From: Catellatospora paridis
GTDB lineage: Bacteria > Actinomycetota > Actinomycetes > Mycobacteriales > Micromonosporaceae
Direction: 5' to 3'
DNA: 64,000 nucleotides
Assembly: GCF_009720365.1 (NCBI RefSeq)
Contig: NZ_ML769314.1
Span: 115,264-179,263, forward strand
This document shows, piece after piece, positions 1-64,000 of this stretch. How positions within the stretch are numbered: position 1 is the stretch's first letter; the number at the start of each line of letters is the position of its first letter. The position numbers and the translations under genes were made by a program. Under the pieces are notes generated by a model. That model saw nothing but the letters and a program-made list of their open reading frames with translations, did no database searches and was not told the origin of the DNA.

Positions 1-1320
1 CAGCTGTCGGCGGTGCTGCTGGCCCGCGCCCGGGACTACGCCGACGACTATCGCCGGGTCACCCCGCTGGTGACCGCGGCGCAGCTCGACCCGGCCGCCG
101 CGGCGGGCTGGCTGCCGGAGTTCCTCGATGCGTCGCGGTCGTCCACGGTCCGGGTCGCGGCGGTGCTGGCGATGCGCGAGTCCGGACTGGCGCCCACCGC
201 GCAGGCCGCCGCGGCGCTGGCCGCGGGCTGGTCCGCCGATCCCGACGCGCTGCGCTGGACCACCCGCCGCGGCAGGCTGGCCGACCTGGTCGAGTACGCG
301 GCGGGCGGCGACGCGGGGCGCGACGCCGAGCTGCTCACCGCGATCGCGCGCGACGGCCAGGCGCAGGCGCGCCGCGACGTCGCGCAGACCCTGGCCGACC
401 GCGCCGCCGGGCAGCGCCTGCCGGTGGAGCTGCAGGCCCTGCTCTGCTCGTTCCTGGACGACCCGGAGGAGCGGGTGCGCCGCTGCGCGTACCGGGCCGT
501 GGTCGCCGACGACGCGCTGACCCGCCGCCAGGCCGACTGGCTGGCTGACGCGGTGGCGCGCGGGGCCCGCATGCGCCGCTCGGCGCTGGACGCGCTGATC
601 CGGGTCGGTGACCCGCGCTGGCGTGTGCACGCCGAGGATGCGCTGCGCCAGGGCTGGACGCCGCCGCGACTGCCCGGCGCGCTGGCCGAGCTCCCGCCGC
701 CGGACGAGTCCCTGCGGGGGGCGGTGCTGGGCCGGGTGGTCGCGCTGGCGACCACGATCGACGTGAACCGCTCGCCCAAGGCCACCGCCAAGGAGCAGCG
801 CGAACTCGTGGGACTGCTGCGGGTGCTGGGCGCCGCCGCCGACTCGGCGGTGGTCGGCACGCTGGCCCGGCACCTGGCCCAGATGACCTGGCCTGCCCGG
901 CTGTGGGTGGCCGAGTTCCTGGCCGAGGCGGGCCGCGGCGACCCCGAGGTGCTCGACGCGATCGGCGCGATGGCCAACGGTGAGGTCATCTACCTGCGGC
1001 TGCTGTGGCTGGCCGGGGGCGACGACGCGCCGCTGCGGGCCGCGATCGCGGTGGCCCCGCGCCGGGACGTGCTGGCCGCGGTCGCCGCGGCCGAGGTGTT
1101 CGGCGACGCCGACCCCGACGTGGCGGCCCGCCTGCGCGAGATCCGGGACAGCGACGCCGACGTCAAGGACCGGTTCGCGGCCGCGGGCGCGCTGTGGGAG
1201 CTGACCGGCGACCCGGCGGAGGCCGTGGCGACGGTCCGGGAGGCGCTGGACGCGCCGTGGCTGCGCACCCGGCAGCGCGCTCGGGAGCTGGCCGACCAGC
1301 TCGGACTTGAGCACGCCTGA
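1..1320 (+). CDS. HEAT-repeat-like protein, 5' end outside window
   Basis: The frame is open from base 1 to a TGA at 1318-1320, and no ribosome site precedes the first possible GTG at 13, so the gene almost certainly starts upstream. The visible part is about 439 residues, rich in Ala, Leu, Arg and Asp. It is built of recurring helix pairs such as CSFLDDPEERVRRCAYRAV and LREIRDSDADVKDRFAAAGA, which look like HEAT/armadillo repeats used as protein-binding scaffolds. There is no signal peptide in view and no catalytic motif. The following gene is about 180 bases away and is probably a separate unit. The molecular role is unknown. Confidence 0.75.
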   Translation, partial: QLSAVLLARARDYADDYRRVTPLVTAAQLDPAAAAGWLPEFLDASRSSTVRVAAVLAMRESGLAPTAQAAAALAAGWSADPDALRWTTRRGRLADLVEYAAGGDAGRDAELLTAIARDGQAQARRDVAQTLADRAAGQRLPVELQALLCSFLDDPEERVRRCAYRAVVADDALTRRQADWLADAVARGARMRRSALDALIRVGDPRWRVHAEDALRQGWTPPRLPGALAELPPPDESLRGAVLGRVVALATTIDVNRSPKATAKEQRELVGLLRVLGAAADSAVVGTLARHLAQMTWPARLWVAEFLAEAGRGDPEVLDAIGAMANGEVIYLRLLWLAGGDDAPLRAAIAVAPRRDVLAAVAAAEVFGDADPDVAARLREIRDSDADVKDRFAAAGALWELTGDPAEAVATVREALDAPWLRTRQRARELADQLGLEHA

Positions 1321-1501
1321 CCGGGAAAGCGCTCCATAGCACAGTTCCGACCCGCTGGCGTCCACTGAGGAGACATATGCATCTCGATTGTCGACGAATG
1401 GTTGCGATCTCGTAACCAGCGCTATGGTGCCGGTTCGGAAGCGCGCCATGTCAACGTCGCCAGTGCGCCCAGTGATCGGTCGAGCCACGGGAGTGTCCGC
1501 G

Positions 1502-3052
1502 ATGGACCAGCGCGACCAGGAAAACTACGCGGCCCAGGCGCTCGCCGTCTTCGAGGGATACGGCACGGCCGAGGCGATCGTCTACGGGCCCCGCCGGCTG
1601 ACCTACGCCGACCTGGCCACCGGGATCCGGGACATGGCCGCGACGCTGTACGAGCACGGCGTGCGCTCCTCCTCGGCGGTCGGCATCCTGGCCGGCAACC
1701 CGCCCGAGTCGATCCAGGTGCAGTTCGCCCTGCACCTGCTCGGCAGCCGCTCGGTGTGGCTGGCCCCGAACGCGCCCCCGCAGCTGTGCGCCGACTACCT
1801 GGCCCTGGCCGACGTCGACGCGTTCGCGTACGACGCGCGCACCCACGCCGCACTCGGCGAGCAGCTCGCGTCGGGGGCGGGCGACCTGTCGGTGTTCTGC
1901 TTCGGCGCTGGCGTGGGCATCGACCTGGCCGCGCCGCGGCGGCCCGGCGCGCCGCAGCTCGGCCTGCCGCCGTCGGTGCGCGAACCGCAGTCGCTGTTCC
2001 AGACCGGCGGCACCACCGGCCGGCCGAAGCTGGTGCACCACCGGCACGCCTTCTTCAAGGCGGTGCAGGCGGTTGCGGCCAGCTACCAGGTCACCGACGG
2101 CCGCCCGCTGCGGCACCTGGCCGTGGGCGGGTTCTGGCACTCCAGCCAGCAGGTCGCCGCGATGATCACGCTGTTCACCGGCGGGGTGCTGGTGCTGCAC
2201 GACCGGTTCGTCGCCGAGGACTTCCTGGCCACCCTGGAGCAGGAGCGCATCACCAGCGCCATCCTGCCGCCGCCGATGCTCTACCAGGTGCTCGACCACC
2301 CGCGGCTGGCCAAGACCGACACCGGCAGCCTGCTCACGCTGTCCTGCGCGGGCAGTGCCGCCGCGCCGACGCGCCTGGCAGAGGCCGTCGAGCGGTTCGG
2401 GCCGGTGCTCCGCCCGGTGTACGGCATGAGCGAGGCCACCTTCATCGCCGCATATCCGAACCTGGCCTACGACCCGGCGCATCCGGAGCGGCTCGGCTCG
2501 TGCGGGCGGCCCTACCCGGGGGTGCGGGTCGAGATCCGGGACGATCGCGGTGCGGTCACCCCGACCGGGGAGATCGGCGAGGTGTGGGTGTCGGCGGCGC
2601 TGATGACCGCCGGTTACTGGGGGCAGGCCGAGCTGACCAGCCGCACCATCGTGGACGGCTGGCTGCGTACGGGCGACCTGGGCCGCGTCGACGCCGACGG
2701 CTACCTGTTCCTGGTCGACCGCCGCAAGGACATGATCGTCACCGGCACGACGTCGACCAACGTCTACTCCCGCACGGTCGAGGACGCGCTGCTGCGCCAC
2801 CCGCAGGTGCGGGCCGCCGCGGTGATCGGGGTGCCGCACCAGAGCATGGGCGAAGCGGTCTACGCCTTCGTCGTCCCCGCCCCCGACGCCACCGTCACCG
2901 CTTCCCAACTGCGCGAATGGGCCGTCGCCGAACTCAACGAGCTCTGGGCCCCCTACGCCGTCGAGTTCATCCGCGAACTCCCGCTGACCGACGTGGGCAA
3001 GGTCGACAAAAAAGCCCTCCGCGCCCGCCGCGTAGCCGGCGCCACCGGCTGA
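1502..3052 (+). CDS. AMP-forming acyl/aryl ligase (ANL superfamily)
   Basis: A 516-aa adenylate-forming enzyme that would activate a carboxylic acid with ATP and pass it to CoA or a carrier protein. The P-loop-like A3 motif reads FQTGGTTGRPKLVHH (around residue 165), the A5-type motif VYGMSE lies near 305, the A8 hinge YLFLVDRRKDMIVTG near 405, and the A10 lysine is in LTDVGKVDKKAL at the end. I chose the ATG at 1502 because GGGAG lies 7 bases upstream and the protein then begins in line with its paralogue at 22193, which shares NYAA-AL--F-GYG. A longer in-frame ORF from 1388 is possible but its extension looks non-coding. The two ligases are clearly closer to each other than to the other ligases in the window. 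Substrate unknown. Confidence 0.9.
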   Translation: MDQRDQENYAAQALAVFEGYGTAEAIVYGPRRLTYADLATGIRDMAATLYEHGVRSSSAVGILAGNPPESIQVQFALHLLGSRSVWLAPNAPPQLCADYLALADVDAFAYDARTHAALGEQLASGAGDLSVFCFGAGVGIDLAAPRRPGAPQLGLPPSVREPQSLFQTGGTTGRPKLVHHRHAFFKAVQAVAASYQVTDGRPLRHLAVGGFWHSSQQVAAMITLFTGGVLVLHDRFVAEDFLATLEQERITSAILPPPMLYQVLDHPRLAKTDTGSLLTLSCAGSAAAPTRLAEAVERFGPVLRPVYGMSEATFIAAYPNLAYDPAHPERLGSCGRPYPGVRVEIRDDRGAVTPTGEIGEVWVSAALMTAGYWGQAELTSRTIVDGWLRTGDLGRVDADGYLFLVDRRKDMIVTGTTSTNVYSRTVEDALLRHPQVRAAAVIGVPHQSMGEAVYAFVVPAPDATVTASQLREWAVAELNELWAPYAVEFIRELPLTDVGKVDKKALRARRVAGATG

Positions 3053-3087
3053 AGGAAGGGGCGCAAGGCGCGAGCCGGGCGGTGGGG

Positions 3088-4266
3088 TCAGGGGAGAGTG
3101 GATTCGATGAGGTCGGCGGCCAGCGGGGCGCCGCCGTAGGTGCGGATCTCGGCTTGCAGGCGCGTCAGCGCTTCGGATACGCCATGGTCGGTGGTCAGGT
3201 TTTCGACGGCGGCGCGGAGCGCGTCGGCGGTCGGGGCGGTGGAGTCCAATGGGCGGCCGACGCCCAGCTCGGCCACGCGCAGCGCGTTGACCTCCTGCTC
3301 GGGAGTCTGCGGCACGGTCAGCATCGGCACCCCGGCCCGGATCGCCTCCAGGATGCCGCCCATACCGGCGTGCGTGACGAAGGCGGCCGCGTGCGCCAGC
3401 ACGTCCAGCTGCGGCACGGTCGCCGCCACGGTCACGTTGCCGGGCACGGGACCCAGCTCGGCGGGGTCGGTGCGCTCGCCCACGGCCAGCACGGCCTGCC
3501 AGCGCGTGCCGGCGAACGCCTCGACGCAGGTGCGGTAGAAGCCGGGCAGCCGGTTGTAGACCGTGCCGAGCGAGATCAGCACGACGGGCCGGTTCGGGTC
3601 GGCCGGCGCCCACCGCTGCTGGAACGGCCGCGGCCCGGTGCACGGCCCCACGAAGTGGCACCGCTCGCCGAACGTGTCCGCGCGGAACTGCATGAACCGC
3701 GGATACAGCAACAGCTGCGCCGAGGGCTGGAAGGCGCGGACCGCGTCGGGGTCGACGCCCTGGGCGGCCGCGTACGCGTCGAGCTGCGCCTGATGGTCGG
3801 GCATGCCGGGGCGGGGGGTGACGGTCAGCGCCAGGTGCCGGGCGATGGACCAGTGCTCGTTGGCGGCCTGGAAGCTCTGGAACTGCACCGCGGGCAGGCC
3901 GTCGCGGATCGCGATGAGCCGCCCGGCGAGGCTCTGCATGCCGAAGACCATGAGGTCGGGGCGGTCGTCGCGGAAGTACGGCGCGAGCTGCGGCAGGGTG
4001 GCGCGGGCCTCGCCGAGGAAACCCTCCCGCACGGTGGCGATGTAGTCGGCGCGGTCGGGCCGCCGCAGGTCGCGGTCGCTTTCCGCGGGCAGGCTCGAGG
4101 TGTACGGCACCACCAGCGCGCCGGTCGCCGCCACCGCCTCGGCGCGTGCCGCCACGGTGGCGTAGCCGACCCGGTGGCCGCGCCGGACCAGTTCCGCCAC
4201 GATCGGCAGGGTCGGGTAGACCTCGCCGACCGTCGGCGCGTTGACGAAAGCGATGTGTCGGCCCAT
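3088..4266 (-). CDS. UGT/MGT-family glycosyltransferase (GT1-like)
   Basis: A 392-aa GT-B fold glycosyltransferase that would move a sugar from a nucleotide donor onto a small lipophilic acceptor. The N-terminus MGRHIAFVNAPTVGEVYP is the acceptor-domain start typical of macrolide-type enzymes. The C-terminal donor site reads FVTHAGMGGILEA, then GVPMLTVPQTPEQEVNA, with the conserved His, Gly, Pro and Gln positions. Mid-protein VVLISLGTVYNRLPGFY matches the family 'SLGT' strand. A GTG six bases upstream is an alternative start. It is convergent with the ligase ending at 3052, and the GNAT gene lies 82 bases upstream in the same direction. It may glycosylate a metabolite or an incoming macrolide-like drug; which one cannot be told from sequence. 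Confidence 0.88.
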   Translation of the reverse strand: MGRHIAFVNAPTVGEVYPTLPIVAELVRRGHRVGYATVAARAEAVAATGALVVPYTSSLPAESDRDLRRPDRADYIATVREGFLGEARATLPQLAPYFRDDRPDLMVFGMQSLAGRLIAIRDGLPAVQFQSFQAANEHWSIARHLALTVTPRPGMPDHQAQLDAYAAAQGVDPDAVRAFQPSAQLLLYPRFMQFRADTFGERCHFVGPCTGPRPFQQRWAPADPNRPVVLISLGTVYNRLPGFYRTCVEAFAGTRWQAVLAVGERTDPAELGPVPGNVTVAATVPQLDVLAHAAAFVTHAGMGGILEAIRAGVPMLTVPQTPEQEVNALRVAELGVGRPLDSTAPTADALRAAVENLTTDHGVSEALTRLQAEIRTYGGAPLAADLIESTLP

Positions 4267-4348
4267 CCGCACAGCGTCGGGGCGGCGGCAGGTCCGCTCA
4301 AGCGACCATCGGACCGTCTACTGTGGCGTAACGGTCGATGGACGTCGA

Positions 4349-4957
4349 TCAGACCTTGAGGCCGAGGTAGGTCAGCGGGCCGGGGTCGGGCACGTCGACG
4401 ACGTGCATGCCGATCCGGTCGTAGAAGGCCCGCGCGGCGGTGTTCTCGGTGGCCATGCCCAGATGCACCGCGGGCACGCCGGCCTCCTGCAGGGCCAGCA
4501 CGAGCCGGCCGATCAGGGCACGGCCGTGGCCCTGCCGCTGGTGCTCGGGCAGCAGGTCGATGTGCAGGTGCGCCGGGTATGCCGCGAGCGCGGGCACCAC
4601 CATGCGCTCCGGCCGGTGCAGCAGGTGCCGCATGACCTCGTCGCCGTCGCGGGGCTCCGCGCCGTCCAGCGGCGGGTAGCGGTCGGCCACCAGCGGCAGC
4701 CACTCGTGCCGGAACCGTTCCGCGAACGCCTCGGTGTCCCCGGCGGCCAGCACGTATCCGACGGCGTGGTCGTCGGCGTCGGCCAGCACGAAGGCGAACT
4801 GCGGCTCCAGGTGGGCGTACGGGAGGGCGAAGATCTCCGGGAGGATGCCCGGGTCGCGGTAGTGCGGCCGGGCGTCGCCGCCGTGGTGCGCGGTGCGGAT
4901 GCAGATGTCGTACACCGCGTCGTGGTCGCTCGGCCGGTACGGACGGATGATCGTCAT
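4349..4957 (-). CDS. GNAT-family N-acetyltransferase
   Basis: A 202-aa GNAT-fold acyltransferase. The start MTIIRPYRPSDHDAVYDIC is the classic beginning of this fold and was preferred over a longer in-frame ATG at 5014. The acetyl-CoA pyrophosphate loop is visible as LLPEHQRQGHGRALIGRLV at about residues 137-155, followed by the ENTAARAFYDRIGM helix that closes the fold. The protein is slightly longer than a minimal GNAT, with an extra acidic segment around residues 75-110. Some relatives resemble the C-terminal acetyltransferase of human O-GlcNAcase, but the substrate here is unknown. It may be co-transcribed with the glycosyltransferase downstream. Confidence 0.85.
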   Translation of the reverse strand: MTIIRPYRPSDHDAVYDICIRTAHHGGDARPHYRDPGILPEIFALPYAHLEPQFAFVLADADDHAVGYVLAAGDTEAFAERFRHEWLPLVADRYPPLDGAEPRDGDEVMRHLLHRPERMVVPALAAYPAHLHIDLLPEHQRQGHGRALIGRLVLALQEAGVPAVHLGMATENTAARAFYDRIGMHVVDVPDPGPLTYLGLKV

Positions 4958-5045
4958 GCGTGGCAGAGTACCTGGAAGCGCTCCCACGTGCGCCCCCGTC
5001 GATCGCCTTCGCACAGGCCGGGGTCCGATGTAGCAGAGTGCAGGT

Positions 5046-6425
5046 ATGACCGCACGCCCCGAGGACTACGCGCCCGCGCTCGATCACGCCGTCGCCCATA
5101 CCCTCGCCTGGCTGGCCTCGCTGCCGGACCGCCCGGTGCGGCCCCGCGCCGACGCCGACGAGCTGGCGGCCGCGTTCGGCGGCCCGATGCCCGACGGTCC
5201 CACCGACGCGGCAGAGGTCGTCGACCAGCTCGCGCGCCAGGCCGAGCCCGGCCTGATGGCGATGCCGTCGGGACGCTTCTTCGGCTGGGTCATCGGCGGC
5301 ACGCTGCCCGCCGCGCTCGCCGCCGACTGGCTGGTCAGCGCCTGGGACCAGAACGCCACGCTGCGGTACGCCACGCCCGCCGTCGCCGCGATCGAGGAAG
5401 CCGCCGCGGCCTGGGTGCTCGACCTGCTGGGCCTGCCCGGCCACGCCGACGTCGGGTTCGTCACCGGCGCGACCATGGCCAACTTCACCGGCCTGGCCGC
5501 CGGGCGCCAGCACGTGCTCGCCGAGGCCGGCTGGGACCTCGACACGCTGGGCCTGACCGGCGCGCCCCGGGTGCGCGTCATCGCCGGCGCGGAACGCCAT
5601 GCGACCGTCGACCAGGCACTGCGCTACCTCGGCCTGGGCGCGCCGACCCCGGTCCCCGCCGACGGCCAGGGCCGCATCCGCCTCGACGCGCTCGCCGAGG
5701 AGCTGGCCCGCGGCCCCGGGCCGACCATCCTGTGCCTCCAGGCGGGCAACATCCACTCCGGGGCGTACGACGACGTCGGCGCGGCCTGCGCGCTCGCCCG
5801 GCAGCACGGCGCATGGGTGCACGTGGACGGCGCGTTCGGGCTCTGGGCGGCCGCCGCCCCGGCCACCAGGCACCTGCTCGCCGGGCACGAGCTGGCCGAC
5901 TCCTGGGCCACCGACGCGCACAAGACCCTCAACGTGCCCTACGACTGCGGCATCGTCGCGGTCGCGCACCCCGCCGCGCTGCGAGCCGCCATGGGCACGC
6001 AGGCCAGCTACCTGGTACGGGCCGAAGCCGGTCCCGCCGACCCGCAGGACAAGGTGCCCGAGCTGTCCCGCCGCGCGCGCAGCGTGCCGGTGTGGGCGGC
6101 GCTGCGCTCGCTCGGCCGCACCGGCGTCGCCGACCTGGTCGAGCGGCTCACCCGGCACGCCCGCGCGCTGGCCGACGGCATCGGCGCGATCGAGGGCGCG
6201 ACCATCCTCAACGACGTCGTGTTCACGCAGGTCTGCGCCGCCTTCGAAGACGACGCCCGGACGCGGGAGGTGACCGCGCGCCTGTTGGCCGAGGGCACCG
6301 CCTGGATGTCGGGCTCCCGCTGGCAGGGCCGTGACGTGCTGCGGGTGTCGGTGAGCAACTGGTCCACCGACGACGCCGACGTGGCCGCGTCCGTCGCCGC
6401 CGTACGCCGCGCCGCCGCCCGATGA
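5046..6425 (+). CDS. PLP-dependent group II amino acid decarboxylase
   Basis: A 459-aa pyridoxal-phosphate enzyme of the aromatic-L-amino-acid/diaminobutyrate decarboxylase type. The Schiff-base lysine is K293 in TDAHKTLNVPYDCG. The PLP-nitrogen aspartate is in WVHVDGAFGLW, and NIHSGAYDDVG supplies the preceding loop. Length and order fit the Pfam pyridoxal_deC family. It removes CO2 from an amino acid, but aromatic versus acidic substrate cannot be read from motifs. The ATG at 5046 sits close to the divergent GNAT gene. Its stop overlaps the next start by ATGA, so the two are translationally coupled. Confidence 0.88.
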   Translation: MTARPEDYAPALDHAVAHTLAWLASLPDRPVRPRADADELAAAFGGPMPDGPTDAAEVVDQLARQAEPGLMAMPSGRFFGWVIGGTLPAALAADWLVSAWDQNATLRYATPAVAAIEEAAAAWVLDLLGLPGHADVGFVTGATMANFTGLAAGRQHVLAEAGWDLDTLGLTGAPRVRVIAGAERHATVDQALRYLGLGAPTPVPADGQGRIRLDALAEELARGPGPTILCLQAGNIHSGAYDDVGAACALARQHGAWVHVDGAFGLWAAAAPATRHLLAGHELADSWATDAHKTLNVPYDCGIVAVAHPAALRAAMGTQASYLVRAEAGPADPQDKVPELSRRARSVPVWAALRSLGRTGVADLVERLTRHARALADGIGAIEGATILNDVVFTQVCAAFEDDARTREVTARLLAEGTAWMSGSRWQGRDVLRVSVSNWSTDDADVAASVAAVRRAAAR

Positions 6426-7408
6426 GTGCTCCCGCCGTGCCACCCGCGCACGAGGCCGACAACCGCGCAGGCCCGGTCACCCCCGCCTGGACGCCCGAAC
6501 ACGAGGTCGACGTCGCGCAGGCGGCCGCGCTGCTCGCCGAGCAGTTCCCGGCGCTGCGCGCGGCTCCCGTGACGCTGCTCGCCACCGGCTGGGACAACAC
6601 CGTGCACCTGGTCGGCGGCGAGTGGGTGTTCCGGTTCCCGCGCCGTGCCGTCGCCCTGCGGCTGCTGGCCCACGAGACGGCGGTGCTGCCCCGGCTCGTC
6701 GGGAGGCTGCCGCTGCCGATCCCGGTCCCCGAGCTGATCGGCGTGCCGTCTGCCCGCTTCCCGTGGCCTTTCTGGGGTGCCCGCCTGGTGCCGGGGGTGG
6801 AACTGGCCGACACCGGCCTGCCCGACGACCGGCGCACCCGCGCTGCCGCGGACCTGGGTGGCTTTCTCCGCGCACTGCACGACCCCGCCCTGGCCGCGCT
6901 GGTCATGGGCGACAGCGATCCGGCGGCGGTGTTGCCGCACGATCCGATGCGGCGCGGGGACCCCGCTGTGCGAGGGCCGCAGGCGCGGGAATGGCTGGCC
7001 GGGCTCGCCGCGTCGGGTCTGTGGCAGCCCGACTCGGCCGTGTTCGGGCTGCTCGACGAGGCGGAGCCGCTCGGCCCGGCAGACGGCCCGCCGGTGCTGG
7101 TCCACGGCGACCTGCACCAGCGGCACCTGCTGCTCGGCGACGACGGGCGGGCCACGGGCGTCATCGACTGGGGCGACGTCTGCCTGGCCGACCCGGCCGT
7201 GGACCTGTCCCTGGCCTACAGCGGCTTCACCGGCCCCGCCCGAGCCGCCCTGCTCGATGCCTACGGCCCCGTCCCGCCCGAGCGCGCGGCGCGGGCGCGG
7301 GTACTGGCCGTCAACATCAGCGCCGTGCTGGCCGAGTACGCCCACGCCGAGGGCCGTGCCGCCCTGCTGCGCGAGGCGCTGGCGGGAGTCTCCCGCGCGG
7401 CCCGCTGA
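6422..7408 (+). CDS. Aminoglycoside phosphotransferase-family kinase
   Basis: A 328-aa protein of the APH/choline-kinase fold. The catalytic loop reads LVHGDLHQRHLLL and the metal-binding loop GVIDWGDVCLADPAVDLSLAY, with all the expected Asp and His residues. The N-lobe has the hydrophobic strand GEWVFRFPRRAVALRLLAHE in place of the usual Lys-containing strand. Such genes in actinobacteria phosphorylate sugars, amino alcohols or drugs. The four-base ATGA overlap with the decarboxylase suggests the pair acts on related substrates, possibly an amine made by the decarboxylase. That link is inference. Confidence 0.85.
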   Translation: MSAPAVPPAHEADNRAGPVTPAWTPEHEVDVAQAAALLAEQFPALRAAPVTLLATGWDNTVHLVGGEWVFRFPRRAVALRLLAHETAVLPRLVGRLPLPIPVPELIGVPSARFPWPFWGARLVPGVELADTGLPDDRRTRAAADLGGFLRALHDPALAALVMGDSDPAAVLPHDPMRRGDPAVRGPQAREWLAGLAASGLWQPDSAVFGLLDEAEPLGPADGPPVLVHGDLHQRHLLLGDDGRATGVIDWGDVCLADPAVDLSLAYSGFTGPARAALLDAYGPVPPERAARARVLAVNISAVLAEYAHAEGRAALLREALAGVSRAAR

Positions 7409-7486
7409 CCTGATCACGCCGTTTTCCGCGGCCGGCTGGTCGCTTGTGGGACGTGAACGCGGGTGGGTGCGGCCTAGACTGGGCCA

Positions 7487-8239
7487 ATGGCGATTCTGGG
7501 CATCGACATCGGCGGCTCCGGCATCAAAGGGGCCCCGGTGGACATCACCACCGGCACCCTGGTCGAGGAGCGGTTCCGAGTGGAGACACCGCAGCCGTCC
7601 GACGTGACCAGTGTGGTGGCCGCGGTCGCCGAGGTGGTCGCCCACTTCGACGCCACCGAGCGGATCGGGGTCACCTTCCCCGGCGTCGTGCTCGGCGGGG
7701 TGACCCGCACCGCCGCCAACGTGGACAAGTCCTGGCTGGGCGCCCCCGCCCGCGACCTGTTCAGCCAGGCCGTCGGCGCACCGGTGACCGTGCTCAACGA
7801 CGCCGACGCGGCCGGTGTCGCCGAGATGACCTTCGGCGCGGGCCGCGGCCGCAAGGGCGTCACGATCATGCTCACCCTGGGCACCGGCATCGGCAGCGCG
7901 ATCTTCATCGACGAGAGGCTGGTGCCGAACACCGAGTTCGGACACCTCAAGATCAAAGGTGAGGACGCCGAGGAACGGGCGTCGGCGCACGCGCGCGAGG
8001 TGGACAAGCTCGGCTGGAGCAAGTGGGCCAAGCACGTCGAGGAATACCTGCGCGAGATGGAGAACCTGTTCAACCCCGACCTGTTCATCATCGGCGGCGG
8101 CATCAGCAAGAAGTCCGAGAAGTTCCTGCCGCTGATCGACATCCGCACCCCGGCGGTGCCCGCGGTCCTGCTCAACGAGGCCGGCATCGTCGGCGCGGCG
8201 CTCGCCGCGGCCGGAGCCGAGTTCGCCGGAGGGGCATAG
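7487..8239 (+). CDS. ppgK: Polyphosphate glucokinase
   Basis: A 250-aa ROK-family kinase that phosphorylates glucose with polyphosphate or ATP to give glucose-6-phosphate in the cytosol. The first phosphate loop is [15 protein letters not shown] at residues 4-18. The sugar-binding aspartate lies in [13 protein letters not shown], the second phosphate loop is [10 protein letters not shown], and [10 protein letters not shown] is the family signature that replaces the zinc motif of other ROK proteins. Length matches mycobacterial and Micromonosporaceae PpgK. The start is the ATG after a purine-poor leader. It stands alone between the APH kinase gene and two small membrane-protein genes. Confidence 0.95.
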
Positions 8240-8298
8240 CACCCACCGAGTGGACCGCAGGCGGGCATGAAGACCCGGACGGGAAGGAGCGGCTGCGC

Positions 8299-8421
8299 AT
8301 GCGCATCGGAAACACGGAGATCAGACCGGTCGGCGGGGCGTGGGGCTGCCTCGCCATGATCGCGGTCTCGATCCTGCTCTCGGTGATCTGCACGATCGGG
8401 CTCAACCTGATCGGCCGGTGA
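8299..8421 (+). CDS. Small single-span membrane protein (40 aa)
   Basis: A 40-aa ORF with an excellent ribosome site (GGAAGGAG, about 9 bases before the ATG). After a short polar head with IRPVGG, residues about 15-37 form one hydrophobic segment, [20 protein letters not shown], ending in GR. It resembles the many short conserved membrane proteins of Micromonosporaceae. It lies in the gap between ppgK and a second small membrane protein on the same strand. Function unknown. It is not a fragment of a longer gene, because the upstream part of this frame is the ppgK shadow. Confidence 0.6.
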
Positions 8422-8515
8422 CCGGAGTGCGGATAACCAGGCGCGCCAGGCCATCGCCGTTGGACAATGTGCGCAGCACCGGCGCGCTGCCGCCGGTCCG
8501 GACCGAGGAGGGGCC

Positions 8516-8914
8516 GTGGCCTTTCAGGACCGCTTCACCCTGCGCAACATGTACCTCTACCTGGTCTGCCTGATCACCCTCGTGATCTCGATCTTCGCCG
8601 CGGTGAACCTGGTCCGCAGCACCGTCGAGCTGCTCTACCCCGACCCCGGCTACTACGGCTACGTGCCCCGCTGCGCCGAGAGCAAGCCCGGTCAGGCATG
8701 CACGCCCGCCGAGGAGGCGGCGTTCGCCGTGGAGCAGAAACGCATCGAGAAGCTGACCCGCGACTCGCAGCGCCGCCAGGCGGTGCTGAGCATCGTCGGC
8801 TCGGCCACCACACTGGCCATCGCGGTGCCGGTCTACATCTACCACTGGCGGCGTATCCAGACCGAGCTGCCGCCGCGGGTTCCGGCCACGACGGGTGAGC
8901 CGCCGACGGCGTGA
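8516..8914 (+). CDS. Small two-span membrane protein
   Basis: A 132-aa protein starting at a GTG with GAGGAGGGG just upstream. Hydrophobic segments lie at about residues 12-33 ([20 protein letters not shown]) and 86-108 ([20 protein letters not shown]). Between them is a loop with two cysteines ([19 protein letters not shown]) that probably faces outside and could be disulfide-linked. This loop and the DUF5671-like two-helix layout occur in actinobacterial membrane proteins of unknown role. The short C-terminal tail is proline-rich. Probably independent of the RHS gene downstream, from which nearly 1 kb separates it. Confidence 0.7.
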
Positions 8915-9872
8915 CCGGAGCACGGTCGGCAACTCATGCAGGCAGCAGTAGCACGGTTGCGGCCGGGCGGCTGACATCTTCCCGCCCGCGCCGAACGCCG
9001 GATCGACGCGTAGCCCAAAGGAGCCTGTTGATCCGCATTGTCGGTTAGGGCGTTGTTTCCGGTCGGTGTTCGGCATCTCGATTGCCTGATTCGGCCGCGG
9101 TTCGACATGCAGTTCACCTCGACGCATGGCAAACCTTCGCGCACTGGATCGTCGCCGCTATGGCATGGAAGCGCCGTGGTAGTCGGTAATAACGATCGAA
9201 TAACGAAGACAACCATCGCTGCGTCTCAAGCCTGCGAAGCGTCAGTGACGGTCAGTGACGGAGTTGCCATAAGGGGGACCGCCTGTGCGGCGGCTGCCGC
9301 CTCTGCGGCCAGCTGCTTGTTCGTACGGTGCGGGGAGCTGTCTTCGAACTTCCTGCGGTGAGCGTCCATGGGTCTCGGGTTCGGTGATACCGACCGCATG
9401 TCGGAGCGATGTGGACCGCGAGTGACGATCGTCCCGCCGCCTTACGTGTTATCGCCGCGACCTCCGACTGCACGGGGGTCAGCGAGACGATCCGCGCTTA
9501 GGTAGCGTGCGGCGCGCCGGATCTTTCCGGTAGAACCGCTTCGGAGGACGGGGGTCCTATGCGGATCGATGCTGCCTGTGCGCACGTCGAGGCGATGTCA
9601 TGGTCCGTTCGCGCGGCGACGCCGACCAGGTCGGCCGTCATTGCGCGGTCGCAAAGTGTGTCAGGCGGATTCTGCCGCCGACCAGGGGCCACTCCCACGC
9701 GAATCCCATCGCGGTAAGTGGAGCCGAGGCCCGTCCGGGTCTGGTTCCACCGACTCCGTGCCCCTGAATCCTGCGGTTCGCAGCGCATCCGTTCCACACA
9801 CGAGAGAGCGACGGTCGGCCGTATTCACGGCCGCCGCAGCTCATCCATGCACGCCCTTACGGAGGGGATCAC
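8915..9872. other. Long non-coding interval before the RHS gene
   Basis: No convincing gene was found here. Short ORFs exist on both strands (for example 9038-9361) but lack ribosome sites, family resemblance and the GC codon bias of the neighbours. The stretch is less GC-rich than its surroundings. It contains a tandem 10-base repeat, GTCAGTGACG twice at 9241-9260, and the A/T-rich TAATAACGATCGAATAACG near 9186. It presumably holds the promoter of the RHS gene, whose ribosome site GGAGGGG precedes the GTG at 9873. Confidence 0.5.
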
Positions 9873-12800
9873 GTGTCACATCCATCGAGCCGGATACCGA
9901 TCGGTATCCGGCCTGGTTCGAGATCGCGAACCATACAGCGAGGCATGATTGCGGCAGTGGCATCAGTGCTGACCGCGGGATTGCTCAACGCGGCGCCCGC
10001 CGCTGCGGAGCCGCCGGCGGAGCGGCTGAAACCACAGGCCGCAGTGTTGGACAAGGACGGACGCCCCGTCTCGGGTCAGGCCTGGTCGCAGCAGCGGGTG
10101 AAGGACACCTCTGCGGTTGCTCCCGTGTGGCCGCAGGCCGGGACCGCTCGGGTGGAGCTCGGGGCGGCCGGTGCGCGTTCGGCCGGCAACCGTGGCGTCC
10201 GCGCCGGTGGACTACCGGTGTGGGTCGATCGGACCGGCGGCACATCCGGGGATCGGCTTTCACGGCTGGATGTCCAGGTACTGGATCGAGTGCGACTTCC
10301 GCAGGCTTGGCGCGACGGCGTCGCCGTACGAGTCACGGCACCAGCCGGTGCAGCAGCGGGTACCGCGAGAGTGTCGGTGGACTACTCCGGTTTCCGGCAC
10401 GCCTCAGGTGGCCAGTGGGCCTCCAGACTGCGGTTGTGGCGGGTGCCCGAGTGTGCGCTGACGACACCGGCCGCGGTGGCCTGTCAGCCCGTGGCCTTGC
10501 GCACCTCCAACGACCTCGCCGCGGGGGTGGCGTCGGCGGAGGTGGCCGTTGAGCAGGCCGGACAGTCGGCAGTGTCGCGGCAGAGCGGTCAGCTGCAAGG
10601 CGACGTGCCGCTGGCCGTCGGCCGGGGGTCGATGGTGCTCCTGGCGGCAGGTGGATCCGGCTCGGACGGGGACTTCACCGCTACCAGCCTCGCGCCGTCC
10701 TCGACGTGGTCGGCCGGTGGCTCATCGGGTGACTTCTCGTGGCAGTACCCGCTCCGTATGCCGCCGGCAACGGGTCCGACGCCCTCGATCGCGCTGGCCT
10801 ATGCGTCGGCATCGGTCGATGGCCGTTCCGAGGTGACCAACAACCAGCCGTCCTGGATCGGTGAGGGGTTCGAATACAACTCCGGGTACATCGAGCGTCG
10901 GTATGTCCCCTGTATGGAGGACATGAAGAACAACGCCAACAACACCGACAAGACCGGTGACATGTGCTGGCGTTCGGACAACGCCACCATGTCGTTCAAC
11001 GGCCGCGGTGGCGAGCTGATCAAGTCGGGCAGCACCTGGCATGCCACGTCGGAAGACGGCTCGAAGATCGAAAAGCTGACTGGCGCATCGAACGGAGATG
11101 CGGGATCGGCTGCCACCGCCGACATCGGCGAGTACTGGAAGGTGACCACGAACGACGGCACCCAGTACTTCTTCGGTCTGCACAGCCTTCCTGGACAGTC
11201 CTCCAACACGAACTCCGTCTCGACGGTGCCGGTGTACGGCAACCACACCGGTGAGCCCTGCCGTGCTGCGACCTTTGCCGCGTCCAGCTGTGTGCAGGCG
11301 TGGCGTTGGAATCTCGACTACGTCATCGACGTGCACGGCAACACCATGTCGAACTGGTACGGCAAAGAGACGAACAAGTACGGCAGGAACAACAGCCAGA
11401 CGGATCTCGTGCAATACGACCGCGCCAGCTACCTGACCCGGATCGACTACGGCACTTATGACCGTACGCTGAGTGAGCACGGTGTGACCGAGCGAAGCGT
11501 GGTGCCGTATGCCAAGGTCGAGTTCGAGACGGGCATGCGCTGCTTCACCAACTGCGGCACCGACCAGGCTCCGGTGAAGGAGAACTGGAAGGACACGCCC
11601 TGGGACCAGAACTGTGCCAGTTCTCCGTGCAACCAGACCGCGCCCACGTTCTGGACCGGCAAGCGCCTCAAGAAGGTCACGACGTCCGTGTGGGACACCA
11701 CCGTGACGCCGTCGCAGTGGCAGCCGGTCGAATCATGGACGTTGTCGCACACCTTCACGGCGACCGCCGACTCGACGCACACCGGTCTGTGGCTGGACCG
11801 GATCGACCACGCGGGCCTGGTCGGCACAGTGGTCAACATGCCGCCGGTCACCTTCGGCGCGGTCTCGCTGGCCAACCGGGTGCTGACCGAGCATGGCGCC
11901 ACTGACAACTGGCTGCGGGTCAACGACATCATCACGGAGACCGGCGCGAAGATCAAGGTCGATTATTCTGCGCCGGAATGCACGGCGACGATGGTCGCCG
12001 GCCTGACGCCGCACACCAACACGAAGCGGTGTTATCCGGTGCTCGTGCCCGATCCGAATGATCCGTCCGGTGAGACGCTGGTCAAGGAGTGGTGGCACAA
12101 GTATCGCGTGGAGCATGTGACCGAAAACGACGTGCAGCTGGTCGACGGTCACCAAGCGGACCCGAAACACACGTGGTACGAGTACACCGAACCACCCGCG
12201 TGGCACTACGCCAACGACGACGGTCTGAGCAAGCCCGACCGCAAAACGTGGTCGCAGTGGCGCGGCTACGCTCAGGTGGCGACGCGTTCCGGAAGCAACG
12301 CCGCGACGCAGACCTTGACCGTCACGAACTACCTGCGTGGCATGCACAAGGACCGGCTGAACACCTCGGGCGGCGAGAAGTCGGTGATCGTCGGCGCCTC
12401 GCTGGGCTCTGAGACGGTCTACGACGAGGACCAGTTCGCAGGTCAGATTCGTGAGCAGGTCGTCTACAACGGCACGGTGGACAAACCGGTCTCGAAGACG
12501 GTCAACGTCCCATGGCGCTCCAACGCCCTCGCTTCGCGAACGATCAACGGAGACGTCGCCGAGGCACGTTACGTCAAGACCAAGACCACCTACTCGGCCA
12601 CCGCGCTGGGGGTCGACGGTGCTCGCGGCTGGCGAGTCAGCCGCGGCGATCAGGACTTCCACCAGACCTATGGCACGGTCAACTGGTCGCAGAACGACGG
12701 CGACCTCGCCATGAGCAACGACGAGAAGTGCACGACCACCACGTACAACAGGAACCTGGCGAAGAACATCACGACCACGATGCAGCAGGTCTTCGTGACT

Positions 12801-15800
12801 GCACTGCCCTGCGGCACGCCGCCGCAGAGCATCGATGACGTGATCTCCGATTCGCGCAGTTACTACGACGGTGCGACGTCGGTCACCGACGTGCCCAAGT
12901 ATGGCGACGTGACCAAGAGCGAGCAGCTCAAGGACTGGACGTCCGCGGGCGGCACGCAGTGGGAGACCGTATCGCAGGCGACCTACGACGGTTCGGGGCG
13001 GACGAAGACGAGCACTGACCTGAAGGGCTCGGTCACGACCACCACGTACACCCCGGCGGCCGGCGGTCCGACGACGAATGTGGCGACGAAGATCACCGCT
13101 GCCGGCGCCACGCCCTACAACTGGAGCTCGAACAAGGATCTCAGCCCGTTCTGGGGGGTGGCGACGAAGGAGGTCGATGCCAACGGCCAGGTCACGGTGC
13201 AGGCCGTATACGACGGCATGGGTCGCGTCGCCAAGGTCTGGAACACCGGCTGGTCCTACGCCGGCCATGAGACCCAGCCATCCAGCGAGTTCACCTACAA
13301 CTTCGCGGTGAATCGCGACGGATATCCGTACATCACCTCGAAGACGCTCAATCCGGTGGGGAGCTACATCACCTCGCACCAGATCTACGATGCGTTCCTT
13401 CGTCCCCGGCAGACGCAGTCGCCGTCGGCCAACAACGACGGAAGCCGGATCGTCACGGACACCGTCTACGACGAGTTCGGCCGGGAGGCGGCGAGCTATG
13501 CGGCCCACGCCGAGCCCGGCGCGCCTTCGGGTGTGCTCTGGTGGGAGCCGGAGTGGTCTCTGCCCACCGTCACCAAGATGGAGTTCGACCGCGCCTCTCG
13601 GGGCACCGCCACGGTTCTCCTGTCCGGCGACGGACTGGTCAACCTGGTGGAGAAGTGGCGGACCGTCACCCTCTACGAGGGCGATCTGACGCAGACCGTG
13701 CCGCCGGGCGGTGGCACCCCGACGACCGTCATCACTGACATCGACGGACGCGCGATCAAGCTCCGGCAGCACAAGACGCCCGCCGGCCTGGGTGGCGGCT
13801 ACGACGAGTATCGCTACGAGTACGACCGAAAGGACAAGCTCGTCAGGTCGATCGATCCGTCGGGCAACGAGTGGACCAGCAAGTATGACGCCAAGGGGCG
13901 GCAATACGAATCGGTCGACCCGGACAAGGGCAAGTCGAAGACCCAGTACAACGCGTTCGACCAGGTGGAGAAGACCACCGACGGCCGGGGTGAGGTGCTG
14001 TGGTTCGTCTACGACGGCCTGGGACGCAAGACCCAGGTGCGAGACGACTCTGCCACCGGTGCCCTTCGCACCGAATTCAAGTACGACAGCCTGTACTCCG
14101 GGCAGGGTGGCTTCCGTGGCCAACTGACGCAGTCGATCCGGTACGAGCCGCCGGGCAGTGCGAACGCGTACAAGTGGCAGGTGCGCAACTTCGACGGGCG
14201 CTACCAACCGAGCGGTGTCAACTACGTGGTCCCGGCCGTCGAGGCGGGACTGGACGGCACTTACGTCTACGCGTACGAGTACTCGCAGTACACCGGCGCG
14301 CCGACCAAGGCCACCATGCCTGGCGGCGGTGGGCTGGTCAACGAGGAGCTGAAGACGGTATACGACAGTGTGAGCGGCGCTCCGGCGCGGCTGAACACGA
14401 ACATCACCGGGCCGGACGCGACGATGGTCACGGCCTGGTATGACGCCTTCGGCATCCCCTCGATGACGACACTGAAGCTGCCCGGCGGCCTGTACGTCGA
14501 CAACAGCTTCGAATACTACGACGACACCCGCCGGCTCAAGACCGTCAAGGTGCAGCCGGAGACAGCTGCGGGAACGGTCTCATCGCGCACCTACGACTAC
14601 GACCCGTCGGGCAACATCACCTCGATCGCTGACGCGCCGCAGGTGGGGTCGACCGACACGCAGTGTTTCGGCTACGACGGCCTGGCTCGACTGACCAGCG
14701 CCTGGACGCCGAAGTCGGGGGTGAACTGTTCGGCGACGCCTTCGCTGGCGAATCTGGGCGGCCCTCAGCCCTACTGGCAGGACTGGACGATCGACAGCAC
14801 AGGCAACCGCACCACCGAGGTGAGCCACGCCTCCGCAGGTGAAACCACGCGGACGTACACCGTTCCGGCCGGAGGGGCGAACGTCCCGCGTCCGCACGCG
14901 GTGACCCAGATGAAGACCGAGGTTTCGGGTCAATCCCCGGTCTACACCAACTACAACTACGACAACTCCGGCAACATGCTCTGCCGGCCGTCCGGCAGCG
15001 CCGCGAACAACTGCACCACAGGAAGCGGCAGCCAGCAGCTGGCCTGGGATGCCGAAGGCAGGTTGTCCTCGGTCCAGATCGGGTCGACCACGTCGGAGAC
15101 GAACATCTACGGCGCGGACGGCACCCGCTTGATCCGGCGGGACCCGGCCGGCACGACCTTGTTCCTGCCGGGCCAGGAGATCCGGCGCGAGGGCACGGTC
15201 AACACAGGAACCCGCTACTACTCGTTCGCCGGGCAGGTCTGCGCCAGCCGCAAGGGCAGCTCGGCGAACTCGGCGGTGAACTGGCTGTTCAACGACCACC
15301 AGGGCACCCAGCAGGTTTCGGTGAACGCCGCCACGCAGGCGGTCACGATCCGCCGGCAGAACCCGTTCGGGGGAGCGCGCCCCGGCGCGACCAACCCGGC
15401 CTGGCCGAACGGCAAGGGCTTCGTCGGCGGAGACAATGATCCGACCGGCCTGGTCAACGTCGGCGCTCGCCAATACGACCAGCTGCTAGGGCGGTTCGTG
15501 TCGGTCGATCCGGTCATCGACCTCTCGGATCCGCACCACTGGAACGGGTATGCATACGCGTACAACAGTCCGGTCACCCGGTCGGACCCCTCGGGTCTTG
15601 ATCCGTGCCCCGGCGGTGGCGGCGGCTGCTACTACGACGGCACCACCACCAGGTTCGATGGTGTGACACCTGAGCAGATGGCCAAGGCGCGCGCGGAAAG
15701 TGACGTACTGGCGCAGAAGGTCGCCGAGGAGAGGCGCAAGCGCGAGGAGGCCGAGCGCAAGAGGCGCGAATGCCAGGCGAACTTCTGGTGCAGGACCAAG

Positions 15801-16391
15801 TCGCGCGTCACTGATGCGGCGAGCGCTACCTGGGACTGGGTGGTGGACCACCGCGGGATGCTCGCCACCGTCGCAGCCACTGCCGGCTGCTTCATCCCCG
15901 CGGTGGGATGGGGTCTCTGTGCGGCGTTCCAAGCAGGGGCCTTCGCCATGCGCACCGACCAGAAGATCCGGGACGAGGGCGGCTGGGAGAAGAACAAGAA
16001 CTCAATCATCATCGATGGAGTGATCACCGGTGCCACGATGGGGCTCGGGGGTCTGGTCAGGAGCGCACAGTTCGGCACCACCGCCGGTATCAAGGGTGCC
16101 TATCTGCCCGGTTACATGGAGAAGCCAGCTTCTCTGCTCGGGAAGGTGCCAGGGTTGCGGGGCGTCGCACCGAAGCTCACCGAGTTCGCCAAGCGCGCGA
16201 AAGACGCGCAGCTCGATGACTGGACGAAACAGACCCTCGGGGAGGGTAAGATCACGAGCCTGATCAATGTGCCGTCGGCGATCGCGATTCTGGGATTTAC
16301 CGTTCCGATGACCGGTGTCAAGCAGGCGATTGACCCGGTGAACATCCTGGAAGATCCGTTAGGGTTCCTCTCGAACATCGTGTCCGTCTAA
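9873..16391 (+). CDS. Secreted RHS/YD-repeat protein with orphan C-terminal domain
   Basis: A 2172-aa polymorphic-toxin-type protein. The GTG start has GGAGGGG upstream. A basic head and the hydrophobic stretch MIAAVASVLTAGLLNAAPAA (residues 25-45) form a signal peptide. The long middle carries YD/RHS repeats such as YDGMGRVAKVWN, YDEFGREAASY and YDGLGRKTQVRDD, which fold into a beta-cocoon around a C-terminal cargo. The RHS core ends near residues 1860-1907 with GARQYDQLLGRFVSVDP and NSPVTRSDPSGL. The following 265 residues hold a Lys/Glu-rich helix, a hydrophobic hairpin (about 1990-2025) and a second hydrophobic patch, with no nuclease or deaminase motif that I recognise. GC bias is weaker than in neighbours, which suggests transfer. 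It likely acts in contact-dependent competition or as a cell-surface shell. Confidence 0.9.
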   Translation: MSHPSSRIPIGIRPGSRSRTIQRGMIAAVASVLTAGLLNAAPAAAEPPAERLKPQAAVLDKDGRPVSGQAWSQQRVKDTSAVAPVWPQAGTARVELGAAGARSAGNRGVRAGGLPVWVDRTGGTSGDRLSRLDVQVLDRVRLPQAWRDGVAVRVTAPAGAAAGTARVSVDYSGFRHASGGQWASRLRLWRVPECALTTPAAVACQPVALRTSNDLAAGVASAEVAVEQAGQSAVSRQSGQLQGDVPLAVGRGSMVLLAAGGSGSDGDFTATSLAPSSTWSAGGSSGDFSWQYPLRMPPATGPTPSIALAYASASVDGRSEVTNNQPSWIGEGFEYNSGYIERRYVPCMEDMKNNANNTDKTGDMCWRSDNATMSFNGRGGELIKSGSTWHATSEDGSKIEKLTGASNGDAGSAATADIGEYWKVTTNDGTQYFFGLHSLPGQSSNTNSVSTVPVYGNHTGEPCRAATFAASSCVQAWRWNLDYVIDVHGNTMSNWYGKETNKYGRNNSQTDLVQYDRASYLTRIDYGTYDRTLSEHGVTERSVVPYAKVEFETGMRCFTNCGTDQAPVKENWKDTPWDQNCASSPCNQTAPTFWTGKRLKKVTTSVWDTTVTPSQWQPVESWTLSHTFTATADSTHTGLWLDRIDHAGLVGTVVNMPPVTFGAVSLANRVLTEHGATDNWLRVNDIITETGAKIKVDYSAPECTATMVAGLTPHTNTKRCYPVLVPDPNDPSGETLVKEWWHKYRVEHVTENDVQLVDGHQADPKHTWYEYTEPPAWHYANDDGLSKPDRKTWSQWRGYAQVATRSGSNAATQTLTVTNYLRGMHKDRLNTSGGEKSVIVGASLGSETVYDEDQFAGQIREQVVYNGTVDKPVSKTVNVPWRSNALASRTINGDVAEARYVKTKTTYSATALGVDGARGWRVSRGDQDFHQTYGTVNWSQNDGDLAMSNDEKCTTTTYNRNLAKNITTTMQQVFVTALPCGTPPQSIDDVISDSRSYYDGATSVTDVPKYGDVTKSEQLKDWTSAGGTQWETVSQATYDGSGRTKTSTDLKGSVTTTTYTPAAGGPTTNVATKITAAGATPYNWSSNKDLSPFWGVATKEVDANGQVTVQAVYDGMGRVAKVWNTGWSYAGHETQPSSEFTYNFAVNRDGYPYITSKTLNPVGSYITSHQIYDAFLRPRQTQSPSANNDGSRIVTDTVYDEFGREAASYAAHAEPGAPSGVLWWEPEWSLPTVTKMEFDRASRGTATVLLSGDGLVNLVEKWRTVTLYEGDLTQTVPPGGGTPTTVITDIDGRAIKLRQHKTPAGLGGGYDEYRYEYDRKDKLVRSIDPSGNEWTSKYDAKGRQYESVDPDKGKSKTQYNAFDQVEKTTDGRGEVLWFVYDGLGRKTQVRDDSATGALRTEFKYDSLYSGQGGFRGQLTQSIRYEPPGSANAYKWQVRNFDGRYQPSGVNYVVPAVEAGLDGTYVYAYEYSQYTGAPTKATMPGGGGLVNEELKTVYDSVSGAPARLNTNITGPDATMVTAWYDAFGIPSMTTLKLPGGLYVDNSFEYYDDTRRLKTVKVQPETAAGTVSSRTYDYDPSGNITSIADAPQVGSTDTQCFGYDGLARLTSAWTPKSGVNCSATPSLANLGGPQPYWQDWTIDSTGNRTTEVSHASAGETTRTYTVPAGGANVPRPHAVTQMKTEVSGQSPVYTNYNYDNSGNMLCRPSGSAANNCTTGSGSQQLAWDAEGRLSSVQIGSTTSETNIYGADGTRLIRRDPAGTTLFLPGQEIRREGTVNTGTRYYSFAGQVCASRKGSSANSAVNWLFNDHQGTQQVSVNAATQAVTIRRQNPFGGARPGATNPAWPNGKGFVGGDNDPTGLVNVGARQYDQLLGRFVSVDPVIDLSDPHHWNGYAYAYNSPVTRSDPSGLDPCPGGGGGCYYDGTTTRFDGVTPEQMAKARAESDVLAQKVAEERRKREEAERKRRECQANFWCRTKSRVTDAASATWDWVVDHRGMLATVAATAGCFIPAVGWGLCAAFQAGAFAMRTDQKIRDEGGWEKNKNSIIIDGVITGATMGLGGLVRSAQFGTTAGIKGAYLPGYMEKPASLLGKVPGLRGVAPKLTEFAKRAKDAQLDDWTKQTLGEGKITSLINVPSAIAILGFTVPMTGVKQAIDPVNILEDPLGFLSNIVSV

Positions 16392-16392
16392 T

Positions 16393-16440
16393 CGGAGTGA
16401 TTCCGGGGGCCGGTGCTCACCGGCCCCCGGAATCACTCCG
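16393..16440 (+). terminator. Perfect 23-bp hairpin after the RHS gene
   Basis: Two perfectly complementary 23-base arms (16393-16415 and 16418-16440) are separated by only CT, beginning two bases after the RHS stop codon. The arms centre on CCGGGGGCCGGTG. There is no T-run, as usual for high-GC actinobacteria. It should stop or strongly attenuate transcription into the next gene. Confidence 0.8.
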
Positions 16441-16499
16441 CCAGTCACTTGGAGAATTGTCGTGTGCACGAGCGCGAACCGGCAAGGAATCGATGGAGT

Positions 16500-16994
16500 A
16501 TGACGGACAGGCGGCTTTCCTGGAGCTCGACCTTCTGGAACATCGTTCTCGCGGGCGTGTTTCTGGTCATGGCGGTGCTGTTCATTGAACGTGGTGTGTT
16601 TTACCTCTCGCTCCCGGGCGCGCTGTGGGCGGGCGTCGGGTTCGGGGCGTTCGGGGTCGCGATGGCGATCGGCGCGCTGCGTGCGCCGTTTGTCGGGGTG
16701 CGGGCCGACGGCCGGGGTATCACGATCCGCGCGGTGACGTCCACGAAGCGGATTCCGTGGCAGGATGTCTCGCGAATTTCGCTGGGTGGGCTCACGCCGG
16801 GTGCGTCGGGCGCCGCGGGAGCGACGGCGCCCGTGGTCTTCGTCAAATCCGGAGGAGCGACTGAGCGGCAGATCGTGCTGAAGGAACTGGGTGGCTACGG
16901 CGTGTCGTCCGGCCGGTCTGTCGCGCAGCAAGCCGCGGAAGACCTCAATCGACTGCTCACGGAATGGCGAAAGCAGCACAAGACGTCGAGCTGA
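16500..16994 (+). CDS. Membrane protein with PH-like domain; possible immunity partner
   Basis: A 164-aa protein starting MTDRRLSWSSTFWN, with AAGGA 11 bases upstream. Two hydrophobic spans lie at about residues 12-30 and 42-62, followed by a cytosolic bacterial PH-type beta domain (GVRADGRGITIRAV ... RIPWQDVSRISL) and a C-terminal helix ending LNRLLTEWRKQHKTSS. Such proteins are common and mostly uncharacterised. Its place directly behind an RHS gene fits an immunity protein, and a membrane location would suit a membrane-acting toxin. The 23-bp hairpin between the two genes argues against simple co-transcription. The role is therefore uncertain. Confidence 0.65.
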   Translation: MTDRRLSWSSTFWNIVLAGVFLVMAVLFIERGVFYLSLPGALWAGVGFGAFGVAMAIGALRAPFVGVRADGRGITIRAVTSTKRIPWQDVSRISLGGLTPGASGAAGATAPVVFVKSGGATERQIVLKELGGYGVSSGRSVAQQAAEDLNRLLTEWRKQHKTSS

Positions 16995-17374
16995 TCTGGA
17001 GCGACCGAGAACCGTCGACCCGAACTGCCGTGGCGCTCGGTGGTCTGCGCGCCACCGCTCAAAGCGGATCGACGGTGCCGACGCGTCACGGTTGACCCGA
17101 TCGTGCACAGGTTGGACCGGTTGCTCCTGCGGAGCGGCCGGTCCGCCCTGTGCTGTTCGCGCCGCCGGGGATGGGTGCTTTCAGCCCATCCGGTCGCGAA
17201 TGGCGAATCGCGAGCAAACGGCAGGTGCGGGCTTGCGTCGCGCGATTGTTAAATTCACAGGTGACTATCTTCGCTGTTCGTCCTAGGCCTTTACAACTAC
17301 TCGTTCATGCCGTTAGCTAGCCGGGATCAGCTGTTCGGCTGGTCTCTATCCGCTTTGGAGAAACGGGGATCCAC
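16995..17374. other. Non-coding interval before the DNRLRE protein gene
   Basis: No gene is supported in these 380 bases. The right half (17240-17330) is relatively A/T-rich (ATTGTTAAATTCACAGG, CCTTTACAACTACTCG) and probably carries the promoter of the secreted protein gene at 17375. No clear inverted repeat was seen. Confidence 0.4.
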
Positions 17375-19168
17375 ATGCGGCCTATTTGGCGTGCCCGAAT
17401 GTCTGCCACCACGGTGGCGCTACTGGCAGCGGGCCTCAGCGCATCAGTCATGTCAGCACCCTCGATCGCCGCACCGCCGGCGTGTGCGGGAGTCGCGGAG
17501 TCGGAGCAGGCGGCGCGGGACCTCGCCGCCGCGTGCCGCCAGTCCGTCGTCATCGGCTCGTCCAGGTCTGAGTACGGCCAGGTCACGGTGCACGCGGACG
17601 GCACCCGCACGCTCGAGGTGGCGGCGGTGCCGCAGCGGGTGCGGCAGGCCGACGGCTCCTGGTCCGACATCGACCTCGGCCTGGCCCGCGGTGCCGACGG
17701 CTCCTGGCGGCCCAAGGTGTCCGCGGCGGACGTGGCGTTCTCCGCCGGTGGCAGCGGGCCCCTGGTGACGCTGACCCGCGGCGGCAAGACCATGACGATG
17801 TCCTGGCCGGGCACGCTGCCCGCGCCTACGGTCGCCGGCGACACGGTGACCTACGGCGAGGTGCTGCCCCAGGTCGACCTGGTGGTGCGGGCGACCCGGA
17901 CCGGCTTCACGCACGTGCTGGCCGTGAAGTCGGCCGCGGCCGGGAAGAACCCGAAGGTGCGCGACATCGGCTTCACCCTGGGCGGCGACGCCCGGGTGCA
18001 GGCGGCCGCGGACGGCTCGCTGAGGGCCGTGGCCGGGGACGAGGTGCTGGCCTCAGCGGACCCGGCGGAGATGTGGGACTCGGGCACGGTCCGGGCGGGC
18101 GGGCGCGCGGCGACGATCGCGGGCGCACGCTCCTCGGCGGCCGGTGCCGGTGACGCGGCGCGCGTCGCCAAGGTGGGTCTGCAGCTGGGGGCGGGACGGT
18201 TGTCGCTGCGCCCGGACGCGAAGCTGCTGGATGCCCCCGACACCGTGTACCCGGTCTACGTCGACCCGACCTGGCAGGTCGGCAGGACCCGGTGGGCGTA
18301 CGCCACGAACGACGGCTCGTCGAACCTGGACTACAGCGCGGCGCGGGTCGGCCTCAGCTCGGACACGGGCGCGATCTACCGCTCGTTCTTCGAGTTCCCG
18401 ACCATGCCGCTGACGGGCAAGTACATCCAGTCGGCCCGGGTCGACATGGAGCTGACCCACTCCTGGTCGTGCAGCCCCACCGTGACGTCCATGTACAGCA
18501 CGGCCACCATCAACGCCACGATGAAGGCGACCTGGTCGGCGATGACGCTGCAGTCGTTCCTGGACACCGCCACCGGCAACGCCAACGAGCTGGGCTGCGG
18601 AACGAGCCAGCCGAACATGACCATGCGGTTCGAGGGGTCCCTGGTGAGGTCACGGGTGCAGGTCGCGGCCGACAGCGCCGCGTCGTTCCTCACCTTCGGG
18701 TTCACCGCTCGGGACGCCTCCGGCGCCGGCGAGTCGAGCGCGGACCGCTGGAAGAAGTTCGTTCCGGAGTCGGCACGGCTGGTCGTGGATTACGACACCG
18801 CGCCCGCCGCGCCCTCTGCCCTGCAGGTCGGAACGGTGGCCTGCGGTGCCGAGAGCGTCGCCGCCGGCACGCTGACGCCCGCTCTGTCCGCGGTGTTCTC
18901 GGACGTCGACTCGGGCGACCTGCTGACCGGGCAGTTCGAGTGGATCGAGGTGCCGGTCGAGGGCATCGGCGCGGTCACCGACACCGTGCCCGCCCGGCTG
19001 ACCGCGCCCGCAGCGGTGACCAGCGTCGTGCCGAACACCCGCGCGACCAGTGACTCGGTGACCGTCGAGGACGGCAAGGTGTACGCGTTCCGGGCCCGCA
19101 GCATGGACCGGCCGCCGTACTCCCTGACCGGCCCCTGGTCGGACTGGTGCCAGTTCACCGCCAGCTGA
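17375..19168 (+). CDS. Secreted DNRLRE-type protein
   Basis: A 597-aa exported protein. The N-terminus has basic residues, then a hydrophobic core (TTVALLAAGLSASVMSAPSI) and an AAPPA cleavage region. The middle part (VPQRVRQADGSWSDIDLGLARGADGSW) and the segment VYPVYVDPTWQVGRTRWAYA with IYRSFFEFPTMPLTGKYIQSA are the pattern of large Streptomyces/Micromonosporaceae 'DNRLRE' cell-surface proteins. In those, this module is usually followed by LamG or RHS parts. Here the chain stops after one fibronectin-like C-terminal segment, so it is a short family member. Its closeness to the RHS gene suggests a common secreted-protein island. Biological role unknown. Confidence 0.8.
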   Translation: MRPIWRARMSATTVALLAAGLSASVMSAPSIAAPPACAGVAESEQAARDLAAACRQSVVIGSSRSEYGQVTVHADGTRTLEVAAVPQRVRQADGSWSDIDLGLARGADGSWRPKVSAADVAFSAGGSGPLVTLTRGGKTMTMSWPGTLPAPTVAGDTVTYGEVLPQVDLVVRATRTGFTHVLAVKSAAAGKNPKVRDIGFTLGGDARVQAAADGSLRAVAGDEVLASADPAEMWDSGTVRAGGRAATIAGARSSAAGAGDAARVAKVGLQLGAGRLSLRPDAKLLDAPDTVYPVYVDPTWQVGRTRWAYATNDGSSNLDYSAARVGLSSDTGAIYRSFFEFPTMPLTGKYIQSARVDMELTHSWSCSPTVTSMYSTATINATMKATWSAMTLQSFLDTATGNANELGCGTSQPNMTMRFEGSLVRSRVQVAADSAASFLTFGFTARDASGAGESSADRWKKFVPESARLVVDYDTAPAAPSALQVGTVACGAESVAAGTLTPALSAVFSDVDSGDLLTGQFEWIEVPVEGIGAVTDTVPARLTAPAAVTSVVPNTRATSDSVTVEDGKVYAFRARSMDRPPYSLTGPWSDWCQFTAS

Positions 19169-19261
19169 GCCGCCGGGCCCGACCTGCTGAGGGCGGGGCG
19201 CTCGTTGGCCGCACCTGCCGCGGCGCGAACCACCGCCCACGACACGGCTGGGACCCACCTT

Positions 19262-19292
19262 GCGGCCGCCGCTCCTCTGGAGTGGCGGCCGC
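19262..19292. terminator. Bidirectional hairpin terminator
   Basis: Arms 19262-19275 and 19279-19292 pair at 13 of 14 positions around a TCT loop (GCGGCCGCC stem). It sits between the convergent secreted-protein gene (ends 19168) and P450 gene (ends 19301), so it can serve both. Confidence 0.7.
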
Positions 19293-19300
19293 GAGGCTGT

Positions 19301-20533
19301 TCAGTCCGAGAGGTGGAGCCACAGCTGCTCGTGCCCGCGCAGCATCAGCTGCCGTGGCGTGCCGGGCGGCTCGGCCAGCCGGATGGCCGCGCCGAAGCGC
19401 TCCAGCAGCATCGCCAGCCCGCGTTGCCCCTCCAGCCGGGCGAGCGCGGCCCCCAGGCAATAGTGCGCCCCGCCTCCGAAGCTCAGCGTCGACGTCTCGG
19501 CCCGGTCGGGGTCGAACAGGTCCGGGGAGGCGAACACCGCCGGATCGCGGTTGGCCGCGGCGAGCAGCACCAGCACCCAGCACCCGGCGGGGATGGGCAC
19601 CCCGGCGACCTCGGTGTCCTGGGCGCACCAGCGCACCGAGAAGTGCGTCGGCACCTCGTAGCGCAGGATCTCCTCGACGTAGCGTGGGGCCAGCGAGAGG
19701 TCGCCACGGAGCCGGGCCAGTTCGTCCGGGCGCTCCAGCAGCAGGGTGAGCCCGTTGCCGAGCAGGTGCGTGGTGGTGACGAAACCCGCGTTGAAGACCA
19801 CGATGAGGTTGGCCAGCAGCTCCTCCTCGGAAAGCTGCGAGCCGTCGGCCTCCAGCGCCTGCACCAGCGCGGTGACCAGGTCGTCGCGCGGGTCCTTGCG
19901 GCGCGCCGCCGCGAGGTCGGCGAAGTAGCCGGTGATCTCCTCGGCGGCGGTGTTGGCGGCGGCGACGTTGTCGGGGGTCGTGCCGCCGAGTTCCAGGATC
20001 GCGCCGAGCGCCAGGGCGCGGGGGCGATACCAGGCGCGGTCGGCCTCGGGCACGCCGAGCAGCTCGCCGAGGACGTTGGCGGGCAGCGGGAACGCGAATT
20101 CGCTCATGAAGTCGACCTTCGCGCCGCCGGCGGCCTGTTCGGCGAGCCGGTCCAGCAGGTCCGCGGTCATCCGGTCGATCGCGGGTTCGAGCGCGTTGAC
20201 GCGCCGTGGGGTGAACGCCTGGTTGAACATCTTGCGCATGCGGGTGTGCCGGGGCGCGTTGGTGAAGAAGACCGAGTTCATGAACACGGCGTGCGCCCGG
20301 TTGCCCTCCCAGGTGGGCTTCGCACCGAGCAGGGTGGAGTCCATCACCTTGAAGGTCGCGGAGTCGCGCAGCACGGCCGCCGAGGCCTCGTATCCGTGCA
20401 CCACGTAGCTGTACCGGTCGCCGGGTGCGACCCGGCAGACCGGGCCGTGGCGGTGCAGTTCGGCGTAGAACGGGTAGGGGTCGCGGCGTACCTCGTCGGT
20501 GTGCAGCGACGCCAGCGAGACCTCGACGACCAC
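19301..20533 (-). CDS. Cytochrome P450
   Basis: A 410-aa soluble bacterial P450. The I-helix reads NAGFVTTTHLLGNG (a variant of AGxxT), the K-helix ExxR is EILR, and the haem loop is FGGGAHYCLGAALARLEG with the iron-ligating Cys. I chose the GTG at 20533, one base after the stop of the upstream GDSL gene. The longer ORF to 20629 would overlap that gene's coding sequence with non-P450-like residues. The tight spacing shows coupling with the esterase-like gene. Substrate unknown; it may oxidise a lipid or specialised metabolite using separate ferredoxin partners not present here. Confidence 0.92.
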   Translation of the reverse strand: MVVEVSLASLHTDEVRRDPYPFYAELHRHGPVCRVAPGDRYSYVVHGYEASAAVLRDSATFKVMDSTLLGAKPTWEGNRAHAVFMNSVFFTNAPRHTRMRKMFNQAFTPRRVNALEPAIDRMTADLLDRLAEQAAGGAKVDFMSEFAFPLPANVLGELLGVPEADRAWYRPRALALGAILELGGTTPDNVAAANTAAEEITGYFADLAAARRKDPRDDLVTALVQALEADGSQLSEEELLANLIVVFNAGFVTTTHLLGNGLTLLLERPDELARLRGDLSLAPRYVEEILRYEVPTHFSVRWCAQDTEVAGVPIPAGCWVLVLLAAANRDPAVFASPDLFDPDRAETSTLSFGGGAHYCLGAALARLEGQRGLAMLLERFGAAIRLAEPPGTPRQLMLRGHEQLWLHLSD

Positions 20534-20534
20534 G

Positions 20535-21833
20535 TCAGTCCTCGTCGGAGTCGTCGGCCAGGAGCAGGTCGAGCGGGACGGCCTTGGCCATCGCCTCGTT
20601 GCCGGCGTCGTTGGGGTGGATGTGGTCACCGCTGTCCCACTCGGGGCGCAACTTGGTCGGATTGGCCGGGTCGCGCAGCGCGGCGTCGAAGTCGATGATC
20701 CCGTCGAACTCGGTGCTGGTGCGGATGTACGAGTTCACCTGCAGCCGCACCGAGTCCAGCGTCGGGGTGTACGCGACCACGCCGGGCGCGGACTCGAAGG
20801 CGTTCCACGGGCTCAACGTGCACACGATGACCTGCAACCCGGACTGCTTCGCCACGGAGGCCATCTGCTGGATCCGCGCGATGATGTTGTCCGCGGTGTC
20901 CTGGCTGAGCCAGACGTCGTTGATGCCCAGGGCGAGGATGACGGTGCGCACCCCGGTCTGCCCGAGCACGTCGAAGTGGAACCGGGATGCGCCGTTCATG
21001 CCGAGTTCGTTGACGCCTAGGTCGGAGCCGTTGAGGGTGAGCCGGTTGCCGGACAGGCCCGCGTTGAGGATGCCGGGGGCCCGGCCCTCGGGCGCCTCCT
21101 TGACCAGCCGTGCGCCCAGGTAGTCGGTCCAGCGGCGGTCGGCGTTGACGGTCGTCTTCAGCCCGTCGGTGATCGAGTCGCCGAGCACCACGACCGAGCC
21201 CTGCCCGCTGCGGTTGAGCACGTCCAGGCCGGCGAGGTAGTACCAGTTGTTGCGGGTCTCGGCGAGCTTCGCGCCACTGGCCTCGCTCGCGTGGTCGCCC
21301 GTGCCGATGTAGGTGGTCTCCCGGGAGTACAGGTGCCAGGTGGCCGGGTTCGGCTTCTGCTGGGCCGGCACGTAGAGGGTGACCGCGAGGTCCTGCGCGG
21401 TCGGGACCTCCATCGACACCGGGTCGCTGACCGCGCTGCCGCCGGAGGGGATGGTCACCTGCTTCTGCCCGTTGAACGTGGCGTCGACCACCGAGCCGGG
21501 CTTCAGGTCGCCGGGACCGGCCTCGGGCCACGGCAGCGCGAGCGTGGCGCGGCCGATGGTGAGCGGAGCGGTGCCGTAGCGGTTGGACAGCCGGATGCGG
21601 GCCTGTGTGCCGCCGACCGAGGTGTGCACGAACATCCGGATGGTCTGGTCGGAGAAGCCGTCCTTGGACTTGCCCGACCCGGCCGGCGTCAGCGCCGCGG
21701 ACCAGGAGCCGGTCCACGCCTCCGGTTCGGGGGCGACGGCCTGGCTGTTCGCGGTGGCGACCAGCAGGGTCGAGCCGACGGTCACCAGGGTGACCAGTGC
21801 CATCAGGAATTGCCGTTGCCGGGGGCTGTTCAT
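20535..21833 (-). CDS. Secreted SGNH/GDSL hydrolase
   Basis: A 432-aa exported esterase/lipase-like protein. The start MNSPRQRQFLMALVTLVTVG gives a short basic head and a hydrophobic signal segment, with GAGGAG about 10 bases upstream; the ORF extends 16 codons further but without support. Block I is VVVLGDSITDG with the nucleophilic Ser, block III LGINDVWL, and block V DHIHPNDAG with the catalytic Asp-His pair. The N-terminal 200 residues form a beta-rich domain seen in two-domain actinobacterial SGNH proteins. First gene of a two-gene unit with the P450. Confidence 0.9.
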   Translation of the reverse strand: MNSPRQRQFLMALVTLVTVGSTLLVATANSQAVAPEPEAWTGSWSAALTPAGSGKSKDGFSDQTIRMFVHTSVGGTQARIRLSNRYGTAPLTIGRATLALPWPEAGPGDLKPGSVVDATFNGQKQVTIPSGGSAVSDPVSMEVPTAQDLAVTLYVPAQQKPNPATWHLYSRETTYIGTGDHASEASGAKLAETRNNWYYLAGLDVLNRSGQGSVVVLGDSITDGLKTTVNADRRWTDYLGARLVKEAPEGRAPGILNAGLSGNRLTLNGSDLGVNELGMNGASRFHFDVLGQTGVRTVILALGINDVWLSQDTADNIIARIQQMASVAKQSGLQVIVCTLSPWNAFESAPGVVAYTPTLDSVRLQVNSYIRTSTEFDGIIDFDAALRDPANPTKLRPEWDSGDHIHPNDAGNEAMAKAVPLDLLLADDSDED

Positions 21834-22192
21834 CGGCGTGAAGCTCCTCGGTCGCTGAGGGGTGTGTCGACCATCGGTCACCGGAATCCGGGCGTCGCGC
21901 CATGCGGCCGCAGGCGCCGGCGGCGCCCCGGGCTCCGTGGTGTTCAGGTCGGCAGTCTAAGCCGATCGAAGCGCCGTTGGCACCATCGGAATCGATGGAC
22001 CGTCCGCTCAAGACGTCTGCATACGCAAATGTCCCGATTGGAAAATGACGTCTATACGAATCGACGACTCTAGGTGGTTCCTGATTCATCGCGGCGGCGG
22101 TATCGTCCCCGCGTAGGCCGCTGCCACACTCCCGGAACCGGCCTGCCACCAGCGAATCCGCTGTCTCCTGACCGAACTGGGGTGACTCGACC
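21834..22192. promoter_or_regulatory. Divergent promoter region with operator-like palindrome
   Basis: These 359 bases separate the leftward GDSL gene from the rightward ligase and hold promoters for both. A 6-bp inverted repeat, CCATCG-GAAT-CGATGG, lies at 21983-21998. An A/T-rich tract at 22018-22065 contains TACGCAAAT (22022-22030), a word found again in the promoter region before the HmaS-type gene (34561-34569). GGGGTGA precedes the GTG start at 22193. No small ORF is supported. Confidence 0.5.
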
Positions 22193-23767
22193 GTGGGCGA
22201 TCGGACATACGATCCGGCAGACAACTACGCCGCGAAGGCATTGACGCTTTTCACCGGATACGGTGACGCCGAAGCGCTCGTCGCGGTCGACGGCCGGCGC
22301 TACTCGTACGCCGAGGTGCGTGCCGAGGTGATCGCGATGGCGGGGGCGCTGTGGGCGCACGGCGTCCGCCCCGGGCAGGCGCTGGGCGTGCTCGCCCGCA
22401 ACCCCGCCGAGTCGGTCTTCCTCCAGCTCGCGGCGGGGCTGATGGGCTGCCGCACCGCGTGGATCGCCAACAACGCCCCGCCGCGGTTCCGGCGGGGCTT
22501 TCTCGACCTGGCCGAGGTCGACGCCTTCGTCTACGACGCCGGCAAGCTGCGCGAGATGGGCGCGGAGCTGGCCGCGCTGGCCGCGCCGCGGCCGGTGTTC
22601 TGCTTCGGGCCGGGCGGCGCGGGGCCGGACCTCACCGCCGGGCCGCCCGCGACCGAGCTGCCGTTCGGCCCGGCCGCCGTCACCGACGAGCCGTCGTCGC
22701 TGTTCCAGACCGGCGGCACCACCGGCTCGCCGAAGCTGGTCCACCACGGGCACCGCTTCTTCGCCGCGCTGCACGCCCTGTCGGAGTACTACCTCAGCGG
22801 CGGCCAGCCCACCCTGCGCCACCTGCTGGTCGCCGGCACCTGGCACGTCAGCGCGCAGACGGCGGTGTTCATGACGCTGTTCACCGGGGGCACCGCGTTC
22901 CTGCACGACGGCCTGGACTACCCGCTGTTCTACGACACCATCGAGCGCGAGCGCATCAACAGCACCCTGCTCGCCCCGCCGCTGCTGTACGTGCTGCTCG
23001 ACGACCCCAAATCGGCCGGGGTCGACTTCAGCAGCCTGCACACGCTGACCGTGTCCGGCGCGGCGGCCTCCCCGGCCCGGCTCACCCAGGCCATCGAGCG
23101 CTTCGGCCCGGTGCTGCGCATCGTGTACGGCATGAGCGAGTCCCCGTTCATCTCGGCGCTGCCAGAACTCGACCACGACCCGGCGCACCCCGAGCGGCTG
23201 TCCTCGTGCGGCATCCCGTACGGCGACGTGCGCGTGCAGGTCCGGGGCGAGGACGGGGCCGTGCTGGCGCCCGGCGAGGTCGGCGAGGTCTGGATCACCG
23301 GTTCGCTGCTGATGCGCGGCTACTGGGGCATGCCCGAACTGACCGAGCAGACGCTCGTCGACGGCTGGTTGCGCACCGGCGACGTGGGCCGGCTGGACGC
23401 CGACGGCTACCTGTACTTGCTGGACCGGGTCAAGGACATGATCGTGACCGGGTTGAGCAGCACCAACGTCTTCTGCCGCCCGGTCGAGGACGCGCTGGCC
23501 GCGCACCCCGAGGTGGTGGCCGCGACGGTCATCGGCGTGCCGCACGAGCTGGAGGGCGAGGCGGTGCACGCGTACGTGGTGCGCACGCCCGACGGCACGG
23601 TCACTCCCGCGGAGCTGATCGAGCTGGCCACCGCCGAGCTCAACGCCATGTGGGCGCCGCAGCACGTCGAGTTCATCGACGAGTTCCCGCTGACCGAGTC
23701 CGGCAAGGTCGACAAGAAGGTTCTGCGGGAGCGGTATGCCGCCCGCACCGGTCCTGGAGGGCACTGA
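22193..23767 (+). CDS. AMP-forming acyl/aryl ligase, first gene of an exporter operon
   Basis: A 524-aa adenylate-forming ligase beginning MGDRTYDPADNYAAKAL from a GTG with GGGGTGA upstream. Motifs: FQTGGTTGSPKLVHHGH (A3, about residue 178), IVYGMSESPFISA (A5), LYLLDRVKDMIVTGLSSTN (A8), and the C-terminal lysine in LTESGKVDKKVL. It is the close paralogue of the ligase at 1502. The stop overlaps the MFS gene start by one base (TGATG), so it is coupled to a transporter and then to an SGNH hydrolase. This suggests activation of an acid belonging to the exported product. The substrate is not deducible by eye. Confidence 0.92.
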   Translation: MGDRTYDPADNYAAKALTLFTGYGDAEALVAVDGRRYSYAEVRAEVIAMAGALWAHGVRPGQALGVLARNPAESVFLQLAAGLMGCRTAWIANNAPPRFRRGFLDLAEVDAFVYDAGKLREMGAELAALAAPRPVFCFGPGGAGPDLTAGPPATELPFGPAAVTDEPSSLFQTGGTTGSPKLVHHGHRFFAALHALSEYYLSGGQPTLRHLLVAGTWHVSAQTAVFMTLFTGGTAFLHDGLDYPLFYDTIERERINSTLLAPPLLYVLLDDPKSAGVDFSSLHTLTVSGAAASPARLTQAIERFGPVLRIVYGMSESPFISALPELDHDPAHPERLSSCGIPYGDVRVQVRGEDGAVLAPGEVGEVWITGSLLMRGYWGMPELTEQTLVDGWLRTGDVGRLDADGYLYLLDRVKDMIVTGLSSTNVFCRPVEDALAAHPEVVAATVIGVPHELEGEAVHAYVVRTPDGTVTPAELIELATAELNAMWAPQHVEFIDEFPLTESGKVDKKVLRERYAARTGPGGH

Positions 23768-25725
23768 TGACGATCAACGCCGCACCCGCGGTCGGCGACC
23801 CGGTGCCCGAGCAGGCCGAGCAGGCCGCCGCGCTGCCGGTGCTGGCCGCCGAGGCGGTGTCGACCCTGGCCACCCGGATGTCGCTGCTGGCGGTGCCGTG
23901 GCTGATGCTCGCCGCGGACGCGGACTGGCGATTCGTCGGGCTGGTCTCGGCGGCGCAGGTGCTGGCATACCTGCTGGCCGGGCCGGTGGGCGTGGCACTG
24001 GCCGACCGGCTGCACCCGGTGCGGCTGGCGGTGTCGGCCGACCTGCTCAGCGCGCCGGCGCTGGCGGGGATCGCGTACTTCGCGCTGCCGGACTCGGCCC
24101 TGGCCGCATCGCCGGGACTGCTCGGCACCGCCGGGCTGGGCGTGCTGGCGGCGCTGGCCGGCGCGCTGCGCGCGGTCGGTGACCGGGCCCGGAACGCGGT
24201 GCGCCGCGGCGCCGGTGACGACGGGGCGGGGCCGCCGCGGTCCGGTGTGGTCCGTGCCCTGCAGGTGGTCGTGGTGCTTGTCGGCGGCGCGGCGGCGGGG
24301 GTGCTGGTGGTGCGCCTGGGCCCGGCCGGGGTGCTGTGGCTCGACGCCGTGCTGTGCGCTCTCGGCGCGGCGATGCTGGTGCAGGCGGTCACCGTCAGGC
24401 CGCGGCCCGATGCCGCGTCGCCGCCGTCCGAAGTGCTCAGCGGCGAGGTGCTGCCCGCCGAATCCGGCCAGGACACCACGGCATCCGATGCGGCATCCGA
24501 CGGCCGCGTCACCGCCGCGACCCAGGCCGCAAGCGAGCCGCCCGTCAACGGCCGAGTCGCTGCTGCGACCCAGGCCGCAAGCGATCCGCCGGTCAACGGC
24601 CGAGTCGTGGCCGAGCCACCTGCCGAAGACGACGCGGCGGCCGCCACCGCCGAGCGGGCTGACGACGACGCCGCCACGCGTGGGCGGCATGCCGCGGAGG
24701 AACCGCGCAAGGCCGGTGACGGTCGGCAGGCACCGCCGATCGCCCGCACCCAGGCTCGTGACCTGCGGCGCAGCGCCATGGCCGAGCTGCGGGCCGACGG
24801 GCTGGTGCGCCGCCTGGCGGCCGTGCTGTTCGTGACCAACCTGCTGGTGCAGGCCGGTGCCGTGCTGCTGGTGGCGGCCTGGATGGAGCACGTGCTGGGC
24901 GGGCCTGACCTGCTCGGCCTGGTAGGCGGGGCGTTCGCGCTCGGCGCGGTCGCCGGAGCCGTGGTGCTGACCGGGCTGACCCGGACACCGTCGCGCCACC
25001 TGCTGCCGGCGCTGGCCTTCCTCGCCGGCGGCGGGGCCGCCGCCCTCGTCGTCGGGCTGCCGCCCGTGCAGCTGATCATCGCCGTGGTCGCGGCGGTGTG
25101 CGGGGCGACCATGTCGTCGGTGACGCCGCCGCTGGGCATGCTGCTGTCGCAGCGGGTGCCGGTGCCGGTGCGCAGCCGGGTCGGCGGGTTCGCCGCGGGT
25201 ATCGCCTACCTGGGCGTGCCGCTCGGCACGGCCGCCGCGGCCTGGGCGCTGCCCCGGCTGGAGTTGCGCTGGGCACTGGCCGCCGCGGCCGGGGCGTACC
25301 TGGTGGCGCTGCTGGCCCCGGTTTTCGCGTACCGCACCTGGCGGCAGCTGAGCGCCGGTGCGCCGGCCGTGCTGACCGGCGCGGCCCGGCTGCCCGCCCG
25401 CCTGTCCGTGACGCTGGCCTACGCCAACGGCCAGTGGCTGGTCGAGGTGCGCAAGGGCCGCGCCCTACTGGGCTCGCGACACCTGGTGAAGAGCGCCGAG
25501 GCGCTGAACATGCTGGCCCTGCTGGACGTCCCGGGCGTACGCCGCAGCGTCGAGGAGGCGCTGACCGTCGATCAGACCGAGGCGGCCAGGCAGGCCGAGC
25601 GCATGCGCAGCGAACTCGCCGAGCTGGAGGCGAAGCTGGCCGGGCTGTCCGAGATGGCCGAGCTCAGCGAGGTCCGGCTGCCGGTGCAGCAGACGCCGAA
25701 CAGCAAGGCGACCACCCATGGCTGA
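23767..25725 (+). CDS. MFS exporter with long central loop and extra C-terminal domain
   Basis: A 652-aa major-facilitator protein of the drug-efflux (DHA3-like) type. About six hydrophobic spans lie in residues 20-210 and six more in residues 350-530. The cytosolic loop between the halves is unusually long (about 130 residues), disordered and Ala/Pro/Asp-rich, and contains two 16-residue tandem repeats (246-277). After the last span comes a domain starting LSVTLAYANGQWLVEV and ending in a coiled coil (RMRSELAELEAKLAGLSEM). The same domain ends the second MFS protein of this window. It is coupled to the ligase upstream and overlaps the SGNH gene by 8 bases. Probable exporter of the cluster product. 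Confidence 0.88.
   Translation: MTINAAPAVGDPVPEQAEQAAALPVLAAEAVSTLATRMSLLAVPWLMLAADADWRFVGLVSAAQVLAYLLAGPVGVALADRLHPVRLAVSADLLSAPALAGIAYFALPDSALAASPGLLGTAGLGVLAALAGALRAVGDRARNAVRRGAGDDGAGPPRSGVVRALQVVVVLVGGAAAGVLVVRLGPAGVLWLDAVLCALGAAMLVQAVTVRPRPDAASPPSEVLSGEVLPAESGQDTTASDAASDGRVTAATQAASEPPVNGRVAAATQAASDPPVNGRVVAEPPAEDDAAAATAERADDDAATRGRHAAEEPRKAGDGRQAPPIARTQARDLRRSAMAELRADGLVRRLAAVLFVTNLLVQAGAVLLVAAWMEHVLGGPDLLGLVGGAFALGAVAGAVVLTGLTRTPSRHLLPALAFLAGGGAAALVVGLPPVQLIIAVVAAVCGATMSSVTPPLGMLLSQRVPVPVRSRVGGFAAGIAYLGVPLGTAAAAWALPRLELRWALAAAAGAYLVALLAPVFAYRTWRQLSAGAPAVLTGAARLPARLSVTLAYANGQWLVEVRKGRALLGSRHLVKSAEALNMLALLDVPGVRRSVEEALTVDQTEAARQAERMRSELAELEAKLAGLSEMAELSEVRLPVQQTPNSKATTHG
24502..24606 (+). 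repeat. 48-bp in-frame tandem repeat in the MFS loop
   Basis: Two 48-base units (24502-24549 and 24550-24597) plus a 9-base partial third unit encode GRVTAATQAASEPPVN and GRVAAATQAASDPPVN. The units differ at a handful of positions. They sit in the predicted cytosolic loop between the two transporter halves. Confidence 0.85.
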
Positions 25726-26416
25726 CGGGTACGCCTCCACGCTGGAGGCGGCCGACCCCTACTGCCTGCGCCCCGGCGAGGCGGCGGGGCTGCTGGCCGG
25801 GCACCCGTGGCGGCGCTTCGCGGTGCTGGGCGACAGTGTCGCCTCGGGGGTGGGCGACCCGGTGCCCGGATACGTCGAGCAGGCCTGGTGCGACCGGATC
25901 CACAGCGAGCTCGCCGCGCAGCAGCCCGACCTGCGGTATCTGAACCTCGGGGTGCGCGAGCTGCGCGCGGCGGAGATCCGCGAGCAGCAGCTGGACCGCG
26001 CGCTGCGTTTCGCGCCGGACCTGGCGCTGATCTCGGCGGGCGGCAACGACGCGATGCGGCGCTCGTACCAGCCGGACGCGGTGGACGAGGAACTGGCCGC
26101 GATGATCATCGCGCTGCGCGTGGCCGGCGCGGATGTCATCACGGTCGGCATGTTCGACGTGTCCTTCGCGCCGTCCTTCCCGGAGCCGGTGAAGCAGCAG
26201 GTGGGGGAGCGGATGCGGATGCTGTCGGCGCGCACCGCGGCGCTGGCCCGGCGGCTCGGCGCGATCCACGTCAACTGCACCGGGCATCCGGCCGAGCGCG
26301 ACCCGGCCAGCTACAGCGCAGACGGCGTACACGGCAACCTGCGCAGCCACAGCATCTGCGCCGCGCTCACGGTGCGCCGCCTCGGCCTCCACCTGGGCCG
26401 CGGTGACACCGACTGA
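25718..26416 (+). CDS. Cytosolic SGNH/GDSL hydrolase
   Basis: A 232-aa single-domain SGNH hydrolase without signal peptide. Block I is AVLGDSVASGVGD with the nucleophilic Ser (residue about 36), block III SAGGNDAM, and block V YSADGVHGN giving the Asp-His pair. The ATG overlaps the MFS gene by 8 bases, so it is the third member of the ligase-exporter-hydrolase operon. Such enzymes hydrolyse or transfer acyl esters. In this setting it may cut or form an ester of the pathway product, which is inference. Confidence 0.85.
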   Translation: MADGYASTLEAADPYCLRPGEAAGLLAGHPWRRFAVLGDSVASGVGDPVPGYVEQAWCDRIHSELAAQQPDLRYLNLGVRELRAAEIREQQLDRALRFAPDLALISAGGNDAMRRSYQPDAVDEELAAMIIALRVAGADVITVGMFDVSFAPSFPEPVKQQVGERMRMLSARTAALARRLGAIHVNCTGHPAERDPASYSADGVHGNLRSHSICAALTVRRLGLHLGRGDTD

Positions 26417-26426
26417 CCGGGGAGGG

Positions 26427-26915
26427 TCAGAGGTAGTCGGCGGTGGTGCGGACCCGGCCGAAGCGGGGGAAGGTGCGGCGTACCGCCATCTCGTGCTCGT
26501 CGGTGGCCAGGCCGGACATGGCGTCCTCGACGAACTCCAGGTCGTAGCCGAGGTCGCCGGCGGCCCGCGCGGTGGACTCCACGCCCATGGTGGTGACCAG
26601 GCCCGCGAGCACGAGCTTGGTCGCGCCCAGGCGCTGTAGCTGCTCATGCAGGTCGGTGTTGTGGAACGCGCCGATGGTGCGCTTGACCACCAGTACGTCA
26701 CCGGGCTGGGCCAGGCCCTCGACCAGGTCGCTGCCGGGCGGCTGCGCGGCGACGTTGGGCCGGTCGACCCGCACCAGCACCACGGGTCGCTCCGCGGCCC
26801 GGAACGCGGCGGCCAGTTGCGCGCAGCGGCGCAGCACGTCTTCGCCGGAGTGGGGCTCCACGGGCAGCGCCACGATGCGGGGCATCAGGTCGATCAGTAC
26901 GAGAGCCGTGGTCAC
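26427..26915 (-). CDS. Isochorismatase-family hydrolase (Gly at the Cys position)
   Basis: A 162-aa isochorismatase-like protein. Asp9 (VLIDLMP) and Lys78 (VVKRTIGAF) of the family triad are present. The position of the nucleophilic Cys is Gly111 in LVTTMGVESTARAA. This replacement also occurs in true isochorismatases such as PhzD and in other bacterial members, so the enzyme need not use a thioester intermediate. The protein is a little shorter than typical members (180-210 aa). Convergent with the SGNH gene and divergent from the protease gene. Substrate unknown. Confidence 0.85.
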   Translation of the reverse strand: MTTALVLIDLMPRIVALPVEPHSGEDVLRRCAQLAAAFRAAERPVVLVRVDRPNVAAQPPGSDLVEGLAQPGDVLVVKRTIGAFHNTDLHEQLQRLGATKLVLAGLVTTMGVESTARAAGDLGYDLEFVEDAMSGLATDEHEMAVRRTFPRFGRVRTTADYL

Positions 26916-26916
26916 G

Positions 26917-27141
26917 AGTCGATCTTACTCCGCCGTGAGGTGCCTCGGTCGTTCGGCCACGGCGGGACGTTGCCGGAGCCGTTCGGGTTGCACGCTGAGC
27001 AGAGTTGGCACATACATTTAGCAAGCTAAATATTGAAGATTCTTGCAACGTTTGGCATCGTGTTCCACGACCGAGCGCCCCAACCGGGCAACCCGGTCAC
27101 CTCCGGCATGTCACCACATGCCATAACCCCGAGGAGGAACC
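26917..27141. promoter_or_regulatory. Divergent promoter region with AT-rich palindrome
   Basis: This gap between the isochorismatase-like and protease genes contains the inverted repeat ATTTAGC-AA-GCTAAAT at 27016-27031, an A/T-rich island in a very GC-rich sequence. It looks like an operator or promoter element. GAGGAGG at about 27130 precedes the protease ATG. Confidence 0.5.
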
Positions 27142-28203
27142 ATGCTCCACACCGAATCCCCGTTCCGGCGAATCGCCGTACGCGCGGCCGCTGCCACGCT
27201 GCTCGCCGCGGGTCTGCTGGTCCCGGCGACCGCCCAGGCCGCCCCCGCCGGCGGCACCGGGCCCGCGCTGACCGCCGACGCGGCAACCGCTCTCGCGGCC
27301 GACATCGACTCGGCCGGCGTATACCAGGACAACGCCGGCAAGATCGTCGTCACCGTCACCGACAGCGCCTCCGCCGACCGGGTCCGCGCCGCAGGCGGTG
27401 TCGCCCGTCTCGTCACCCGCAGCGCCGCGCAGCTGAACGGCGCCACCGCCGAACTCGACCGGCTCGCCCGCATCCCCGGCACGTCCTGGTACACCGACCC
27501 GATCAGCAACCAGGTCGTGGTCACCGCCGACAGCACCGTCACCGGGTCGAAGCTGGCCAAGCTGAAGGCCGTCACCGACCGCCTCGGCGACACCGTGCGG
27601 GTGGAGATCACGGCCGGCACGCTCAGCCCGACCATCTCCGGTGGGCAGGCCATCTACGGCGGCAACTCGCGCTGTTCGCTCGGCTTCAACGTGCGCAACT
27701 CCGCGGGCGTCTACTTCTTCCTCACCGCCGGGCACTGCACCAACATCTCGTCCAGCTGGTACGCCTCGTCGGGCGGCGGCAACTTCATCGGCACGCGCAC
27801 CGGCACCAGCTTCCCGGGCAACGACTACGGCATCGTGCGCTACGACAGCGCGATCGCCCACCCCGGCAACGTCTACCTCTACAACGGCAGCTACCAGGAC
27901 ATCACCAGCGCCGGCAACGCCACCGTCAACCAGACCGTGTACCGCAGCGGCAGCACCACCGGCCTGCGCAGCGGCCGCGTGCTCGGCACCGGCGCGACCG
28001 TCAACTACCCGCAGGGCACCGTCACCGGTCTGATCCGCACCAACGTGTGCGCGGAGGGCGGCGACAGCGGCGGCTCGCTGTTCGCGGGCACCGTCGCGCT
28101 CGGCCTGACCTCCGGCGGCAGTGGCAACTGCAGCTCCGGCGGCACGACCTACTTCCAGCCCGTCACCGAACCGCTCAGCGTCTACGGCGTGAGCGTCTAC
28201 TGA
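27142..28203 (+). CDS. Secreted alpha-lytic/streptogrisin-type serine protease (S1E)
   Basis: A 353-aa preproprotease. Residues 1-34 are a signal peptide ([20 protein letters not shown] ... AQA), followed by a pro-region (about 35-165) with a streptogrisin-like pro-fold ([20 protein letters not shown]). The mature chymotrypsin-fold domain starts near [10 protein letters not shown]. The triad is His198 (LTAGHCTN), Asp228 (NDYGIVRY) and Ser309 (GGDSGGSLF). Cys pairs flank His198 and Ser309 as in streptogrisins. It is an extracellular enzyme for protein breakdown and not obviously part of the metabolite cluster that surrounds it. Confidence 0.95.
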
Positions 28204-28221
28204 GGCCTCCTCCTCAGGTGA

Positions 28222-28254
28222 GGCAGCCGCCGGGCCCCCACCCCGGCGGCTGCC
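28222..28254. terminator. Bidirectional GC-rich hairpin terminator
   Basis: Perfect 13-base arms GGCAGCCGCCGGG (28222-28234) and its complement (28242-28254) flank a 7-base loop. It lies between the convergent protease and E1-beta genes. Confidence 0.8.
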
Positions 28255-28260
28255 GCCCGG

Positions 28261-29235
28261 TCAGCGGCTGGACTTGTAGACCTCTTGCACGGCGGTGAGC
28301 AGCTGGTCCTGCTGCGGCTGGACGGCCAGGTCGAGTTCGCGGGCGAACGGCAGCACCGCACCGTCGGGCCGGGTCACCCGCTTGGGCGGCACCGTCAGCC
28401 GCATCTGCTCGGCGGCGGTGGCCAGGATCTCCCCGGCGATGCCGCACATCCGGTTGGAGTCGTCGATCACCACGAGCCGCCCGGTCTTGGCCACCGAGGC
28501 CGCGAGCCCGTCCCAGTCGAACGGGTAGAGCGTGCGCGGGTCGAACACCTCCACCGAGATCTGGTCGGCGAGCTGCTCGGCGACGGCCAGCGCCGCCTGC
28601 ACCAGGTGCCCGACCGCGACCACGGTCACGTCCGTGCCCTCGCGGTGCACCCGGCCGACGCCCAGCGGCACCGGCCCGAGCGCGGCCAGGTCGACGTCTC
28701 CGCGCACCCCGAGCGAACCCGCGGGCGCGAACAGCACCACCGGGTCGTCGTCCCGGATCGCGGTGAGGAACAGCCCGTATGCGTCCTCCGGCGTCGCGGG
28801 CACCACCGTCTTCACGCCGACGTGGGCGAACAGCCCGTATGGGTGGTCGGAGTGCTGGCCGGCCCAGCCGCTGCGGGAGCCCGAACCCGGCACGAAATAG
28901 GTCACCGGCACCTTCGCCTGCCCGCCGGTCATCAGCGAGAACTTGTGCGCCTGGTTGGCGATCTGCTCGAAGACCAGGAACAGCAGCGACGGGATCTGGA
29001 ACTCGATGACCGGCCGCTGCCCGGCCAGCGCCGCGCCGGTGGCGAAGCTGGTGAAGGCCTGCTCGGACAGCGGGGTGTCGACGACCCGCAGGGGACCGTG
29101 CTTGGCCAGCAGGCCGGTGGTGACGTTGTTGACGCCCACGCCGATGTCCTCGCCGAGCACGCACACGCTGGAGTCGCGGGCCATCTCGTCGGCCAGTGCC
29201 CGCTGCAGGGCCTTGAGGTAGGACAGTCGTGCCAT
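28261..29235 (-). CDS. ThDP-dependent 2-oxoacid dehydrogenase E1 beta subunit
   Basis: A 324-aa E1-beta of the pyruvate/acetoin/branched-chain dehydrogenase type, starting MARLSYLKALQRALADEMAR. Family landmarks are VCVLGEDIGVGVNNV near residue 30, VVDTPLSEQAFTSFATGAAL, the central HSDHPYGLFAHVGVKTVVPATPEDAYGL (written here in part) and the C-terminal VIDDSNRMCGIAGEI. Together with E1-alpha it decarboxylates a 2-oxo acid and hands the acyl group to an acceptor. No E2 or E3 gene is present. The start overlaps the E1-alpha stop by one base. Homologous orphan pairs work in phenylglycine assembly (PglB/PglC of pristinamycin), which fits the aryl-glyoxylate chemistry of this cluster. Confidence 0.9.
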   Translation of the reverse strand: MARLSYLKALQRALADEMARDSSVCVLGEDIGVGVNNVTTGLLAKHGPLRVVDTPLSEQAFTSFATGAALAGQRPVIEFQIPSLLFLVFEQIANQAHKFSLMTGGQAKVPVTYFVPGSGSRSGWAGQHSDHPYGLFAHVGVKTVVPATPEDAYGLFLTAIRDDDPVVLFAPAGSLGVRGDVDLAALGPVPLGVGRVHREGTDVTVVAVGHLVQAALAVAEQLADQISVEVFDPRTLYPFDWDGLAASVAKTGRLVVIDDSNRMCGIAGEILATAAEQMRLTVPPKRVTRPDGAVLPFARELDLAVQPQQDQLLTAVQEVYKSSR

Positions 29236-30221
29236 CAGCGCACCGCCGTGTCGAGGAGTCCGACGCCGTCGCGGCCGCGCAGGCCGGTGGCGTAGAGGTG
29301 GTCGAGCGCGCCGGCCGGGTCGGGGCGCGGGCTGTCCAGCGCGAACGCGACCGCCTCGGCCAGCAGGGCCTCGACGTCGGCGTCGATCCCGGCGCGGGTG
29401 TCGGCGTCCAGGCGTACCCCCTGGATGTCCAATGGGTCGCGGGACCGGCCGGCCGCGACCTCCTCGTCGGCGCGGTAGCGCACCCGGGCCTTGTGCTCCC
29501 ATGTGTGGTGGGCGTCGAAGCGGTATGCGGTGGCCTCGATGAAGCTCGGGCCGCCCCCGGCCCGGCCGCGGGCGACCGCGTCGCGGGCCGCGTTCAGCAC
29601 TGCCGCGGCGTCGGCTCCGTCCACGCTGACCGCGGGGATGCCGAAGGCCTCGGCGCGGGCCGTGATGGACCCGGCGACGGCCTGCGCCACGGTGAGCGTG
29701 GTGGCGTAGCCGTTGTTCTCGCACACGAACAGCACCGGCAGCCGCCACAGCGCGGCCAGGTTGAACGTCTCCAGCAGCACGCCCTGGTTGACCGCGCCGT
29801 CGCCGAAGAAGCTGACCGCGACCCGGTCGCTGCCCTCCTTGACCGCGGCCCAGGCGGCGCCGGTGGCGATGGCCCCGCCCGCGCCGACGATGCCGTTCGC
29901 GCCGTAGATGCCCTTGCCGAAGTCGGCGGCGTGCATCGAGCCGCCGCGGCCGCCGTTGAGGCCGGTGGACCGGCCGGTCAGCTCGGCGAGCATGCGCACC
30001 GGGTCGGCGCCCTTGGCCAGCACGTGCCCGTGCCCGCGGTGGGTGCTGGTGATGACGTCGTCGTCGCGCAGAGCCGCGCAGACTCCCGCGGCGATGGCCT
30101 CCTGCCCGATGTACGGGTGGATCCCGCCGATGATCTCCCCGGCGTGCACCAGCTCGATCGCCCGCTCCTCGAACCTGCGGATCAACCGCATCGTCCGGTA
30201 GAGCCCTTCGCCAACACTCAT
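29235..30221 (-). CDS. ThDP-dependent 2-oxoacid dehydrogenase E1 alpha subunit
   Basis: A 328-aa E1-alpha. The ThDP/Mg motif runs from FFGDGAVNQG to CENNGYATT (about residues 143-178). EIIGGIHPYIGQEAIAAGV and TSTHRGHGHVLAKG are the conserved N-terminal segments, and the phosphorylation-loop region reads YRFDAHHTWEHKARVRY. The substrate could be pyruvate, a branched oxo acid, a phenylpyruvate or 4-hydroxybenzoylformate. The last is attractive because hydroxymandelate synthase and oxidase genes are in the same cluster. The ATG overlaps the stop of a 23-codon ORF (ATGA), which in turn overlaps the methyltransferase stop, so the whole unit is translationally chained. Confidence 0.9.
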   Translation of the reverse strand: MSVGEGLYRTMRLIRRFEERAIELVHAGEIIGGIHPYIGQEAIAAGVCAALRDDDVITSTHRGHGHVLAKGADPVRMLAELTGRSTGLNGGRGGSMHAADFGKGIYGANGIVGAGGAIATGAAWAAVKEGSDRVAVSFFGDGAVNQGVLLETFNLAALWRLPVLFVCENNGYATTLTVAQAVAGSITARAEAFGIPAVSVDGADAAAVLNAARDAVARGRAGGGPSFIEATAYRFDAHHTWEHKARVRYRADEEVAAGRSRDPLDIQGVRLDADTRAGIDADVEALLAEAVAFALDSPRPDPAGALDHLYATGLRGRDGVGLLDTAVR

Positions 30222-30289
30222 GCCTTCTCCTCGCTGCGCTCGTCGGCGGCATCGCCAAGGCTGCCGATTCGCTCGCTGCGCTCGCTCAT
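30218..30289 (-). CDS. Tiny MSERSER-type ORF cassette, copy 1 (23 aa)
   Basis: A 23-codon ORF beginning MSERSERIGSLG and ending ADERSEEKA. Its ATG overlaps the methyltransferase stop (ATGA at 30286-30289) and its TGA overlaps the E1-alpha start (ATGA at 30218-30221). The DNA contains the direct repeat CTCGCTGCGCTCG on the + strand. A second copy at 41221 shares an identical 31-base end, including the GAGGAGAAGGC ribosome site for the following gene. This family of Ser-Glu-Arg repeats occurs in intergenic regions of actinobacteria. Whether the peptide matters or only the coupling sequence does is unknown. Confidence 0.5.
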   Translation of the reverse strand: MSERSERIGSLGDAADERSEEKA

Positions 30290-31278
30290 GCGACCCGCGC
30301 CTCCATCACTCCCGCGCGGGCTTCGACGATCTCGAACCCGGCTTTGCCCAGCAGTTCGCGGTACTCGTGCTCGGTGCGGTCACGGCCTTCCAGGGTGACC
30401 AGCATGAGCAGATCGACGAGCCCGGCCGCGGAGCGGCCCGCCGGGTCGGCCTCCTCGGGCAGGAACTCCTCCAGCACGATCACCCGCCCGTGCGGGGGCA
30501 GCACCGCGTGCACCCTGCGCAGGATCGCGATCGCGTTGTCGTCGTTCCAGTTGTGCAGCACCCGGGCCAGTGTGTAGACGTCGCCCCCGTCGGGCACGCC
30601 GTCGAAGAAGCTGCCCTCCACGCACGCCGAGCGCCCCGCCAGACCCGCCTCGGCCAGTCTGGTGCGGGCCGCCGCCGCCGCGTCGGGCAGTTCCAGCAGC
30701 ACGCCCTGCAGGTCCGGATGGCGCTCCAGCAGCTCGACCAGCAGGCTCCCGTTGCCGCCGCCCACGTCGACCACGATGCGGGCCGCGCTGAGGTCGCAGC
30801 CGGCCAGCGCCTCCGGCGGGCGCTGGTCGCCCATGGACTCGTTGAAGACCGCCGCGGCCTCGGGGTTGTCGCCGAGGTAGTCGTAGAACGGCCGGCCGTA
30901 CACCGCCTCGAAGGCCGGGCGGCCGGTGCGCAGCGTATGCATGATCTCGGCGAACGAGCGGAACACCTCGTCGCCCTGCATCAGTGCGTTGAGGCGCACC
31001 GAGCCGGGCACGTCGGCGCGCAGCAGCTCGGTGGTGGGGGTGAGCCCGTAGGTGTCCGGGGCGGGGCGGGTGAACAGGCCCATCAGGGCCAGCGCCCGCA
31101 GCAGGCGGCCCAGCGCGCGCGGATCCGCGCCGCACCGGTGGGCCAGATCGCCGACGTGCACCGGACCGTCCGCCATCAGGTCCGGAACACCGAGCCGGAC
31201 CAGCGCGTACACGCCCTGGGCGACCCAGCTGCCGGAGAGGATGCCGAGGAGTTTGCGTCGGGCCAGTGCTTCGTTCAT
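30286..31278 (-). CDS. SAM-dependent O-methyltransferase (dimeric plant-COMT/AdoMet class)
   Basis: A 330-aa methyltransferase with an N-terminal winged-helix dimerisation domain (VYALVRLGVPDLMADGP ... GADPRALGRLLRALA) and a C-terminal Rossmann domain. SAM-binding motif I is IVVDVGGGNGSLLVELL at about residues 168-184. The catalytic-base region reads RVLHNWNDDNAIAILRRV, with the conserved His. Such enzymes methylate phenolic or enolic oxygens of aromatic polyketides and related metabolites, so a phenol derived from 4-hydroxymandelate or Hpg is a reasonable acceptor (inference). GGAG lies 7 bases before the ATG. First gene of the unit that leads to E1-alpha/E1-beta. Confidence 0.9.
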   Translation of the reverse strand: MNEALARRKLLGILSGSWVAQGVYALVRLGVPDLMADGPVHVGDLAHRCGADPRALGRLLRALALMGLFTRPAPDTYGLTPTTELLRADVPGSVRLNALMQGDEVFRSFAEIMHTLRTGRPAFEAVYGRPFYDYLGDNPEAAAVFNESMGDQRPPEALAGCDLSAARIVVDVGGGNGSLLVELLERHPDLQGVLLELPDAAAAARTRLAEAGLAGRSACVEGSFFDGVPDGGDVYTLARVLHNWNDDNAIAILRRVHAVLPPHGRVIVLEEFLPEEADPAGRSAAGLVDLLMLVTLEGRDRTEHEYRELLGKAGFEIVEARAGVMEARVA

Positions 31279-31314
31279 GGTGCTCTCCGAGCCGGGGTGA
31301 GGGTGTGCCGAAGC

Positions 31315-31352
31315 CGCGGCTCACAAGCGGGCGACACCGGTTGTGAGCCGCG
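31315..31352. terminator. 12-bp hairpin between two cluster operons
   Basis: Perfect arms CGCGGCTCACAA (31315-31326) and its complement (31341-31352) surround a 14-base loop, downstream of the DUF3050 gene and upstream of the methyltransferase gene. There is no T-run in the leftward direction. It may be a terminator or attenuator separating the HmaS-PhyH-DUF3050 unit from the methyltransferase-E1 unit. Confidence 0.55.
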
Positions 31353-31373
31353 ACTGAAAAAAGAGAAGGCCGG

Positions 31374-32162
31374 TCAGCCCGCGTTGATCGCGGCGAGGAT
31401 GCCGGTCCACAGCTTCTGCCGGGCGGCCAGCGCCGCGTTGACCGTCTGCGCCGCCTGCGCCCACTTCTCGTCGTCGTCGCCGCACAGGTCGGTGACCATC
31501 TGCATGGCCATCGGCGTGTGGAACTCGCCGTCGACCTCGATGTGCCGGGCCAGGTAGTCGACGAAGGTGTCGAGCTTGCCGCCCTCCTGGTTGACCTTGA
31601 TGACCTGCTGGAACATGTCCGGGATCAGGTCCTCGCGGCCGAACGCGAACGCCGCGGCCTGGCAGTGGATCGGCAGCGTGTCGATGAACCGGAAGGTGGT
31701 GCGCACGAAGTCCGCCGAGACGGGGTTGACGTCCGCGCCGACCAGCGCCTGCTCCACCGTGCTGCCCTCGCCCAGCAGCTTGATCAGGTGGTTGATGACG
31801 CCGGTGTCCGCGCCGGCCTGGTCCATGCCGCCCACGTACAGCTCGAAGTGGCTGATGAAGCCGCCCTGCAGCTCGTCGCTCTCCTCGACCAGCACGATGT
31901 CGTTGATCAGGCGTCGGCTGCCGGTCGGGCCGCTCGGGATCCACGGCACGTTGACGCTGGTCAGGTGGCGCTGCAACGACTTCAGCAGGGACATGAAGTC
32001 CCAGACCGCGAAGACGTGGTGCTCCATGAACGTGACGATGGCCTCGTGGTTGTCCAGCGCGGCGTACAGCGGGTGGGTGACGACGGCGTTGCGGGCCTCG
32101 CTCACCGCCTCCTCCAACCGGGTGATGCCCGGATGCGTCTGACCCCAGTCGTAACGCGACAT
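31374..32162 (-). CDS. DUF3050 family protein (haem-oxygenase-like fold)
   Basis: A 262-aa helical protein matching what I know of DUF3050, which falls in the haem-oxygenase-like superfamily. Many members of that superfamily use a non-haem di-iron centre to oxidise amines or cleave C-C bonds. His/Glu-rich helices suited to metal binding are visible: FMEHHVFAVWDFM (about residue 46), IVLVEESDE (about 87), ISHFELYVGGM (about 101), LPIHCQAAAFAFG (about 165) and DYLARHIEVDGEFH (about 205). The ATG at 32162 follows the PhyH gene by 29 bases in the same operon. The substrate is unknown; an Hpg-derived or acyl intermediate is a guess. Confidence 0.8.
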   Translation of the reverse strand: MSRYDWGQTHPGITRLEEAVSEARNAVVTHPLYAALDNHEAIVTFMEHHVFAVWDFMSLLKSLQRHLTSVNVPWIPSGPTGSRRLINDIVLVEESDELQGGFISHFELYVGGMDQAGADTGVINHLIKLLGEGSTVEQALVGADVNPVSADFVRTTFRFIDTLPIHCQAAAFAFGREDLIPDMFQQVIKVNQEGGKLDTFVDYLARHIEVDGEFHTPMAMQMVTDLCGDDDEKWAQAAQTVNAALAARQKLWTGILAAINAG

Positions 32163-32191
32163 TGCTCTCTCCTTGTCGATCGGGTGGTCGT

Positions 32192-33103
32192 TCAGTGCTG
32201 AGCCGAGGTCCAGAGCACCGGGCAGTAGTCGGGGTCGGCATAGTCGGGGCGGCCGTCGGGCGTACGGCGCACCAGCTCGTCGTGGTTGTAGCCGACGACG
32301 GAGCCGTCGCTGAGGGTGTACGGGCGGTACTGGTTCGCGCCGTCCTGCAGGTGCAGGGACACCGCGCGCCGGGGACGGTCGCTGCGGTTGCCGGCGCTGC
32401 CGTGGTAGGTGCGGCAGTGGTGGAAGCTCATGTGGCCCTTGGGGATGATCATCGGCACCTTGGCGACCTTGGTGCCGTTGAACTCGGCGTTGCGGGTCAG
32501 CAGGACCTCCAGGTCCTCCTTGTCGCGCTCGGCGAAGTGCTTGGCGGTGGAGTCGTCGTTGCCGGTCTCCCGCCAGGCGTGACTGCCGTCGACCATGGTG
32601 ATGGTGCCCATCTCCTCGCCGCAGTCGTGGAAGGGGATGAACGCGGTGAGCATGCGCTCCGAGGTCGACGACGCCCAGTAGTGCCGGTCGAAGTGCCACG
32701 GCACCACGTTGGTCGGCTCCTCCGGGCGCGGCGGCTTGAAGATCAGGGTCGACTGGAAGATCCGGATCTCGTCGGCCTGGGCCAGCCGCGCCGCGACCGC
32801 GCCGATCAGCGGCTTGCGCAGCAGCTTGGCCAGGCCGTCGTGCTCGTAGTGCACGTAGTCGTTGTGCCGCTGCACGTCACCGTGCTGCGGCTCCCAGTAC
32901 GCCAGGCGGCGCGGCCGCAGCGGCAGACAGCGGCTGCGCTCCCCGGCGTAGAAGCGCTCGCTGGCCTCGACCAGCTCGTCGACCTCGGCGTCGGTGAACA
33001 GCTTCTTCGTCAGGTACCAGCCGTGCTCGGCGTAGAACGCGACGTCCTCGTCAGAGGGCAGCAGTTCGCGCTCCTCGTCCGTCAGAGGGAACTGTTCAGC
33101 CAT
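32192..33103 (-). CDS. PhyH-type Fe(II)/2-oxoglutarate dioxygenase
   Basis: A 303-aa phytanoyl-CoA-dioxygenase-family enzyme, starting MAEQFPLTDEERELLP with GAGGAG 8 bases upstream. The iron-binding HxD is in VPWHFDRHYW, and the distal His is in MSFHHCRTYHGSAGN. The 2-oxoglutarate arginine is in RSDRPRRAVSLHLQ. These residues make a complete facial triad, so it is probably active as a hydroxylase (halogenases lack the Asp). The protein likely hydroxylates a cluster intermediate, with oxygen and 2-oxoglutarate as co-substrates. Second gene of the operon after the HmaS-type dioxygenase. An upstream ATG 14 codons earlier is less likely. Confidence 0.9.
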   Translation of the reverse strand: MAEQFPLTDEERELLPSDEDVAFYAEHGWYLTKKLFTDAEVDELVEASERFYAGERSRCLPLRPRRLAYWEPQHGDVQRHNDYVHYEHDGLAKLLRKPLIGAVAARLAQADEIRIFQSTLIFKPPRPEEPTNVVPWHFDRHYWASSTSERMLTAFIPFHDCGEEMGTITMVDGSHAWRETGNDDSTAKHFAERDKEDLEVLLTRNAEFNGTKVAKVPMIIPKGHMSFHHCRTYHGSAGNRSDRPRRAVSLHLQDGANQYRPYTLSDGSVVGYNHDELVRRTPDGRPDYADPDYCPVLWTSAQH

Positions 33104-33160
33104 GGATTTGCTCCTCGCCAGGGTGGGGGTGGGGGTGTGGTGCACGGGGGTGTCCCGGTC

Positions 33161-34282
33161 TCAGGCGGCGGCCAGGCCGGCGGGGCGGGCGTCCTGCGAC
33201 GCCGTGGGCACCGCCTCGGCGGGGGCGGCCAGCTCGCGCTCCTTGGCCTCGTACAGCGCCTTGATGTTGCTGCTGCCGAAGGTCAGCGCGCCGTGCCGCT
33301 CGATCAGCTCCAGGAACAGCGTCCGGCGCACGTGCATGGACTGCGTGAAGATCTGGTACAGCTCGCCGTAGTGGTCGGTGTCGACCAGCACCCCGAGCTG
33401 CCGCAGCTCCGCGATGGGCAGGTCGACGCTGCCCAGGCGCTGCTCCAGCGCGTCGAAGTAGGTCCCCGGCGTGCTGAGGAAGCCCACGCCCCGCTCGGCG
33501 AAGGTGCGCACTGCGGTGACGATGTCGTTGGTGCGGAAGGCCACGTGCTGCACCCCGGCCCCGGCGTGCCAGGACAGGAAGTCGTCGATCTGGCCGGGGC
33601 GGCGCGACAGGTCCGGCTCGATGAGCGTGAACGTCACCTGCCGCGACGGGCTCTGCACCACCTTGGAGTCCATGCCCTGCCCGCCGACCTCGATGTACTC
33701 CTCGAAGATCTCGGCGAAGCCGAAGACGTCCTGGTAGTAGCGCGAGGTGGCGGCGATCTCCCCGGCCGGCACGCAGATCGCGCAGTGGTCGATGACCTGC
33801 AGCAGGTCGTCGGCGTGCGACTGCTCGGGCACCGTCATCTCGATCGTGCCCGGCAGGAACTCCCACCGGGAGCCGTGCCGCTCGACGAGGCGGTGGGTGA
33901 CGTCGCCGAAACCGGAGACGCTCGCCTCGACGACCCGCCCCGCGCCGTTCTCGTGCACGGTCGGCGTGCCCAGCGCGGCGGCTCCGCGCCCGACGACGTA
34001 GTCGTACAGGCCGGCGGTGTCGTCGGTCTCGAAGGCGATGACGGCCACCCCGTCACCGTGGCGGCCGACGTAGAGCGTGGCCGGGTGGTCGGCGACCAGG
34101 CCGGAGGTGAGCACGATGCGGATGTCCCCGTGCTGCAGCAGCAGCGAGCGCTGCCCGGCCAGGCCCGTCTGTGGCCCACCCTGCCCGCAGATCCGGAACC
34201 CGAATGCCGTGCACAGATAGTAGGCCGTCTGACGGGCGTCACCGACGTAGAACTCCAGGTGGTCGATGCCGAGAATGTTCAT
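33161..34282 (-). CDS. hmaS: 4-hydroxymandelate synthase-type dioxygenase (HPPD family)
   Basis: A 373-aa non-haem iron dioxygenase that turns 4-hydroxyphenylpyruvate into 4-hydroxymandelate, the first step to 4-hydroxyphenylglycine. Two VOC domains are present; the iron ligands are His166 (VIDHCAI), His246 (GVQHVAF) and Glu325 (LFLELIERHG). The C-terminal helix reads FGSSNIKALYEAKE. In homogentisate-forming HPPD the equivalent motif is GAGNFKALFEA, and replacing that Phe with Ile is known to shift the product toward hydroxymandelate, so Ile340 favours the HmaS assignment. An HmO-like oxidase and an HpgT-like aminotransferase lie at 47116-49510, completing the pathway. First gene of the HmaS-PhyH-DUF3050 operon. 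HPPD of tyrosine catabolism is the alternative. Confidence 0.88.
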   Translation of the reverse strand: MNILGIDHLEFYVGDARQTAYYLCTAFGFRICGQGGPQTGLAGQRSLLLQHGDIRIVLTSGLVADHPATLYVGRHGDGVAVIAFETDDTAGLYDYVVGRGAAALGTPTVHENGAGRVVEASVSGFGDVTHRLVERHGSRWEFLPGTIEMTVPEQSHADDLLQVIDHCAICVPAGEIAATSRYYQDVFGFAEIFEEYIEVGGQGMDSKVVQSPSRQVTFTLIEPDLSRRPGQIDDFLSWHAGAGVQHVAFRTNDIVTAVRTFAERGVGFLSTPGTYFDALEQRLGSVDLPIAELRQLGVLVDTDHYGELYQIFTQSMHVRRTLFLELIERHGALTFGSSNIKALYEAKERELAAPAEAVPTASQDARPAGLAAA

Positions 34283-34617
34283 TTGCTACCTACCCCTTGG
34301 CGTACGATGTCCTGTTTTGCACTGACTGCTAGGACTCGCTCCTCGCCAGGTGGTGGGCGCGGAACGGGTCCACGGAACATGACTCGTCCCGGCGCTGCCG
34401 CTTCCGCGGCGCACGCCAAACGAACTCACCACGCTCCGATTGGCCGTCGTGCCCCTGTGACGTCCGTTGTTCACGACCCTCCCGCCGGAGCCGAACGCTC
34501 CGGCGAGGGCCGTCTGACTGTCACGCTAGCGGGTTATGCTGATGTCCCTCAATACCTAACTACGCAAATATTTAATTGCGACAGTATGTTGCGCGTGGCA
34601 AACGATTCGGTGACACC
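34283..34617. promoter_or_regulatory. Promoter region of the HmaS operon
   Basis: This 335-base gap lies between the HmaS-type gene and the stop of the ketosynthase gene, both leftward. No gene is supported. An A/T-rich tract at 34535-34600 includes CTCAATACCTAACTACGC and the imperfect palindrome CGCAA-N8-TTGCG (34563-34580). TACGCAAAT at 34561-34569 repeats a word in the ligase promoter region at 22022. These are candidate operator elements for a cluster regulator. Confidence 0.45.
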
Positions 34618-35883
34618 TCACTCAGCAAAACGGCTGAGTGACGTGGTGGGTCGACCCAGGACAAGGCTCACATTATGTCCGCCGAATCCGAATGAATTGG
34701 ACAGTGCAAAACCGATAGGACTTTGTCGGGCCTTGCCGCGAATATGGTCGAGATCGCACGCGGGATCGGGATCGTCGAGGTTCACCGTCGGCGGCAGCAG
34801 CCCGTGGCCCAGCGCCATGATCGTCGCGGCGGCCTCGATCACCCCCGACGCGCCGAGCATGTGCCCCGTGACGGCCTTGTTCGAGCTGACCGGCGGCATG
34901 GCCGAAGCGAACACCGTGTTCACCGCCAGCGACTCCGCCACGTCGCCCAGCTTGGTGCTGGTGGCGTGCGCGTTGAGGTAGCCGATGTCGGCCGGGGACA
35001 GCCCAGCGTCGGCCAGCGCCCGCCGCATGCACTCGGCCTGTCCCGCGCCGTCGGGCCGGGGTGTGGTCGGGTGGTGGGCATCGGTGGTCGCGCCCCAGCC
35101 GTGCAGCGTGGCGTACGCCGGCCGGCCCCGCGCGTCCGCGTCGGCGGCCCGCTCCAGCACGAACACGCCCGCCCCCTCGGCCAGCACCAGCCCGTTGCGC
35201 CGCGAATCGAACGGGCGGCTCGCCGCCGTCGGGTCGTCGCCCCAGCCCTTGGCGAGCGCGCGGGTGTTGCCGAAGGTGTCGGCCAGGGTCGGGAACAGCG
35301 GCGCCTCGCCGCAGCCGACCAGCACCACGTCCGCCTCGTCGTTGCGCAGGATGCGCATGCCCTCGGCGATCGACTGCGCCCCGGCCGCGCACGCGGTGCC
35401 GATGGAGGAGCTGTAGCCGCGCAGGTCGTACTTGATGGCGATGCGCGCGGTGGCCATGTTCGGCAGCATCCCCGGCAGCAGGTACGGGCTCACCCCGAGC
35501 CGCCCCTTCTGGGTACGCGTGATCACCTGCGCCTCCAGCGTGGCCAGCCCGCCCGTGCCGGACACCACGGTCGCGGCCCGATACGGGTCCACGTCGCGGC
35601 CCACCACCAGGTCGGCGTCGGCCATCGCCTGCGCCGCGGCGACCAGCGCGTGCACGATGTACCGGTCCAGCGTGCGCGCCTCCGGTCCGGGCAGCACGCT
35701 GGCCGCCTCGATGTCCGGGCCCTTGCCCATCACCTCCAGGGAGCCCTGCGCGCGGTGGCCCTCGGGGGTGGCGACGATCCCGGACCGGCCGGTGCACAGG
35801 GCGTCGAAGATGTCGTCGAGATCCTGTCCGACCGGGGTGACCAGGCCGATGCCCGTGACGACGATGTCAGGACGGTGGTTCAT
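34618..35883 (-). CDS. FabF-type beta-ketoacyl-ACP synthase
   Basis: A 421-aa condensing enzyme with a complete active site: Cys165 (IGTACAAGAQ), His306 (LNAHATST) and His341 in KAVTGHMLG, with Lys336. The start NHRPDIVVTGIGLVTPVGQ and the C-terminal NSFGFGGHN loop are those of FabF/type II PKS KS-alpha proteins. It should perform decarboxylative Claisen condensation on an ACP-bound acyl chain. Last gene of a seven-gene leftward operon, with its start overlapping the ligase stop by ATGA. No ketoreductase or dehydratase is nearby, so beta-keto groups would need host enzymes or remain. Confidence 0.93.
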   Translation of the reverse strand: MNHRPDIVVTGIGLVTPVGQDLDDIFDALCTGRSGIVATPEGHRAQGSLEVMGKGPDIEAASVLPGPEARTLDRYIVHALVAAAQAMADADLVVGRDVDPYRAATVVSGTGGLATLEAQVITRTQKGRLGVSPYLLPGMLPNMATARIAIKYDLRGYSSSIGTACAAGAQSIAEGMRILRNDEADVVLVGCGEAPLFPTLADTFGNTRALAKGWGDDPTAASRPFDSRRNGLVLAEGAGVFVLERAADADARGRPAYATLHGWGATTDAHHPTTPRPDGAGQAECMRRALADAGLSPADIGYLNAHATSTKLGDVAESLAVNTVFASAMPPVSSNKAVTGHMLGASGVIEAAATIMALGHGLLPPTVNLDDPDPACDLDHIRGKARQSPIGFALSNSFGFGGHNVSLVLGRPTTSLSRFAE

Positions 35884-37496
35884 CGCGACGCACCCGCCAG
35901 GGCGCGCTCGCGCAGCACCAGCTTGCGCACCTTGCCGGTGGCGCCGGTGGGGATGTCCGAATCGGGCACCGCGTTGACGTCGCGCAGCGTCGGCGCGGCG
36001 TGCTCCCCCAGCGCCGCGACGACGGCGTCACGGTGGTCCACCGCGGCGTCGGCCCCGGGCTTGAGCACCAGCAGCACGTCGGTGACGACCCGGCCGTTCT
36101 CGCGCACCGCCACGACGGTGCAGTCGAGCACGTCGGGGCAGCTCGCCAGGATCTTCTCCTCGGTCAGCGACGTGTGCAGCCACTGCCCGCCGTCCAGCAC
36201 GACCGAGTCCACCGCCCGGTCCACGTGGTAGTAGTAGCCGTCCTCGTCGTGGTACACGAGGTCACCGGTCAGGTAGTAACCCGACTGGCGGGTGCGGTAC
36301 TCGGTCACCGAGTCGTTCCAGTACATCAGCTTCACCGTCGGCGACTTCAGGCCCAGGTGCCCGACCACGCCCGCGCCCACCGGCTCACCGGCGTCGTCCA
36401 GCACCGCCACGTCGGCGAAGACGTGCGGGCGGCCGATGCAGCGGTTGTAGCGCTCGGTGTCCACCCGGTGGGTGATGTGGAAGGCGGAGTGGCCCATCTC
36501 GGTCGAGCCGATGCCGTCGATGAACATCGAGCCCTTGATCCGGGTCACGCCCTCGCGGGTGACCGTGTTGCGGCTGCCCACCGCGACCAGCGGCCGGATG
36601 TGCGCTTCGTGCGCGCAGTCGCCGGTGTTGAACCAGATCGCCACCGAGTCCAGCGCCCGCTTGCTCAGGTCGTGGCGGGCCATGTCGGCCCAGGTCACCG
36701 CGAAGCCGAAGACGCCCGTCGGCTGGAACCGCTCGATCGCGTCGAGCACGTAGTCGCCCCGCTGCGAGGACAGGAACACCAGCTCGGCGCGGTTGCACAG
36801 GGCCTGGTTGATGGACAGGATGCCCGCGGTGTGCGCCGACGGCAGCGCGCAGACGACCCGTTCGGTGCCCTGCGCCCGCGGGCCGGACAGCCGGATCTTG
36901 CGGGTGGCCGCGAACAGCGTGGTGTGCGAGTGCACGATCGCCTTCGGCAGGCCCGTGGTGCCGGAGGAGTGCGTGATCGAGATCGGGTCGTCCGGGTGGT
37001 GCCGGTAGGGCGGGGGAGCGGCGGCCGGGTCCGCGGAGCCCATCTCGGTGATGTCGCCGAGCAGGCGCGAGCCGAAGTCGCGGCCCTCCAGCAGCGCGGC
37101 GTGCTTCGCGTCGGTCAGCACCGCCTCGGCCCGCAGCCGGCGGATGTACTCGGCCGCGATCTCGCCGCTGAGGTTGCCGTTGAGCAGCGCCGGGATCGCG
37201 CCGATGCGGTTGAGTGCGAGGAACGACAGGATGACGTCGGCCGACGTGCTGGCGTACACCGCGACGGGGTCGCGCCAGCCGATGCCGCGTTCGTGCAGCC
37301 ACGCGGCGCGGGCCGCGACCCGCTCGTCGAGTTGCCCCAGCGTCAGCGGCTCCCACGCGGGATGGCCGTCGACGTCCACGTCGAAGGTCAGCCCGGGACC
37401 GGCCGGGTCGGCGCCGTGCGCCAGCAGCCGGGTGATGACGTTGCCCGCGCCGAGGTCGGCGTCGGCGGCGAGGATCGCCCGCAGGTTGGTTCCCAT
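35880..37496 (-). CDS. AMP-forming acyl/aryl ligase in the KS operon
   Basis: A 538-aa adenylate-forming enzyme. Motifs: ITHSSGTTGLPKAIVHSHT (A3, about residue 184), GIGSTEMGHSAFH (A5 region), YYLTGDLVYHDEDGYYYHVDR (A7-A8, cited in part) and a C-terminal GATGKVRKLVL with the catalytic Lys. The ATG at 37496 was chosen because it overlaps the previous stop as TGATG; an ATG three codons upstream is also possible. The sequence is distinct from the paralogous pair at 1502 and 22193. It would load a carboxylic acid onto one of the ACPs or onto CoA. Aromatic or fatty acid preference cannot be read by eye. Confidence 0.9.
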   Translation of the reverse strand: MGTNLRAILAADADLGAGNVITRLLAHGADPAGPGLTFDVDVDGHPAWEPLTLGQLDERVAARAAWLHERGIGWRDPVAVYASTSADVILSFLALNRIGAIPALLNGNLSGEIAAEYIRRLRAEAVLTDAKHAALLEGRDFGSRLLGDITEMGSADPAAAPPPYRHHPDDPISITHSSGTTGLPKAIVHSHTTLFAATRKIRLSGPRAQGTERVVCALPSAHTAGILSINQALCNRAELVFLSSQRGDYVLDAIERFQPTGVFGFAVTWADMARHDLSKRALDSVAIWFNTGDCAHEAHIRPLVAVGSRNTVTREGVTRIKGSMFIDGIGSTEMGHSAFHITHRVDTERYNRCIGRPHVFADVAVLDDAGEPVGAGVVGHLGLKSPTVKLMYWNDSVTEYRTRQSGYYLTGDLVYHDEDGYYYHVDRAVDSVVLDGGQWLHTSLTEEKILASCPDVLDCTVVAVRENGRVVTDVLLVLKPGADAAVDHRDAVVAALGEHAAPTLRDVNAVPDSDIPTGATGKVRKLVLRERALAGASR

Positions 37497-38050
37497 CAGC
37501 TGCACTCCTTCGGTCGGTTCACTTCGCTGTCACGTACGAGCACGGCCAGCGCGCGGTCACGCCCGCCGTCGCCCAGGGCCTGCTCGGCCACCACGATCAG
37601 GGCCTCGTCGGCGTCGCCGTCGCGGATCAGCAGCGACGCCATCGCCAGTCCTTCGGCCAGGGACTCCGTGACGGGGTCGGGGCCGCCGCCGGGGCTCAGC
37701 GAGACCACCGGCCCGCCCAGCTCCCACCGTGCCGCCACGTAGCCGGCCACCGCGTTGGGCACGGCCTGGAAGAACAGCAGCGGCCCCAGCCGCCGTCCGC
37801 CGTCGACGGCCCGCGCCACCTCGGCCGCCGTCGACGCGTCACCGGTCGCCGAAGAGATGATCACCGCGGTACGCAGCCCGCGCTCCGCCGCCACCGGAGG
37901 CTGCCCGTGGGCACGGGTCAGGCAGCGCTTGGCCGCCTCCGCCGCCAGCGGGCTGAACGTCGACATCACGAACCCGGCCAGCACCGGCGGCTCCGTGTCC
38001 GCCTCGGACTCCGGCCACGCGCCCCGCGCGACTTCCACCAGCGACGTCAT
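37496..38050 (-). CDS. Small KS-related protein, PF13723-like
   Basis: A 184-aa protein that resembles the N-terminal half-domain of ketosynthases (Ketoacyl-synt_2 type). It has the strand TAVIISSATGDASTAAEVARA and the segment LLFFQAVPNAVAGYVAARWELGGPVVSLSPG, which match how such proteins align to the KS dimer interface. There is no active-site Cys-His-His set, so it cannot condense by itself. PF13723 proteins accompany KS genes in aryl-polyene and related type II systems, where they may act as partner or chain-length-like subunits. It overlaps the KS upstream (ATGA) and the ligase downstream (TGATG). Confidence 0.65.
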   Translation of the reverse strand: MTSLVEVARGAWPESEADTEPPVLAGFVMSTFSPLAAEAAKRCLTRAHGQPPVAAERGLRTAVIISSATGDASTAAEVARAVDGGRRLGPLLFFQAVPNAVAGYVAARWELGGPVVSLSPGGGPDPVTESLAEGLAMASLLIRDGDADEALIVVAEQALGDGGRDRALAVLVRDSEVNRPKECS

Positions 38051-39189
38051 GGGGCGCCGACCACGAGGGCGGTGTTCGCGCCGCCGAAGGCGGCGTTGAG
38101 GCTGAGGGCATACGCCGGGGCGGCCGTGGTCGTCTCGGTGAGCACGCGCAGGGGGCAGTCCGGGTCGGGGCCGAGGTAGCCCGCGTTGACCGGCAGGAAG
38201 CCCTCACGCAGGGACAGCACCGTGGCGACCAGCTCCAGCAGGGGTGATGCTTCGAGGGCCTGGCCGTGCAGCGACTTGGTCGAGCTGATCGGCACCACCG
38301 CCGCGGGTGCGCCGAGCGCGCGGGTCAACGCGGCGGACTCGGCGGCGTCGCTCTGCGCGGAGCCCGAGCCGTGCGCGTTGACGTAGCCGAGCTGTTCCGG
38401 AGCCAGCGCGGCGCGGCCGAGGGCCGACTCGATCGCCCGGGCCAGGCCCGCGCCGTCGGGGCGCGGCTGCACCACGTGGTAGCCGTCCCCGGCACGGCCC
38501 CAGCCGAGCAGCCGGGCCAGCGGCGTCGCGCCCCGGGCCGACGCGGCGCGGGCCGACTCCACCACGACCGCGGCCACCCCGTCGCCGAGCAGCAGGCCCT
38601 TGCGTCCCGCGCTGAACGGGCGCACCGCGCCGTCGGCGGCGAGCGCCCGGCCCGCGTCGAACAGCGCGAACTGGTCCGCCTCGACCAGGTATCCGGCGGC
38701 CACCAGCAACCGGTCGGCGTCGCCCGCGGCCACCGCGGCGGCGGCGTCGGCGACCGCGGTGCTGGCCGCGACGCAGGCACTGGTGTACGTGCGCACGGCC
38801 CCGGACAGCCCCGCCTTCTCGGCGACGGTGAGCGTGAACGCACCGGTGCGGCCGGGCCGGTCGGGCAGGCCGCGGGCCCCGTCGGGCTCGCCGTGCACGG
38901 CCAGCAGCAGGGGAGTCGTGGCCCGCTGCGCCGCGGACAGCCCGGCTGACGTGGCTGCCTCGTCCACCACTGCGAGCAGCTCGTCCAGCAGCACCGGCGC
39001 GCCGGGCAGCAGCGCGCCGACGCCCACCCGCCGGCCGCTCACGTCGAAGCGGGTGACCGGCGCGAACGCCGGCCGCCCCGAGCGCAGTCCGGCCGACAGC
39101 GCCGCCGCGCCCCGGCCGTACGCGCTGACCGCCGACAACCCGGTGACCACCACCTGCGCGCGGTCACCGGCGGGGCGCGGTTCAGTCAC
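38047..39189 (-). CDS. Beta-ketoacyl-ACP synthase, second type
   Basis: A 380-aa ketosynthase starting from a GTG at 39189 (VTEPRPAGDRAQVVVTGLSAVSA), overlapping the ACP gene by 8 bases. The active site is complete: Cys139 (TYTSACVAAST), His273 (VNAHGSGSAQSD) and His308 in STKSLHGQALEA, with Lys305. It is shorter than the FabF-type KS of this operon and only distantly related to it. The retained Cys argues against a chain-length factor (usually Gln there). The two may act on different chains or at different steps, or form an unusual heterodimer with the 184-aa protein. Confidence 0.88.
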   Translation of the reverse strand: MTEPRPAGDRAQVVVTGLSAVSAYGRGAAALSAGLRSGRPAFAPVTRFDVSGRRVGVGALLPGAPVLLDELLAVVDEAATSAGLSAAQRATTPLLLAVHGEPDGARGLPDRPGRTGAFTLTVAEKAGLSGAVRTYTSACVAASTAVADAAAAVAAGDADRLLVAAGYLVEADQFALFDAGRALAADGAVRPFSAGRKGLLLGDGVAAVVVESARAASARGATPLARLLGWGRAGDGYHVVQPRPDGAGLARAIESALGRAALAPEQLGYVNAHGSGSAQSDAAESAALTRALGAPAAVVPISSTKSLHGQALEASPLLELVATVLSLREGFLPVNAGYLGPDPDCPLRVLTETTTAAPAYALSLNAAFGGANTALVVGAP

Positions 39190-39478
39190 CGGCAGGCTCC
39201 GCCAGCACCTCGGCCAGCACCTCGACCGCACCGGTCACCGTCGTCATGCGCATGAGCACGTCGTCGTCGAGGTCGAGCATCCGCCCGTGGCGCTGCTCGA
39301 CCTGGTGCACCAGCCAGGCCAGCTCCAGCGAGTCGATGCGTTCGCGCACCTGCTCCGGGCTGCGCTCGCCGTAGCCGGCCAGCATCGCGACGACCGCCGC
39401 CCGGTCCGGCGCGGCCGGTTCGCCCGCGCGCTGGCGCGGCACGCCGAGGGACCCGGCGGCCGCAACAGGGGCGTCCAT
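39182..39478 (-). CDS. Acyl carrier protein 2
   Basis: A 98-aa carrier protein with an Ala-rich leader of about 25 residues. The phosphopantetheine site is the Ser in RIDSLELAWLVHQVEQRHG (around residue 49), followed by an acidic helix III, LDLDDDVLMRMTTVTGAVEVL. The ATG overlaps the stop of ACP1 by one base, and its end overlaps the ketosynthase start. Two tandem, clearly different ACPs suggest separate roles, for example one for the starter/aryl unit and one for extension. Confidence 0.85.
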   Translation of the reverse strand: MDAPVAAAGSLGVPRQRAGEPAAPDRAAVVAMLAGYGERSPEQVRERIDSLELAWLVHQVEQRHGRMLDLDDDVLMRMTTVTGAVEVLAEVLAEPAGD

Positions 39479-39735
39479 CACGCGCTCGCCAGGTTGCCGC
39501 GTTCGCGGATCGCCTCGGCGAACTCGCCGACGGTCCAGGCCGCCATCTGCTCGGCCTCCTCGTCGCTGAACTTCACGCCGTAGGTGTCCTCCACCCGCAC
39601 CGCGAGCTCGGCGACGGCCAGCGACTCCAGGTCCACGCCCGCCGAACCCAGCGGCGTGTCGGCGTCGACGTCGTCGATCGGGTAGTTCATGTCCGCGATC
39701 GCGTCGATGATGAACTGGCGTACGTCGGTGCTCAT
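39478..39735 (-). CDS. Acyl carrier protein 1
   Basis: An 85-aa ACP starting MSTDVRQFIIDAIADMNYP, with GGAAGGAAG upstream. The modified serine lies in GVDLESLAVAELAVRVED (a variant of the usual DSL motif), and the following YGVKFSDEEAEQMAAW helix fits the ACP fold. It carries acyl intermediates as thioesters. It follows the ligase by 76 bases and is coupled to ACP2. Its order next to a ligase gene suggests that the ligase charges this ACP. Confidence 0.9.
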   Translation of the reverse strand: MSTDVRQFIIDAIADMNYPIDDVDADTPLGSAGVDLESLAVAELAVRVEDTYGVKFSDEEAEQMAAWTVGEFAEAIRERGNLASA

Positions 39736-39811
39736 GTTGACTTCCTTCCATGGTGGAACGGCCCAACGGGCCCGGATCGGGATGGCAGTCGGGGGACGGG
39801 CGGCGCCTGCG

Positions 39812-41224
39812 CTAGGGGGCCGCCGTCGGGTCGGCCGTGCGCAGCACCGCGCGGTCGCGCACGAGCTTGCCCGTCGCGGTGCGGGGCAGCTGCTCGACGA
39901 TGTGCAGCGCCCGCGGCCGCTTGTACGGGGCCAGCCGCACGGCCAGCTCACCCTCCAGCGCCGCGGCCGCGGCCGCGTCGGGCACCACGGCGAAGGCCTC
40001 GATGCCGCCGTCGTAGACGACCACCGCGCTCTCGACGCCGGGCAGGGCCGCCAGCGTGTGCTCCACCTCGGTCAGGTCGACCTTGAGCCCGCCGACGGAC
40101 ACCTGCGAGTCCAGCCGGCCGAGCACCGTCATCAGGCCGGTACCCGGGTCGACCCGGCCCGCGTCCTTGGTGTGCAGCCAGCCGTCGACCCAGCGGGTCG
40201 GGTCCGACAGCCCGATGTACGGGCTCGCCGGCGTCGCGATCAGCAGCTCGCCGTCCAGCTCCCGGACCGTGATGCCGGGTGCGGGCAGGAGCGACGGGCG
40301 GTGCTCGCCGAACAGGTCGGTGGCGATGACCCCGACCTCGGTCATGCCGTACATGTTGCCCAGCACGATGCCGTAGCGGTCGGTGAAGCGCTGCGCCACC
40401 TCCGCGCGCACCAGCTCACCGCCGGTGGTCATCCGCTTGAGCTGCGGCAGCTTCGGCGGGTTCGGGTTGGAGGCCAGCAGCTCGGTGTGGAACGGCACGC
40501 CCAGCAGCGTGGTCGGCGCGTCCCCGGCGGCCACCGCGCGCAGGATCGCGTCGACGGTCAGCCGCTCCGGCAGCACCAGCTCGACGCCCGTGTGCAGGCA
40601 GTAGAGCAGGCCGCCGACCAGGCCCAGCACGTGCACCACGGAGGCCAGCAGCACCACCCGCTCGCCGGGCAGCGGCACCCCGTCCATGCGGGTGTACCGG
40701 TCGATCTCGGCGACCAGTTGCTCGGCGGTCCGGGCGATGACCTTGGAGGGGCCGGTGGAGCCGGAGCTGAGCTGCACCACGGCGTGCCCGGTCTCGGCGG
40801 GCCGGCCGTCGCGGGCCTCGGCGACGTCGGCGACCTCGTAGAAGGCGCGCAGCCCGCCCGGCAGGGTCCCGCTGAAACTCACCACGACCTGCGGCTGCAG
40901 CCGATCGAGGGCCCGGTCGGTCTCGTACGCGGTCAGCCGGTGGTCCAGCAGCGCGACCTGTGCCCCGATCCGCCACGCGGCCAGCAGGTTCGCCACGTAC
41001 GCCAGGGACGGCGGCAGCCGCAGCGCGACCGAGCCGCCCCGGGCCAGGCCCAGCCTGCGCAGCGTGTCCTCCCGGTCGGCGACGGCGTGCCGCAGGGCCG
41101 CCCGGTCGACGGGGGATCCGAAGTGGAGGCAGACGTCGCGGTCGTCTCCGGCGAGCAGGAGCTCGTCCACCCAGTCGGGGGTCGCCGCCAAGGGCGCGCC
41201 GGTCGCCCAGCCCATGTTGCTCAT
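39812..41224 (-). CDS. AMP-forming ligase upstream of the ACPs
   Basis: A 470-aa adenylate-forming enzyme, short for the family. Motifs: VVQLSSGSTGPSKVIARTAEQ (A3, about residue 190), NMYGMTEVGVIATD (A5), WLHTKDAGRVDPGTGLMTVLG (A7-A8, in part) and the C-terminal Lys in LPRTATGKLVRDRAVL. The start MSNMGWATGAP at 41224 overlaps the stop of a 24-codon MSERSER-like ORF (ATGA) and has GAGGAGAAGGC before it. It leads the ligase-ACP-ACP-KS operon and is the best candidate for loading the first acyl or aryl group on a carrier protein. Confidence 0.9.
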   Translation of the reverse strand: MSNMGWATGAPLAATPDWVDELLLAGDDRDVCLHFGSPVDRAALRHAVADREDTLRRLGLARGGSVALRLPPSLAYVANLLAAWRIGAQVALLDHRLTAYETDRALDRLQPQVVVSFSGTLPGGLRAFYEVADVAEARDGRPAETGHAVVQLSSGSTGPSKVIARTAEQLVAEIDRYTRMDGVPLPGERVVLLASVVHVLGLVGGLLYCLHTGVELVLPERLTVDAILRAVAAGDAPTTLLGVPFHTELLASNPNPPKLPQLKRMTTGGELVRAEVAQRFTDRYGIVLGNMYGMTEVGVIATDLFGEHRPSLLPAPGITVRELDGELLIATPASPYIGLSDPTRWVDGWLHTKDAGRVDPGTGLMTVLGRLDSQVSVGGLKVDLTEVEHTLAALPGVESAVVVYDGGIEAFAVVPDAAAAAALEGELAVRLAPYKRPRALHIVEQLPRTATGKLVRDRAVLRTADPTAAP

Positions 41225-41295
41225 GCCTTCTCCTCGCTGCGCTCGTCGGCAGCATGAGCTCGGGACGACATGATGCGCTCGCTGCGCTCGTGCAT
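41221..41295 (-). CDS. Tiny MSERSER-type ORF cassette, copy 2 (24 aa)
   Basis: A 24-codon ORF beginning MHERSERIMSSR and ending ADERSEEKA, preceded by a good ribosome site (GGCGGAG, 7 bases). Its TGA overlaps the ligase ATG. It is homologous to the ORF at 30218-30289: 31 bases at the 3' end (41220-41250 against 30217-30247) are identical, including the GAGGAG ribosome site of the next gene. The internal direct repeat CTCGCTGCGCTCG is present twice. It appears to be a dispersed cassette that supplies a translated leader coupled to the next gene. Confidence 0.55.
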   Translation of the reverse strand: MHERSERIMSSRAHAADERSEEKA

Positions 41296-41450
41296 GAATG
41301 CTCCGCCAGGTGTCGCAAGGATGCTGGAACCTGGGCCGTGCGCCCCCGACGGACCCGGTGAATCCGGAGACTAGCAAGCAGATCGATGTACTTGCAATGC
41401 TCGCTTTAAGTCTGTCGATACGTGAATGGACCAGCCAAAATTCGGGCTTT
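41296..41450 (-). promoter_or_regulatory. Promoter region of the ligase-ACP-KS operon
   Basis: This gap between the leftward MFS gene and the small ORF contains an A/T-richer tract at about 41380-41460 (ATGTACTTGCAATGCTCGC, TTTAAGTCTGTCGATACG). It is the likely start of the seven-gene KS operon. No terminator hairpin was found in it. Confidence 0.4.
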
Positions 41451-43043
41451 TCATGGCAGATGAGAGGGCCGCAATCCGACATTTATCTGACTCATCGTGA
41501 ATTCCATCCGGGCGAGTTCTGTGCGCAGCCGGGCCGCCTCGTGCCCGGCCCCGTCGTGCTCACGCCGCGCCAGCTCGCGCACCGCCTCGTGCACGGCCGG
41601 GGCGTCGAGCTGCGCCAGCGCGTGGGCCGCCGTCTTGGCACGCAGCGCCCGCCGCGGGGCGAGCCGGCGCAGCCCTGACCTGGCCTGCAGCGTCCACTGG
41701 CCGTCGGCGTAGCGCAGCGTGACCCGGGGGCCGAGCGCCGTCGCGGCCAGCCCGTACCCCCGCGGCAGCGCCGTTGCCGGGTCGGCGGTCGGCCCGCGGG
41801 CCCCGGCGTCGTTGAGCTCGCGCCAGACCCGGTGCCGGACGACCGGGGTGAGCGTGACCGCGAAGTACAGCAGCGAGGCCAGCAACACCCCGTTGACGAA
41901 GCCCAGCCGTTCCACGACGACCCCGGCGAGCACGCCGCCGAGCGGGATGCCGGCCATGGCCACGGCCATGATGATGCCGCCCGCGCGGGCCAGCATCGGG
42001 CCGGGCACCCGCTGGTAGATCACCGCGCCGATGGTCGGGTTCACCGAGCACATGACCATGCCGCTGAGGAACGTCACGATGACGATCACGGTCAGGTCGT
42101 CGGTGAGCGCGAAGACCAGGAACCGGGGCGCACCGCCCACGAAGTAGCCGAACACCAGCGCGCTGTAGCGCGGCAGGTACGGCGCCAGGGTCGCGAACAC
42201 GACACTGCCCACGATCATTCCGATGGCGTACGCCGCCGACACCGACCCCAGCGCGACCGGCGAATCCAGCACCGTCAGCACCCACATCGGCACGAACACC
42301 ACGGAGCTGGCCTGGTTGAACAGGTTGGTGAAGAACAGCATCCCGGTCACCGCGCGCAACAGCGGCTCCCGGGTGAAGTACGTGAACCCGCCGCGCAGCG
42401 CGGTCAGGTACGGCTCGGCCGGGGCGGGCTTCGGCGGCTCGCCCTCCTTGACGGCGGGGTCGGGCACGAAGAAGGCCACCAGCGCCGCGCCGACCAGAAA
42501 GCTCGCCGCGTCGACCCAGATCGCCCCGATCGCGCCGAACGCGGCGATGGCGACGCCGCCCACCGAGGCTCCGATCAGCCCCGAGGTGCGCAGCACGCCC
42601 TCGCGGGCCGCCGACACCCGGGTGAAGTCCGTGCCGGCGGCGTCCATCAGCGGCTTGAGCAGGTTGTTCTTGGAGCGGTCGGCCTGTGCCCGGAGCACCC
42701 CGGCCAGGCTGGACAGCACGATCAGCACGCCGAAGCCGAACTGCCCGGTCACCGCGATCGCGCCCATCACCACCGCGCTGCCCGCGTCCGACAGCAGCGA
42801 GGTCGCCCGCGAGCCGATCCGGTCCTGCAGCGGTGCGGCCAGCACCCCGCTCAGCACATACGCCAGCGTCTCCGCGCCCGCCACGATGCCGACCTTGACG
42901 GGACTGCCGGTGGTGACCAGCACCAGCCAGGGGATGGCCAGGAAGGACATCCGGCCGCCGATGACCGAGATCGCCTCCGCGGCGACCAGGCCGGGGATGG
43001 CGGCTCTGCGGCGCCAGGGCGACGGCGATGTCGCGATGGACAA
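41451..43043 (-). CDS. MFS exporter with the same C-terminal domain as the first
   Basis: A 530-aa major-facilitator (DHA3-like) protein starting from TTG, with AAGGAG 6 bases upstream. Around twelve hydrophobic spans fill residues 15-420, beginning IPGLVAAEAISVIGGRMSFLA as in the exporter at 23767 (LPVLAAEAVSTLATRMSLLA). The last 85 residues form a soluble domain, VTLRYADGQWTLQARSGL ... ALAQLDAPAVHEAVREL, ending in a coiled coil. It matches the end of the other MFS protein in pattern. Probable second exporter of the cluster product, divergent from the ATP-grasp gene. Confidence 0.9.
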   Translation of the reverse strand: MSIATSPSPWRRRAAIPGLVAAEAISVIGGRMSFLAIPWLVLVTTGSPVKVGIVAGAETLAYVLSGVLAAPLQDRIGSRATSLLSDAGSAVVMGAIAVTGQFGFGVLIVLSSLAGVLRAQADRSKNNLLKPLMDAAGTDFTRVSAAREGVLRTSGLIGASVGGVAIAAFGAIGAIWVDAASFLVGAALVAFFVPDPAVKEGEPPKPAPAEPYLTALRGGFTYFTREPLLRAVTGMLFFTNLFNQASSVVFVPMWVLTVLDSPVALGSVSAAYAIGMIVGSVVFATLAPYLPRYSALVFGYFVGGAPRFLVFALTDDLTVIVIVTFLSGMVMCSVNPTIGAVIYQRVPGPMLARAGGIIMAVAMAGIPLGGVLAGVVVERLGFVNGVLLASLLYFAVTLTPVVRHRVWRELNDAGARGPTADPATALPRGYGLAATALGPRVTLRYADGQWTLQARSGLRRLAPRRALRAKTAAHALAQLDAPAVHEAVRELARREHDGAGHEAARLRTELARMEFTMSQINVGLRPSHLP

Positions 43044-43217
43044 CGGAACTCCTTCTCAAGCCGGTCGCGTTCTTTGTACCAGCAAGAAAGGGTGACATTG
43101 AAGTATCCGTAGGTATCGAGTGGTGGCGCTCTGGACACGTACCGTCGCCGTCGATACGGTGACCTTCGATCCGCGGGCGGTCAGCCCCGTCCGTCGGCGT
43201 GGAGAGGCGGTCGGTCG

Positions 43218-44516
43218 ATGCGGTTGCTCATGGTCGGAGCGGATCTGCCCGCCATCGCCGCGGCCGGTCCCGACGTCGAGGTGACCGTGCTGCTCGGCGC
43301 GACCACGAAGGACGGCTGGCTGCCGCTGCCCGCGGGAGTCCGCACCGTCTTCGTCGACGACCACAAGAGCATCGACGCCGCCGTCAACGGGCTGCTGCGC
43401 GCGGGGTTCGGCCCCGGCTCGTTCGACGCGGTCTACGCCTACGACGACCCCGCGCTGATGACCGCCGCGGCGCTGGCCGCCATGCTCGGGGCGCGCGGCA
43501 TCCCGCCGCGCACGGTAGCCCTGTTCCGGGACAAGTCCCTGCAGAAGCAGGCGCTGCGCGAGGCCGGGCTGCCGGTGACCGCGTGCACGGTCGTCGAGGA
43601 CATCCGCGAGCTGCCCGAGGGCTTCCGGCTGCCGTACCCCAAGGCCGTGGTCAAGCCGGTGGCCGGGATGGCGACGCAGTCCACATTCGTGGTCTCCGGC
43701 GACGCCGAGCTGGTCCGGATCAGCGCCCAGTGCCGGGCGAACAACACCGCCGCGCGCACCTTCGTCATCGAGGAGTTCGTCACCGGCGAGGAGTGGTTCG
43801 CCGACGGCTTCCTGTCCGAAGGGGAGCTGCGCTTCCTGAGCCTGGGCCGCTATGCCCAGCCCTGCCTGAGCGCGGTGCTGGAGAAGGCTCCCGTGCAGAC
43901 GTACTGCCTTGACCCGGTCGCGGACAAGGTGGCGTACGACCTGGCGGCGCCGCTGGTCGCCGACGCCCTGCGGGTGCTGGGCCTGACCGACGGCGTGTTC
44001 CACATGGAGCTGTTCCACCAGCCCGACACGGGTCGGCTGGTGTTCAGCGAGTGCGCGGCCCGCCGCGCGGGCGGCCCGATCAGCGACCAGATCCGCTACA
44101 AGTACGGCGTCGACCTGGCCGCCGACGGGGTGCGCGCCCTGCTGGAGCCGGTGGGCGAGCCGGACGTGCGGGTCCGCGAGGGCGTGGTCGCCTCCACGTT
44201 CCTGCCGCTGCGGCCCGGCATAGTGCTCGGTTACCCGACCGCCGAGCAGGTGCTGGCGCAGCCCGACGTGGTGCACGCCCGGATCTTCGTGCCCAAGGGC
44301 ATGCGGGTGCAGGGCGGCGCGGCGAACACCTTCGCCCGGATGGGCGAGGTCACCGTGCACACCGCCGACGCCGAGACCGCCCAGCGGCGGCTCACCGAGC
44401 TCGCCGACTGGTTCCGGCAGCACATCGAGGTGCTGCCGCTCGCCCCGACACTGCGGGAGCTGTACGCCGACCCCCGCAACGCCGACTTCGTCCACGCGGC
44501 CGCCGCGAACGGCTGA
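43218..44516 (+). CDS. ATP-grasp carboxylate-amine ligase
   Basis: A 432-aa ATP-grasp enzyme. After an N-terminal Rossmann-like part (MRLLMVGADLPAIAA) comes the ATP-binding region: LFRDKSLQKQALREAGLPV, the lysine strand PKAVVKPVAGMATQSTFVV, FVIEEFVTGEEWFADGF, and the metal-binding pair in GVFHMELFHQ and LVFSECAARRAGG. Such enzymes join a carboxylate to an amine through an acyl phosphate. They are common in NRPS-free peptide and amide pathways. With an Hpg-type amino acid made by this cluster and no NRPS, it is the prime candidate for amide formation (inference). Divergent from the MFS gene, followed by a hydrolase gene. Confidence 0.88.
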   Translation: MRLLMVGADLPAIAAAGPDVEVTVLLGATTKDGWLPLPAGVRTVFVDDHKSIDAAVNGLLRAGFGPGSFDAVYAYDDPALMTAAALAAMLGARGIPPRTVALFRDKSLQKQALREAGLPVTACTVVEDIRELPEGFRLPYPKAVVKPVAGMATQSTFVVSGDAELVRISAQCRANNTAARTFVIEEFVTGEEWFADGFLSEGELRFLSLGRYAQPCLSAVLEKAPVQTYCLDPVADKVAYDLAAPLVADALRVLGLTDGVFHMELFHQPDTGRLVFSECAARRAGGPISDQIRYKYGVDLAADGVRALLEPVGEPDVRVREGVVASTFLPLRPGIVLGYPTAEQVLAQPDVVHARIFVPKGMRVQGGAANTFARMGEVTVHTADAETAQRRLTELADWFRQHIEVLPLAPTLRELYADPRNADFVHAAAANG

Positions 44517-44625
44517 CCGCAGGCCCGCGACGAAGCGGACCCCGCCCGGCAGCGCCGAAACCCACGGCCCCCGCCGGGCCGAGCCGCTTCCGGCGCGGTC
44601 GTCTCAGCAGGATCAGGAGAGTTCC

Positions 44626-45561
44626 ATGCCACTCCACCCGCAGGTCCAGGCGATGCGCGCGCGTCGCGAAGCCGGCGACACCCCGCAGCTGTACACGCTG
44701 TCGGTGGACGAGGCCCGCGCCGCCGACCTGGCCTCGATCCAGGCGTCCGGGGGCGACCCCGAGCCGGTCGCCGAGGTCGCCGACCGCGAGATCGACGGCC
44801 CGGACGGGCCACTGCCGATCCGGATCTACCGTCCCGTGCTCGGCGGCGAGCTGCCGGTGCTGGTCTACTTCTTCGGCGGCGGCTGGACCCTGGGCACCAT
44901 CGACACCTCCGACGCCGTGTGCCGCAGCCTCGCCAACGCCGCCGGCTGCCTGGTCGTCGCCGCGGGCTACCGGCTCGCACCGGAGCACAAGTTCCCCGCC
45001 GCGGTGCACGACTGCCACGCCGCGGTCCGCTGGGTCGCCGCGAACGCCGCCGCCATCGGCGCGGACCCGGCCCGGATCGCGGTCGGCGGCGACAGCGCGG
45101 GCGGCAACCTGGCCGCCGCGGTGACCCTGCTGGCCCGCGCGGACGGCGACCTGCCGCTGGCCGGGCAGCTGCTGGTGTATCCGAACACCGATCACCGCTC
45201 GCACACCGCCTCGCTGCGCGAGGGCACCGACCCCTACCTGTTCAACGCCACCTCGGTCGCCTGGTACTGGGCCAACTACCTGGCCACCCCCGAGGACGGC
45301 CTGAACCCGCTCGCCTCGCCGCTGCGCGCGGACACCCTCGCCGGGTTGCCCCCGGCCCTGGTCGTCACCGCCGAATACGACCCGCTGCGCGACCAGGCCG
45401 AGGAGTACGCCCGCCGGCTCGGCCGCGAGGGCGTGCCGGTCACGCTGACCCGATACGACGGCATGGTCCACGGCTTCTTCTGCATGAGCGGCGAACTCGA
45501 CGCCGGCCGCCGCGCCATGGCCCAGGCCGCCGCTCAACTCCGCACCTGGTTCACCGCCTGA
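44626..45561 (+). CDS. Alpha/beta hydrolase (hormone-sensitive lipase family)
   Basis: A 311-aa esterase-like protein. The oxyanion segment reads VYFFGGGWTLGTIDTSD, where the usual first His of HGGG is Phe. The nucleophile elbow is VGGDSAGGNLAAAV, the Asp is in TAEYDPLRDQAEEYA, and the His is in YDGMVHGFFCMSG. The triad is therefore complete. It follows the ATP-grasp gene by about 110 bases on the same strand and may hydrolyse or transfer an ester of the product or a precursor. The His-to-Phe change may alter substrate choice but does not remove the catalytic residues. Confidence 0.88.
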   Translation: MPLHPQVQAMRARREAGDTPQLYTLSVDEARAADLASIQASGGDPEPVAEVADREIDGPDGPLPIRIYRPVLGGELPVLVYFFGGGWTLGTIDTSDAVCRSLANAAGCLVVAAGYRLAPEHKFPAAVHDCHAAVRWVAANAAAIGADPARIAVGGDSAGGNLAAAVTLLARADGDLPLAGQLLVYPNTDHRSHTASLREGTDPYLFNATSVAWYWANYLATPEDGLNPLASPLRADTLAGLPPALVVTAEYDPLRDQAEEYARRLGREGVPVTLTRYDGMVHGFFCMSGELDAGRRAMAQAAAQLRTWFTA

Positions 45562-45576
45562 CCGCGTCTTACATAA

Positions 45577-45633
45577 ACGCTGGCCTATCTGGATGAGTTT
45601 GATCTACTCACGTTCATCCAGATAGGCCAGCGT
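45577..45633. terminator. Perfect 20-bp inverted repeat between convergent genes
   Basis: Arms 45577-45596 and 45614-45633 are perfectly complementary over 20 bases (ACGCTGGCCTATCTGGATGA and its complement) with a 17-base loop. It lies between the alpha/beta hydrolase and SRPBCC genes, so it probably terminates both. Its moderate GC content is unusual here. Confidence 0.75.
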
Positions 45634-45653
45634 CTATAAAACGGGGCGCGTGA

Positions 45654-46367
45654 TCAGGCGTAGACGGACTGGAGCCAATCCTCCAGCGCCTTCTGCTCGT
45701 CGGCCGCGTCGGCGTCCGCGTCGAAGTGGTGCACGGCCACGCCGACCGGGGCGCCGAACGCGTTGCGGCCGAAGAAGCGGTACAACGCGTCCTGGGTGCG
45801 CAGCCCGACGAAGTTCGGGTGCAGGTAGTCGACGACCGCCTCGGTCTGCCCGCCCGGCAGCGCGACCCGGACCGTGTCGTCCTGGCTGGTCTGGCCGGTC
45901 AGGCCGAGCGCGCCGCGCAGCGTGGTGAAGCCGTCGGGCGAGTTCGACGACGCCGGGGCGTCGGTCGACAGGTAGACGACCGGGCGGCGGCTGAAGTGGG
46001 TCAGGTACTGCCCGAGGGTGTGCAGGTAGAAGTCGGTGTGCTGGCCGGCGCCGTCGTACTGGTTGTCCCAGTCGTCGGTGAACACGCCGCTGTGCACGTA
46101 CCGGAACCAGGTCGTGCCGCCGTCCCGGCCCTCGACGGTGTGCTCGACCTGGTTGAACCAGCCGTTGTCGCCGTCCATCCGGGAGGCGAGGCGGTGCGGC
46201 GGGTCCCACGCGGTGACGGTGCCGCCGAACGCGGCCGCCCCGCCGACGCGCGGCTCGAACTCCATCGGCCACAGCCAGCCGCCGTTGCCGGTGGTGACGG
46301 CGTCCCAGTACTCCTCCGGGGTGGTCCGCAGCTCGCCCTCGCGTACGATCTCGAACTTCTTGCCCAT
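45654..46367 (-). CDS. SRPBCC/AHSA1-type protein
   Basis: A 237-aa protein with the helix-grip fold typical of the SRPBCC superfamily, starting GKKFEIVREGELRTTPEEYWDAV. The first half reads WPMEFEPRVGGAAAFGGTVTAWDPPHRLASRM, as in AHSA1 ligand-binding proteins. The second half is a repeat-like extension. Members bind hydrophobic ligands or help as cyclases/aromatases, but this type is widespread in paired ArsR-SRPBCC modules. It starts 4 bases after the stop of the ArsR-type regulator, so the two form one operon. A general stress or ligand-sensing role is as likely as one in the cluster. Confidence 0.8.
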   Translation of the reverse strand: MGKKFEIVREGELRTTPEEYWDAVTTGNGGWLWPMEFEPRVGGAAAFGGTVTAWDPPHRLASRMDGDNGWFNQVEHTVEGRDGGTTWFRYVHSGVFTDDWDNQYDGAGQHTDFYLHTLGQYLTHFSRRPVVYLSTDAPASSNSPDGFTTLRGALGLTGQTSQDDTVRVALPGGQTEAVVDYLHPNFVGLRTQDALYRFFGRNAFGAPVGVAVHHFDADADAADEQKALEDWLQSVYA

Positions 46368-46371
46368 GGTG

Positions 46372-47001
46372 CTACTCCTTCTCGGTGTCTTGCTCAGTTG
46401 AGTGGGTGCCGTCCGCGCGGGGCAGCAGCAGGCTCGGGTGCAGGCCGACGACCAGCCGGTGTCGGCGGCCGCCGGTGGCGCTCCCGTCGTGATAACGGCC
46501 GACCAGGGCGGCCAGCGTCTCGGTCAGCTCGGTGGCGAACGCGGCCCGGTCACCCGCCGACGCGAACCGGATCTCGGTGTCCACGGCGAACGTGGCCAGC
46601 GGACGGCGCGCGGCCCGTGCTCCGGTGATCAGCTCGCCGACCTCGCGGACCAGGCGCGAGGCCAGTGCCAGCAGCCAGCGGGCCGACTGCTGGTCGGGGG
46701 AGTGCTCCGGGTCGGGAGCGACCGCCGCGAACGCTGCGGGGGAGATGACGTAGGACGCCGCGGTCGCCCGCATCACGCGCTCGGTGCAGTTGCCCTTGCG
46801 CCGCTCCTCGACCAGCTCGATGAGCCCGTGGGCCTCCAGCGTCCGCAGGTGGTGGTTGACCTTCTGCCGGGTCAGCCCGGCCTGCGCCGCCAGTGTGGTC
46901 GCCGACCCCGGCTCGGCCAGCGCTGCCAGCAGCCGCGCCCGAACAGGATCGAGCGACACCTCGGCCACCGCCGCGTCATCGATCACACCGACTTCGAACA
47001 T
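46372..47001 (-). CDS. ArsR-family helix-turn-helix regulator
   Basis: A 209-aa winged-helix DNA-binding protein. The HTH is SATTLAAQAGLTRQKVNHHLRTLEAHGLIELVEERRKGN (quoted only in outline: recognition helix LTRQKVNHHLRTL, wing EERRKGNCTERV) at about residues 33-72. No metal-binding cysteine pair of the classic ArsR type is visible. The C-terminal half is variable and probably senses a ligand or forms the dimer. It is operonic with the SRPBCC gene downstream and may control it and itself. A role in controlling the neighbouring Hpg genes is possible but unproven. Confidence 0.85.
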   Translation of the reverse strand: MFEVGVIDDAAVAEVSLDPVRARLLAALAEPGSATTLAAQAGLTRQKVNHHLRTLEAHGLIELVEERRKGNCTERVMRATAASYVISPAAFAAVAPDPEHSPDQQSARWLLALASRLVREVGELITGARAARRPLATFAVDTEIRFASAGDRAAFATELTETLAALVGRYHDGSATGGRRHRLVVGLHPSLLLPRADGTHSTEQDTEKE

Positions 47002-47070
47002 GTCTCCACCCTCCCACCGACAACAAAAGTTGTCAAGGAGGCAATCCCGGTCGGTGTGCCGATGGACATG

Positions 47071-47106
47071 CCCACGCCCCGACCCGTGGGCGGGCCGGGG
47101 CGTGGG
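47071..47106. terminator. Hairpin downstream of the HpgT-type gene
   Basis: Perfect 11-base arms CCCACGCCCCG (47071-47081) and its complement (47096-47106) surround a 14-base loop, 10 bases beyond the aminotransferase stop. Likely the terminator of the oxidase-aminotransferase unit. Confidence 0.7.
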
Positions 47107-47115
47107 GGAGTGGCG

Positions 47116-48408
47116 TCAGGCGATGGAGTCGCGCAGGAGCGCGGCGAGGCGGCGTACGCCCTCTTCGAGGGTGTCGGGGTCGAGGCCGCTGCAGGACAGG
47201 CGCAGCGAGTGGTGGCCGCCGTCGGTGTAGAAGAAGCTCATCGGGGTCCACAGGACGCCGTGGCGGGACGCGGAGACCTCCAGGAGCTTCTCGTCAGCCG
47301 CGATGGGCACGTCGACCACGGCGAAGAAGCCGCCCGCAGGCACGTTCCAGGAGATGCCCGCCTCGTCGCGCCAGGGGGCGGGCAGGTGCCGGTCGAGGGC
47401 GTCGAGCAGGCGCAGCAGGTTCTGCCGGTAGAAGGCGATCTTGTCCACGTTGGCGGCCTTGAGGCTGCACCCGGACTCCACCAGCAGGCCGCCGACCACG
47501 GCCTGGGCGATGGGGGAGGTGTTGACCGTGACCATGCTCTTGACCGCGGACAGTTCCTCGGCGAGCAGGGTGCGGTTGCCCGTGGCGTCGACGACGGTCT
47601 GGTCGGCGACCAGGAAGCCGATGCGCGCGCCGGGGAAGCAGGATTTGGCGAACGAGCCCAGGTAGATGACGCGCTGGTCGCGGTCGAGGGACTTGAGCCG
47701 GGGCCGGGGGCGGTCGTCGAGGCCGAACAGGCCGTACGGGTCGTCCTCCAGGATCAGCAGGTCCTCGGTGGCGGCGACGTCGAGCAGCGCGTGCCGGGCG
47801 GGCACGTCCAGGCAGCGGCCGGACGGGTTGGCGAAGTCGGGCACCAGGTACAGCGCGCGGGGGTGGCGGCCCTGGGCGCGCACCGCACGGGCGACCTCGG
47901 TGACCCGGGCGGGATCGAGGCCGTCCGGGCCTTCGGGCACCGGCACCACGTCGATGTTCAGCACGCGGGCCGCGCCGGTGATGCCGACGTAGCACGGCTC
48001 GGCCGCCAGCAGCACGTCGTCCGGGCCCGCGCACAACCCGCGCAGCGCCATGATCATCGCTTCCTGGCAGCCCGCGGTTACCGAGATCGCCTCGGCGGGC
48101 ACCTCGATGCCCTCGTCGATGGCGAGCATGCGGGCGATGAGCCCGTGGATCTGGCCGTTGGTGCGGCCGTACTGCATCAGGGCACGGCGGATCTGCTCCG
48201 GCGTGCTGCCCTGGTCACCGAGGTACGCGACGTACACGTCGAGGTACCGGGTGATGTCGGCGACGTCGTAGAAGCCCTCGTAAGGCCGGCCGGCGGCCAG
48301 CGAGATCGCGTCGGGGTAGCGCCCGGCGACCTCGTTGAGGAAGTTCATCGAGGCGGCGACGGGATCGCTCACCGAGGCGTGCATCGACTCCTTGACCAGC
48401 TCCACCAT
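47116..48408 (-). CDS. hpgT: HpgT-type aminotransferase (4-hydroxyphenylglycine transaminase)
   Basis: A 430-aa class I/II PLP aminotransferase starting VELVKESMHASVSDPVAASM, with GGAG 7 bases upstream of the ATG. The N-terminal block SMNFLNEVAGRYPDAISLA and GRPYEGFYD are those of HpgT proteins of glycopeptide pathways. The PLP lysine is in YLGSFAKSCFPGARIGF, and FANPSGRCLD and LEDDPYGLFG frame the cofactor. It would convert 4-hydroxybenzoylformate to 4-hydroxyphenylglycine. Thirteen bases separate it from the hydroxymandelate oxidase gene, which makes its substrate. A regulator of the MocR type is excluded because no HTH domain is present. Confidence 0.88.
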   Translation of the reverse strand: MVELVKESMHASVSDPVAASMNFLNEVAGRYPDAISLAAGRPYEGFYDVADITRYLDVYVAYLGDQGSTPEQIRRALMQYGRTNGQIHGLIARMLAIDEGIEVPAEAISVTAGCQEAMIMALRGLCAGPDDVLLAAEPCYVGITGAARVLNIDVVPVPEGPDGLDPARVTEVARAVRAQGRHPRALYLVPDFANPSGRCLDVPARHALLDVAATEDLLILEDDPYGLFGLDDRPRPRLKSLDRDQRVIYLGSFAKSCFPGARIGFLVADQTVVDATGNRTLLAEELSAVKSMVTVNTSPIAQAVVGGLLVESGCSLKAANVDKIAFYRQNLLRLLDALDRHLPAPWRDEAGISWNVPAGGFFAVVDVPIAADEKLLEVSASRHGVLWTPMSFFYTDGGHHSLRLSCSGLDPDTLEEGVRRLAALLRDSIA

Positions 48409-48421
48409 GAAAGCGCTCCGT

Positions 48422-49510
48422 TCAGGTGTCGCGCCGGTCGGGCAGCAGCGCCGCGTCACGGCCGATGTCACCCAGCCGCGGCCGCCCGGCCAGCGCCATC
48501 GTGTGTTCCAGCTCGCCGGTGAGCATGGTCAGCAGCCCGGCCACGCCGTCCGCGCCGCCGACCGCGAGCGCCCACAGCGCCGGGCGGCCGACGAGCACCG
48601 CGCTCGCGCCGAGAGCGAGCGCGGCGAAGACGTCCCGGCCGTGGCGTACGCCCCCGTCGAGCAGCACCGGGCAGCGGCCCGCGACCGCCGCGACCACCTC
48701 GGGCAGCGCCCGCAGTGCGGGCACCGCACCGTCGAGCTGGCGTCCGCCGTGGTTGGACACGATGATCGCGTCGACGCCCTGCTCGACGGCACGGTCGGCG
48801 TCGGAGGCGGTGAGCACGCCCTTGAGCACCAGCGGCAGGTCGGTGAGCCCGCGCAGCCAGGCCAGGTCGGCCCAGGTGACGGTCTGGTCGAAGGTCTGCG
48901 CGGCGTGGGCGGCGATGGCGGACGCGCCCTCGTGGCGCTCGTGGGTGGCCGCCATGATCGCGTCATCGAGATTGACCGCGCGGATCCCGGGGTCGACGGC
49001 GAAGCCGTTGCGCGCATCGCGCAGGCGCTGCCCGATGCGCGGCGCGTCGACGGTCAGCACCAGCGCCCGGTAGCCGGCGTCCTGGGCGCGGCGGGCCAGC
49101 TCGGCGAGCACGGTGCGGCGGCGCAGCCAGTACAGCTGCAGCCAGAGCGGGCCGGTCGCGGCCGCGGCGATCTCCTCCAGGCTGCGGCTGGCGAAGATGC
49201 TCACCACGAACAGGGCGCCGCCGGCGCCGCGGGCGGTGGCGACCTCGCCCTCGGGGTGGGCCAGCCGGTGGTACGCCGTGGGCGCGATGCCGACCGGCGT
49301 GGGCAGCGGCTGGCCGAGCAGCTTGCCACCCGTGTCGCAAACGGACACGTCGACGAGCACTCGGGGCCGCAACTCGACGCGGTCGAACAGGCGGCGGTTG
49401 GCGTCCAGCGTGAGTTCGGCGCCGCTGCCGCCGTCGAGGTAGTCCCAGATGTCCGCGGGCAGCAGGGGCTGGGCGAGGGCGCGGTAGTCGTCGGTGCACA
49501 GGATCGGCAA
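48422..49510 (-). CDS. hmo: FMN-dependent alpha-hydroxy acid oxidase (4-hydroxymandelate oxidase)
   Basis: A 362-aa flavoprotein of the glycolate oxidase/mandelate dehydrogenase family. I chose the TTG at 49510, which has GGAGG 5 bases upstream, since the ORF before it shows no family resemblance. Landmarks: IWDYLDGGSGAELTLDANRR near the start, GIAPTAYHRLAHPEGE, VLTVDAPRIGQRLRDARNGF, the substrate loop VSNHGGRQLDG with the catalytic His and Arg, and LLDGGVRHGRDVFAALALGA. In glycopeptide producers this enzyme (HmO) oxidises 4-hydroxymandelate to 4-hydroxybenzoylformate. The HmaS-type and HpgT-type genes in the same window support that role. Confidence 0.88.
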   Translation of the reverse strand: MPILCTDDYRALAQPLLPADIWDYLDGGSGAELTLDANRRLFDRVELRPRVLVDVSVCDTGGKLLGQPLPTPVGIAPTAYHRLAHPEGEVATARGAGGALFVVSIFASRSLEEIAAAATGPLWLQLYWLRRRTVLAELARRAQDAGYRALVLTVDAPRIGQRLRDARNGFAVDPGIRAVNLDDAIMAATHERHEGASAIAAHAAQTFDQTVTWADLAWLRGLTDLPLVLKGVLTASDADRAVEQGVDAIIVSNHGGRQLDGAVPALRALPEVVAAVAGRCPVLLDGGVRHGRDVFAALALGASAVLVGRPALWALAVGGADGVAGLLTMLTGELEHTMALAGRPRLGDIGRDAALLPDRRDT

Positions 49511-49849
49511 CGGACCTCCACAGCTTCGTACCCGTCCGCGGCCCACGCTAAAGGAGTCGATCGACGCCGCACAATAGCCCGAGATCTTTATGAAGTGATT
49601 GTCGTAAGAATGATTTAGGTACCGATTTCAATGGGTGCCACCCGTGATGTGTCGGCACAGTGACACTCATTGCCGTCTATTGGGACAGTTCACGACGAGT
49701 TTTCCGAAGATCAATATTGAGGGACTTCACTGCGGAGTCAACAATCGCTACAGTCGCTAACGCGCCACAAGAGCGCTCCGGTGACAGACCATGCAGACAT
49801 CGGAGCGTGCTGTGCCGCGCCCTTCAAGGTCCGAGGAGGAGGTGTGATC
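49511..49849. promoter_or_regulatory. Divergent regulatory region before hmo and the repeat peptide
   Basis: These 339 bases lie between the leftward oxidase gene and the rightward small ORF. They are A/T-rich for this genome at 49580-49740 and should contain promoters for both. Inverted repeats include GTGTC-N8-GACAC (about 49648-49665) and CGCTCCG/CGGAGCG arms at 49774-49780 and 49801-49807, the latter placed to form a leader hairpin upstream of the peptide's ribosome site. No other gene is supported. Confidence 0.45.
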
Positions 49850-49936
49850 ATGGAGGTTGCAAAGAAGGAGGTTGCCAAGCGCGAGGTTGCCAAGCGCGAG
49901 GTTGCCCAGCGTGAGGTCGACGGCGTCATCGCCTGA
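49850..49936 (+). CDS. 28-aa EVAKR tandem-repeat peptide
   Basis: A 28-aa ORF with one of the strongest ribosome sites in the window (GAGGAGGAGGTG, about 6-8 bases before the ATG). The peptide is Met followed by four pentapeptide units, EVAKK, EVAKR, EVAKR and EVAQR, and then EVDGVIA. The DNA is a 15-base tandem repeat (49853-49912). The Glu/Lys/Arg pattern resembles designed (EAAAK)n rigid helices, so a charged single helix is likely. It has no Cys, Ser or Thr, and no RiPP enzyme is adjacent. It is divergent from hmo and precedes a sensor kinase gene by about 106 bases. Function unknown; a chance ORF over a repeat remains possible. Confidence 0.5.
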   Translation: MEVAKKEVAKREVAKREVAQREVDGVIA

Positions 49937-50042
49937 CCTGATCTGTGAACCGGGGCGCGGCCTGGTGCCGCGCCCCGGCCCGCGGCCGCCGCCCCTGGCG
50001 GCCGCGGCATACCGTGTCGTGAGGCGGCTACGCTCTGACGCC

Positions 50043-51287
50043 ATGAGCAGGGCGGGACGCGGGCAGGACGCGCTGACGCTGCTGCGCCGCGCCGAGCACG
50101 TGCTCTTCGCCGCGCTGCTGGCGATCGGCGCCGGCGAGGCGTGGGCCGACGGCGGTCACCGCGTGTCGGTGCTGCTCACGACGCTCGCGGTCGCCGCCTG
50201 GTACGCGGTGGGCATGGCGCTGTCGCGCCGCGCCGCCGGAGTCCGGATGGCGCTGCTGTGGCTGGTCGTGCTGACGGCCGGCTGGACGGCGCTGCTCGCG
50301 CTGTCCCTGTCGTTCGTCTGGCTCGCGTTCGCGCTGTACCTGCTCTGCCTGCAACTGCTGCCACCACGCGCCGGCCTGCCGGGAGTGGCCGCGCTGACCG
50401 CGATCGCCGTCGCCGCGGCCGCCGCGCACCGCGGCGGGCTGGACTCCGGCACCGTGCTCGGCCCGGTCTTCGGAGCCGCCGTCGCGATCGTGATCACCGC
50501 GGTCTACCGGCGGCTGCGCCGGGAGAGCGAGGCCCGCGCCGCGCTGGTCCGCGAGCTGACGCAGGCGCAGGAGCGGCTCGCCGCGACCGAGCGCCGCGAG
50601 GGCATCCTCGCCGAGCGCGAGCGCCTCGCCCGCGAGATCCACGACACCGTCGCGCAGAACCTGTCCAGCATCATCCTGCTGCTGCGCTCGGCCCGCGACG
50701 CCGCCGATCCCGGCCCGCAGCTGGAGATCGCCGAGCATGCGGCCCGGGGCGCGCTGGAGGACACCCGGCGGCTCGTGCGCGCGCTGGCCCCGGCCGAGCT
50801 GACCGGCCGCTCGCTGCCCGAGGCTCTGGCGCGGGCCGTGGCCGACGCCCGGCACTTCGGCGTCGAGGCCCGGTTCGTGGTCGACGGCGAGACCGGGCCG
50901 CTGCCCACCCCGGTGGCCGTCGCGCTGCTGCGGGTCACCCAGGCCGCGCTGGCCAATGTGCGCGCCCATGCCCGCGCGGCCACCGTCGTGGTCACCCTCG
51001 CCTTCCAACCCGCGGCGGTACGCGTGGACGTCGCCGACGACGGCGTCGGCTTCGACCCGCGGCATCCGGCCGCGTCGCCGTCCTCGGGCACCGGCTTGGG
51101 CCTGTCGGCGATGAGCAGCCGCCTCGCCGAGGTGGGCGGCGTGCTGGTCGTGGAATCCACCCCCGGGGAAGGCACCGCGATCGGCGCCACCGTCCCGCTG
51201 GCCGGGGCGCCGGGCGCCTCGCCTGCGGGTGAGACGGCGCGAGATCCCGGCACGTCACCCGTTGCCGCGGGGGAGGTCCGGCCGTGA
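50043..51287 (+). CDS. NarL-type sensor histidine kinase
   Basis: A 414-aa membrane sensor. Four to six hydrophobic spans occupy residues about 15-150. They are followed by a coiled coil, the HisKA_3 box with phospho-acceptor His200 (AREIHDTVAQNLSSI), and a HATPase domain with the N-box (ALANVRAHARAATVVV), G1 (VADDGVGFDP) and G2 (GTGLGLSAM) motifs. The start MSRAGRG at 50043 was preferred to the longer ORF whose extension covers the repeat peptide. The C-terminal tail beyond the kinase fold is disordered. Its stop overlaps the response regulator start (GTGA). Signal unknown. Confidence 0.9.
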   Translation: MSRAGRGQDALTLLRRAEHVLFAALLAIGAGEAWADGGHRVSVLLTTLAVAAWYAVGMALSRRAAGVRMALLWLVVLTAGWTALLALSLSFVWLAFALYLLCLQLLPPRAGLPGVAALTAIAVAAAAAHRGGLDSGTVLGPVFGAAVAIVITAVYRRLRRESEARAALVRELTQAQERLAATERREGILAERERLAREIHDTVAQNLSSIILLLRSARDAADPGPQLEIAEHAARGALEDTRRLVRALAPAELTGRSLPEALARAVADARHFGVEARFVVDGETGPLPTPVAVALLRVTQAALANVRAHARAATVVVTLAFQPAAVRVDVADDGVGFDPRHPAASPSSGTGLGLSAMSSRLAEVGGVLVVESTPGEGTAIGATVPLAGAPGASPAGETARDPGTSPVAAGEVRP

Positions 51288-51904
51288 TCAGCGTGCTGCT
51301 GGTGGACGACCACCCCATCGTGCGGGCCGGGCTGCGCGCGACGTTGGCGGCCGATCCCGGGCTCCGCGTGGTCGGCGAGGCGTCCGGCGGTGACGAGGCG
51401 GTGCGCCTGGCTCGTGCGCTGCGCCCCGACGTGGTGCTGATGGACCTGCAACTCGGCCCCGGCAGCGACGGCGCGACCGCGACCGCGCGGGTGCGCGAGC
51501 TGCCCGACCCGCCGCGCGTGCTGATTTTGACCACGTACGACAGTGACGCCGACATCCTGCGGGCGATCGAAGCGGGTGCGATCGGTTACCTGCTCAAGGA
51601 CGCCGAGCCGGCCGACCTGCTGCGGGGGCTGCGGGCGGCCGCGGCGGGGGAGACGGTGCTGGCCCCGTCGGTGGCGACGCGGCTGGTGTCGCGCGAGCGC
51701 GCCCCCGGGATCAGCCTGACCCCCCGCGAGGCCCAGGTGCTCCAGCTGGTCGCGGGCGGGCACTCCAACTCCGCGATCGCCCGGCAGCTGTTCATCAGCG
51801 AGGCCACCGTCAAGTCCCACCTGGTGCAGGTCTTCGCCAAACTCGGCGTGGACAACCGCACCGCCGCCACCGCGGAGGGCCGGCGCCGCGGCGTCATCCG
51901 CTGA
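51284..51904 (+). CDS. NarL/LuxR-type response regulator
   Basis: A 206-aa two-domain regulator starting at a GTG that overlaps the kinase stop. The receiver domain has the acidic pair in LLVDDHPIVRAGL, phospho-acceptor Asp54 (DVVLMDLQLG) and the Lys in GYLLKDAEPADLL. The C-terminal LuxR HTH reads LTPREAQVLQLVAGGHSNSA ... ISEATVKSHLVQVFAKLGV. Together with the kinase it forms a complete two-component system. Targets are unknown; the divergent hmo-hpgT unit and the lipoprotein gene downstream are near enough to be considered. Confidence 0.93.
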   Translation: MISVLLVDDHPIVRAGLRATLAADPGLRVVGEASGGDEAVRLARALRPDVVLMDLQLGPGSDGATATARVRELPDPPRVLILTTYDSDADILRAIEAGAIGYLLKDAEPADLLRGLRAAAAGETVLAPSVATRLVSRERAPGISLTPREAQVLQLVAGGHSNSAIARQLFISEATVKSHLVQVFAKLGVDNRTAATAEGRRRGVIR

Positions 51905-51977
51905 GCGGTGCGGATCGTTTCCGGTTCGATATGGCCGAGGTGTTGCCGCGACGGCGGACCGGCCGCACAGTGACGCC

Positions 51978-52847
51978 ATGCGATGGGGACGGGTGGCGGC
52001 GACACTGTTGCTGGTGGGCTTGTTGGGTGCCTGCCGAGGGTCGGCCGAGCCGGTGACCTACGAGGTGACCGAGGTGGACGAGAGCGGCTCGGATCGGGTC
52101 ACCGTGCGGGTGGAGAGCAACGTGCCCGAGCGCGGCGGGCGGTGGGAGGTCCAGCTGGACGGGCGCATCGCGGGGCAGTCCGTGCGGGTGTTCCTGGCGC
52201 CGCCGCAGCCCTCAGGCTGCGGGGTGCGGACGTGCTACCGCGTGGTGCCGGGGCTGCTGCGGGTGGAGTCGGGCGGCGACGACACCGGTTGGACCACCGC
52301 GTGGGAGATCGCCGGTGCCGACTACGACCGGCTCGCTGCGGACTACCCGGCGCTGGGCGACCGGGCCGAGCACCTGTCGTCGCGGTCGATCGTGGTGCGC
52401 GAGGTCGCCGGCGGCCACGTGGTCTTCGTCGCCAACGGCCGGGACGGGCTGCTCTACCGCTCGGTCAACGGGGTCTGGCACCGCCTGGGCATCCCGAGGG
52501 GAGGCGAGGGCTGGTACTTCGAGGAGCCGCCGCGCCTGGCCTCGGAGCCGCCGCCGGCCGATCCGTCGTGGCTCGTGGCCGTGCTCGTGGCCGCCATGCT
52601 CGGCGTCGCGGGCCTGCTCATGATGGTGGTCCGGCGGAGGTGGCGCGGATACGACATCGGGCTGACCGCGGGCACGGCGGTGGTCGGCGGGCTGCTGTCG
52701 TACGCCGCCTGCCAGGTCCCCGGCGCGGGCATGTTCCCCGCCGCGATGTACGCCGTGCTGCTGATCTCCGCGATCGTCGTGGTCGGCCTGCTGGTGTTGT
52801 TGCTGGGTGTCGGCCGGGGGAGCGCGGCCGCGCCGGTGCACGGCTAG
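51978..52847 (+). CDS. Lipoprotein/membrane protein of unknown function
   Basis: A 289-aa protein. The N-terminus MRWGRVAATLLLVGLLGAC is a lipoprotein signal with a lipobox LGAC (Cys19). An extracytoplasmic domain of about 180 residues contains two cysteines (GCGVRTCYR). It is followed by three hydrophobic spans (about 197-218, 230-248 and 252-275), so the chain is anchored at both ends. I do not recognise the family. It follows the two-component genes by about 75 bases and might be their accessory or target. Confidence 0.7.
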   Translation: MRWGRVAATLLLVGLLGACRGSAEPVTYEVTEVDESGSDRVTVRVESNVPERGGRWEVQLDGRIAGQSVRVFLAPPQPSGCGVRTCYRVVPGLLRVESGGDDTGWTTAWEIAGADYDRLAADYPALGDRAEHLSSRSIVVREVAGGHVVFVANGRDGLLYRSVNGVWHRLGIPRGGEGWYFEEPPRLASEPPPADPSWLVAVLVAAMLGVAGLLMMVVRRRWRGYDIGLTAGTAVVGGLLSYAACQVPGAGMFPAAMYAVLLISAIVVVGLLVLLLGVGRGSAAAPVHG

Positions 52848-52958
52848 CCACGCCCTTTCCCCTGCCGAGCGAGAGGCAAGACCCGGTGCGACCGGATCAG
52901 CCGATCATGGGAGGGTGGAGCCGCGGCGGCGACCTCGCGGCCGGGAGCGGAGCGGAAC

Positions 52959-53771
52959 ATGCGGGTCAGCATCGCCAGCGAACCGGCCACCGCGGGTGCG
53001 GTCAACCTGGACTGGGCCGGGGCCTTCCCCCGGCTCGCCGTGGTGCTCGACGGGCTGACCGAGAGCCCGCAGACCGGCTGCGTGCACGGCACCGCCTGGT
53101 TCGTGGCCCGCCTCGGCGCGCGGCTGCTGCGCCGGCTCGACGGCCCGACGCCGCTGGCCGACGGCCTCGCCGCCGCCATCGAGGAGGTGGCCGCCGAGCA
53201 TCCGCGCTGCGACCTTCGGCACCCCGGCTCGCCCGGCTCGACCGTGTCGATCGTGCGGCAGACGCCGCAGGGCGCGGAGTACCTCGTGCTCGCCGACTCC
53301 CCGGTGGTGCTGGACACCGCGGACGGCCCGGTCGCCTTCATCGACGACTCGTGGAAGGCGCTCGCGACGCCCCACCTGGCCGCCGCGGCCGACCGCGGCA
53401 CCCGGGACGACCTGGCCCGCTTCATCGCCGACCAGCAGTCCCAGCGCAACACCCCCGACGGCTACTGGATCGCCCGCACCGAACCGGAGGCCGCCGCGCA
53501 CGCCCGCACCGGCACGGTCCCCGACGTGCGCGGCGCGGTGCTGGCCTCCGACGGCGCGGCCCTGCTCGTCACGGACTACGCCCTACTGGACTGGCGTGGT
53601 TACCTTGACCTCGCCTACCGGGAAGGCCCGGCGGGCATCATCGCGTCGACCCGCACCGCCGAACGCGCCGACCCCGAGCGGACCCGCTGGCCCCGCCAGA
53701 AGGTCAGCGACGACGCGACCGCCGCGGTATGCCTGTTCGACGTCACCCGGCAGGAGGGCGCACGACCATGA
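52959..53771 (+). CDS. PP2C-like serine/threonine phosphatase
   Basis: A 270-aa protein with the PP2C-family outline. The first metal aspartate is in LAVVLDGLTESP, GSTVSIVRQTPQGAEYLVLADSP is the central sheet, and the closing metal motif reads SDDATAAVCLFDV. The usual N-terminal Glu-Asp region is altered, and the His/Gly part of DGHG is LDGLT, as in many actinobacterial PP2C-like proteins. It probably removes phosphate from a Ser/Thr kinase substrate, though activity needs testing. The ATG at 52959 has GGAG upstream. The stop overlaps the next small gene as ATGA. Confidence 0.75.
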   Translation: MRVSIASEPATAGAVNLDWAGAFPRLAVVLDGLTESPQTGCVHGTAWFVARLGARLLRRLDGPTPLADGLAAAIEEVAAEHPRCDLRHPGSPGSTVSIVRQTPQGAEYLVLADSPVVLDTADGPVAFIDDSWKALATPHLAAAADRGTRDDLARFIADQQSQRNTPDGYWIARTEPEAAAHARTGTVPDVRGAVLASDGAALLVTDYALLDWRGYLDLAYREGPAGIIASTRTAERADPERTRWPRQKVSDDATAAVCLFDVTRQEGARP

Positions 53772-53947
53772 CCGACGACCGGTACTCGGGCGAGAGGTTC
53801 ACCGACGAGGAGTCGGCCTTCCTCCGTCACGTCAGATTCGGCGAACTCCCCACCCGCCCCGCCCCCGAAGACCTCACCGCCGCGACCGAGTCCGAAACCG
53901 ACCCCCGCCACACCCCACCCGACCCCAACCCCGCCATCCACGGCTGA
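53768..53947 (+). CDS. Small hypothetical protein coupled to the phosphatase
   Basis: A 59-aa acidic, proline-rich protein starting MTDDRYSGERFTDEESAFLR, with its ATG overlapping the phosphatase stop by four bases. The first half is probably helical with RHVRFGELPTRPAPEDL; the rest is disordered. No cysteine and no membrane span. The coupling implies it is made together with the phosphatase and may be a small partner or substrate. No known family recognised. Confidence 0.6.
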   Translation: MTDDRYSGERFTDEESAFLRHVRFGELPTRPAPEDLTAATESETDPRHTPPDPNPAIHG

Positions 53948-53970
53948 TGTCGGGTGGGTGGGGCGTGGGG

Positions 53971-55209
53971 TCAGCGGCCGTGGGAGGTGCGGGAGCGTTG
54001 GACCAGGGCGTCGATGACCACTGCGGCGAGCAGGACGGTGCCGGTGACGATGAGGCGTACGTCGGAGGACAGGCTCAGTAGTTCCAGGCCGTTGGCGATC
54101 GAGCCGATGACGAGCGCGCCGAGCAGCGGGGCGTAGCGGCGGGTGCGGCCGCCGAACAGGCTGGTGCCGCCGATGACGGCGGCGGCGATCGCGTTGATCA
54201 GCGTCTCGCCGCTGCCGGACTGCTGGTTGGCGAAGCCGAGCCGCATCGCCGCGACCACGCCGCTGACCGCCGCGAGGGTGCTGCACAGCGCGAACACCGA
54301 GATGCGGATCCAGTCGACGTTGATGCCCGCGCGGCGGGCCGCCTCGATGTTGCCGCCCACCGCGAAGATCTTGCGCCCGTACGCGGTGCGCCGCAGCAGC
54401 CAGTCGAAGAAGACCACCACCAGCACCATGAACACGAAGGTCCACGGCACCCCGCGGTCGAGGTAGAGCTTCGCGACGACGAGCTGGAGCAGCACGAGCA
54501 GGATCACCGCGACCGCGATCGGCAGCCACAGCGGGATGACGGGCAGCTCGGCGGCGGCCCGGCGACGCCGGGTCAGCAGACTGAGCAGCAGGTAGAGCAG
54601 CGGCGCCAGGGCGGCGAGGGTGATCGCCAGCCAGCGCGGCACGAAGGAGAACTGCGCCCAGCGCACCAGCGTGCCGGCCGGGGGCAGGTTGATGGTGCCC
54701 TGCTCGCCGAGCACGCGCAGCTGCACGCCCTGCCAGATGAGCAGGCCGGCCAGCGTGACGATGAACGACGGTACGCCGATCTTGGCGAAGATGGAGCCCT
54801 GGATCAGGCCGACCAGCGTGCCGACCAGCACCGCGACCAGCACCGCCAGCAGCGGCGCGTAGTCGTGGTTCACGTGGGTGACCAGCAGCACCGCCGCGGC
54901 GAGGCCGCTGACCGAGCCGATGGACAGGTCGATCTCGCCCAGCATCAGCACCAGCGTGATGCCGGTGGCCATGATGCCCAGCGCGGCGATCTGCAGGCAC
55001 AGGTTGACCAGGTTGAACGCGTTGAGGAAGGTCGGGTTCAGGCTCTGGAACACGATCACGATGAGGATCAGCCCGATGATGATCGGCAGCGAGCCGATGT
55101 CGCCGGTGCGCAGCGTCTGCAACCAGCCGCCGACCGCCTCCTTCGGGCTGCTCAGCTCCGTCGCCGGGGTGGGCGGGGGCACCGCCGGTTCCGTCACGGG
55201 ATCGACCAT
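53971..55209 (-). CDS. Sugar ABC transporter permease (RbsC/XylH-like)
   Basis: A 412-aa inner-membrane permease of the BPD_transp_2 family with about ten hydrophobic spans. Recognisable segments are ALGIMATGITLVLMLGEIDLS (cited in part), SIGSVSGLAAAVLLV and ALCSTLAAVSGVVAAMRLG, plus the EAARRAGINVDWIRI loop that contacts the ATPase. It has an N-terminal proline-rich tail (EPAVPPPTPATELS). It imports a monosaccharide with the ATPase and binding protein encoded next. The ATG overlaps the ATPase stop (TGATG). Confidence 0.93.
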   Translation of the reverse strand: MVDPVTEPAVPPPTPATELSSPKEAVGGWLQTLRTGDIGSLPIIIGLILIVIVFQSLNPTFLNAFNLVNLCLQIAALGIMATGITLVLMLGEIDLSIGSVSGLAAAVLLVTHVNHDYAPLLAVLVAVLVGTLVGLIQGSIFAKIGVPSFIVTLAGLLIWQGVQLRVLGEQGTINLPPAGTLVRWAQFSFVPRWLAITLAALAPLLYLLLSLLTRRRRAAAELPVIPLWLPIAVAVILLVLLQLVVAKLYLDRGVPWTFVFMVLVVVFFDWLLRRTAYGRKIFAVGGNIEAARRAGINVDWIRISVFALCSTLAAVSGVVAAMRLGFANQQSGSGETLINAIAAAVIGGTSLFGGRTRRYAPLLGALVIGSIANGLELLSLSSDVRLIVTGTVLLAAVVIDALVQRSRTSHGR

Positions 55210-56036
55210 CAGGCACCGCCCTCCGCCGAGCCGGCCGCCAGCGGGTCGTCGCCGGCGGACTGCTCGCGCAGCCGGGCCACCCGTTCGGAGACCACGTTCT
55301 GGGTCGCTCCGGTGATCGCGGCGATGATCTGCTCGTTGGTGACCTCGTGGATGCGGAACTCGCCGTTGCTGCGGCCGAGCCGCAGCACCACCACCCGGTC
55401 CGCGACCGCGCGCACGTCGACCATGTTGTGGCTGATCAGCACCACGCCCAGGCCGCGGTCGCGGAGCCGCTCGATGAGGTTGAGCACCTGTGCGGTCTGC
55501 GCCACGCCGAGCGCCGCGGTGGGCTCGTCGAGCAGCACCACCTTCGGGTCGCCCAGCAGCGAACGGGAGATCGCGACGGTCTGCCGCTGCCCGCCGGACA
55601 GCGACGCGACGGGCAGCCGCACGCTGGGGATGCGGGCGGCCAGCTCGCGCAGCAGCTTGCCGCTGCGCCGCTCCATCTCGACCTCGTCGAGCGACGCGCC
55701 CCGCCGCAGCTCCCGGCCGAGGAAGAGGTTGTTGACCACGTCCAGGTTGTCGCAGAGCGCCAGGTCCTGGAACACCGTCGCGATACCGAGCTCCTGTGCC
55801 GCGTGCGGGGATTCGACGCGCACCTCCCGCCCGGCGAACGTGACGGTCCCGGTGTCCGGCGGGCTCACCCCGCAGATCGCCTTGACCAGCGTGGACTTGC
55901 CCGCCCCGTTGTCCCCGACGAGCGCGACCACCTCACCCGCGTACACGTCGAGATCCACGTCGGACAGCGCCTGCACCGCACCGAACCGCTTGCTGACCCC
56001 CCGCATCGCCAGAATCGGCTCCCTGCCCCCACTCAC
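55209..56036 (-). CDS. Sugar ABC transporter ATP-binding protein
   Basis: A 275-aa single-cassette ATPase, starting at a GTG (VSGGREPILAMRGVSKRFG). Walker A is VGDNGAGKSTL, the signature LSGGQRQTVAI, Walker B VVLLDEPTAAL, and the switch His is in LISHNM. Most ribose/xylose ATPases carry two cassettes (about 500 aa); this is the one-cassette type seen in FrcA-like systems, so it should act as a homodimer. It sits between the binding protein and permease genes. Longer in-frame upstream sequence runs through a repeat hairpin and is not coding. Confidence 0.93.
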   Translation of the reverse strand: MSGGREPILAMRGVSKRFGAVQALSDVDLDVYAGEVVALVGDNGAGKSTLVKAICGVSPPDTGTVTFAGREVRVESPHAAQELGIATVFQDLALCDNLDVVNNLFLGRELRRGASLDEVEMERRSGKLLRELAARIPSVRLPVASLSGGQRQTVAISRSLLGDPKVVLLDEPTAALGVAQTAQVLNLIERLRDRGLGVVLISHNMVDVRAVADRVVVLRLGRSNGEFRIHEVTNEQIIAAITGATQNVVSERVARLREQSAGDDPLAAGSAEGGA

Positions 56037-56051
56037 CGCCCACCCCCTTGT

Positions 56052-56106
56052 GAAAGGAAGGGCACCTTCACGTCGCCATGCGTAGCGGAAGGTGCCCTTC
56101 TTAACG
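56052..56106. repeat. Dispersed hairpin repeat, copy 1
   Basis: A palindromic element with perfect 13-base arms GAAGGGCACCTTC (56057-56069) and its complement (56088-56100). The loop TCACGTCGCCATGCGTAGC resembles that of a second copy at 63569-63624. It separates the binding-protein gene from the ATPase gene, so it may lower expression of the downstream genes relative to the binding protein. AAGGGCACCTTC-type hairpins are familiar intergenic repeats of Micromonosporaceae. Confidence 0.75.
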
Positions 56107-56110
56107 CTTG

Positions 56111-57196
56111 TCAGGTCAGGCCGGCGGCCTGGCAGGCGGCGGCGTACGCCGAGGTGCAGATCTGCTCGATCGTGTAGAGCTTGTCCGCGACCACGGTCTC
56201 CTTGACGTTCTCCCTGGTCACCGACTGCGGTTCGAGCAGGAACGACGGCACCTCGGTCGCACCGTTGTTCACGGTCCGGTCGGTGCTGGGCTTCTCGCCC
56301 TTGAGCAGCGCGACCGCCAGCTCGGCGGCCCGGTCGGCCTCCGGCTTGAACGCCTTGTAGACGGTCATGTACTGGTCGCCGCCGACGATGCGCTGGATCG
56401 CGGCGAGCTCGGCGTCCTGCCCGGTGGTGGGCGGCACGGGCGTGATGCCCGCGGCCCGCATCGCGGAGATCGCGCCGCCGGCGGTGCCGTCGTTGGCCGC
56501 GTACACCCCGACGAACCCGTCCTTGCCGAGCTGGGCGATCTGCCCCTCCATGAACTTCTGCGCGTTCTCGGGCTTCCACTCGGGGGTGAAGAAGTCGGGC
56601 GTCGGCACGGTCTTGAAGCCCGAGGTGTCCAGGGCCGAGTGCGCGCCCTTGTTGAACAGCTTCGCGTTGTTGTCCGTCGGCGATCCGTTGATCATCACGA
56701 TGTCGCCGGAGGTCTTGCCCAGTTCCTTGAGCCGGTTGACCAGCGTCTCGCCCTGCAGCTGGCCGACGCGCTCGTTGTCGAAGGAGATGTAGTAGTCGAC
56801 CGGCGCGTTCTGGATGAGCCGGTCGTACGAGATCACCGGCACGTTCTTCGACTTCGCCAGCGACACGATGGTCGCCGCCGCCGCGCCGTCGACCGGGTCG
56901 AGCACCAGCACCTGTGCGCCGTTGTTGAGCGCGGCCTCGGCCTGCTGCTGCTGGCGGCTCTGGTCCTGCTGGGCGTTGCTGTAGATGATCTCGCAGTCAG
57001 CGCACAGTTCCTTGACCCTGGCCTCGAACAGTGGCCGGTCGTGCTGCTCGTACCGGGTGGTCTGCGATTCGGGCAGGAGCAGTGCGATCTTGCCGCCGCT
57101 GGCCGGGCCGCCGGAGTCGCCGCTCTCGCAGGCGGTGGCGCCGACGGCGAGCAGCAGCGCGGTGGTGATGGCGACTGCCAGGCGCCGCGAGGACAT
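56111..57196 (-). CDS. Sugar ABC transporter substrate-binding lipoprotein
   Basis: A 361-aa periplasmic-binding-protein type I (XylF/RbsB-like). The start MSSRRLAVAITTALLLAVGA gives a lipoprotein signal with lipobox ATAC, followed by a Gly/Ser linker. The ligand domain begins KIALLLPESQTTRYEQHD, and LVLDPVDGAAAATIV and GVYAANDGTAGGAISAM are typical of sugar-binding members with the hinge Asp and Asn. The longer ORF to 57271 lacks a signal peptide at its start. It captures a pentose or similar sugar outside the cell. First gene of the transporter operon. Confidence 0.93.
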   Translation of the reverse strand: MSSRRLAVAITTALLLAVGATACESGDSGGPASGGKIALLLPESQTTRYEQHDRPLFEARVKELCADCEIIYSNAQQDQSRQQQQAEAALNNGAQVLVLDPVDGAAAATIVSLAKSKNVPVISYDRLIQNAPVDYYISFDNERVGQLQGETLVNRLKELGKTSGDIVMINGSPTDNNAKLFNKGAHSALDTSGFKTVPTPDFFTPEWKPENAQKFMEGQIAQLGKDGFVGVYAANDGTAGGAISAMRAAGITPVPPTTGQDAELAAIQRIVGGDQYMTVYKAFKPEADRAAELAVALLKGEKPSTDRTVNNGATEVPSFLLEPQSVTRENVKETVVADKLYTIEQICTSAYAAACQAAGLT

Positions 57197-57308
57197 GCGA
57201 ACCTCCTTCACGGCCGGCTCGCCGGGCGTGTCGGCACGGAGTAGGTGAATACGAGTGATCGTATAACTCACCTATTCCGCATATGTCCCAGTTCGCGAAT
57301 TCTCAGCT

Positions 57309-57383
57309 GATCGTCAGACTTGCCAGGCACCTGGGCGAATACGTCCTCAAGATACGCACAGGTGCCAGGCAAGTCCGATGATC
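57309..57383. terminator. Long imperfect inverted repeat
   Basis: Arms 57309-57333 and 57359-57383 pair at 22 of 25 positions around a 25-base loop (core CTTGCCAGGCACCTG). It lies downstream of the MerR gene and upstream of the transporter operon, so it likely ends the MerR transcript. Confidence 0.65.
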
Positions 57384-57403
57384 AAGGGGTCGCGGGAACG
57401 GGG

Positions 57404-58222
57404 TCAGGCGGGGGTCACCGCGATCTGGAGTTCGGTCACGCCGTTCTCCGGGGTGTCCGGCAGGTAGTCGAGGTAGACCTCGCGGTGGTAGCCCACCGTG
57501 CGGTAGCCGTTCTGCTCGACCCAGCGGGCCAGCGCCTGGAGGCTGTACAGCACGTCGTCCATCGGACCGCGATGGATCACCGTGGCGGCGTGGATCGCGG
57601 GCAGGTCGACGACCGCGAAGTCCTGGCCGGGCACCGGGTCGACGGCGACCTGCATCGCCGCGTGGACGAGCACGGCGTCGCCCTCGGGCTCGTAGTAGGC
57701 GATGGCCGGTGCGCTGAGCGGGCTCAGCCCGGCCTTGTCCAGGCGCCGCATCAGCTCGGGGTACAGCGGGGAGATGGTCGGCCCGATGTGCTCGGGGCCG
57801 TAGCCGGCGGCGACGGCGGTGAGCTCGGCGACCCGCAACGGAGCGACCTGCTTGAGGGTGATGTCGTGGGTGGCCATACGGCCCTCCTTCTCGATCATCC
57901 GGAGCCTCGCCTCGACCATGGCCAGCCGCGCGGTGTCCGCCGCGACCTGCGCGGCCAGCTCCTCGCGGCGCAACCGCAGCATCCCGCGCAACTCGGCGAC
58001 AGGGACCTGGTCGTCCAGGATCGCCTGCACCTGCTGCAGCGTGAAGCCGAGGCCCTTCAGCGCGACCAGCTTGTTGAGCCGCCACAACTGCTCGGCGCGG
58101 TAGAGCCGGTATCCGCTGGCCGGGTCCACCGAGTCCGGCGGCAGCAGCCCGAGCGCGTCGTAGTGGCGCAGCATGCGGACCGACACACCGCCGAGCTTGG
58201 CGAAGTCTCCGATGGTGAACAT
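57404..58222 (-). CDS. MerR-family regulator with GyrI-like ligand domain
   Basis: A 272-aa transcription regulator starting MFTIGDFAKLGGVSVRMLRH. The MerR HTH and wings occupy residues 1-70 (YDALGLLPPDSVDPASGYRLY). They are followed by a dimer helix (about 75-115, RREELAAQVAADTARLAMVE) and a GyrI-like effector-binding domain (about 125-270, VIHRGPMDDVLYSLQALARW). BmrR/TipA-type proteins with this layout bind hydrophobic drugs and activate efflux or resistance genes from stretched promoters. No obvious target lies next to it. The longer upstream ORF is not coding. Confidence 0.9.
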   Translation of the reverse strand: MFTIGDFAKLGGVSVRMLRHYDALGLLPPDSVDPASGYRLYRAEQLWRLNKLVALKGLGFTLQQVQAILDDQVPVAELRGMLRLRREELAAQVAADTARLAMVEARLRMIEKEGRMATHDITLKQVAPLRVAELTAVAAGYGPEHIGPTISPLYPELMRRLDKAGLSPLSAPAIAYYEPEGDAVLVHAAMQVAVDPVPGQDFAVVDLPAIHAATVIHRGPMDDVLYSLQALARWVEQNGYRTVGYHREVYLDYLPDTPENGVTELQIAVTPA

Positions 58223-58336
58223 GTCGAGAACCACCCTGGGGGCTGACACGGTGTCAGGGTCAAGCCCATCCTGCCCGACCGCCGGACGCTCGGCCGGACG
58301 AACGGTCCGTCCAGGTGCGGGCGTACCCCGGACAGG

Positions 58337-58372
58337 CGAGAGGCCCGGATCAACACTGATCCGGGCCTCTCG
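58337..58372. terminator. Perfect 16-bp hairpin terminator
   Basis: Arms 58337-58352 and 58357-58372 (core GAGGCCCGGATCA) pair perfectly around an ACAC loop. It lies downstream of the leftward M23 peptidase gene. Confidence 0.8.
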
Positions 58373-58409
58373 TCGGGGGGAGGGATGGGGGTATGGGGAT
58401 GGGCGGGTC

Positions 58410-59264
58410 TCAGCAGGAGGTCTGGATCCCGCGGTCGGCCAGCCAGCCGTCCGGGTTGATCTGGTTCCACATGCCCTTGTGCACCTCGAAGTGCAGGTGC
58501 GGGCCGGTCGAGTCGCCGGTGGAGCCCTCCAGGCCGAGGATGTCGCCGGCCTTGACCTGGTCACCGACCGACACCTTGTCCTGCGACATGTGGGCGTAGT
58601 GGGTGAGGTAGCCGTTGTGGTGGTCGACCACGACGGAGATGCCGTATCCGCTGTACGCCCAGCCGGCGCTGACCACGGTGCCGGCGCCGACGGCGCGGAT
58701 CGGGGTGCCGCTCGGCATCGCGAAGTCGATGCCGGCGTGCAGCACACCCCAGCGCTGGCCGAAGCAGGACGTCACCTGGGCGCCCTTCATCGGGATCAGC
58801 CACGCCGGCCGGGGGGCGGCGGCGGGCTTCGGCGCGGTCTTGACGGTGGCCGGCTTCGGCTGGGCCGCGGTCGGCTGCTTGGGCGGGGTGGCGGCGGGCT
58901 GGCTCGTGGTGGGGGCGGAACGCTGGTATCGGCTCGCGTCCTCCGCGACGGCCTGCCGCTCGGCGAGCGCGTCGAAGGATGCCACGCTGGTGATCGCCTT
59001 CGCGGCGTCCGCGGGGGTGGGGTCGTTGTCGCTGGCGTTGGCGGCGCCGCTGATCAGGCCGAAGGCGCTGACACCCGCGAGTGCGGTGATGGCCAGTGCC
59101 TGGCGGGAGTGCCGGGCGAGACCTCCGCGAACCATTCCGCCGGTCTGGGCGAAGCGGTCACGGCTCTTGTCGAGGGTGCCGGGGACGCTGTGCTTGCCAC
59201 GTTTGAAGTAAGTCACGGGGGTTGGGGGCCTTTCCGTCATCACCTTTGATTCGGGAGCGCCCAT
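58410..59264 (-). CDS. M23-family peptidoglycan endopeptidase
   Basis: A 284-aa LytM/M23 protein. A basic N-terminus leads to a hydrophobic segment (ALAITALAGVSAFGLISGAA, about 55-75) that anchors or exports it. It is followed by a short helix and a Pro/Lys/Ala-rich linker (TPPKQPTAAQPKPATVKTAP). The zinc site is complete: HAGIDFAMPSG (His and Asp), THYAHMSQ, and HLHFEVHKG. Residues after ALTSCFGQRWG form the catalytic beta-fold. It should cut peptidoglycan cross-links outside the membrane. An ATG eight codons downstream is an alternative start. A CRP-like palindrome lies about 115 bases upstream. Confidence 0.92.
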   Translation of the reverse strand: MGAPESKVMTERPPTPVTYFKRGKHSVPGTLDKSRDRFAQTGGMVRGGLARHSRQALAITALAGVSAFGLISGAANASDNDPTPADAAKAITSVASFDALAERQAVAEDASRYQRSAPTTSQPAATPPKQPTAAQPKPATVKTAPKPAAAPRPAWLIPMKGAQVTSCFGQRWGVLHAGIDFAMPSGTPIRAVGAGTVVSAGWAYSGYGISVVVDHHNGYLTHYAHMSQDKVSVGDQVKAGDILGLEGSTGDSTGPHLHFEVHKGMWNQINPDGWLADRGIQTSC

Positions 59265-59378
59265 ACTGCCTGCTCAGTGACTGGACTCACCAGCGCGACC
59301 AGGAATCATCTGCCCTGATGGGTGAACTTTCCTCCCCTTCTGGTGGCTTACTGGTCGGTTCATCACGTCTTGTGATGC

Positions 59379-59394
59379 TGTGATGTGCATCACA
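59379..59394. promoter_or_regulatory. CRP/FNR-type palindrome upstream of the M23 gene
   Basis: TGTGATGTGCATCACA exactly matches the TGTGA-N6-TCACA consensus for cAMP receptor proteins. It lies 115 bases upstream of the M23 start. A second partial palindrome, CATCAC-N5-GTGATG (59361-59377), adjoins it. Actinobacterial Crp proteins are known to control cell-wall hydrolase and resuscitation genes, so regulation of the M23 gene is plausible. Confidence 0.6.
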
Positions 59395-59457
59395 GCATGT
59401 CCGAATTGCTGGCATTTTCCCCTACGGGATCGCCTCAGGGTGGGGCCGTCTTATGCC

Positions 59458-59506
59458 ATCAAAGCTCCACTCAGAGGCCCAAACGGGCACCAAATGGAGC
59501 TTTGAT
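59458..59506. terminator. Hairpin downstream of the second P450 gene
   Basis: Perfect 12-base arms ATCAAAGCTCCA (59458-59469) and its complement (59495-59506) flank a 25-base loop, 14 bases past the P450 stop. Likely terminator for the leftward P450. Confidence 0.65.
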
Positions 59507-59519
59507 CTTGGGGAATTTC

Positions 59520-60701
59520 TCAGTTCACCATGACCGGTAGCCGATCGAGGCCGCGTAGCAGCGCTCCGGGACGCCAGATCAACTCGTCCAGCGGCTGCGT
59601 GGCACGCAGCTTCGGGAACCGGTCCAGCAGGCCGTTGAACGCGATCTCCCCCTCCAGCCGGGCCAGCGGCGCGCCGAGGCAGTAGTGGATGCCGTGGCCG
59701 AACGCGAGGTGCTGGTTGTCGGCGCGCGCCGGGTCGAAGCGCTCCGGGTCGGCGAAGACCTGCGGGTCATGGTTGGCCGACAGCAGGCTCACCATGACGA
59801 TCGCCCCGGCCGGCACGGTCACCCCGTCGAACTCCACCGGCTCGGTGGCCATCCGGAAGGTCGAGGTCTTCACCGGGCTCTCGTAACGCAGGAACTCCTC
59901 GATCGCGGGGGAGACCAGCTTGCGGTCCGCGCGCAGCCGCGCCAGCTGCTCCGGGTGGCTCAGCAGCAGGTAGACCCCGTTGCCGATGAGGTTGACGGTG
60001 GTCTCGTGCCCGGCGAGGAGCAGCAGGAAGACCAGCGAGGTCAGCTCGTCCTCGGTCAGCCGGTCGCCCTCGTCGGCCGCCGAGACCAGCGCGGACAGCA
60101 GCGCGGCGTCCGGCTCGGCCCGCTTGCGCTCCACCAGCTCGCGCACGTACGCGTTCATCGACGTCGCGGCCGCCAGCGCGTCGCCCTGCGCCATCGCGCT
60201 GGCGATGATGGTGTTCGACCACTGCCGGAAGCTGTCGCGGTCGTCCATCGGCACCCCGAGCAGCTCGCAGATGACCTGTAGCGGCAGCGGGAAGGCGTAC
60301 TCGCCGATCAGGTCGACCTCGTCGCGCCCGGCGAAGCCGTCGAGCAGCTCGTCGGAGATGCGCTGCACGTCGGGGCGCAGGTCGGCGATGCGGCGGGCGG
60401 TGAACACCGAGGAGACCAGCCGGCGCAGCCGGGTGTGCGCCGGCGGGTCGTTGCTGAGCATGTGCGAGTCCATGGCGGCCCGCAGCTCGTCCGGCCAGCC
60501 GCCGCCGGTGCGGATCGGGGTGCCGGCGATGTTCTTGCTCAGGCGGGGGTCGTTGAGGGCGCGGCGGGCATCGTCGTACCGGGTGATCAGCCAGGCGGTG
60601 AAGGTCGGGGTCAGCTGGATCTCGTGGGCCGGAGCCTCCTCGCGCAGCTGTGCGTAGACCGGATGGGGGGCGGACGTCGCTTCAGGACCGAACGGGTGCA
60701 T
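59520..60701 (-). CDS. Cytochrome P450 (CYP107-like)
   Basis: A 393-aa soluble P450. The I-helix oxygen-activation motif is LLLAGHETTVNLIGNG, the K-helix is EEFLRYESPV, and the haem loop is FGHGIHYCLGAPLARLEGE. These are all canonical, in a form typical of CYP107-type hydroxylases of actinobacteria that act on macrolides, steroids or xenobiotics. It stands alone between a terminator-like repeat and the divergent ppdK gene. No ferredoxin gene is adjacent. Substrate unknown. Confidence 0.93.
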   Translation of the reverse strand: MHPFGPEATSAPHPVYAQLREEAPAHEIQLTPTFTAWLITRYDDARRALNDPRLSKNIAGTPIRTGGGWPDELRAAMDSHMLSNDPPAHTRLRRLVSSVFTARRIADLRPDVQRISDELLDGFAGRDEVDLIGEYAFPLPLQVICELLGVPMDDRDSFRQWSNTIIASAMAQGDALAAATSMNAYVRELVERKRAEPDAALLSALVSAADEGDRLTEDELTSLVFLLLLAGHETTVNLIGNGVYLLLSHPEQLARLRADRKLVSPAIEEFLRYESPVKTSTFRMATEPVEFDGVTVPAGAIVMVSLLSANHDPQVFADPERFDPARADNQHLAFGHGIHYCLGAPLARLEGEIAFNGLLDRFPKLRATQPLDELIWRPGALLRGLDRLPVMVN

Positions 60702-60936
60702 GCTCGAACGTTAGCAATCGATGTCCGGTTCGGCGGTCCCTTTCGGGTCTCGCCGAATCTCGCCCGTTCGTGGCGGGATGCGCGGTCCTGCGCGTGGGAA
60801 CGCTCCCCGAAAACCGCGCGAACGGCACATCTGTCGATACCTGTGCCATACGTCACCAGCTCCTCCTAAATTTCCTGAGCGGCCGTTAAGGTCCCGCGCA
60901 AGACTGGTTGTCGAGGTCACTACGCGGGAGGTCGCA

Positions 60937-63564
<2,628 letters not shown>

Positions 63565-63568
63565 CGGA

Positions 63569-63624
63569 GGAAAGGAGGGGCGCCTTCACATCGCCATGTG
63601 TGGTGGCAGGTGCCCTTCCTTTCC
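63569..63624. repeat. Dispersed hairpin repeat, copy 2
   Basis: Downstream of ppdK, 17-base arms (63569-63585 and 63608-63624) pair with two G-T mismatches around a loop containing TTCACATCGCCATGTGT. It resembles the element at 56052-56106 in stem (AAGG-G-CCTT) and loop. It probably also ends the ppdK transcript. Confidence 0.7.
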
Positions 63625-63704
63625 GCCAGGTTTACGGGTGGTGGCAGACGGGAATCCGGGGGCGTACGCTTTCGGCACTCTGTCCACACCGGCAGGAGGC
63701 GGCG

Positions 63705-64000
63705 ATGGGGCTGCGCTGGCATGGCACCGCAGTGGACGCCGGGGATCCGGCGCGGCTGGCTCGCTGGTGGGCTGAGGTCCTCCATTTCCAGATACTGGAG
63801 GAGCGGCCCGACGCGGTGGCGATCGCACCCGACCAGGCGAGCTATCCGGGCATGCTGTTCGTGCAGGCGCCGGCCGCGAAGGTCGGCCGCAACCGGCTGC
63901 AGGTAGAGCTGGACTGCGACGATCTCGTGTCCGACATCGAGCGGCTGATGGACATGGGCGCGCGCCACGTGCCGGCCGAGACGCCGAGCACGCCGTGGAC
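63705..64000 (+). CDS. VOC/glyoxalase-like protein, 3' end outside window
   Basis: The ATG at 63705 has GGAGG 5 bases upstream, and the frame stays open to the window end (98 residues visible). The sequence GLRWHGTAVDAGDPARLARW continues into FQILEERPDAVAIAPDQ and NRLQVELDCDDLVSDIERLM. It matches the actinobacterial glyoxalase-like/VOC family that binds small ligands or metals, starting with the family's 'vDa-Dp--la-FW' pattern. Only the first of the expected half-domains is complete. Role unknown. Confidence 0.75.
   Translation, partial: MGLRWHGTAVDAGDPARLARWWAEVLHFQILEERPDAVAIAPDQASYPGMLFVQAPAAKVGRNRLQVELDCDDLVSDIERLMDMGARHVPAETPSTPW

Follow-up and report, generated by a model that had tools for sequence, protein, structure and literature searches.

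A putative 4-hydroxyphenylglycine cluster of Catellatospora paridis with discrete ketosynthases and ligases belongs to a widespread actinobacterial family

4-Hydroxyphenylglycine (Hpg) is a building block in vancomycin-type antibiotics and is usually met as an NRPS building block. The glycopeptide supply of Hpg, represented by the solved proteins 2r5v and 5zzp/6ai7, uses the same three enzymes as the locus studied here, HmaS, HmO, and HpgT. A preliminary description of this locus regarded known Hpg clusters as feeding NRPSs; Hpg genes with a type II PKS were already known, but beside an NRPS. In the available parts of the epoxinnamide report (PMC9321520), the cinnamoyl chain comes from a highly reducing type II PKS and Hpg enters through an NRPS, and epoxinnamide/cinnamoyl-NRP clusters pair HmaS and an HpgT/HmO fusion with the type II PKS. 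The cispentacin/coronafacic-acid proteins AmcB/AmcF/AmcG/AmcH, as covered in the accessible text of PMC10698177, likewise comprise a free ligase, a small ACP, a KS with Cys, and a half-size partner, and the cispentacin AmcF/AmcG pair extends and cyclises. The ava/cma clusters for avenalumic and p-coumaric acid (accessible text of PMC10777205) have the diazotase AvaA6, to which one AMP ligase of our locus is related, and, like our locus, ACPs, KS, and chain length factor (CLF) nearby. The CLFs of the KS-CLF pairs of aryl polyenes (ApeO-ApeC) and ishigamide resemble the structure model of one small subunit of the locus, KSsmall.

Catellatospora paridis (GCF_009720365.1) is a soil bacterium. The window, i.e., the whole 64,000-nt stretch that was analysed, covers positions 115264 to 179263 of the forward strand of contig NZ_ML769314.1 (C3), and its genes were called by GC frame (Table 1). 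The HmaS, HmO, and HpgT genes, all with coding-type GC3, were found where the preliminary description had placed them (33161, 48422, and 47116), and the discrete AMP ligases, ketosynthases, ACP, ACP-like ORF, and ATP-grasp ligase were likewise present in the window. The genes for the ATP-grasp and LipP1 proteins (43218-45561) read in the opposite direction to the operon, and a LipP1-family gene often adjoins HmO-HpgT.

Table 1. Genes of the Hpg locus in window positions, with the basis of each name
Feature	Positions	Strand	Basis
ThDP E1 beta subunit	28261..29238 (start approximate, inside longer ORF)	-	PF02779/PF02780; NF006667 240 bits (cut-off 321, unmet)
ThDP E1 alpha subunit	29235..30221	-	PF00676; TIGR03182 296 bits (cut-off 394, unmet)
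O-methyltransferase (Methyltransf_2)	30286..31278	-	
DUF3050 haem-oxygenase-like protein	31374..32162	-	PF11251, E 2.6e-93
PhyH-type Fe/2-oxoglutarate oxygenase	32192..33145	-	PF05721
HmaS-type 4-hydroxymandelate synthase	33161..34282	-	best PDB 2r5v; HmaS clade 100/100; NIKALY residues
KSa, FabF-like ketosynthase	34618..35883	-	Cys and His motifs seen in translation
AMP ligase B, AvaA6 diazotase family relative	35880..37505	-	NF058622 494 bits (cut-off 975, unmet)
KSsmall, half-size chain-length-factor-like subunit	37496..38050	-	NF058659 AmcG 38.7 bits (cut-off 80, unmet)
KS2, divergent ketosynthase	38047..39231	-	Cys invariant, 15 aligned rows
ACP2, second carrier-protein-like ORF	39182..39478	-	IDSLEL motif in translation
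ACP1, acyl carrier protein	39478..39735	-	PF00550
AMP ligase A	39812..41482 (ORF; likely start ~80 codons in)	-	PF00501; nearest PDB aryl/acyl-CoA ligases
MFS exporter (predicted)	41451..43043	-	PF07690
ATP-grasp ligase, L-amino acid ligase (LAL) type	43218..44516	+	PF13535; PDB 4wd3 L-amino acid ligase, E 9.5e-20
LipP1-family alpha/beta hydrolase	44626..45561	+	NF058653 392 bits (over cut-off 350)
AHSA1-like protein	45654..46367	-	score below cut-off
ArsR-type regulator	46372..47001	-	PF12840
HpgT-type aminotransferase	47116..48471 (start codon may sit ~20 codons inside)	-	PF00155 (class I/II)
HmO-type FMN 4-hydroxymandelate oxidase	48422..49546	-	PF01070 (FMN_dh); best single-domain PDB 5zzp/6ai7; adjoins HpgT in 20/20 genomes

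The top PDB match of the dioxygenase was 2r5v (310 bits), with the Streptomyces HPPD 1t47 behind it (241 bits). The 2r5v record names the molecule PCZA361.1, which we take to be HmaS from the chloroeremomycin cluster. In the tree, the dioxygenase and 2r5v shared a clade with 100/100 support, and the HPPDs, including the host's own, fell outside. The C-terminal helix has Ile and Tyr where HPPD carries Phe and Phe: NI..LY was present in 125/125 family rows and NF..LF in none of them (some loci counted twice). The rationale for inspecting these residues is that the F337I change in HPPD leads to some hydroxymandelate formation (available text of PMC3739788). The host also encodes a separate HPPD on contig C23, with 39% identity to HmaS. 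These results bear out the HmaS-type assignment made earlier, and tyrosine catabolism was rejected as the role of the gene. NCBIfam labels the product 4HPPD, above cut-off, and no HmaS, HmO, or HpgT model was among the matches listed, as would be expected if the dioxygenase were an HPPD of tyrosine breakdown and the oxidase and aminotransferase were generic enzymes. Such a misnaming is already largely contradicted by the clade, the residues, and the second HPPD, and its probability is minimal.

The aminotransferase grouped with its counterparts from glycopeptide-like loci in a clade of 26 rows (100/100), and five generic aminotransferases were outside, indicating that it is HpgT-type, as first proposed. 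The proteins of three such loci (L220, L230, and L231) are 49-51% (HpgT) and 49-52% (HmO) identical to those of Catellatospora. For the oxidase, the nominal top PDB row was lactate oxidase 7f22, but its score sums two 165-bit domains; the best single-domain match was the 4-hydroxymandelate oxidase 5zzp (322 bits), and glycolate oxidase 5zbm was next (308 bits). Its position in a tree built without lactate or glycolate oxidase references is compatible with HmO identity. HmO is thus the weakest assignment of the triad, compatible with the earlier naming and supported by linkage more than by the tree. In 20/20 genomes, HmO adjoined HpgT and was separated from KSsmall by 7-26 kb of one contig, HmaS was present in the fetched DNA, and the whole triad shared a contig with the KS block. 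These 20 genomes were selected by us from 126 with a KSsmall match, leaving out the fetched KS-block genomes G012 and G322, where HmaS was absent from the fetched DNA. In G012, HmaS, PhyH, HmO, and HpgT are all found farther along the same contig (locus L103), and in G322 HpgT is located far from the KS block. As judged from sequence, the presence of the full Hpg triad is supported. From homology and linkage, HmaS would convert 4-hydroxyphenylpyruvate to 4-hydroxymandelate, HmO would oxidize this to 4-hydroxyphenylglyoxylate, and HpgT would aminate the latter to L-4-hydroxyphenylglycine.

A profile search detected no Condensation domain anywhere on the 830,706-base contig C3, in agreement with the earlier statement that roughly 27 kb here contain no NRPS. 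None lies just outside the window either, and a neighbouring NRPS was rejected as the user of Hpg. Unlike glycopeptide clusters, which share the three enzymes and the 2r5v clade, the Catellatospora contig lacks a condensation domain, and PhyH, a KS/CLF-like pair, free AMP ligases, and an ATP-grasp gene are linked. The host genome has 20 Condensation matches, all on six other contigs (C1, C2, C6, C14, C15, and C25). Read crudely by motif, 10 A domains from other contigs showed nothing resembling the Hpg specificity code. Hpg could feed a host NRPS on one of those contigs, with the neighbouring ligases and ketosynthases unrelated, for which epoxinnamide offers a precedent (available parts of PMC9321520); since different genera share the combination of triad, KS block, and PhyH and the crude A-domain read gave no such code, we consider this highly improbable. 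Compared by description rather than sequence, the locus differs from epoxinnamide, as far as the same source goes, in having neither an NRPS on the contig nor a ketoreductase or dehydratase at 28-50 kb. Some family members do carry condensation domains, and the claim of an Hpg cluster without NRPS therefore stands for the Catellatospora locus and most of its relatives, but not for all.

The invariant Cys of KS2 is Cys153; in Micromonospora-type rows the first active-site His is replaced by Asn. The predicted structure of KSsmall (pLDDT 90.3) had the ApeC CLF 6qsp_B as its top PDB match (E 3.1e-8, TM 0.66), with the ishigamide CLF close, and the modeled fold appears nearest to ApeC. With its Cys, KS2 would make a type II KS-CLF together with the predicted CLF fold of KSsmall, as a putative pair. 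Unlike the aryl polyene and ishigamide systems, no ketoreductase or dehydratase family was found among the genes scanned at 28-50 kb, and a polyene product is therefore not expected. ACP2 had no Pfam match but was matched in 68/81 loci. AMP ligase A resembles ligases of the aryl/acyl-CoA type.

KS2, KSsmall, and ACP1 scored 143, 38.7, and 23 bits against the AmcF, AmcG, and AmcB models, below all cut-offs (325, 80, and 80), and unlike the cispentacin set, Catellatospora adds the FabF-like KS and HmaS/HmO/HpgT. AMP ligase B differs from ava/cma in remaining well under the AvaA6 cut-off, and a general scan with no specific model recognised no nitrous-acid or 3,4-AHBA genes among the genes at 28-50 kb. 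Cispentacin and ava/cma were thus rejected as the cluster identity and are relatives only. The foxicin cluster was rejected as well: its abstract (PMC5318452) describes one NRPS module together with three of type I PKS, and the available text mentions neither hydroxymandelate nor phytanoyl nor dehydrogenase E1. The same AMP ligase-ACP-ACP-KS2-KSsmall-KSa block, with 43-61% identity, is found in a plasmid cluster of Streptomyces sp. NBC_00335 (L079), which differs in having p-aminobenzoate genes and a diiron oxygenase where Catellatospora has HmaS/PhyH. The weak AmcF, AmcG, and AmcB matches, to a set whose pair extends and cyclises (accessible text of PMC10698177), would fit a route in which a carrier protein takes up Hpg itself, the KS pair adds malonyl units, and the half-size subunit serves for cyclisation, with a tetramic-acid-like or pyrrolidine product. 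The unreached cut-offs, the ApeC-like predicted fold of KSsmall, the CoA-ligase-like AMP ligase A, and Saccharothrix-type members with no KS genes in fetched DNA argue against this route, which we judge improbable.

The ATP-grasp protein would qualify as an L-amino acid ligase by its ATP-grasp domain and its relation to the solved LAL 4wd3, and its LAL_C2 score (28.8 bits) is slightly under the cut-off of 29.4. Among 80 HmaS loci (the best 80 of 136), the candidate amide gene was a LAL ATP-grasp in 9, as in Catellatospora, a glutathione-synthetase-like (GS-like) ATP-grasp in 42, and a condensation protein in 20; none was seen in the fetched DNA of 9, and two classes never occurred together (0/80). 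The GS-like protein has a GS-like fold in its AlphaFold model and is sometimes encoded in two or three tandem copies; the condensation class comprises a free condensation protein or an NRPS-like one with a carrier domain. The classes track taxonomy and related species are not independent, so the pattern of one class per locus may reflect a few replacement events.

These features point, with somewhat better than even probability, to nonmodular biosynthesis in which Hpg is formed and attached, probably through an amide bond, to an acyl unit assembled on carrier proteins. The free AMP ligases would place carboxylic acids on the two carrier proteins, and the KS2/half-CLF pair and the FabF-like KS would make a short acyl chain. 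In Catellatospora, the LAL-type enzyme would form an amide between Hpg and either the acyl unit or a further amino acid, and in other lineages the GS-like ATP-grasp or condensation protein would take its place. PhyH, DUF3050, and the O-methyltransferase may be tailoring enzymes and the MFS protein an exporter, and the E1 pair may supply or transfer an acyl unit derived from a 2-oxo acid. Against this reading stand the opposite strand of the ATP-grasp and LipP1 genes, the weaker HmO assignment, the Asn of Micromonospora-type KS2, the CoA-ligase-like AMP ligase A, and, as described below, the separable modules and the 45 genomes with HpgT but no KS block. E1 alpha was present in 77/81 and E1 beta in 75/81 loci, mostly downstream of HmaS-PhyH, and no E2 or E3 family was found among the genes scanned at 28-50 kb. 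This distribution, with the ketosynthases and the CoA-ligase-like AMP ligase, would also suit decarboxylation of 4-hydroxyphenylglyoxylate by the E1 pair, which would prime the ketosynthases with a carrier-bound 4-hydroxybenzoyl starter, with HpgT as a side branch. A side branch would not require HpgT beside HmO in 20/20 genomes or its presence in nearly all genomes with a strong KSsmall match, and E1 genes were not seen in the fetched DNA of four loci (L104, L159, L223, and L225); we regard this aryl-glyoxylate route as unlikely. The preliminary suggestion of a non-NRPS Hpg or aryl-glyoxylate metabolite was thus upheld in its non-NRPS part by the C3 search, the trees, and the linkage.

The Catellatospora cluster, first described singly, falls within a widespread family of actinobacterial clusters, with a conserved neighbourhood whose core recurs across genera and in other families. 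PhyH was within 126 bp of HmaS on the same strand in 80/80 loci (the best 80 of 136; flanks covered to 10 kb or the contig end), and it was not seen in the fetched DNA of L224, whose HmaS is outlying (51%). HmaS loci usually had two AMP ligases, two carrier proteins, KS2-KSsmall, a FabF-like KS, and the ThDP E1 pair. HmaS, HmO, HpgT, KS2, KSsmall, KSa, PhyH, ATP-grasp, and LipP1 were in the fetched region of 11/11 Catellatospora genomes; DUF3050, ArsR, and others were in fewer, partly because the fetched regions end. This conservation and the recurrence of the core in other families indicate that the grouping is not due to chance. Among 354 Micromonosporaceae genomes, about one third of which had the KS block, both KSsmall and HpgT were present in 119, KSsmall alone in 2, HpgT alone in 45, and neither in 188, leaving out five weak KSsmall matches (119/7/45/183 with these). 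HpgT was therefore somewhere in the genome, counted per genome and not per locus, for 119/121 with a strong KSsmall match. The KS block occurred without HmaS in the fetched DNA of four loci (L070, L073, L075, and L079), HmaS occurred without KS genes in that of the Saccharothrix/Labedaea loci, and G141 and G142 had a second KS-block copy with HmaS. The Hpg and KS modules are thus separable.

A conserved core of HmaS-HmO-HpgT, PhyH, and AMP ligases/carrier proteins with interchangeable amide enzymes may define an undescribed product family, Hpg amides of short type II PKS acyl groups, a proposal we rate at slightly under even odds. In the accessible parts of the open-access literature searched, no description of the cluster was found, PMC13311259 and PMC3720870 included. 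If true, widespread Hpg use without NRPSs would mark a blind spot in genome mining and would offer new Hpg-amide ligases. As the candidate amide gene varies by lineage around one core, the family would also be a natural experiment in which different kinds of enzyme make one bond.

In the Pfam scan of the left-hand genes of the window, those at 1.4-6.4 kb included an AMP ligase, a glycosyltransferase, and a PLP decarboxylase.

The gene content of the window cluster supports a locus that would encode a supply route to 4-hydroxyphenylglycine (Hpg), free ligases and carrier proteins, a short ketosynthase (KS) system and an amide-forming enzyme class. An amide bond would link Hpg to an acyl group assembled on the carrier proteins. 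The window genes were identified by GC-frame gene calling combined with HMM searches. The cluster runs from 49.5 to 28.3 kb on the minus strand, with overlaps or gaps of tens of bases between many adjacent genes; the gaps are wider next to KSa (335 bases) and next to AMP ligase A (208 bases). Ketoreductase, dehydratase and condensation families had no match in the HMM scans among the scanned genes at 28.3-49.5 kb.

Features of the window, with the cluster in its gene order on the minus strand
Feature	Position	Strand
HmO-type oxidase	48422-49546	-
HpgT-type aminotransferase	47116-48471	-
ArsR regulator, AHSA1-like protein, MFS exporter		-
KS block: AMP ligase A, ACP1, ACP2, KS2, KSsmall, AMP ligase B, KSa		-
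HmaS-type dioxygenase	33161-34282	-
PhyH, DUF3050, O-methyltransferase, E1 alpha, E1 beta		-
ATP-grasp ligase and LipP1-type hydrolase, between the MFS and AHSA1-like genes		+
Histidine kinase and LuxR-type response regulator, adjoining HmO	49857-51904	+
AMP ligase (AMPlig0), MFS, GDSL lipase (GDSL2), isochorismatase-type and alpha-lytic-protease-like genes	22193-28203
AMP ligase, UDP-glycosyltransferase and PLP decarboxylase genes	1388-6425
2172-aa ORF	9873-16391	+

For HmaS, the best PDB match was 2r5v (310 bits, versus 241 bits for the HPPD 1t47); the second match, 7yvv, is labeled HPPD, yet falls inside the HmaS clade. The 41-row tree separated two groups (100/100), one of 6 HPPD rows (two PDB chains, the source genome's own copy on contig C23 and three others) and one of 35 rows including 2r5v and the window protein; the program warned of long branches that meet close to 9lia and to L234/L235. 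In a C-terminal helix, the window HmaS reads NIKALY, with Ile and Tyr at two positions that are both Phe in HPPD (NFKALF). Among HmaS family rows with ≥52% identity, ≥75% coverage and no stop, in which some loci are counted twice, the NI..LY form was found in 125/125 and NF..LF in 0/125. PMC3739788 reports that the F337I exchange in Streptomyces HPPD led to some hydroxymandelate. Window HpgT fell inside a 26-row clade (100/100) of a 31-row tree, on a long branch apart from five generic aminotransferases. This clade holds aminotransferases of L220, L230 and L231, loci called glycopeptide-like solely from their P450, A-domain-like, HmaS and HmO neighbors, and it also includes L241 and L242. The preliminary description had assigned these two enzymes as HmaS- and HpgT-type, which the trees and helix residues bear out. 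Its third assignment, an HmO-type oxidase, is less firm: HmO was the best single-domain PDB match, but glycolate oxidase was just 14 bits lower, and the HmO tree was built without lactate/glycolate-type oxidase references. The case for HmO rests on linkage.

HmO was located 7-26 kb from KSsmall on one contig in 20/20 genomes, with HpgT adjoining HmO (overlap to ~90 bp apart) and HmaS also in the examined DNA of all 20. These genomes were hand-picked from 126 with a KSsmall match among 354 Micromonosporaceae. Two were left out: G012, whose contig bears HmaS, PhyH, HmO and HpgT farther out (L103), and G322, with no HmaS in the examined DNA around its KS block and HpgT megabases off. Counted as presence per genome, not as linkage, and with related species not independent, KSsmall and HpgT co-occurred in 119 of the 354 genomes; 2 had KSsmall only (G238, G255), 45 HpgT only and 188 neither, with HpgT accepted at E up to 1e-90 and five weak KSsmall matches set aside (119/7/45/183 when kept). 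Because related species are not independent, the Fisher p value computed from these counts should not be taken as a strict probability. The examined regions of 11/11 Catellatospora genomes contained HmaS, HmO, HpgT, KS2, KSsmall, KSa, PhyH, ATP-grasp and LipP1, as well as the histidine kinase gene beside HmO. DUF3050 was present in 8 and O-methyltransferase, E1 genes and ArsR in 9, partly because the examined DNA ends there. The HmaS-HmO-HpgT-KS neighborhood is conserved in these genomes and recurs in other genera.

To collect relatives, an HmaS alignment was run against a single genome for each GTDB species. The best 80 of 136 included Catellatospora, Rhizocola, Longispora, Saccharothrix, Labedaea, Kribbella, Micromonospora, Actinophytocola, Kitasatospora, Actinacidiphila, Dactylosporangium, Catenulispora and others; in 80/80 of these loci, PhyH was within 126 bp of HmaS on the same strand. 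With the plasmid locus L079 added (81 loci), the counts were HmaS 80 (by construction), PhyH 80, E1a 77, E1b 75, AMP ligase B 73, KSa 71, AMP ligase A 68, ACP2 68, KSsmall 68, KS2 63, ACP1 61 and DUF3050 57. The low numbers for HpgT (23) and HmO (21) reflect the flanks, which extended 10 kb or less; in Micromonospora genomes searched whole, both were present at a greater distance. PhyH was not seen in the examined DNA of the outlying L224 (HmaS 51%). A compact cluster version was found in a 4.5-Mb genome of another family of the order (L225, G406), with no E1 genes seen in the 20 kb examined. Micromonospora also has second-type Hpg loci (L222 in G294, L228 in G220) with HmaS at 47-49%, HmO and HpgT; PhyH and the KS block were not seen in the 20 kb examined.

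The preliminary description reported no NRPS. The source genome has 20 Condensation matches overall, none of them on C3, the contig on which the window occupies 115264-179263, and no Hpg-like code was found in 10 A domains on other contigs by a crude A4-A5 read, which is weak evidence. Seven Saccharothrix/Labedaea loci (L089-L092, L094-L096) carry, between AMP ligase B and HpgT, a gene BLAST-similar to the source genome's Condensation domains, with carrier stretches and, in L094, A-like ones (read by eye); KS genes were not seen in their examined DNA. Kitasatospora, Actinacidiphila and Dactylosporangium loci have a small Condensation protein (Pfam scan: L078), accompanied by a KSIII-like protein, a third ACP, a glycosyltransferase and an ABC-2 exporter. 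Because of these condensation proteins, the statement holds for the window locus and most of the family, but not for all members.

Among the best 80 of 136 loci, an L-amino-acid-ligase ATP-grasp was found in 9 (7 Catellatospora, Rhizocola, Allorhizocola), the glutathione-synthetase-like ATP-grasp candidate ATPg2 in 42 (41 Kribbella and Micromonospora, 1 listed as Streptomyces) and a condensation-domain protein in 20. No such candidate was seen in the examined DNA of 9, and none of the 80 had more than one class. These classes of candidate joining enzyme would all form the same bond. ATPg2 had no Pfam or NCBIfam match at E 0.001; its AlphaFold model (pLDDT 90.6) matched glutathione synthetases and glutathionylspermidine synthase (best E 2.1e-16). 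Tandem ATPg2-group ORFs, two in L108, L112 and L113 and three in L116, suggest successive couplings.

The KS2 Cys was conserved in 15/15 aligned rows, and the first His motif was NAN instead of NAH in Micromonospora-type rows. At 184 aa, KSsmall has half the size of a KS, and its predicted structure (pLDDT 90.3) is nearest to the short chain length factor ApeC, with the ishigamide CLF close; its sequence is weakly like AmcG, the cispentacin cyclization factor. AMP ligase B is related to the diazotase AvaA6, but is far under the AvaA6 family cut-off. An extra FabF-type ketosynthase lies upstream of AMP ligase A in 19 loci (Micromonospora, e.g., L142:1290-2537). The KS block occurred without HmaS in the examined DNA of L070, L073, L075 and L079. 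In L079, a Streptomyces plasmid (NZ_CP108007.1), it lies alongside p-aminobenzoate genes and a diiron oxygenase. This p-aminobenzoate context suggests that the KS block can handle aryl starters, and L079 is a possible aryl-starter relative.

Each module of the cluster is already known. For epoxinnamide, Hpg genes and a type II PKS are described in PMC9321520, but beside an NRPS. The NRPS-free combination and its breadth were not found in searches of an open-access library; given this scope, the product may already be known.

The group at 22193-28203 remains adjacent to the cluster in many Catellatospora loci, and homologues of GDSL2 and AMPlig0 were found in 36/81 and 26/81 loci, respectively. 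The glycosyltransferase and decarboxylase group is possibly part of another metabolite cluster. The 2172-aa ORF, with a weak DUF6443 match under the cut-off and GC3 below that of its neighbors, possibly encodes a large repeat or RHS-type protein.
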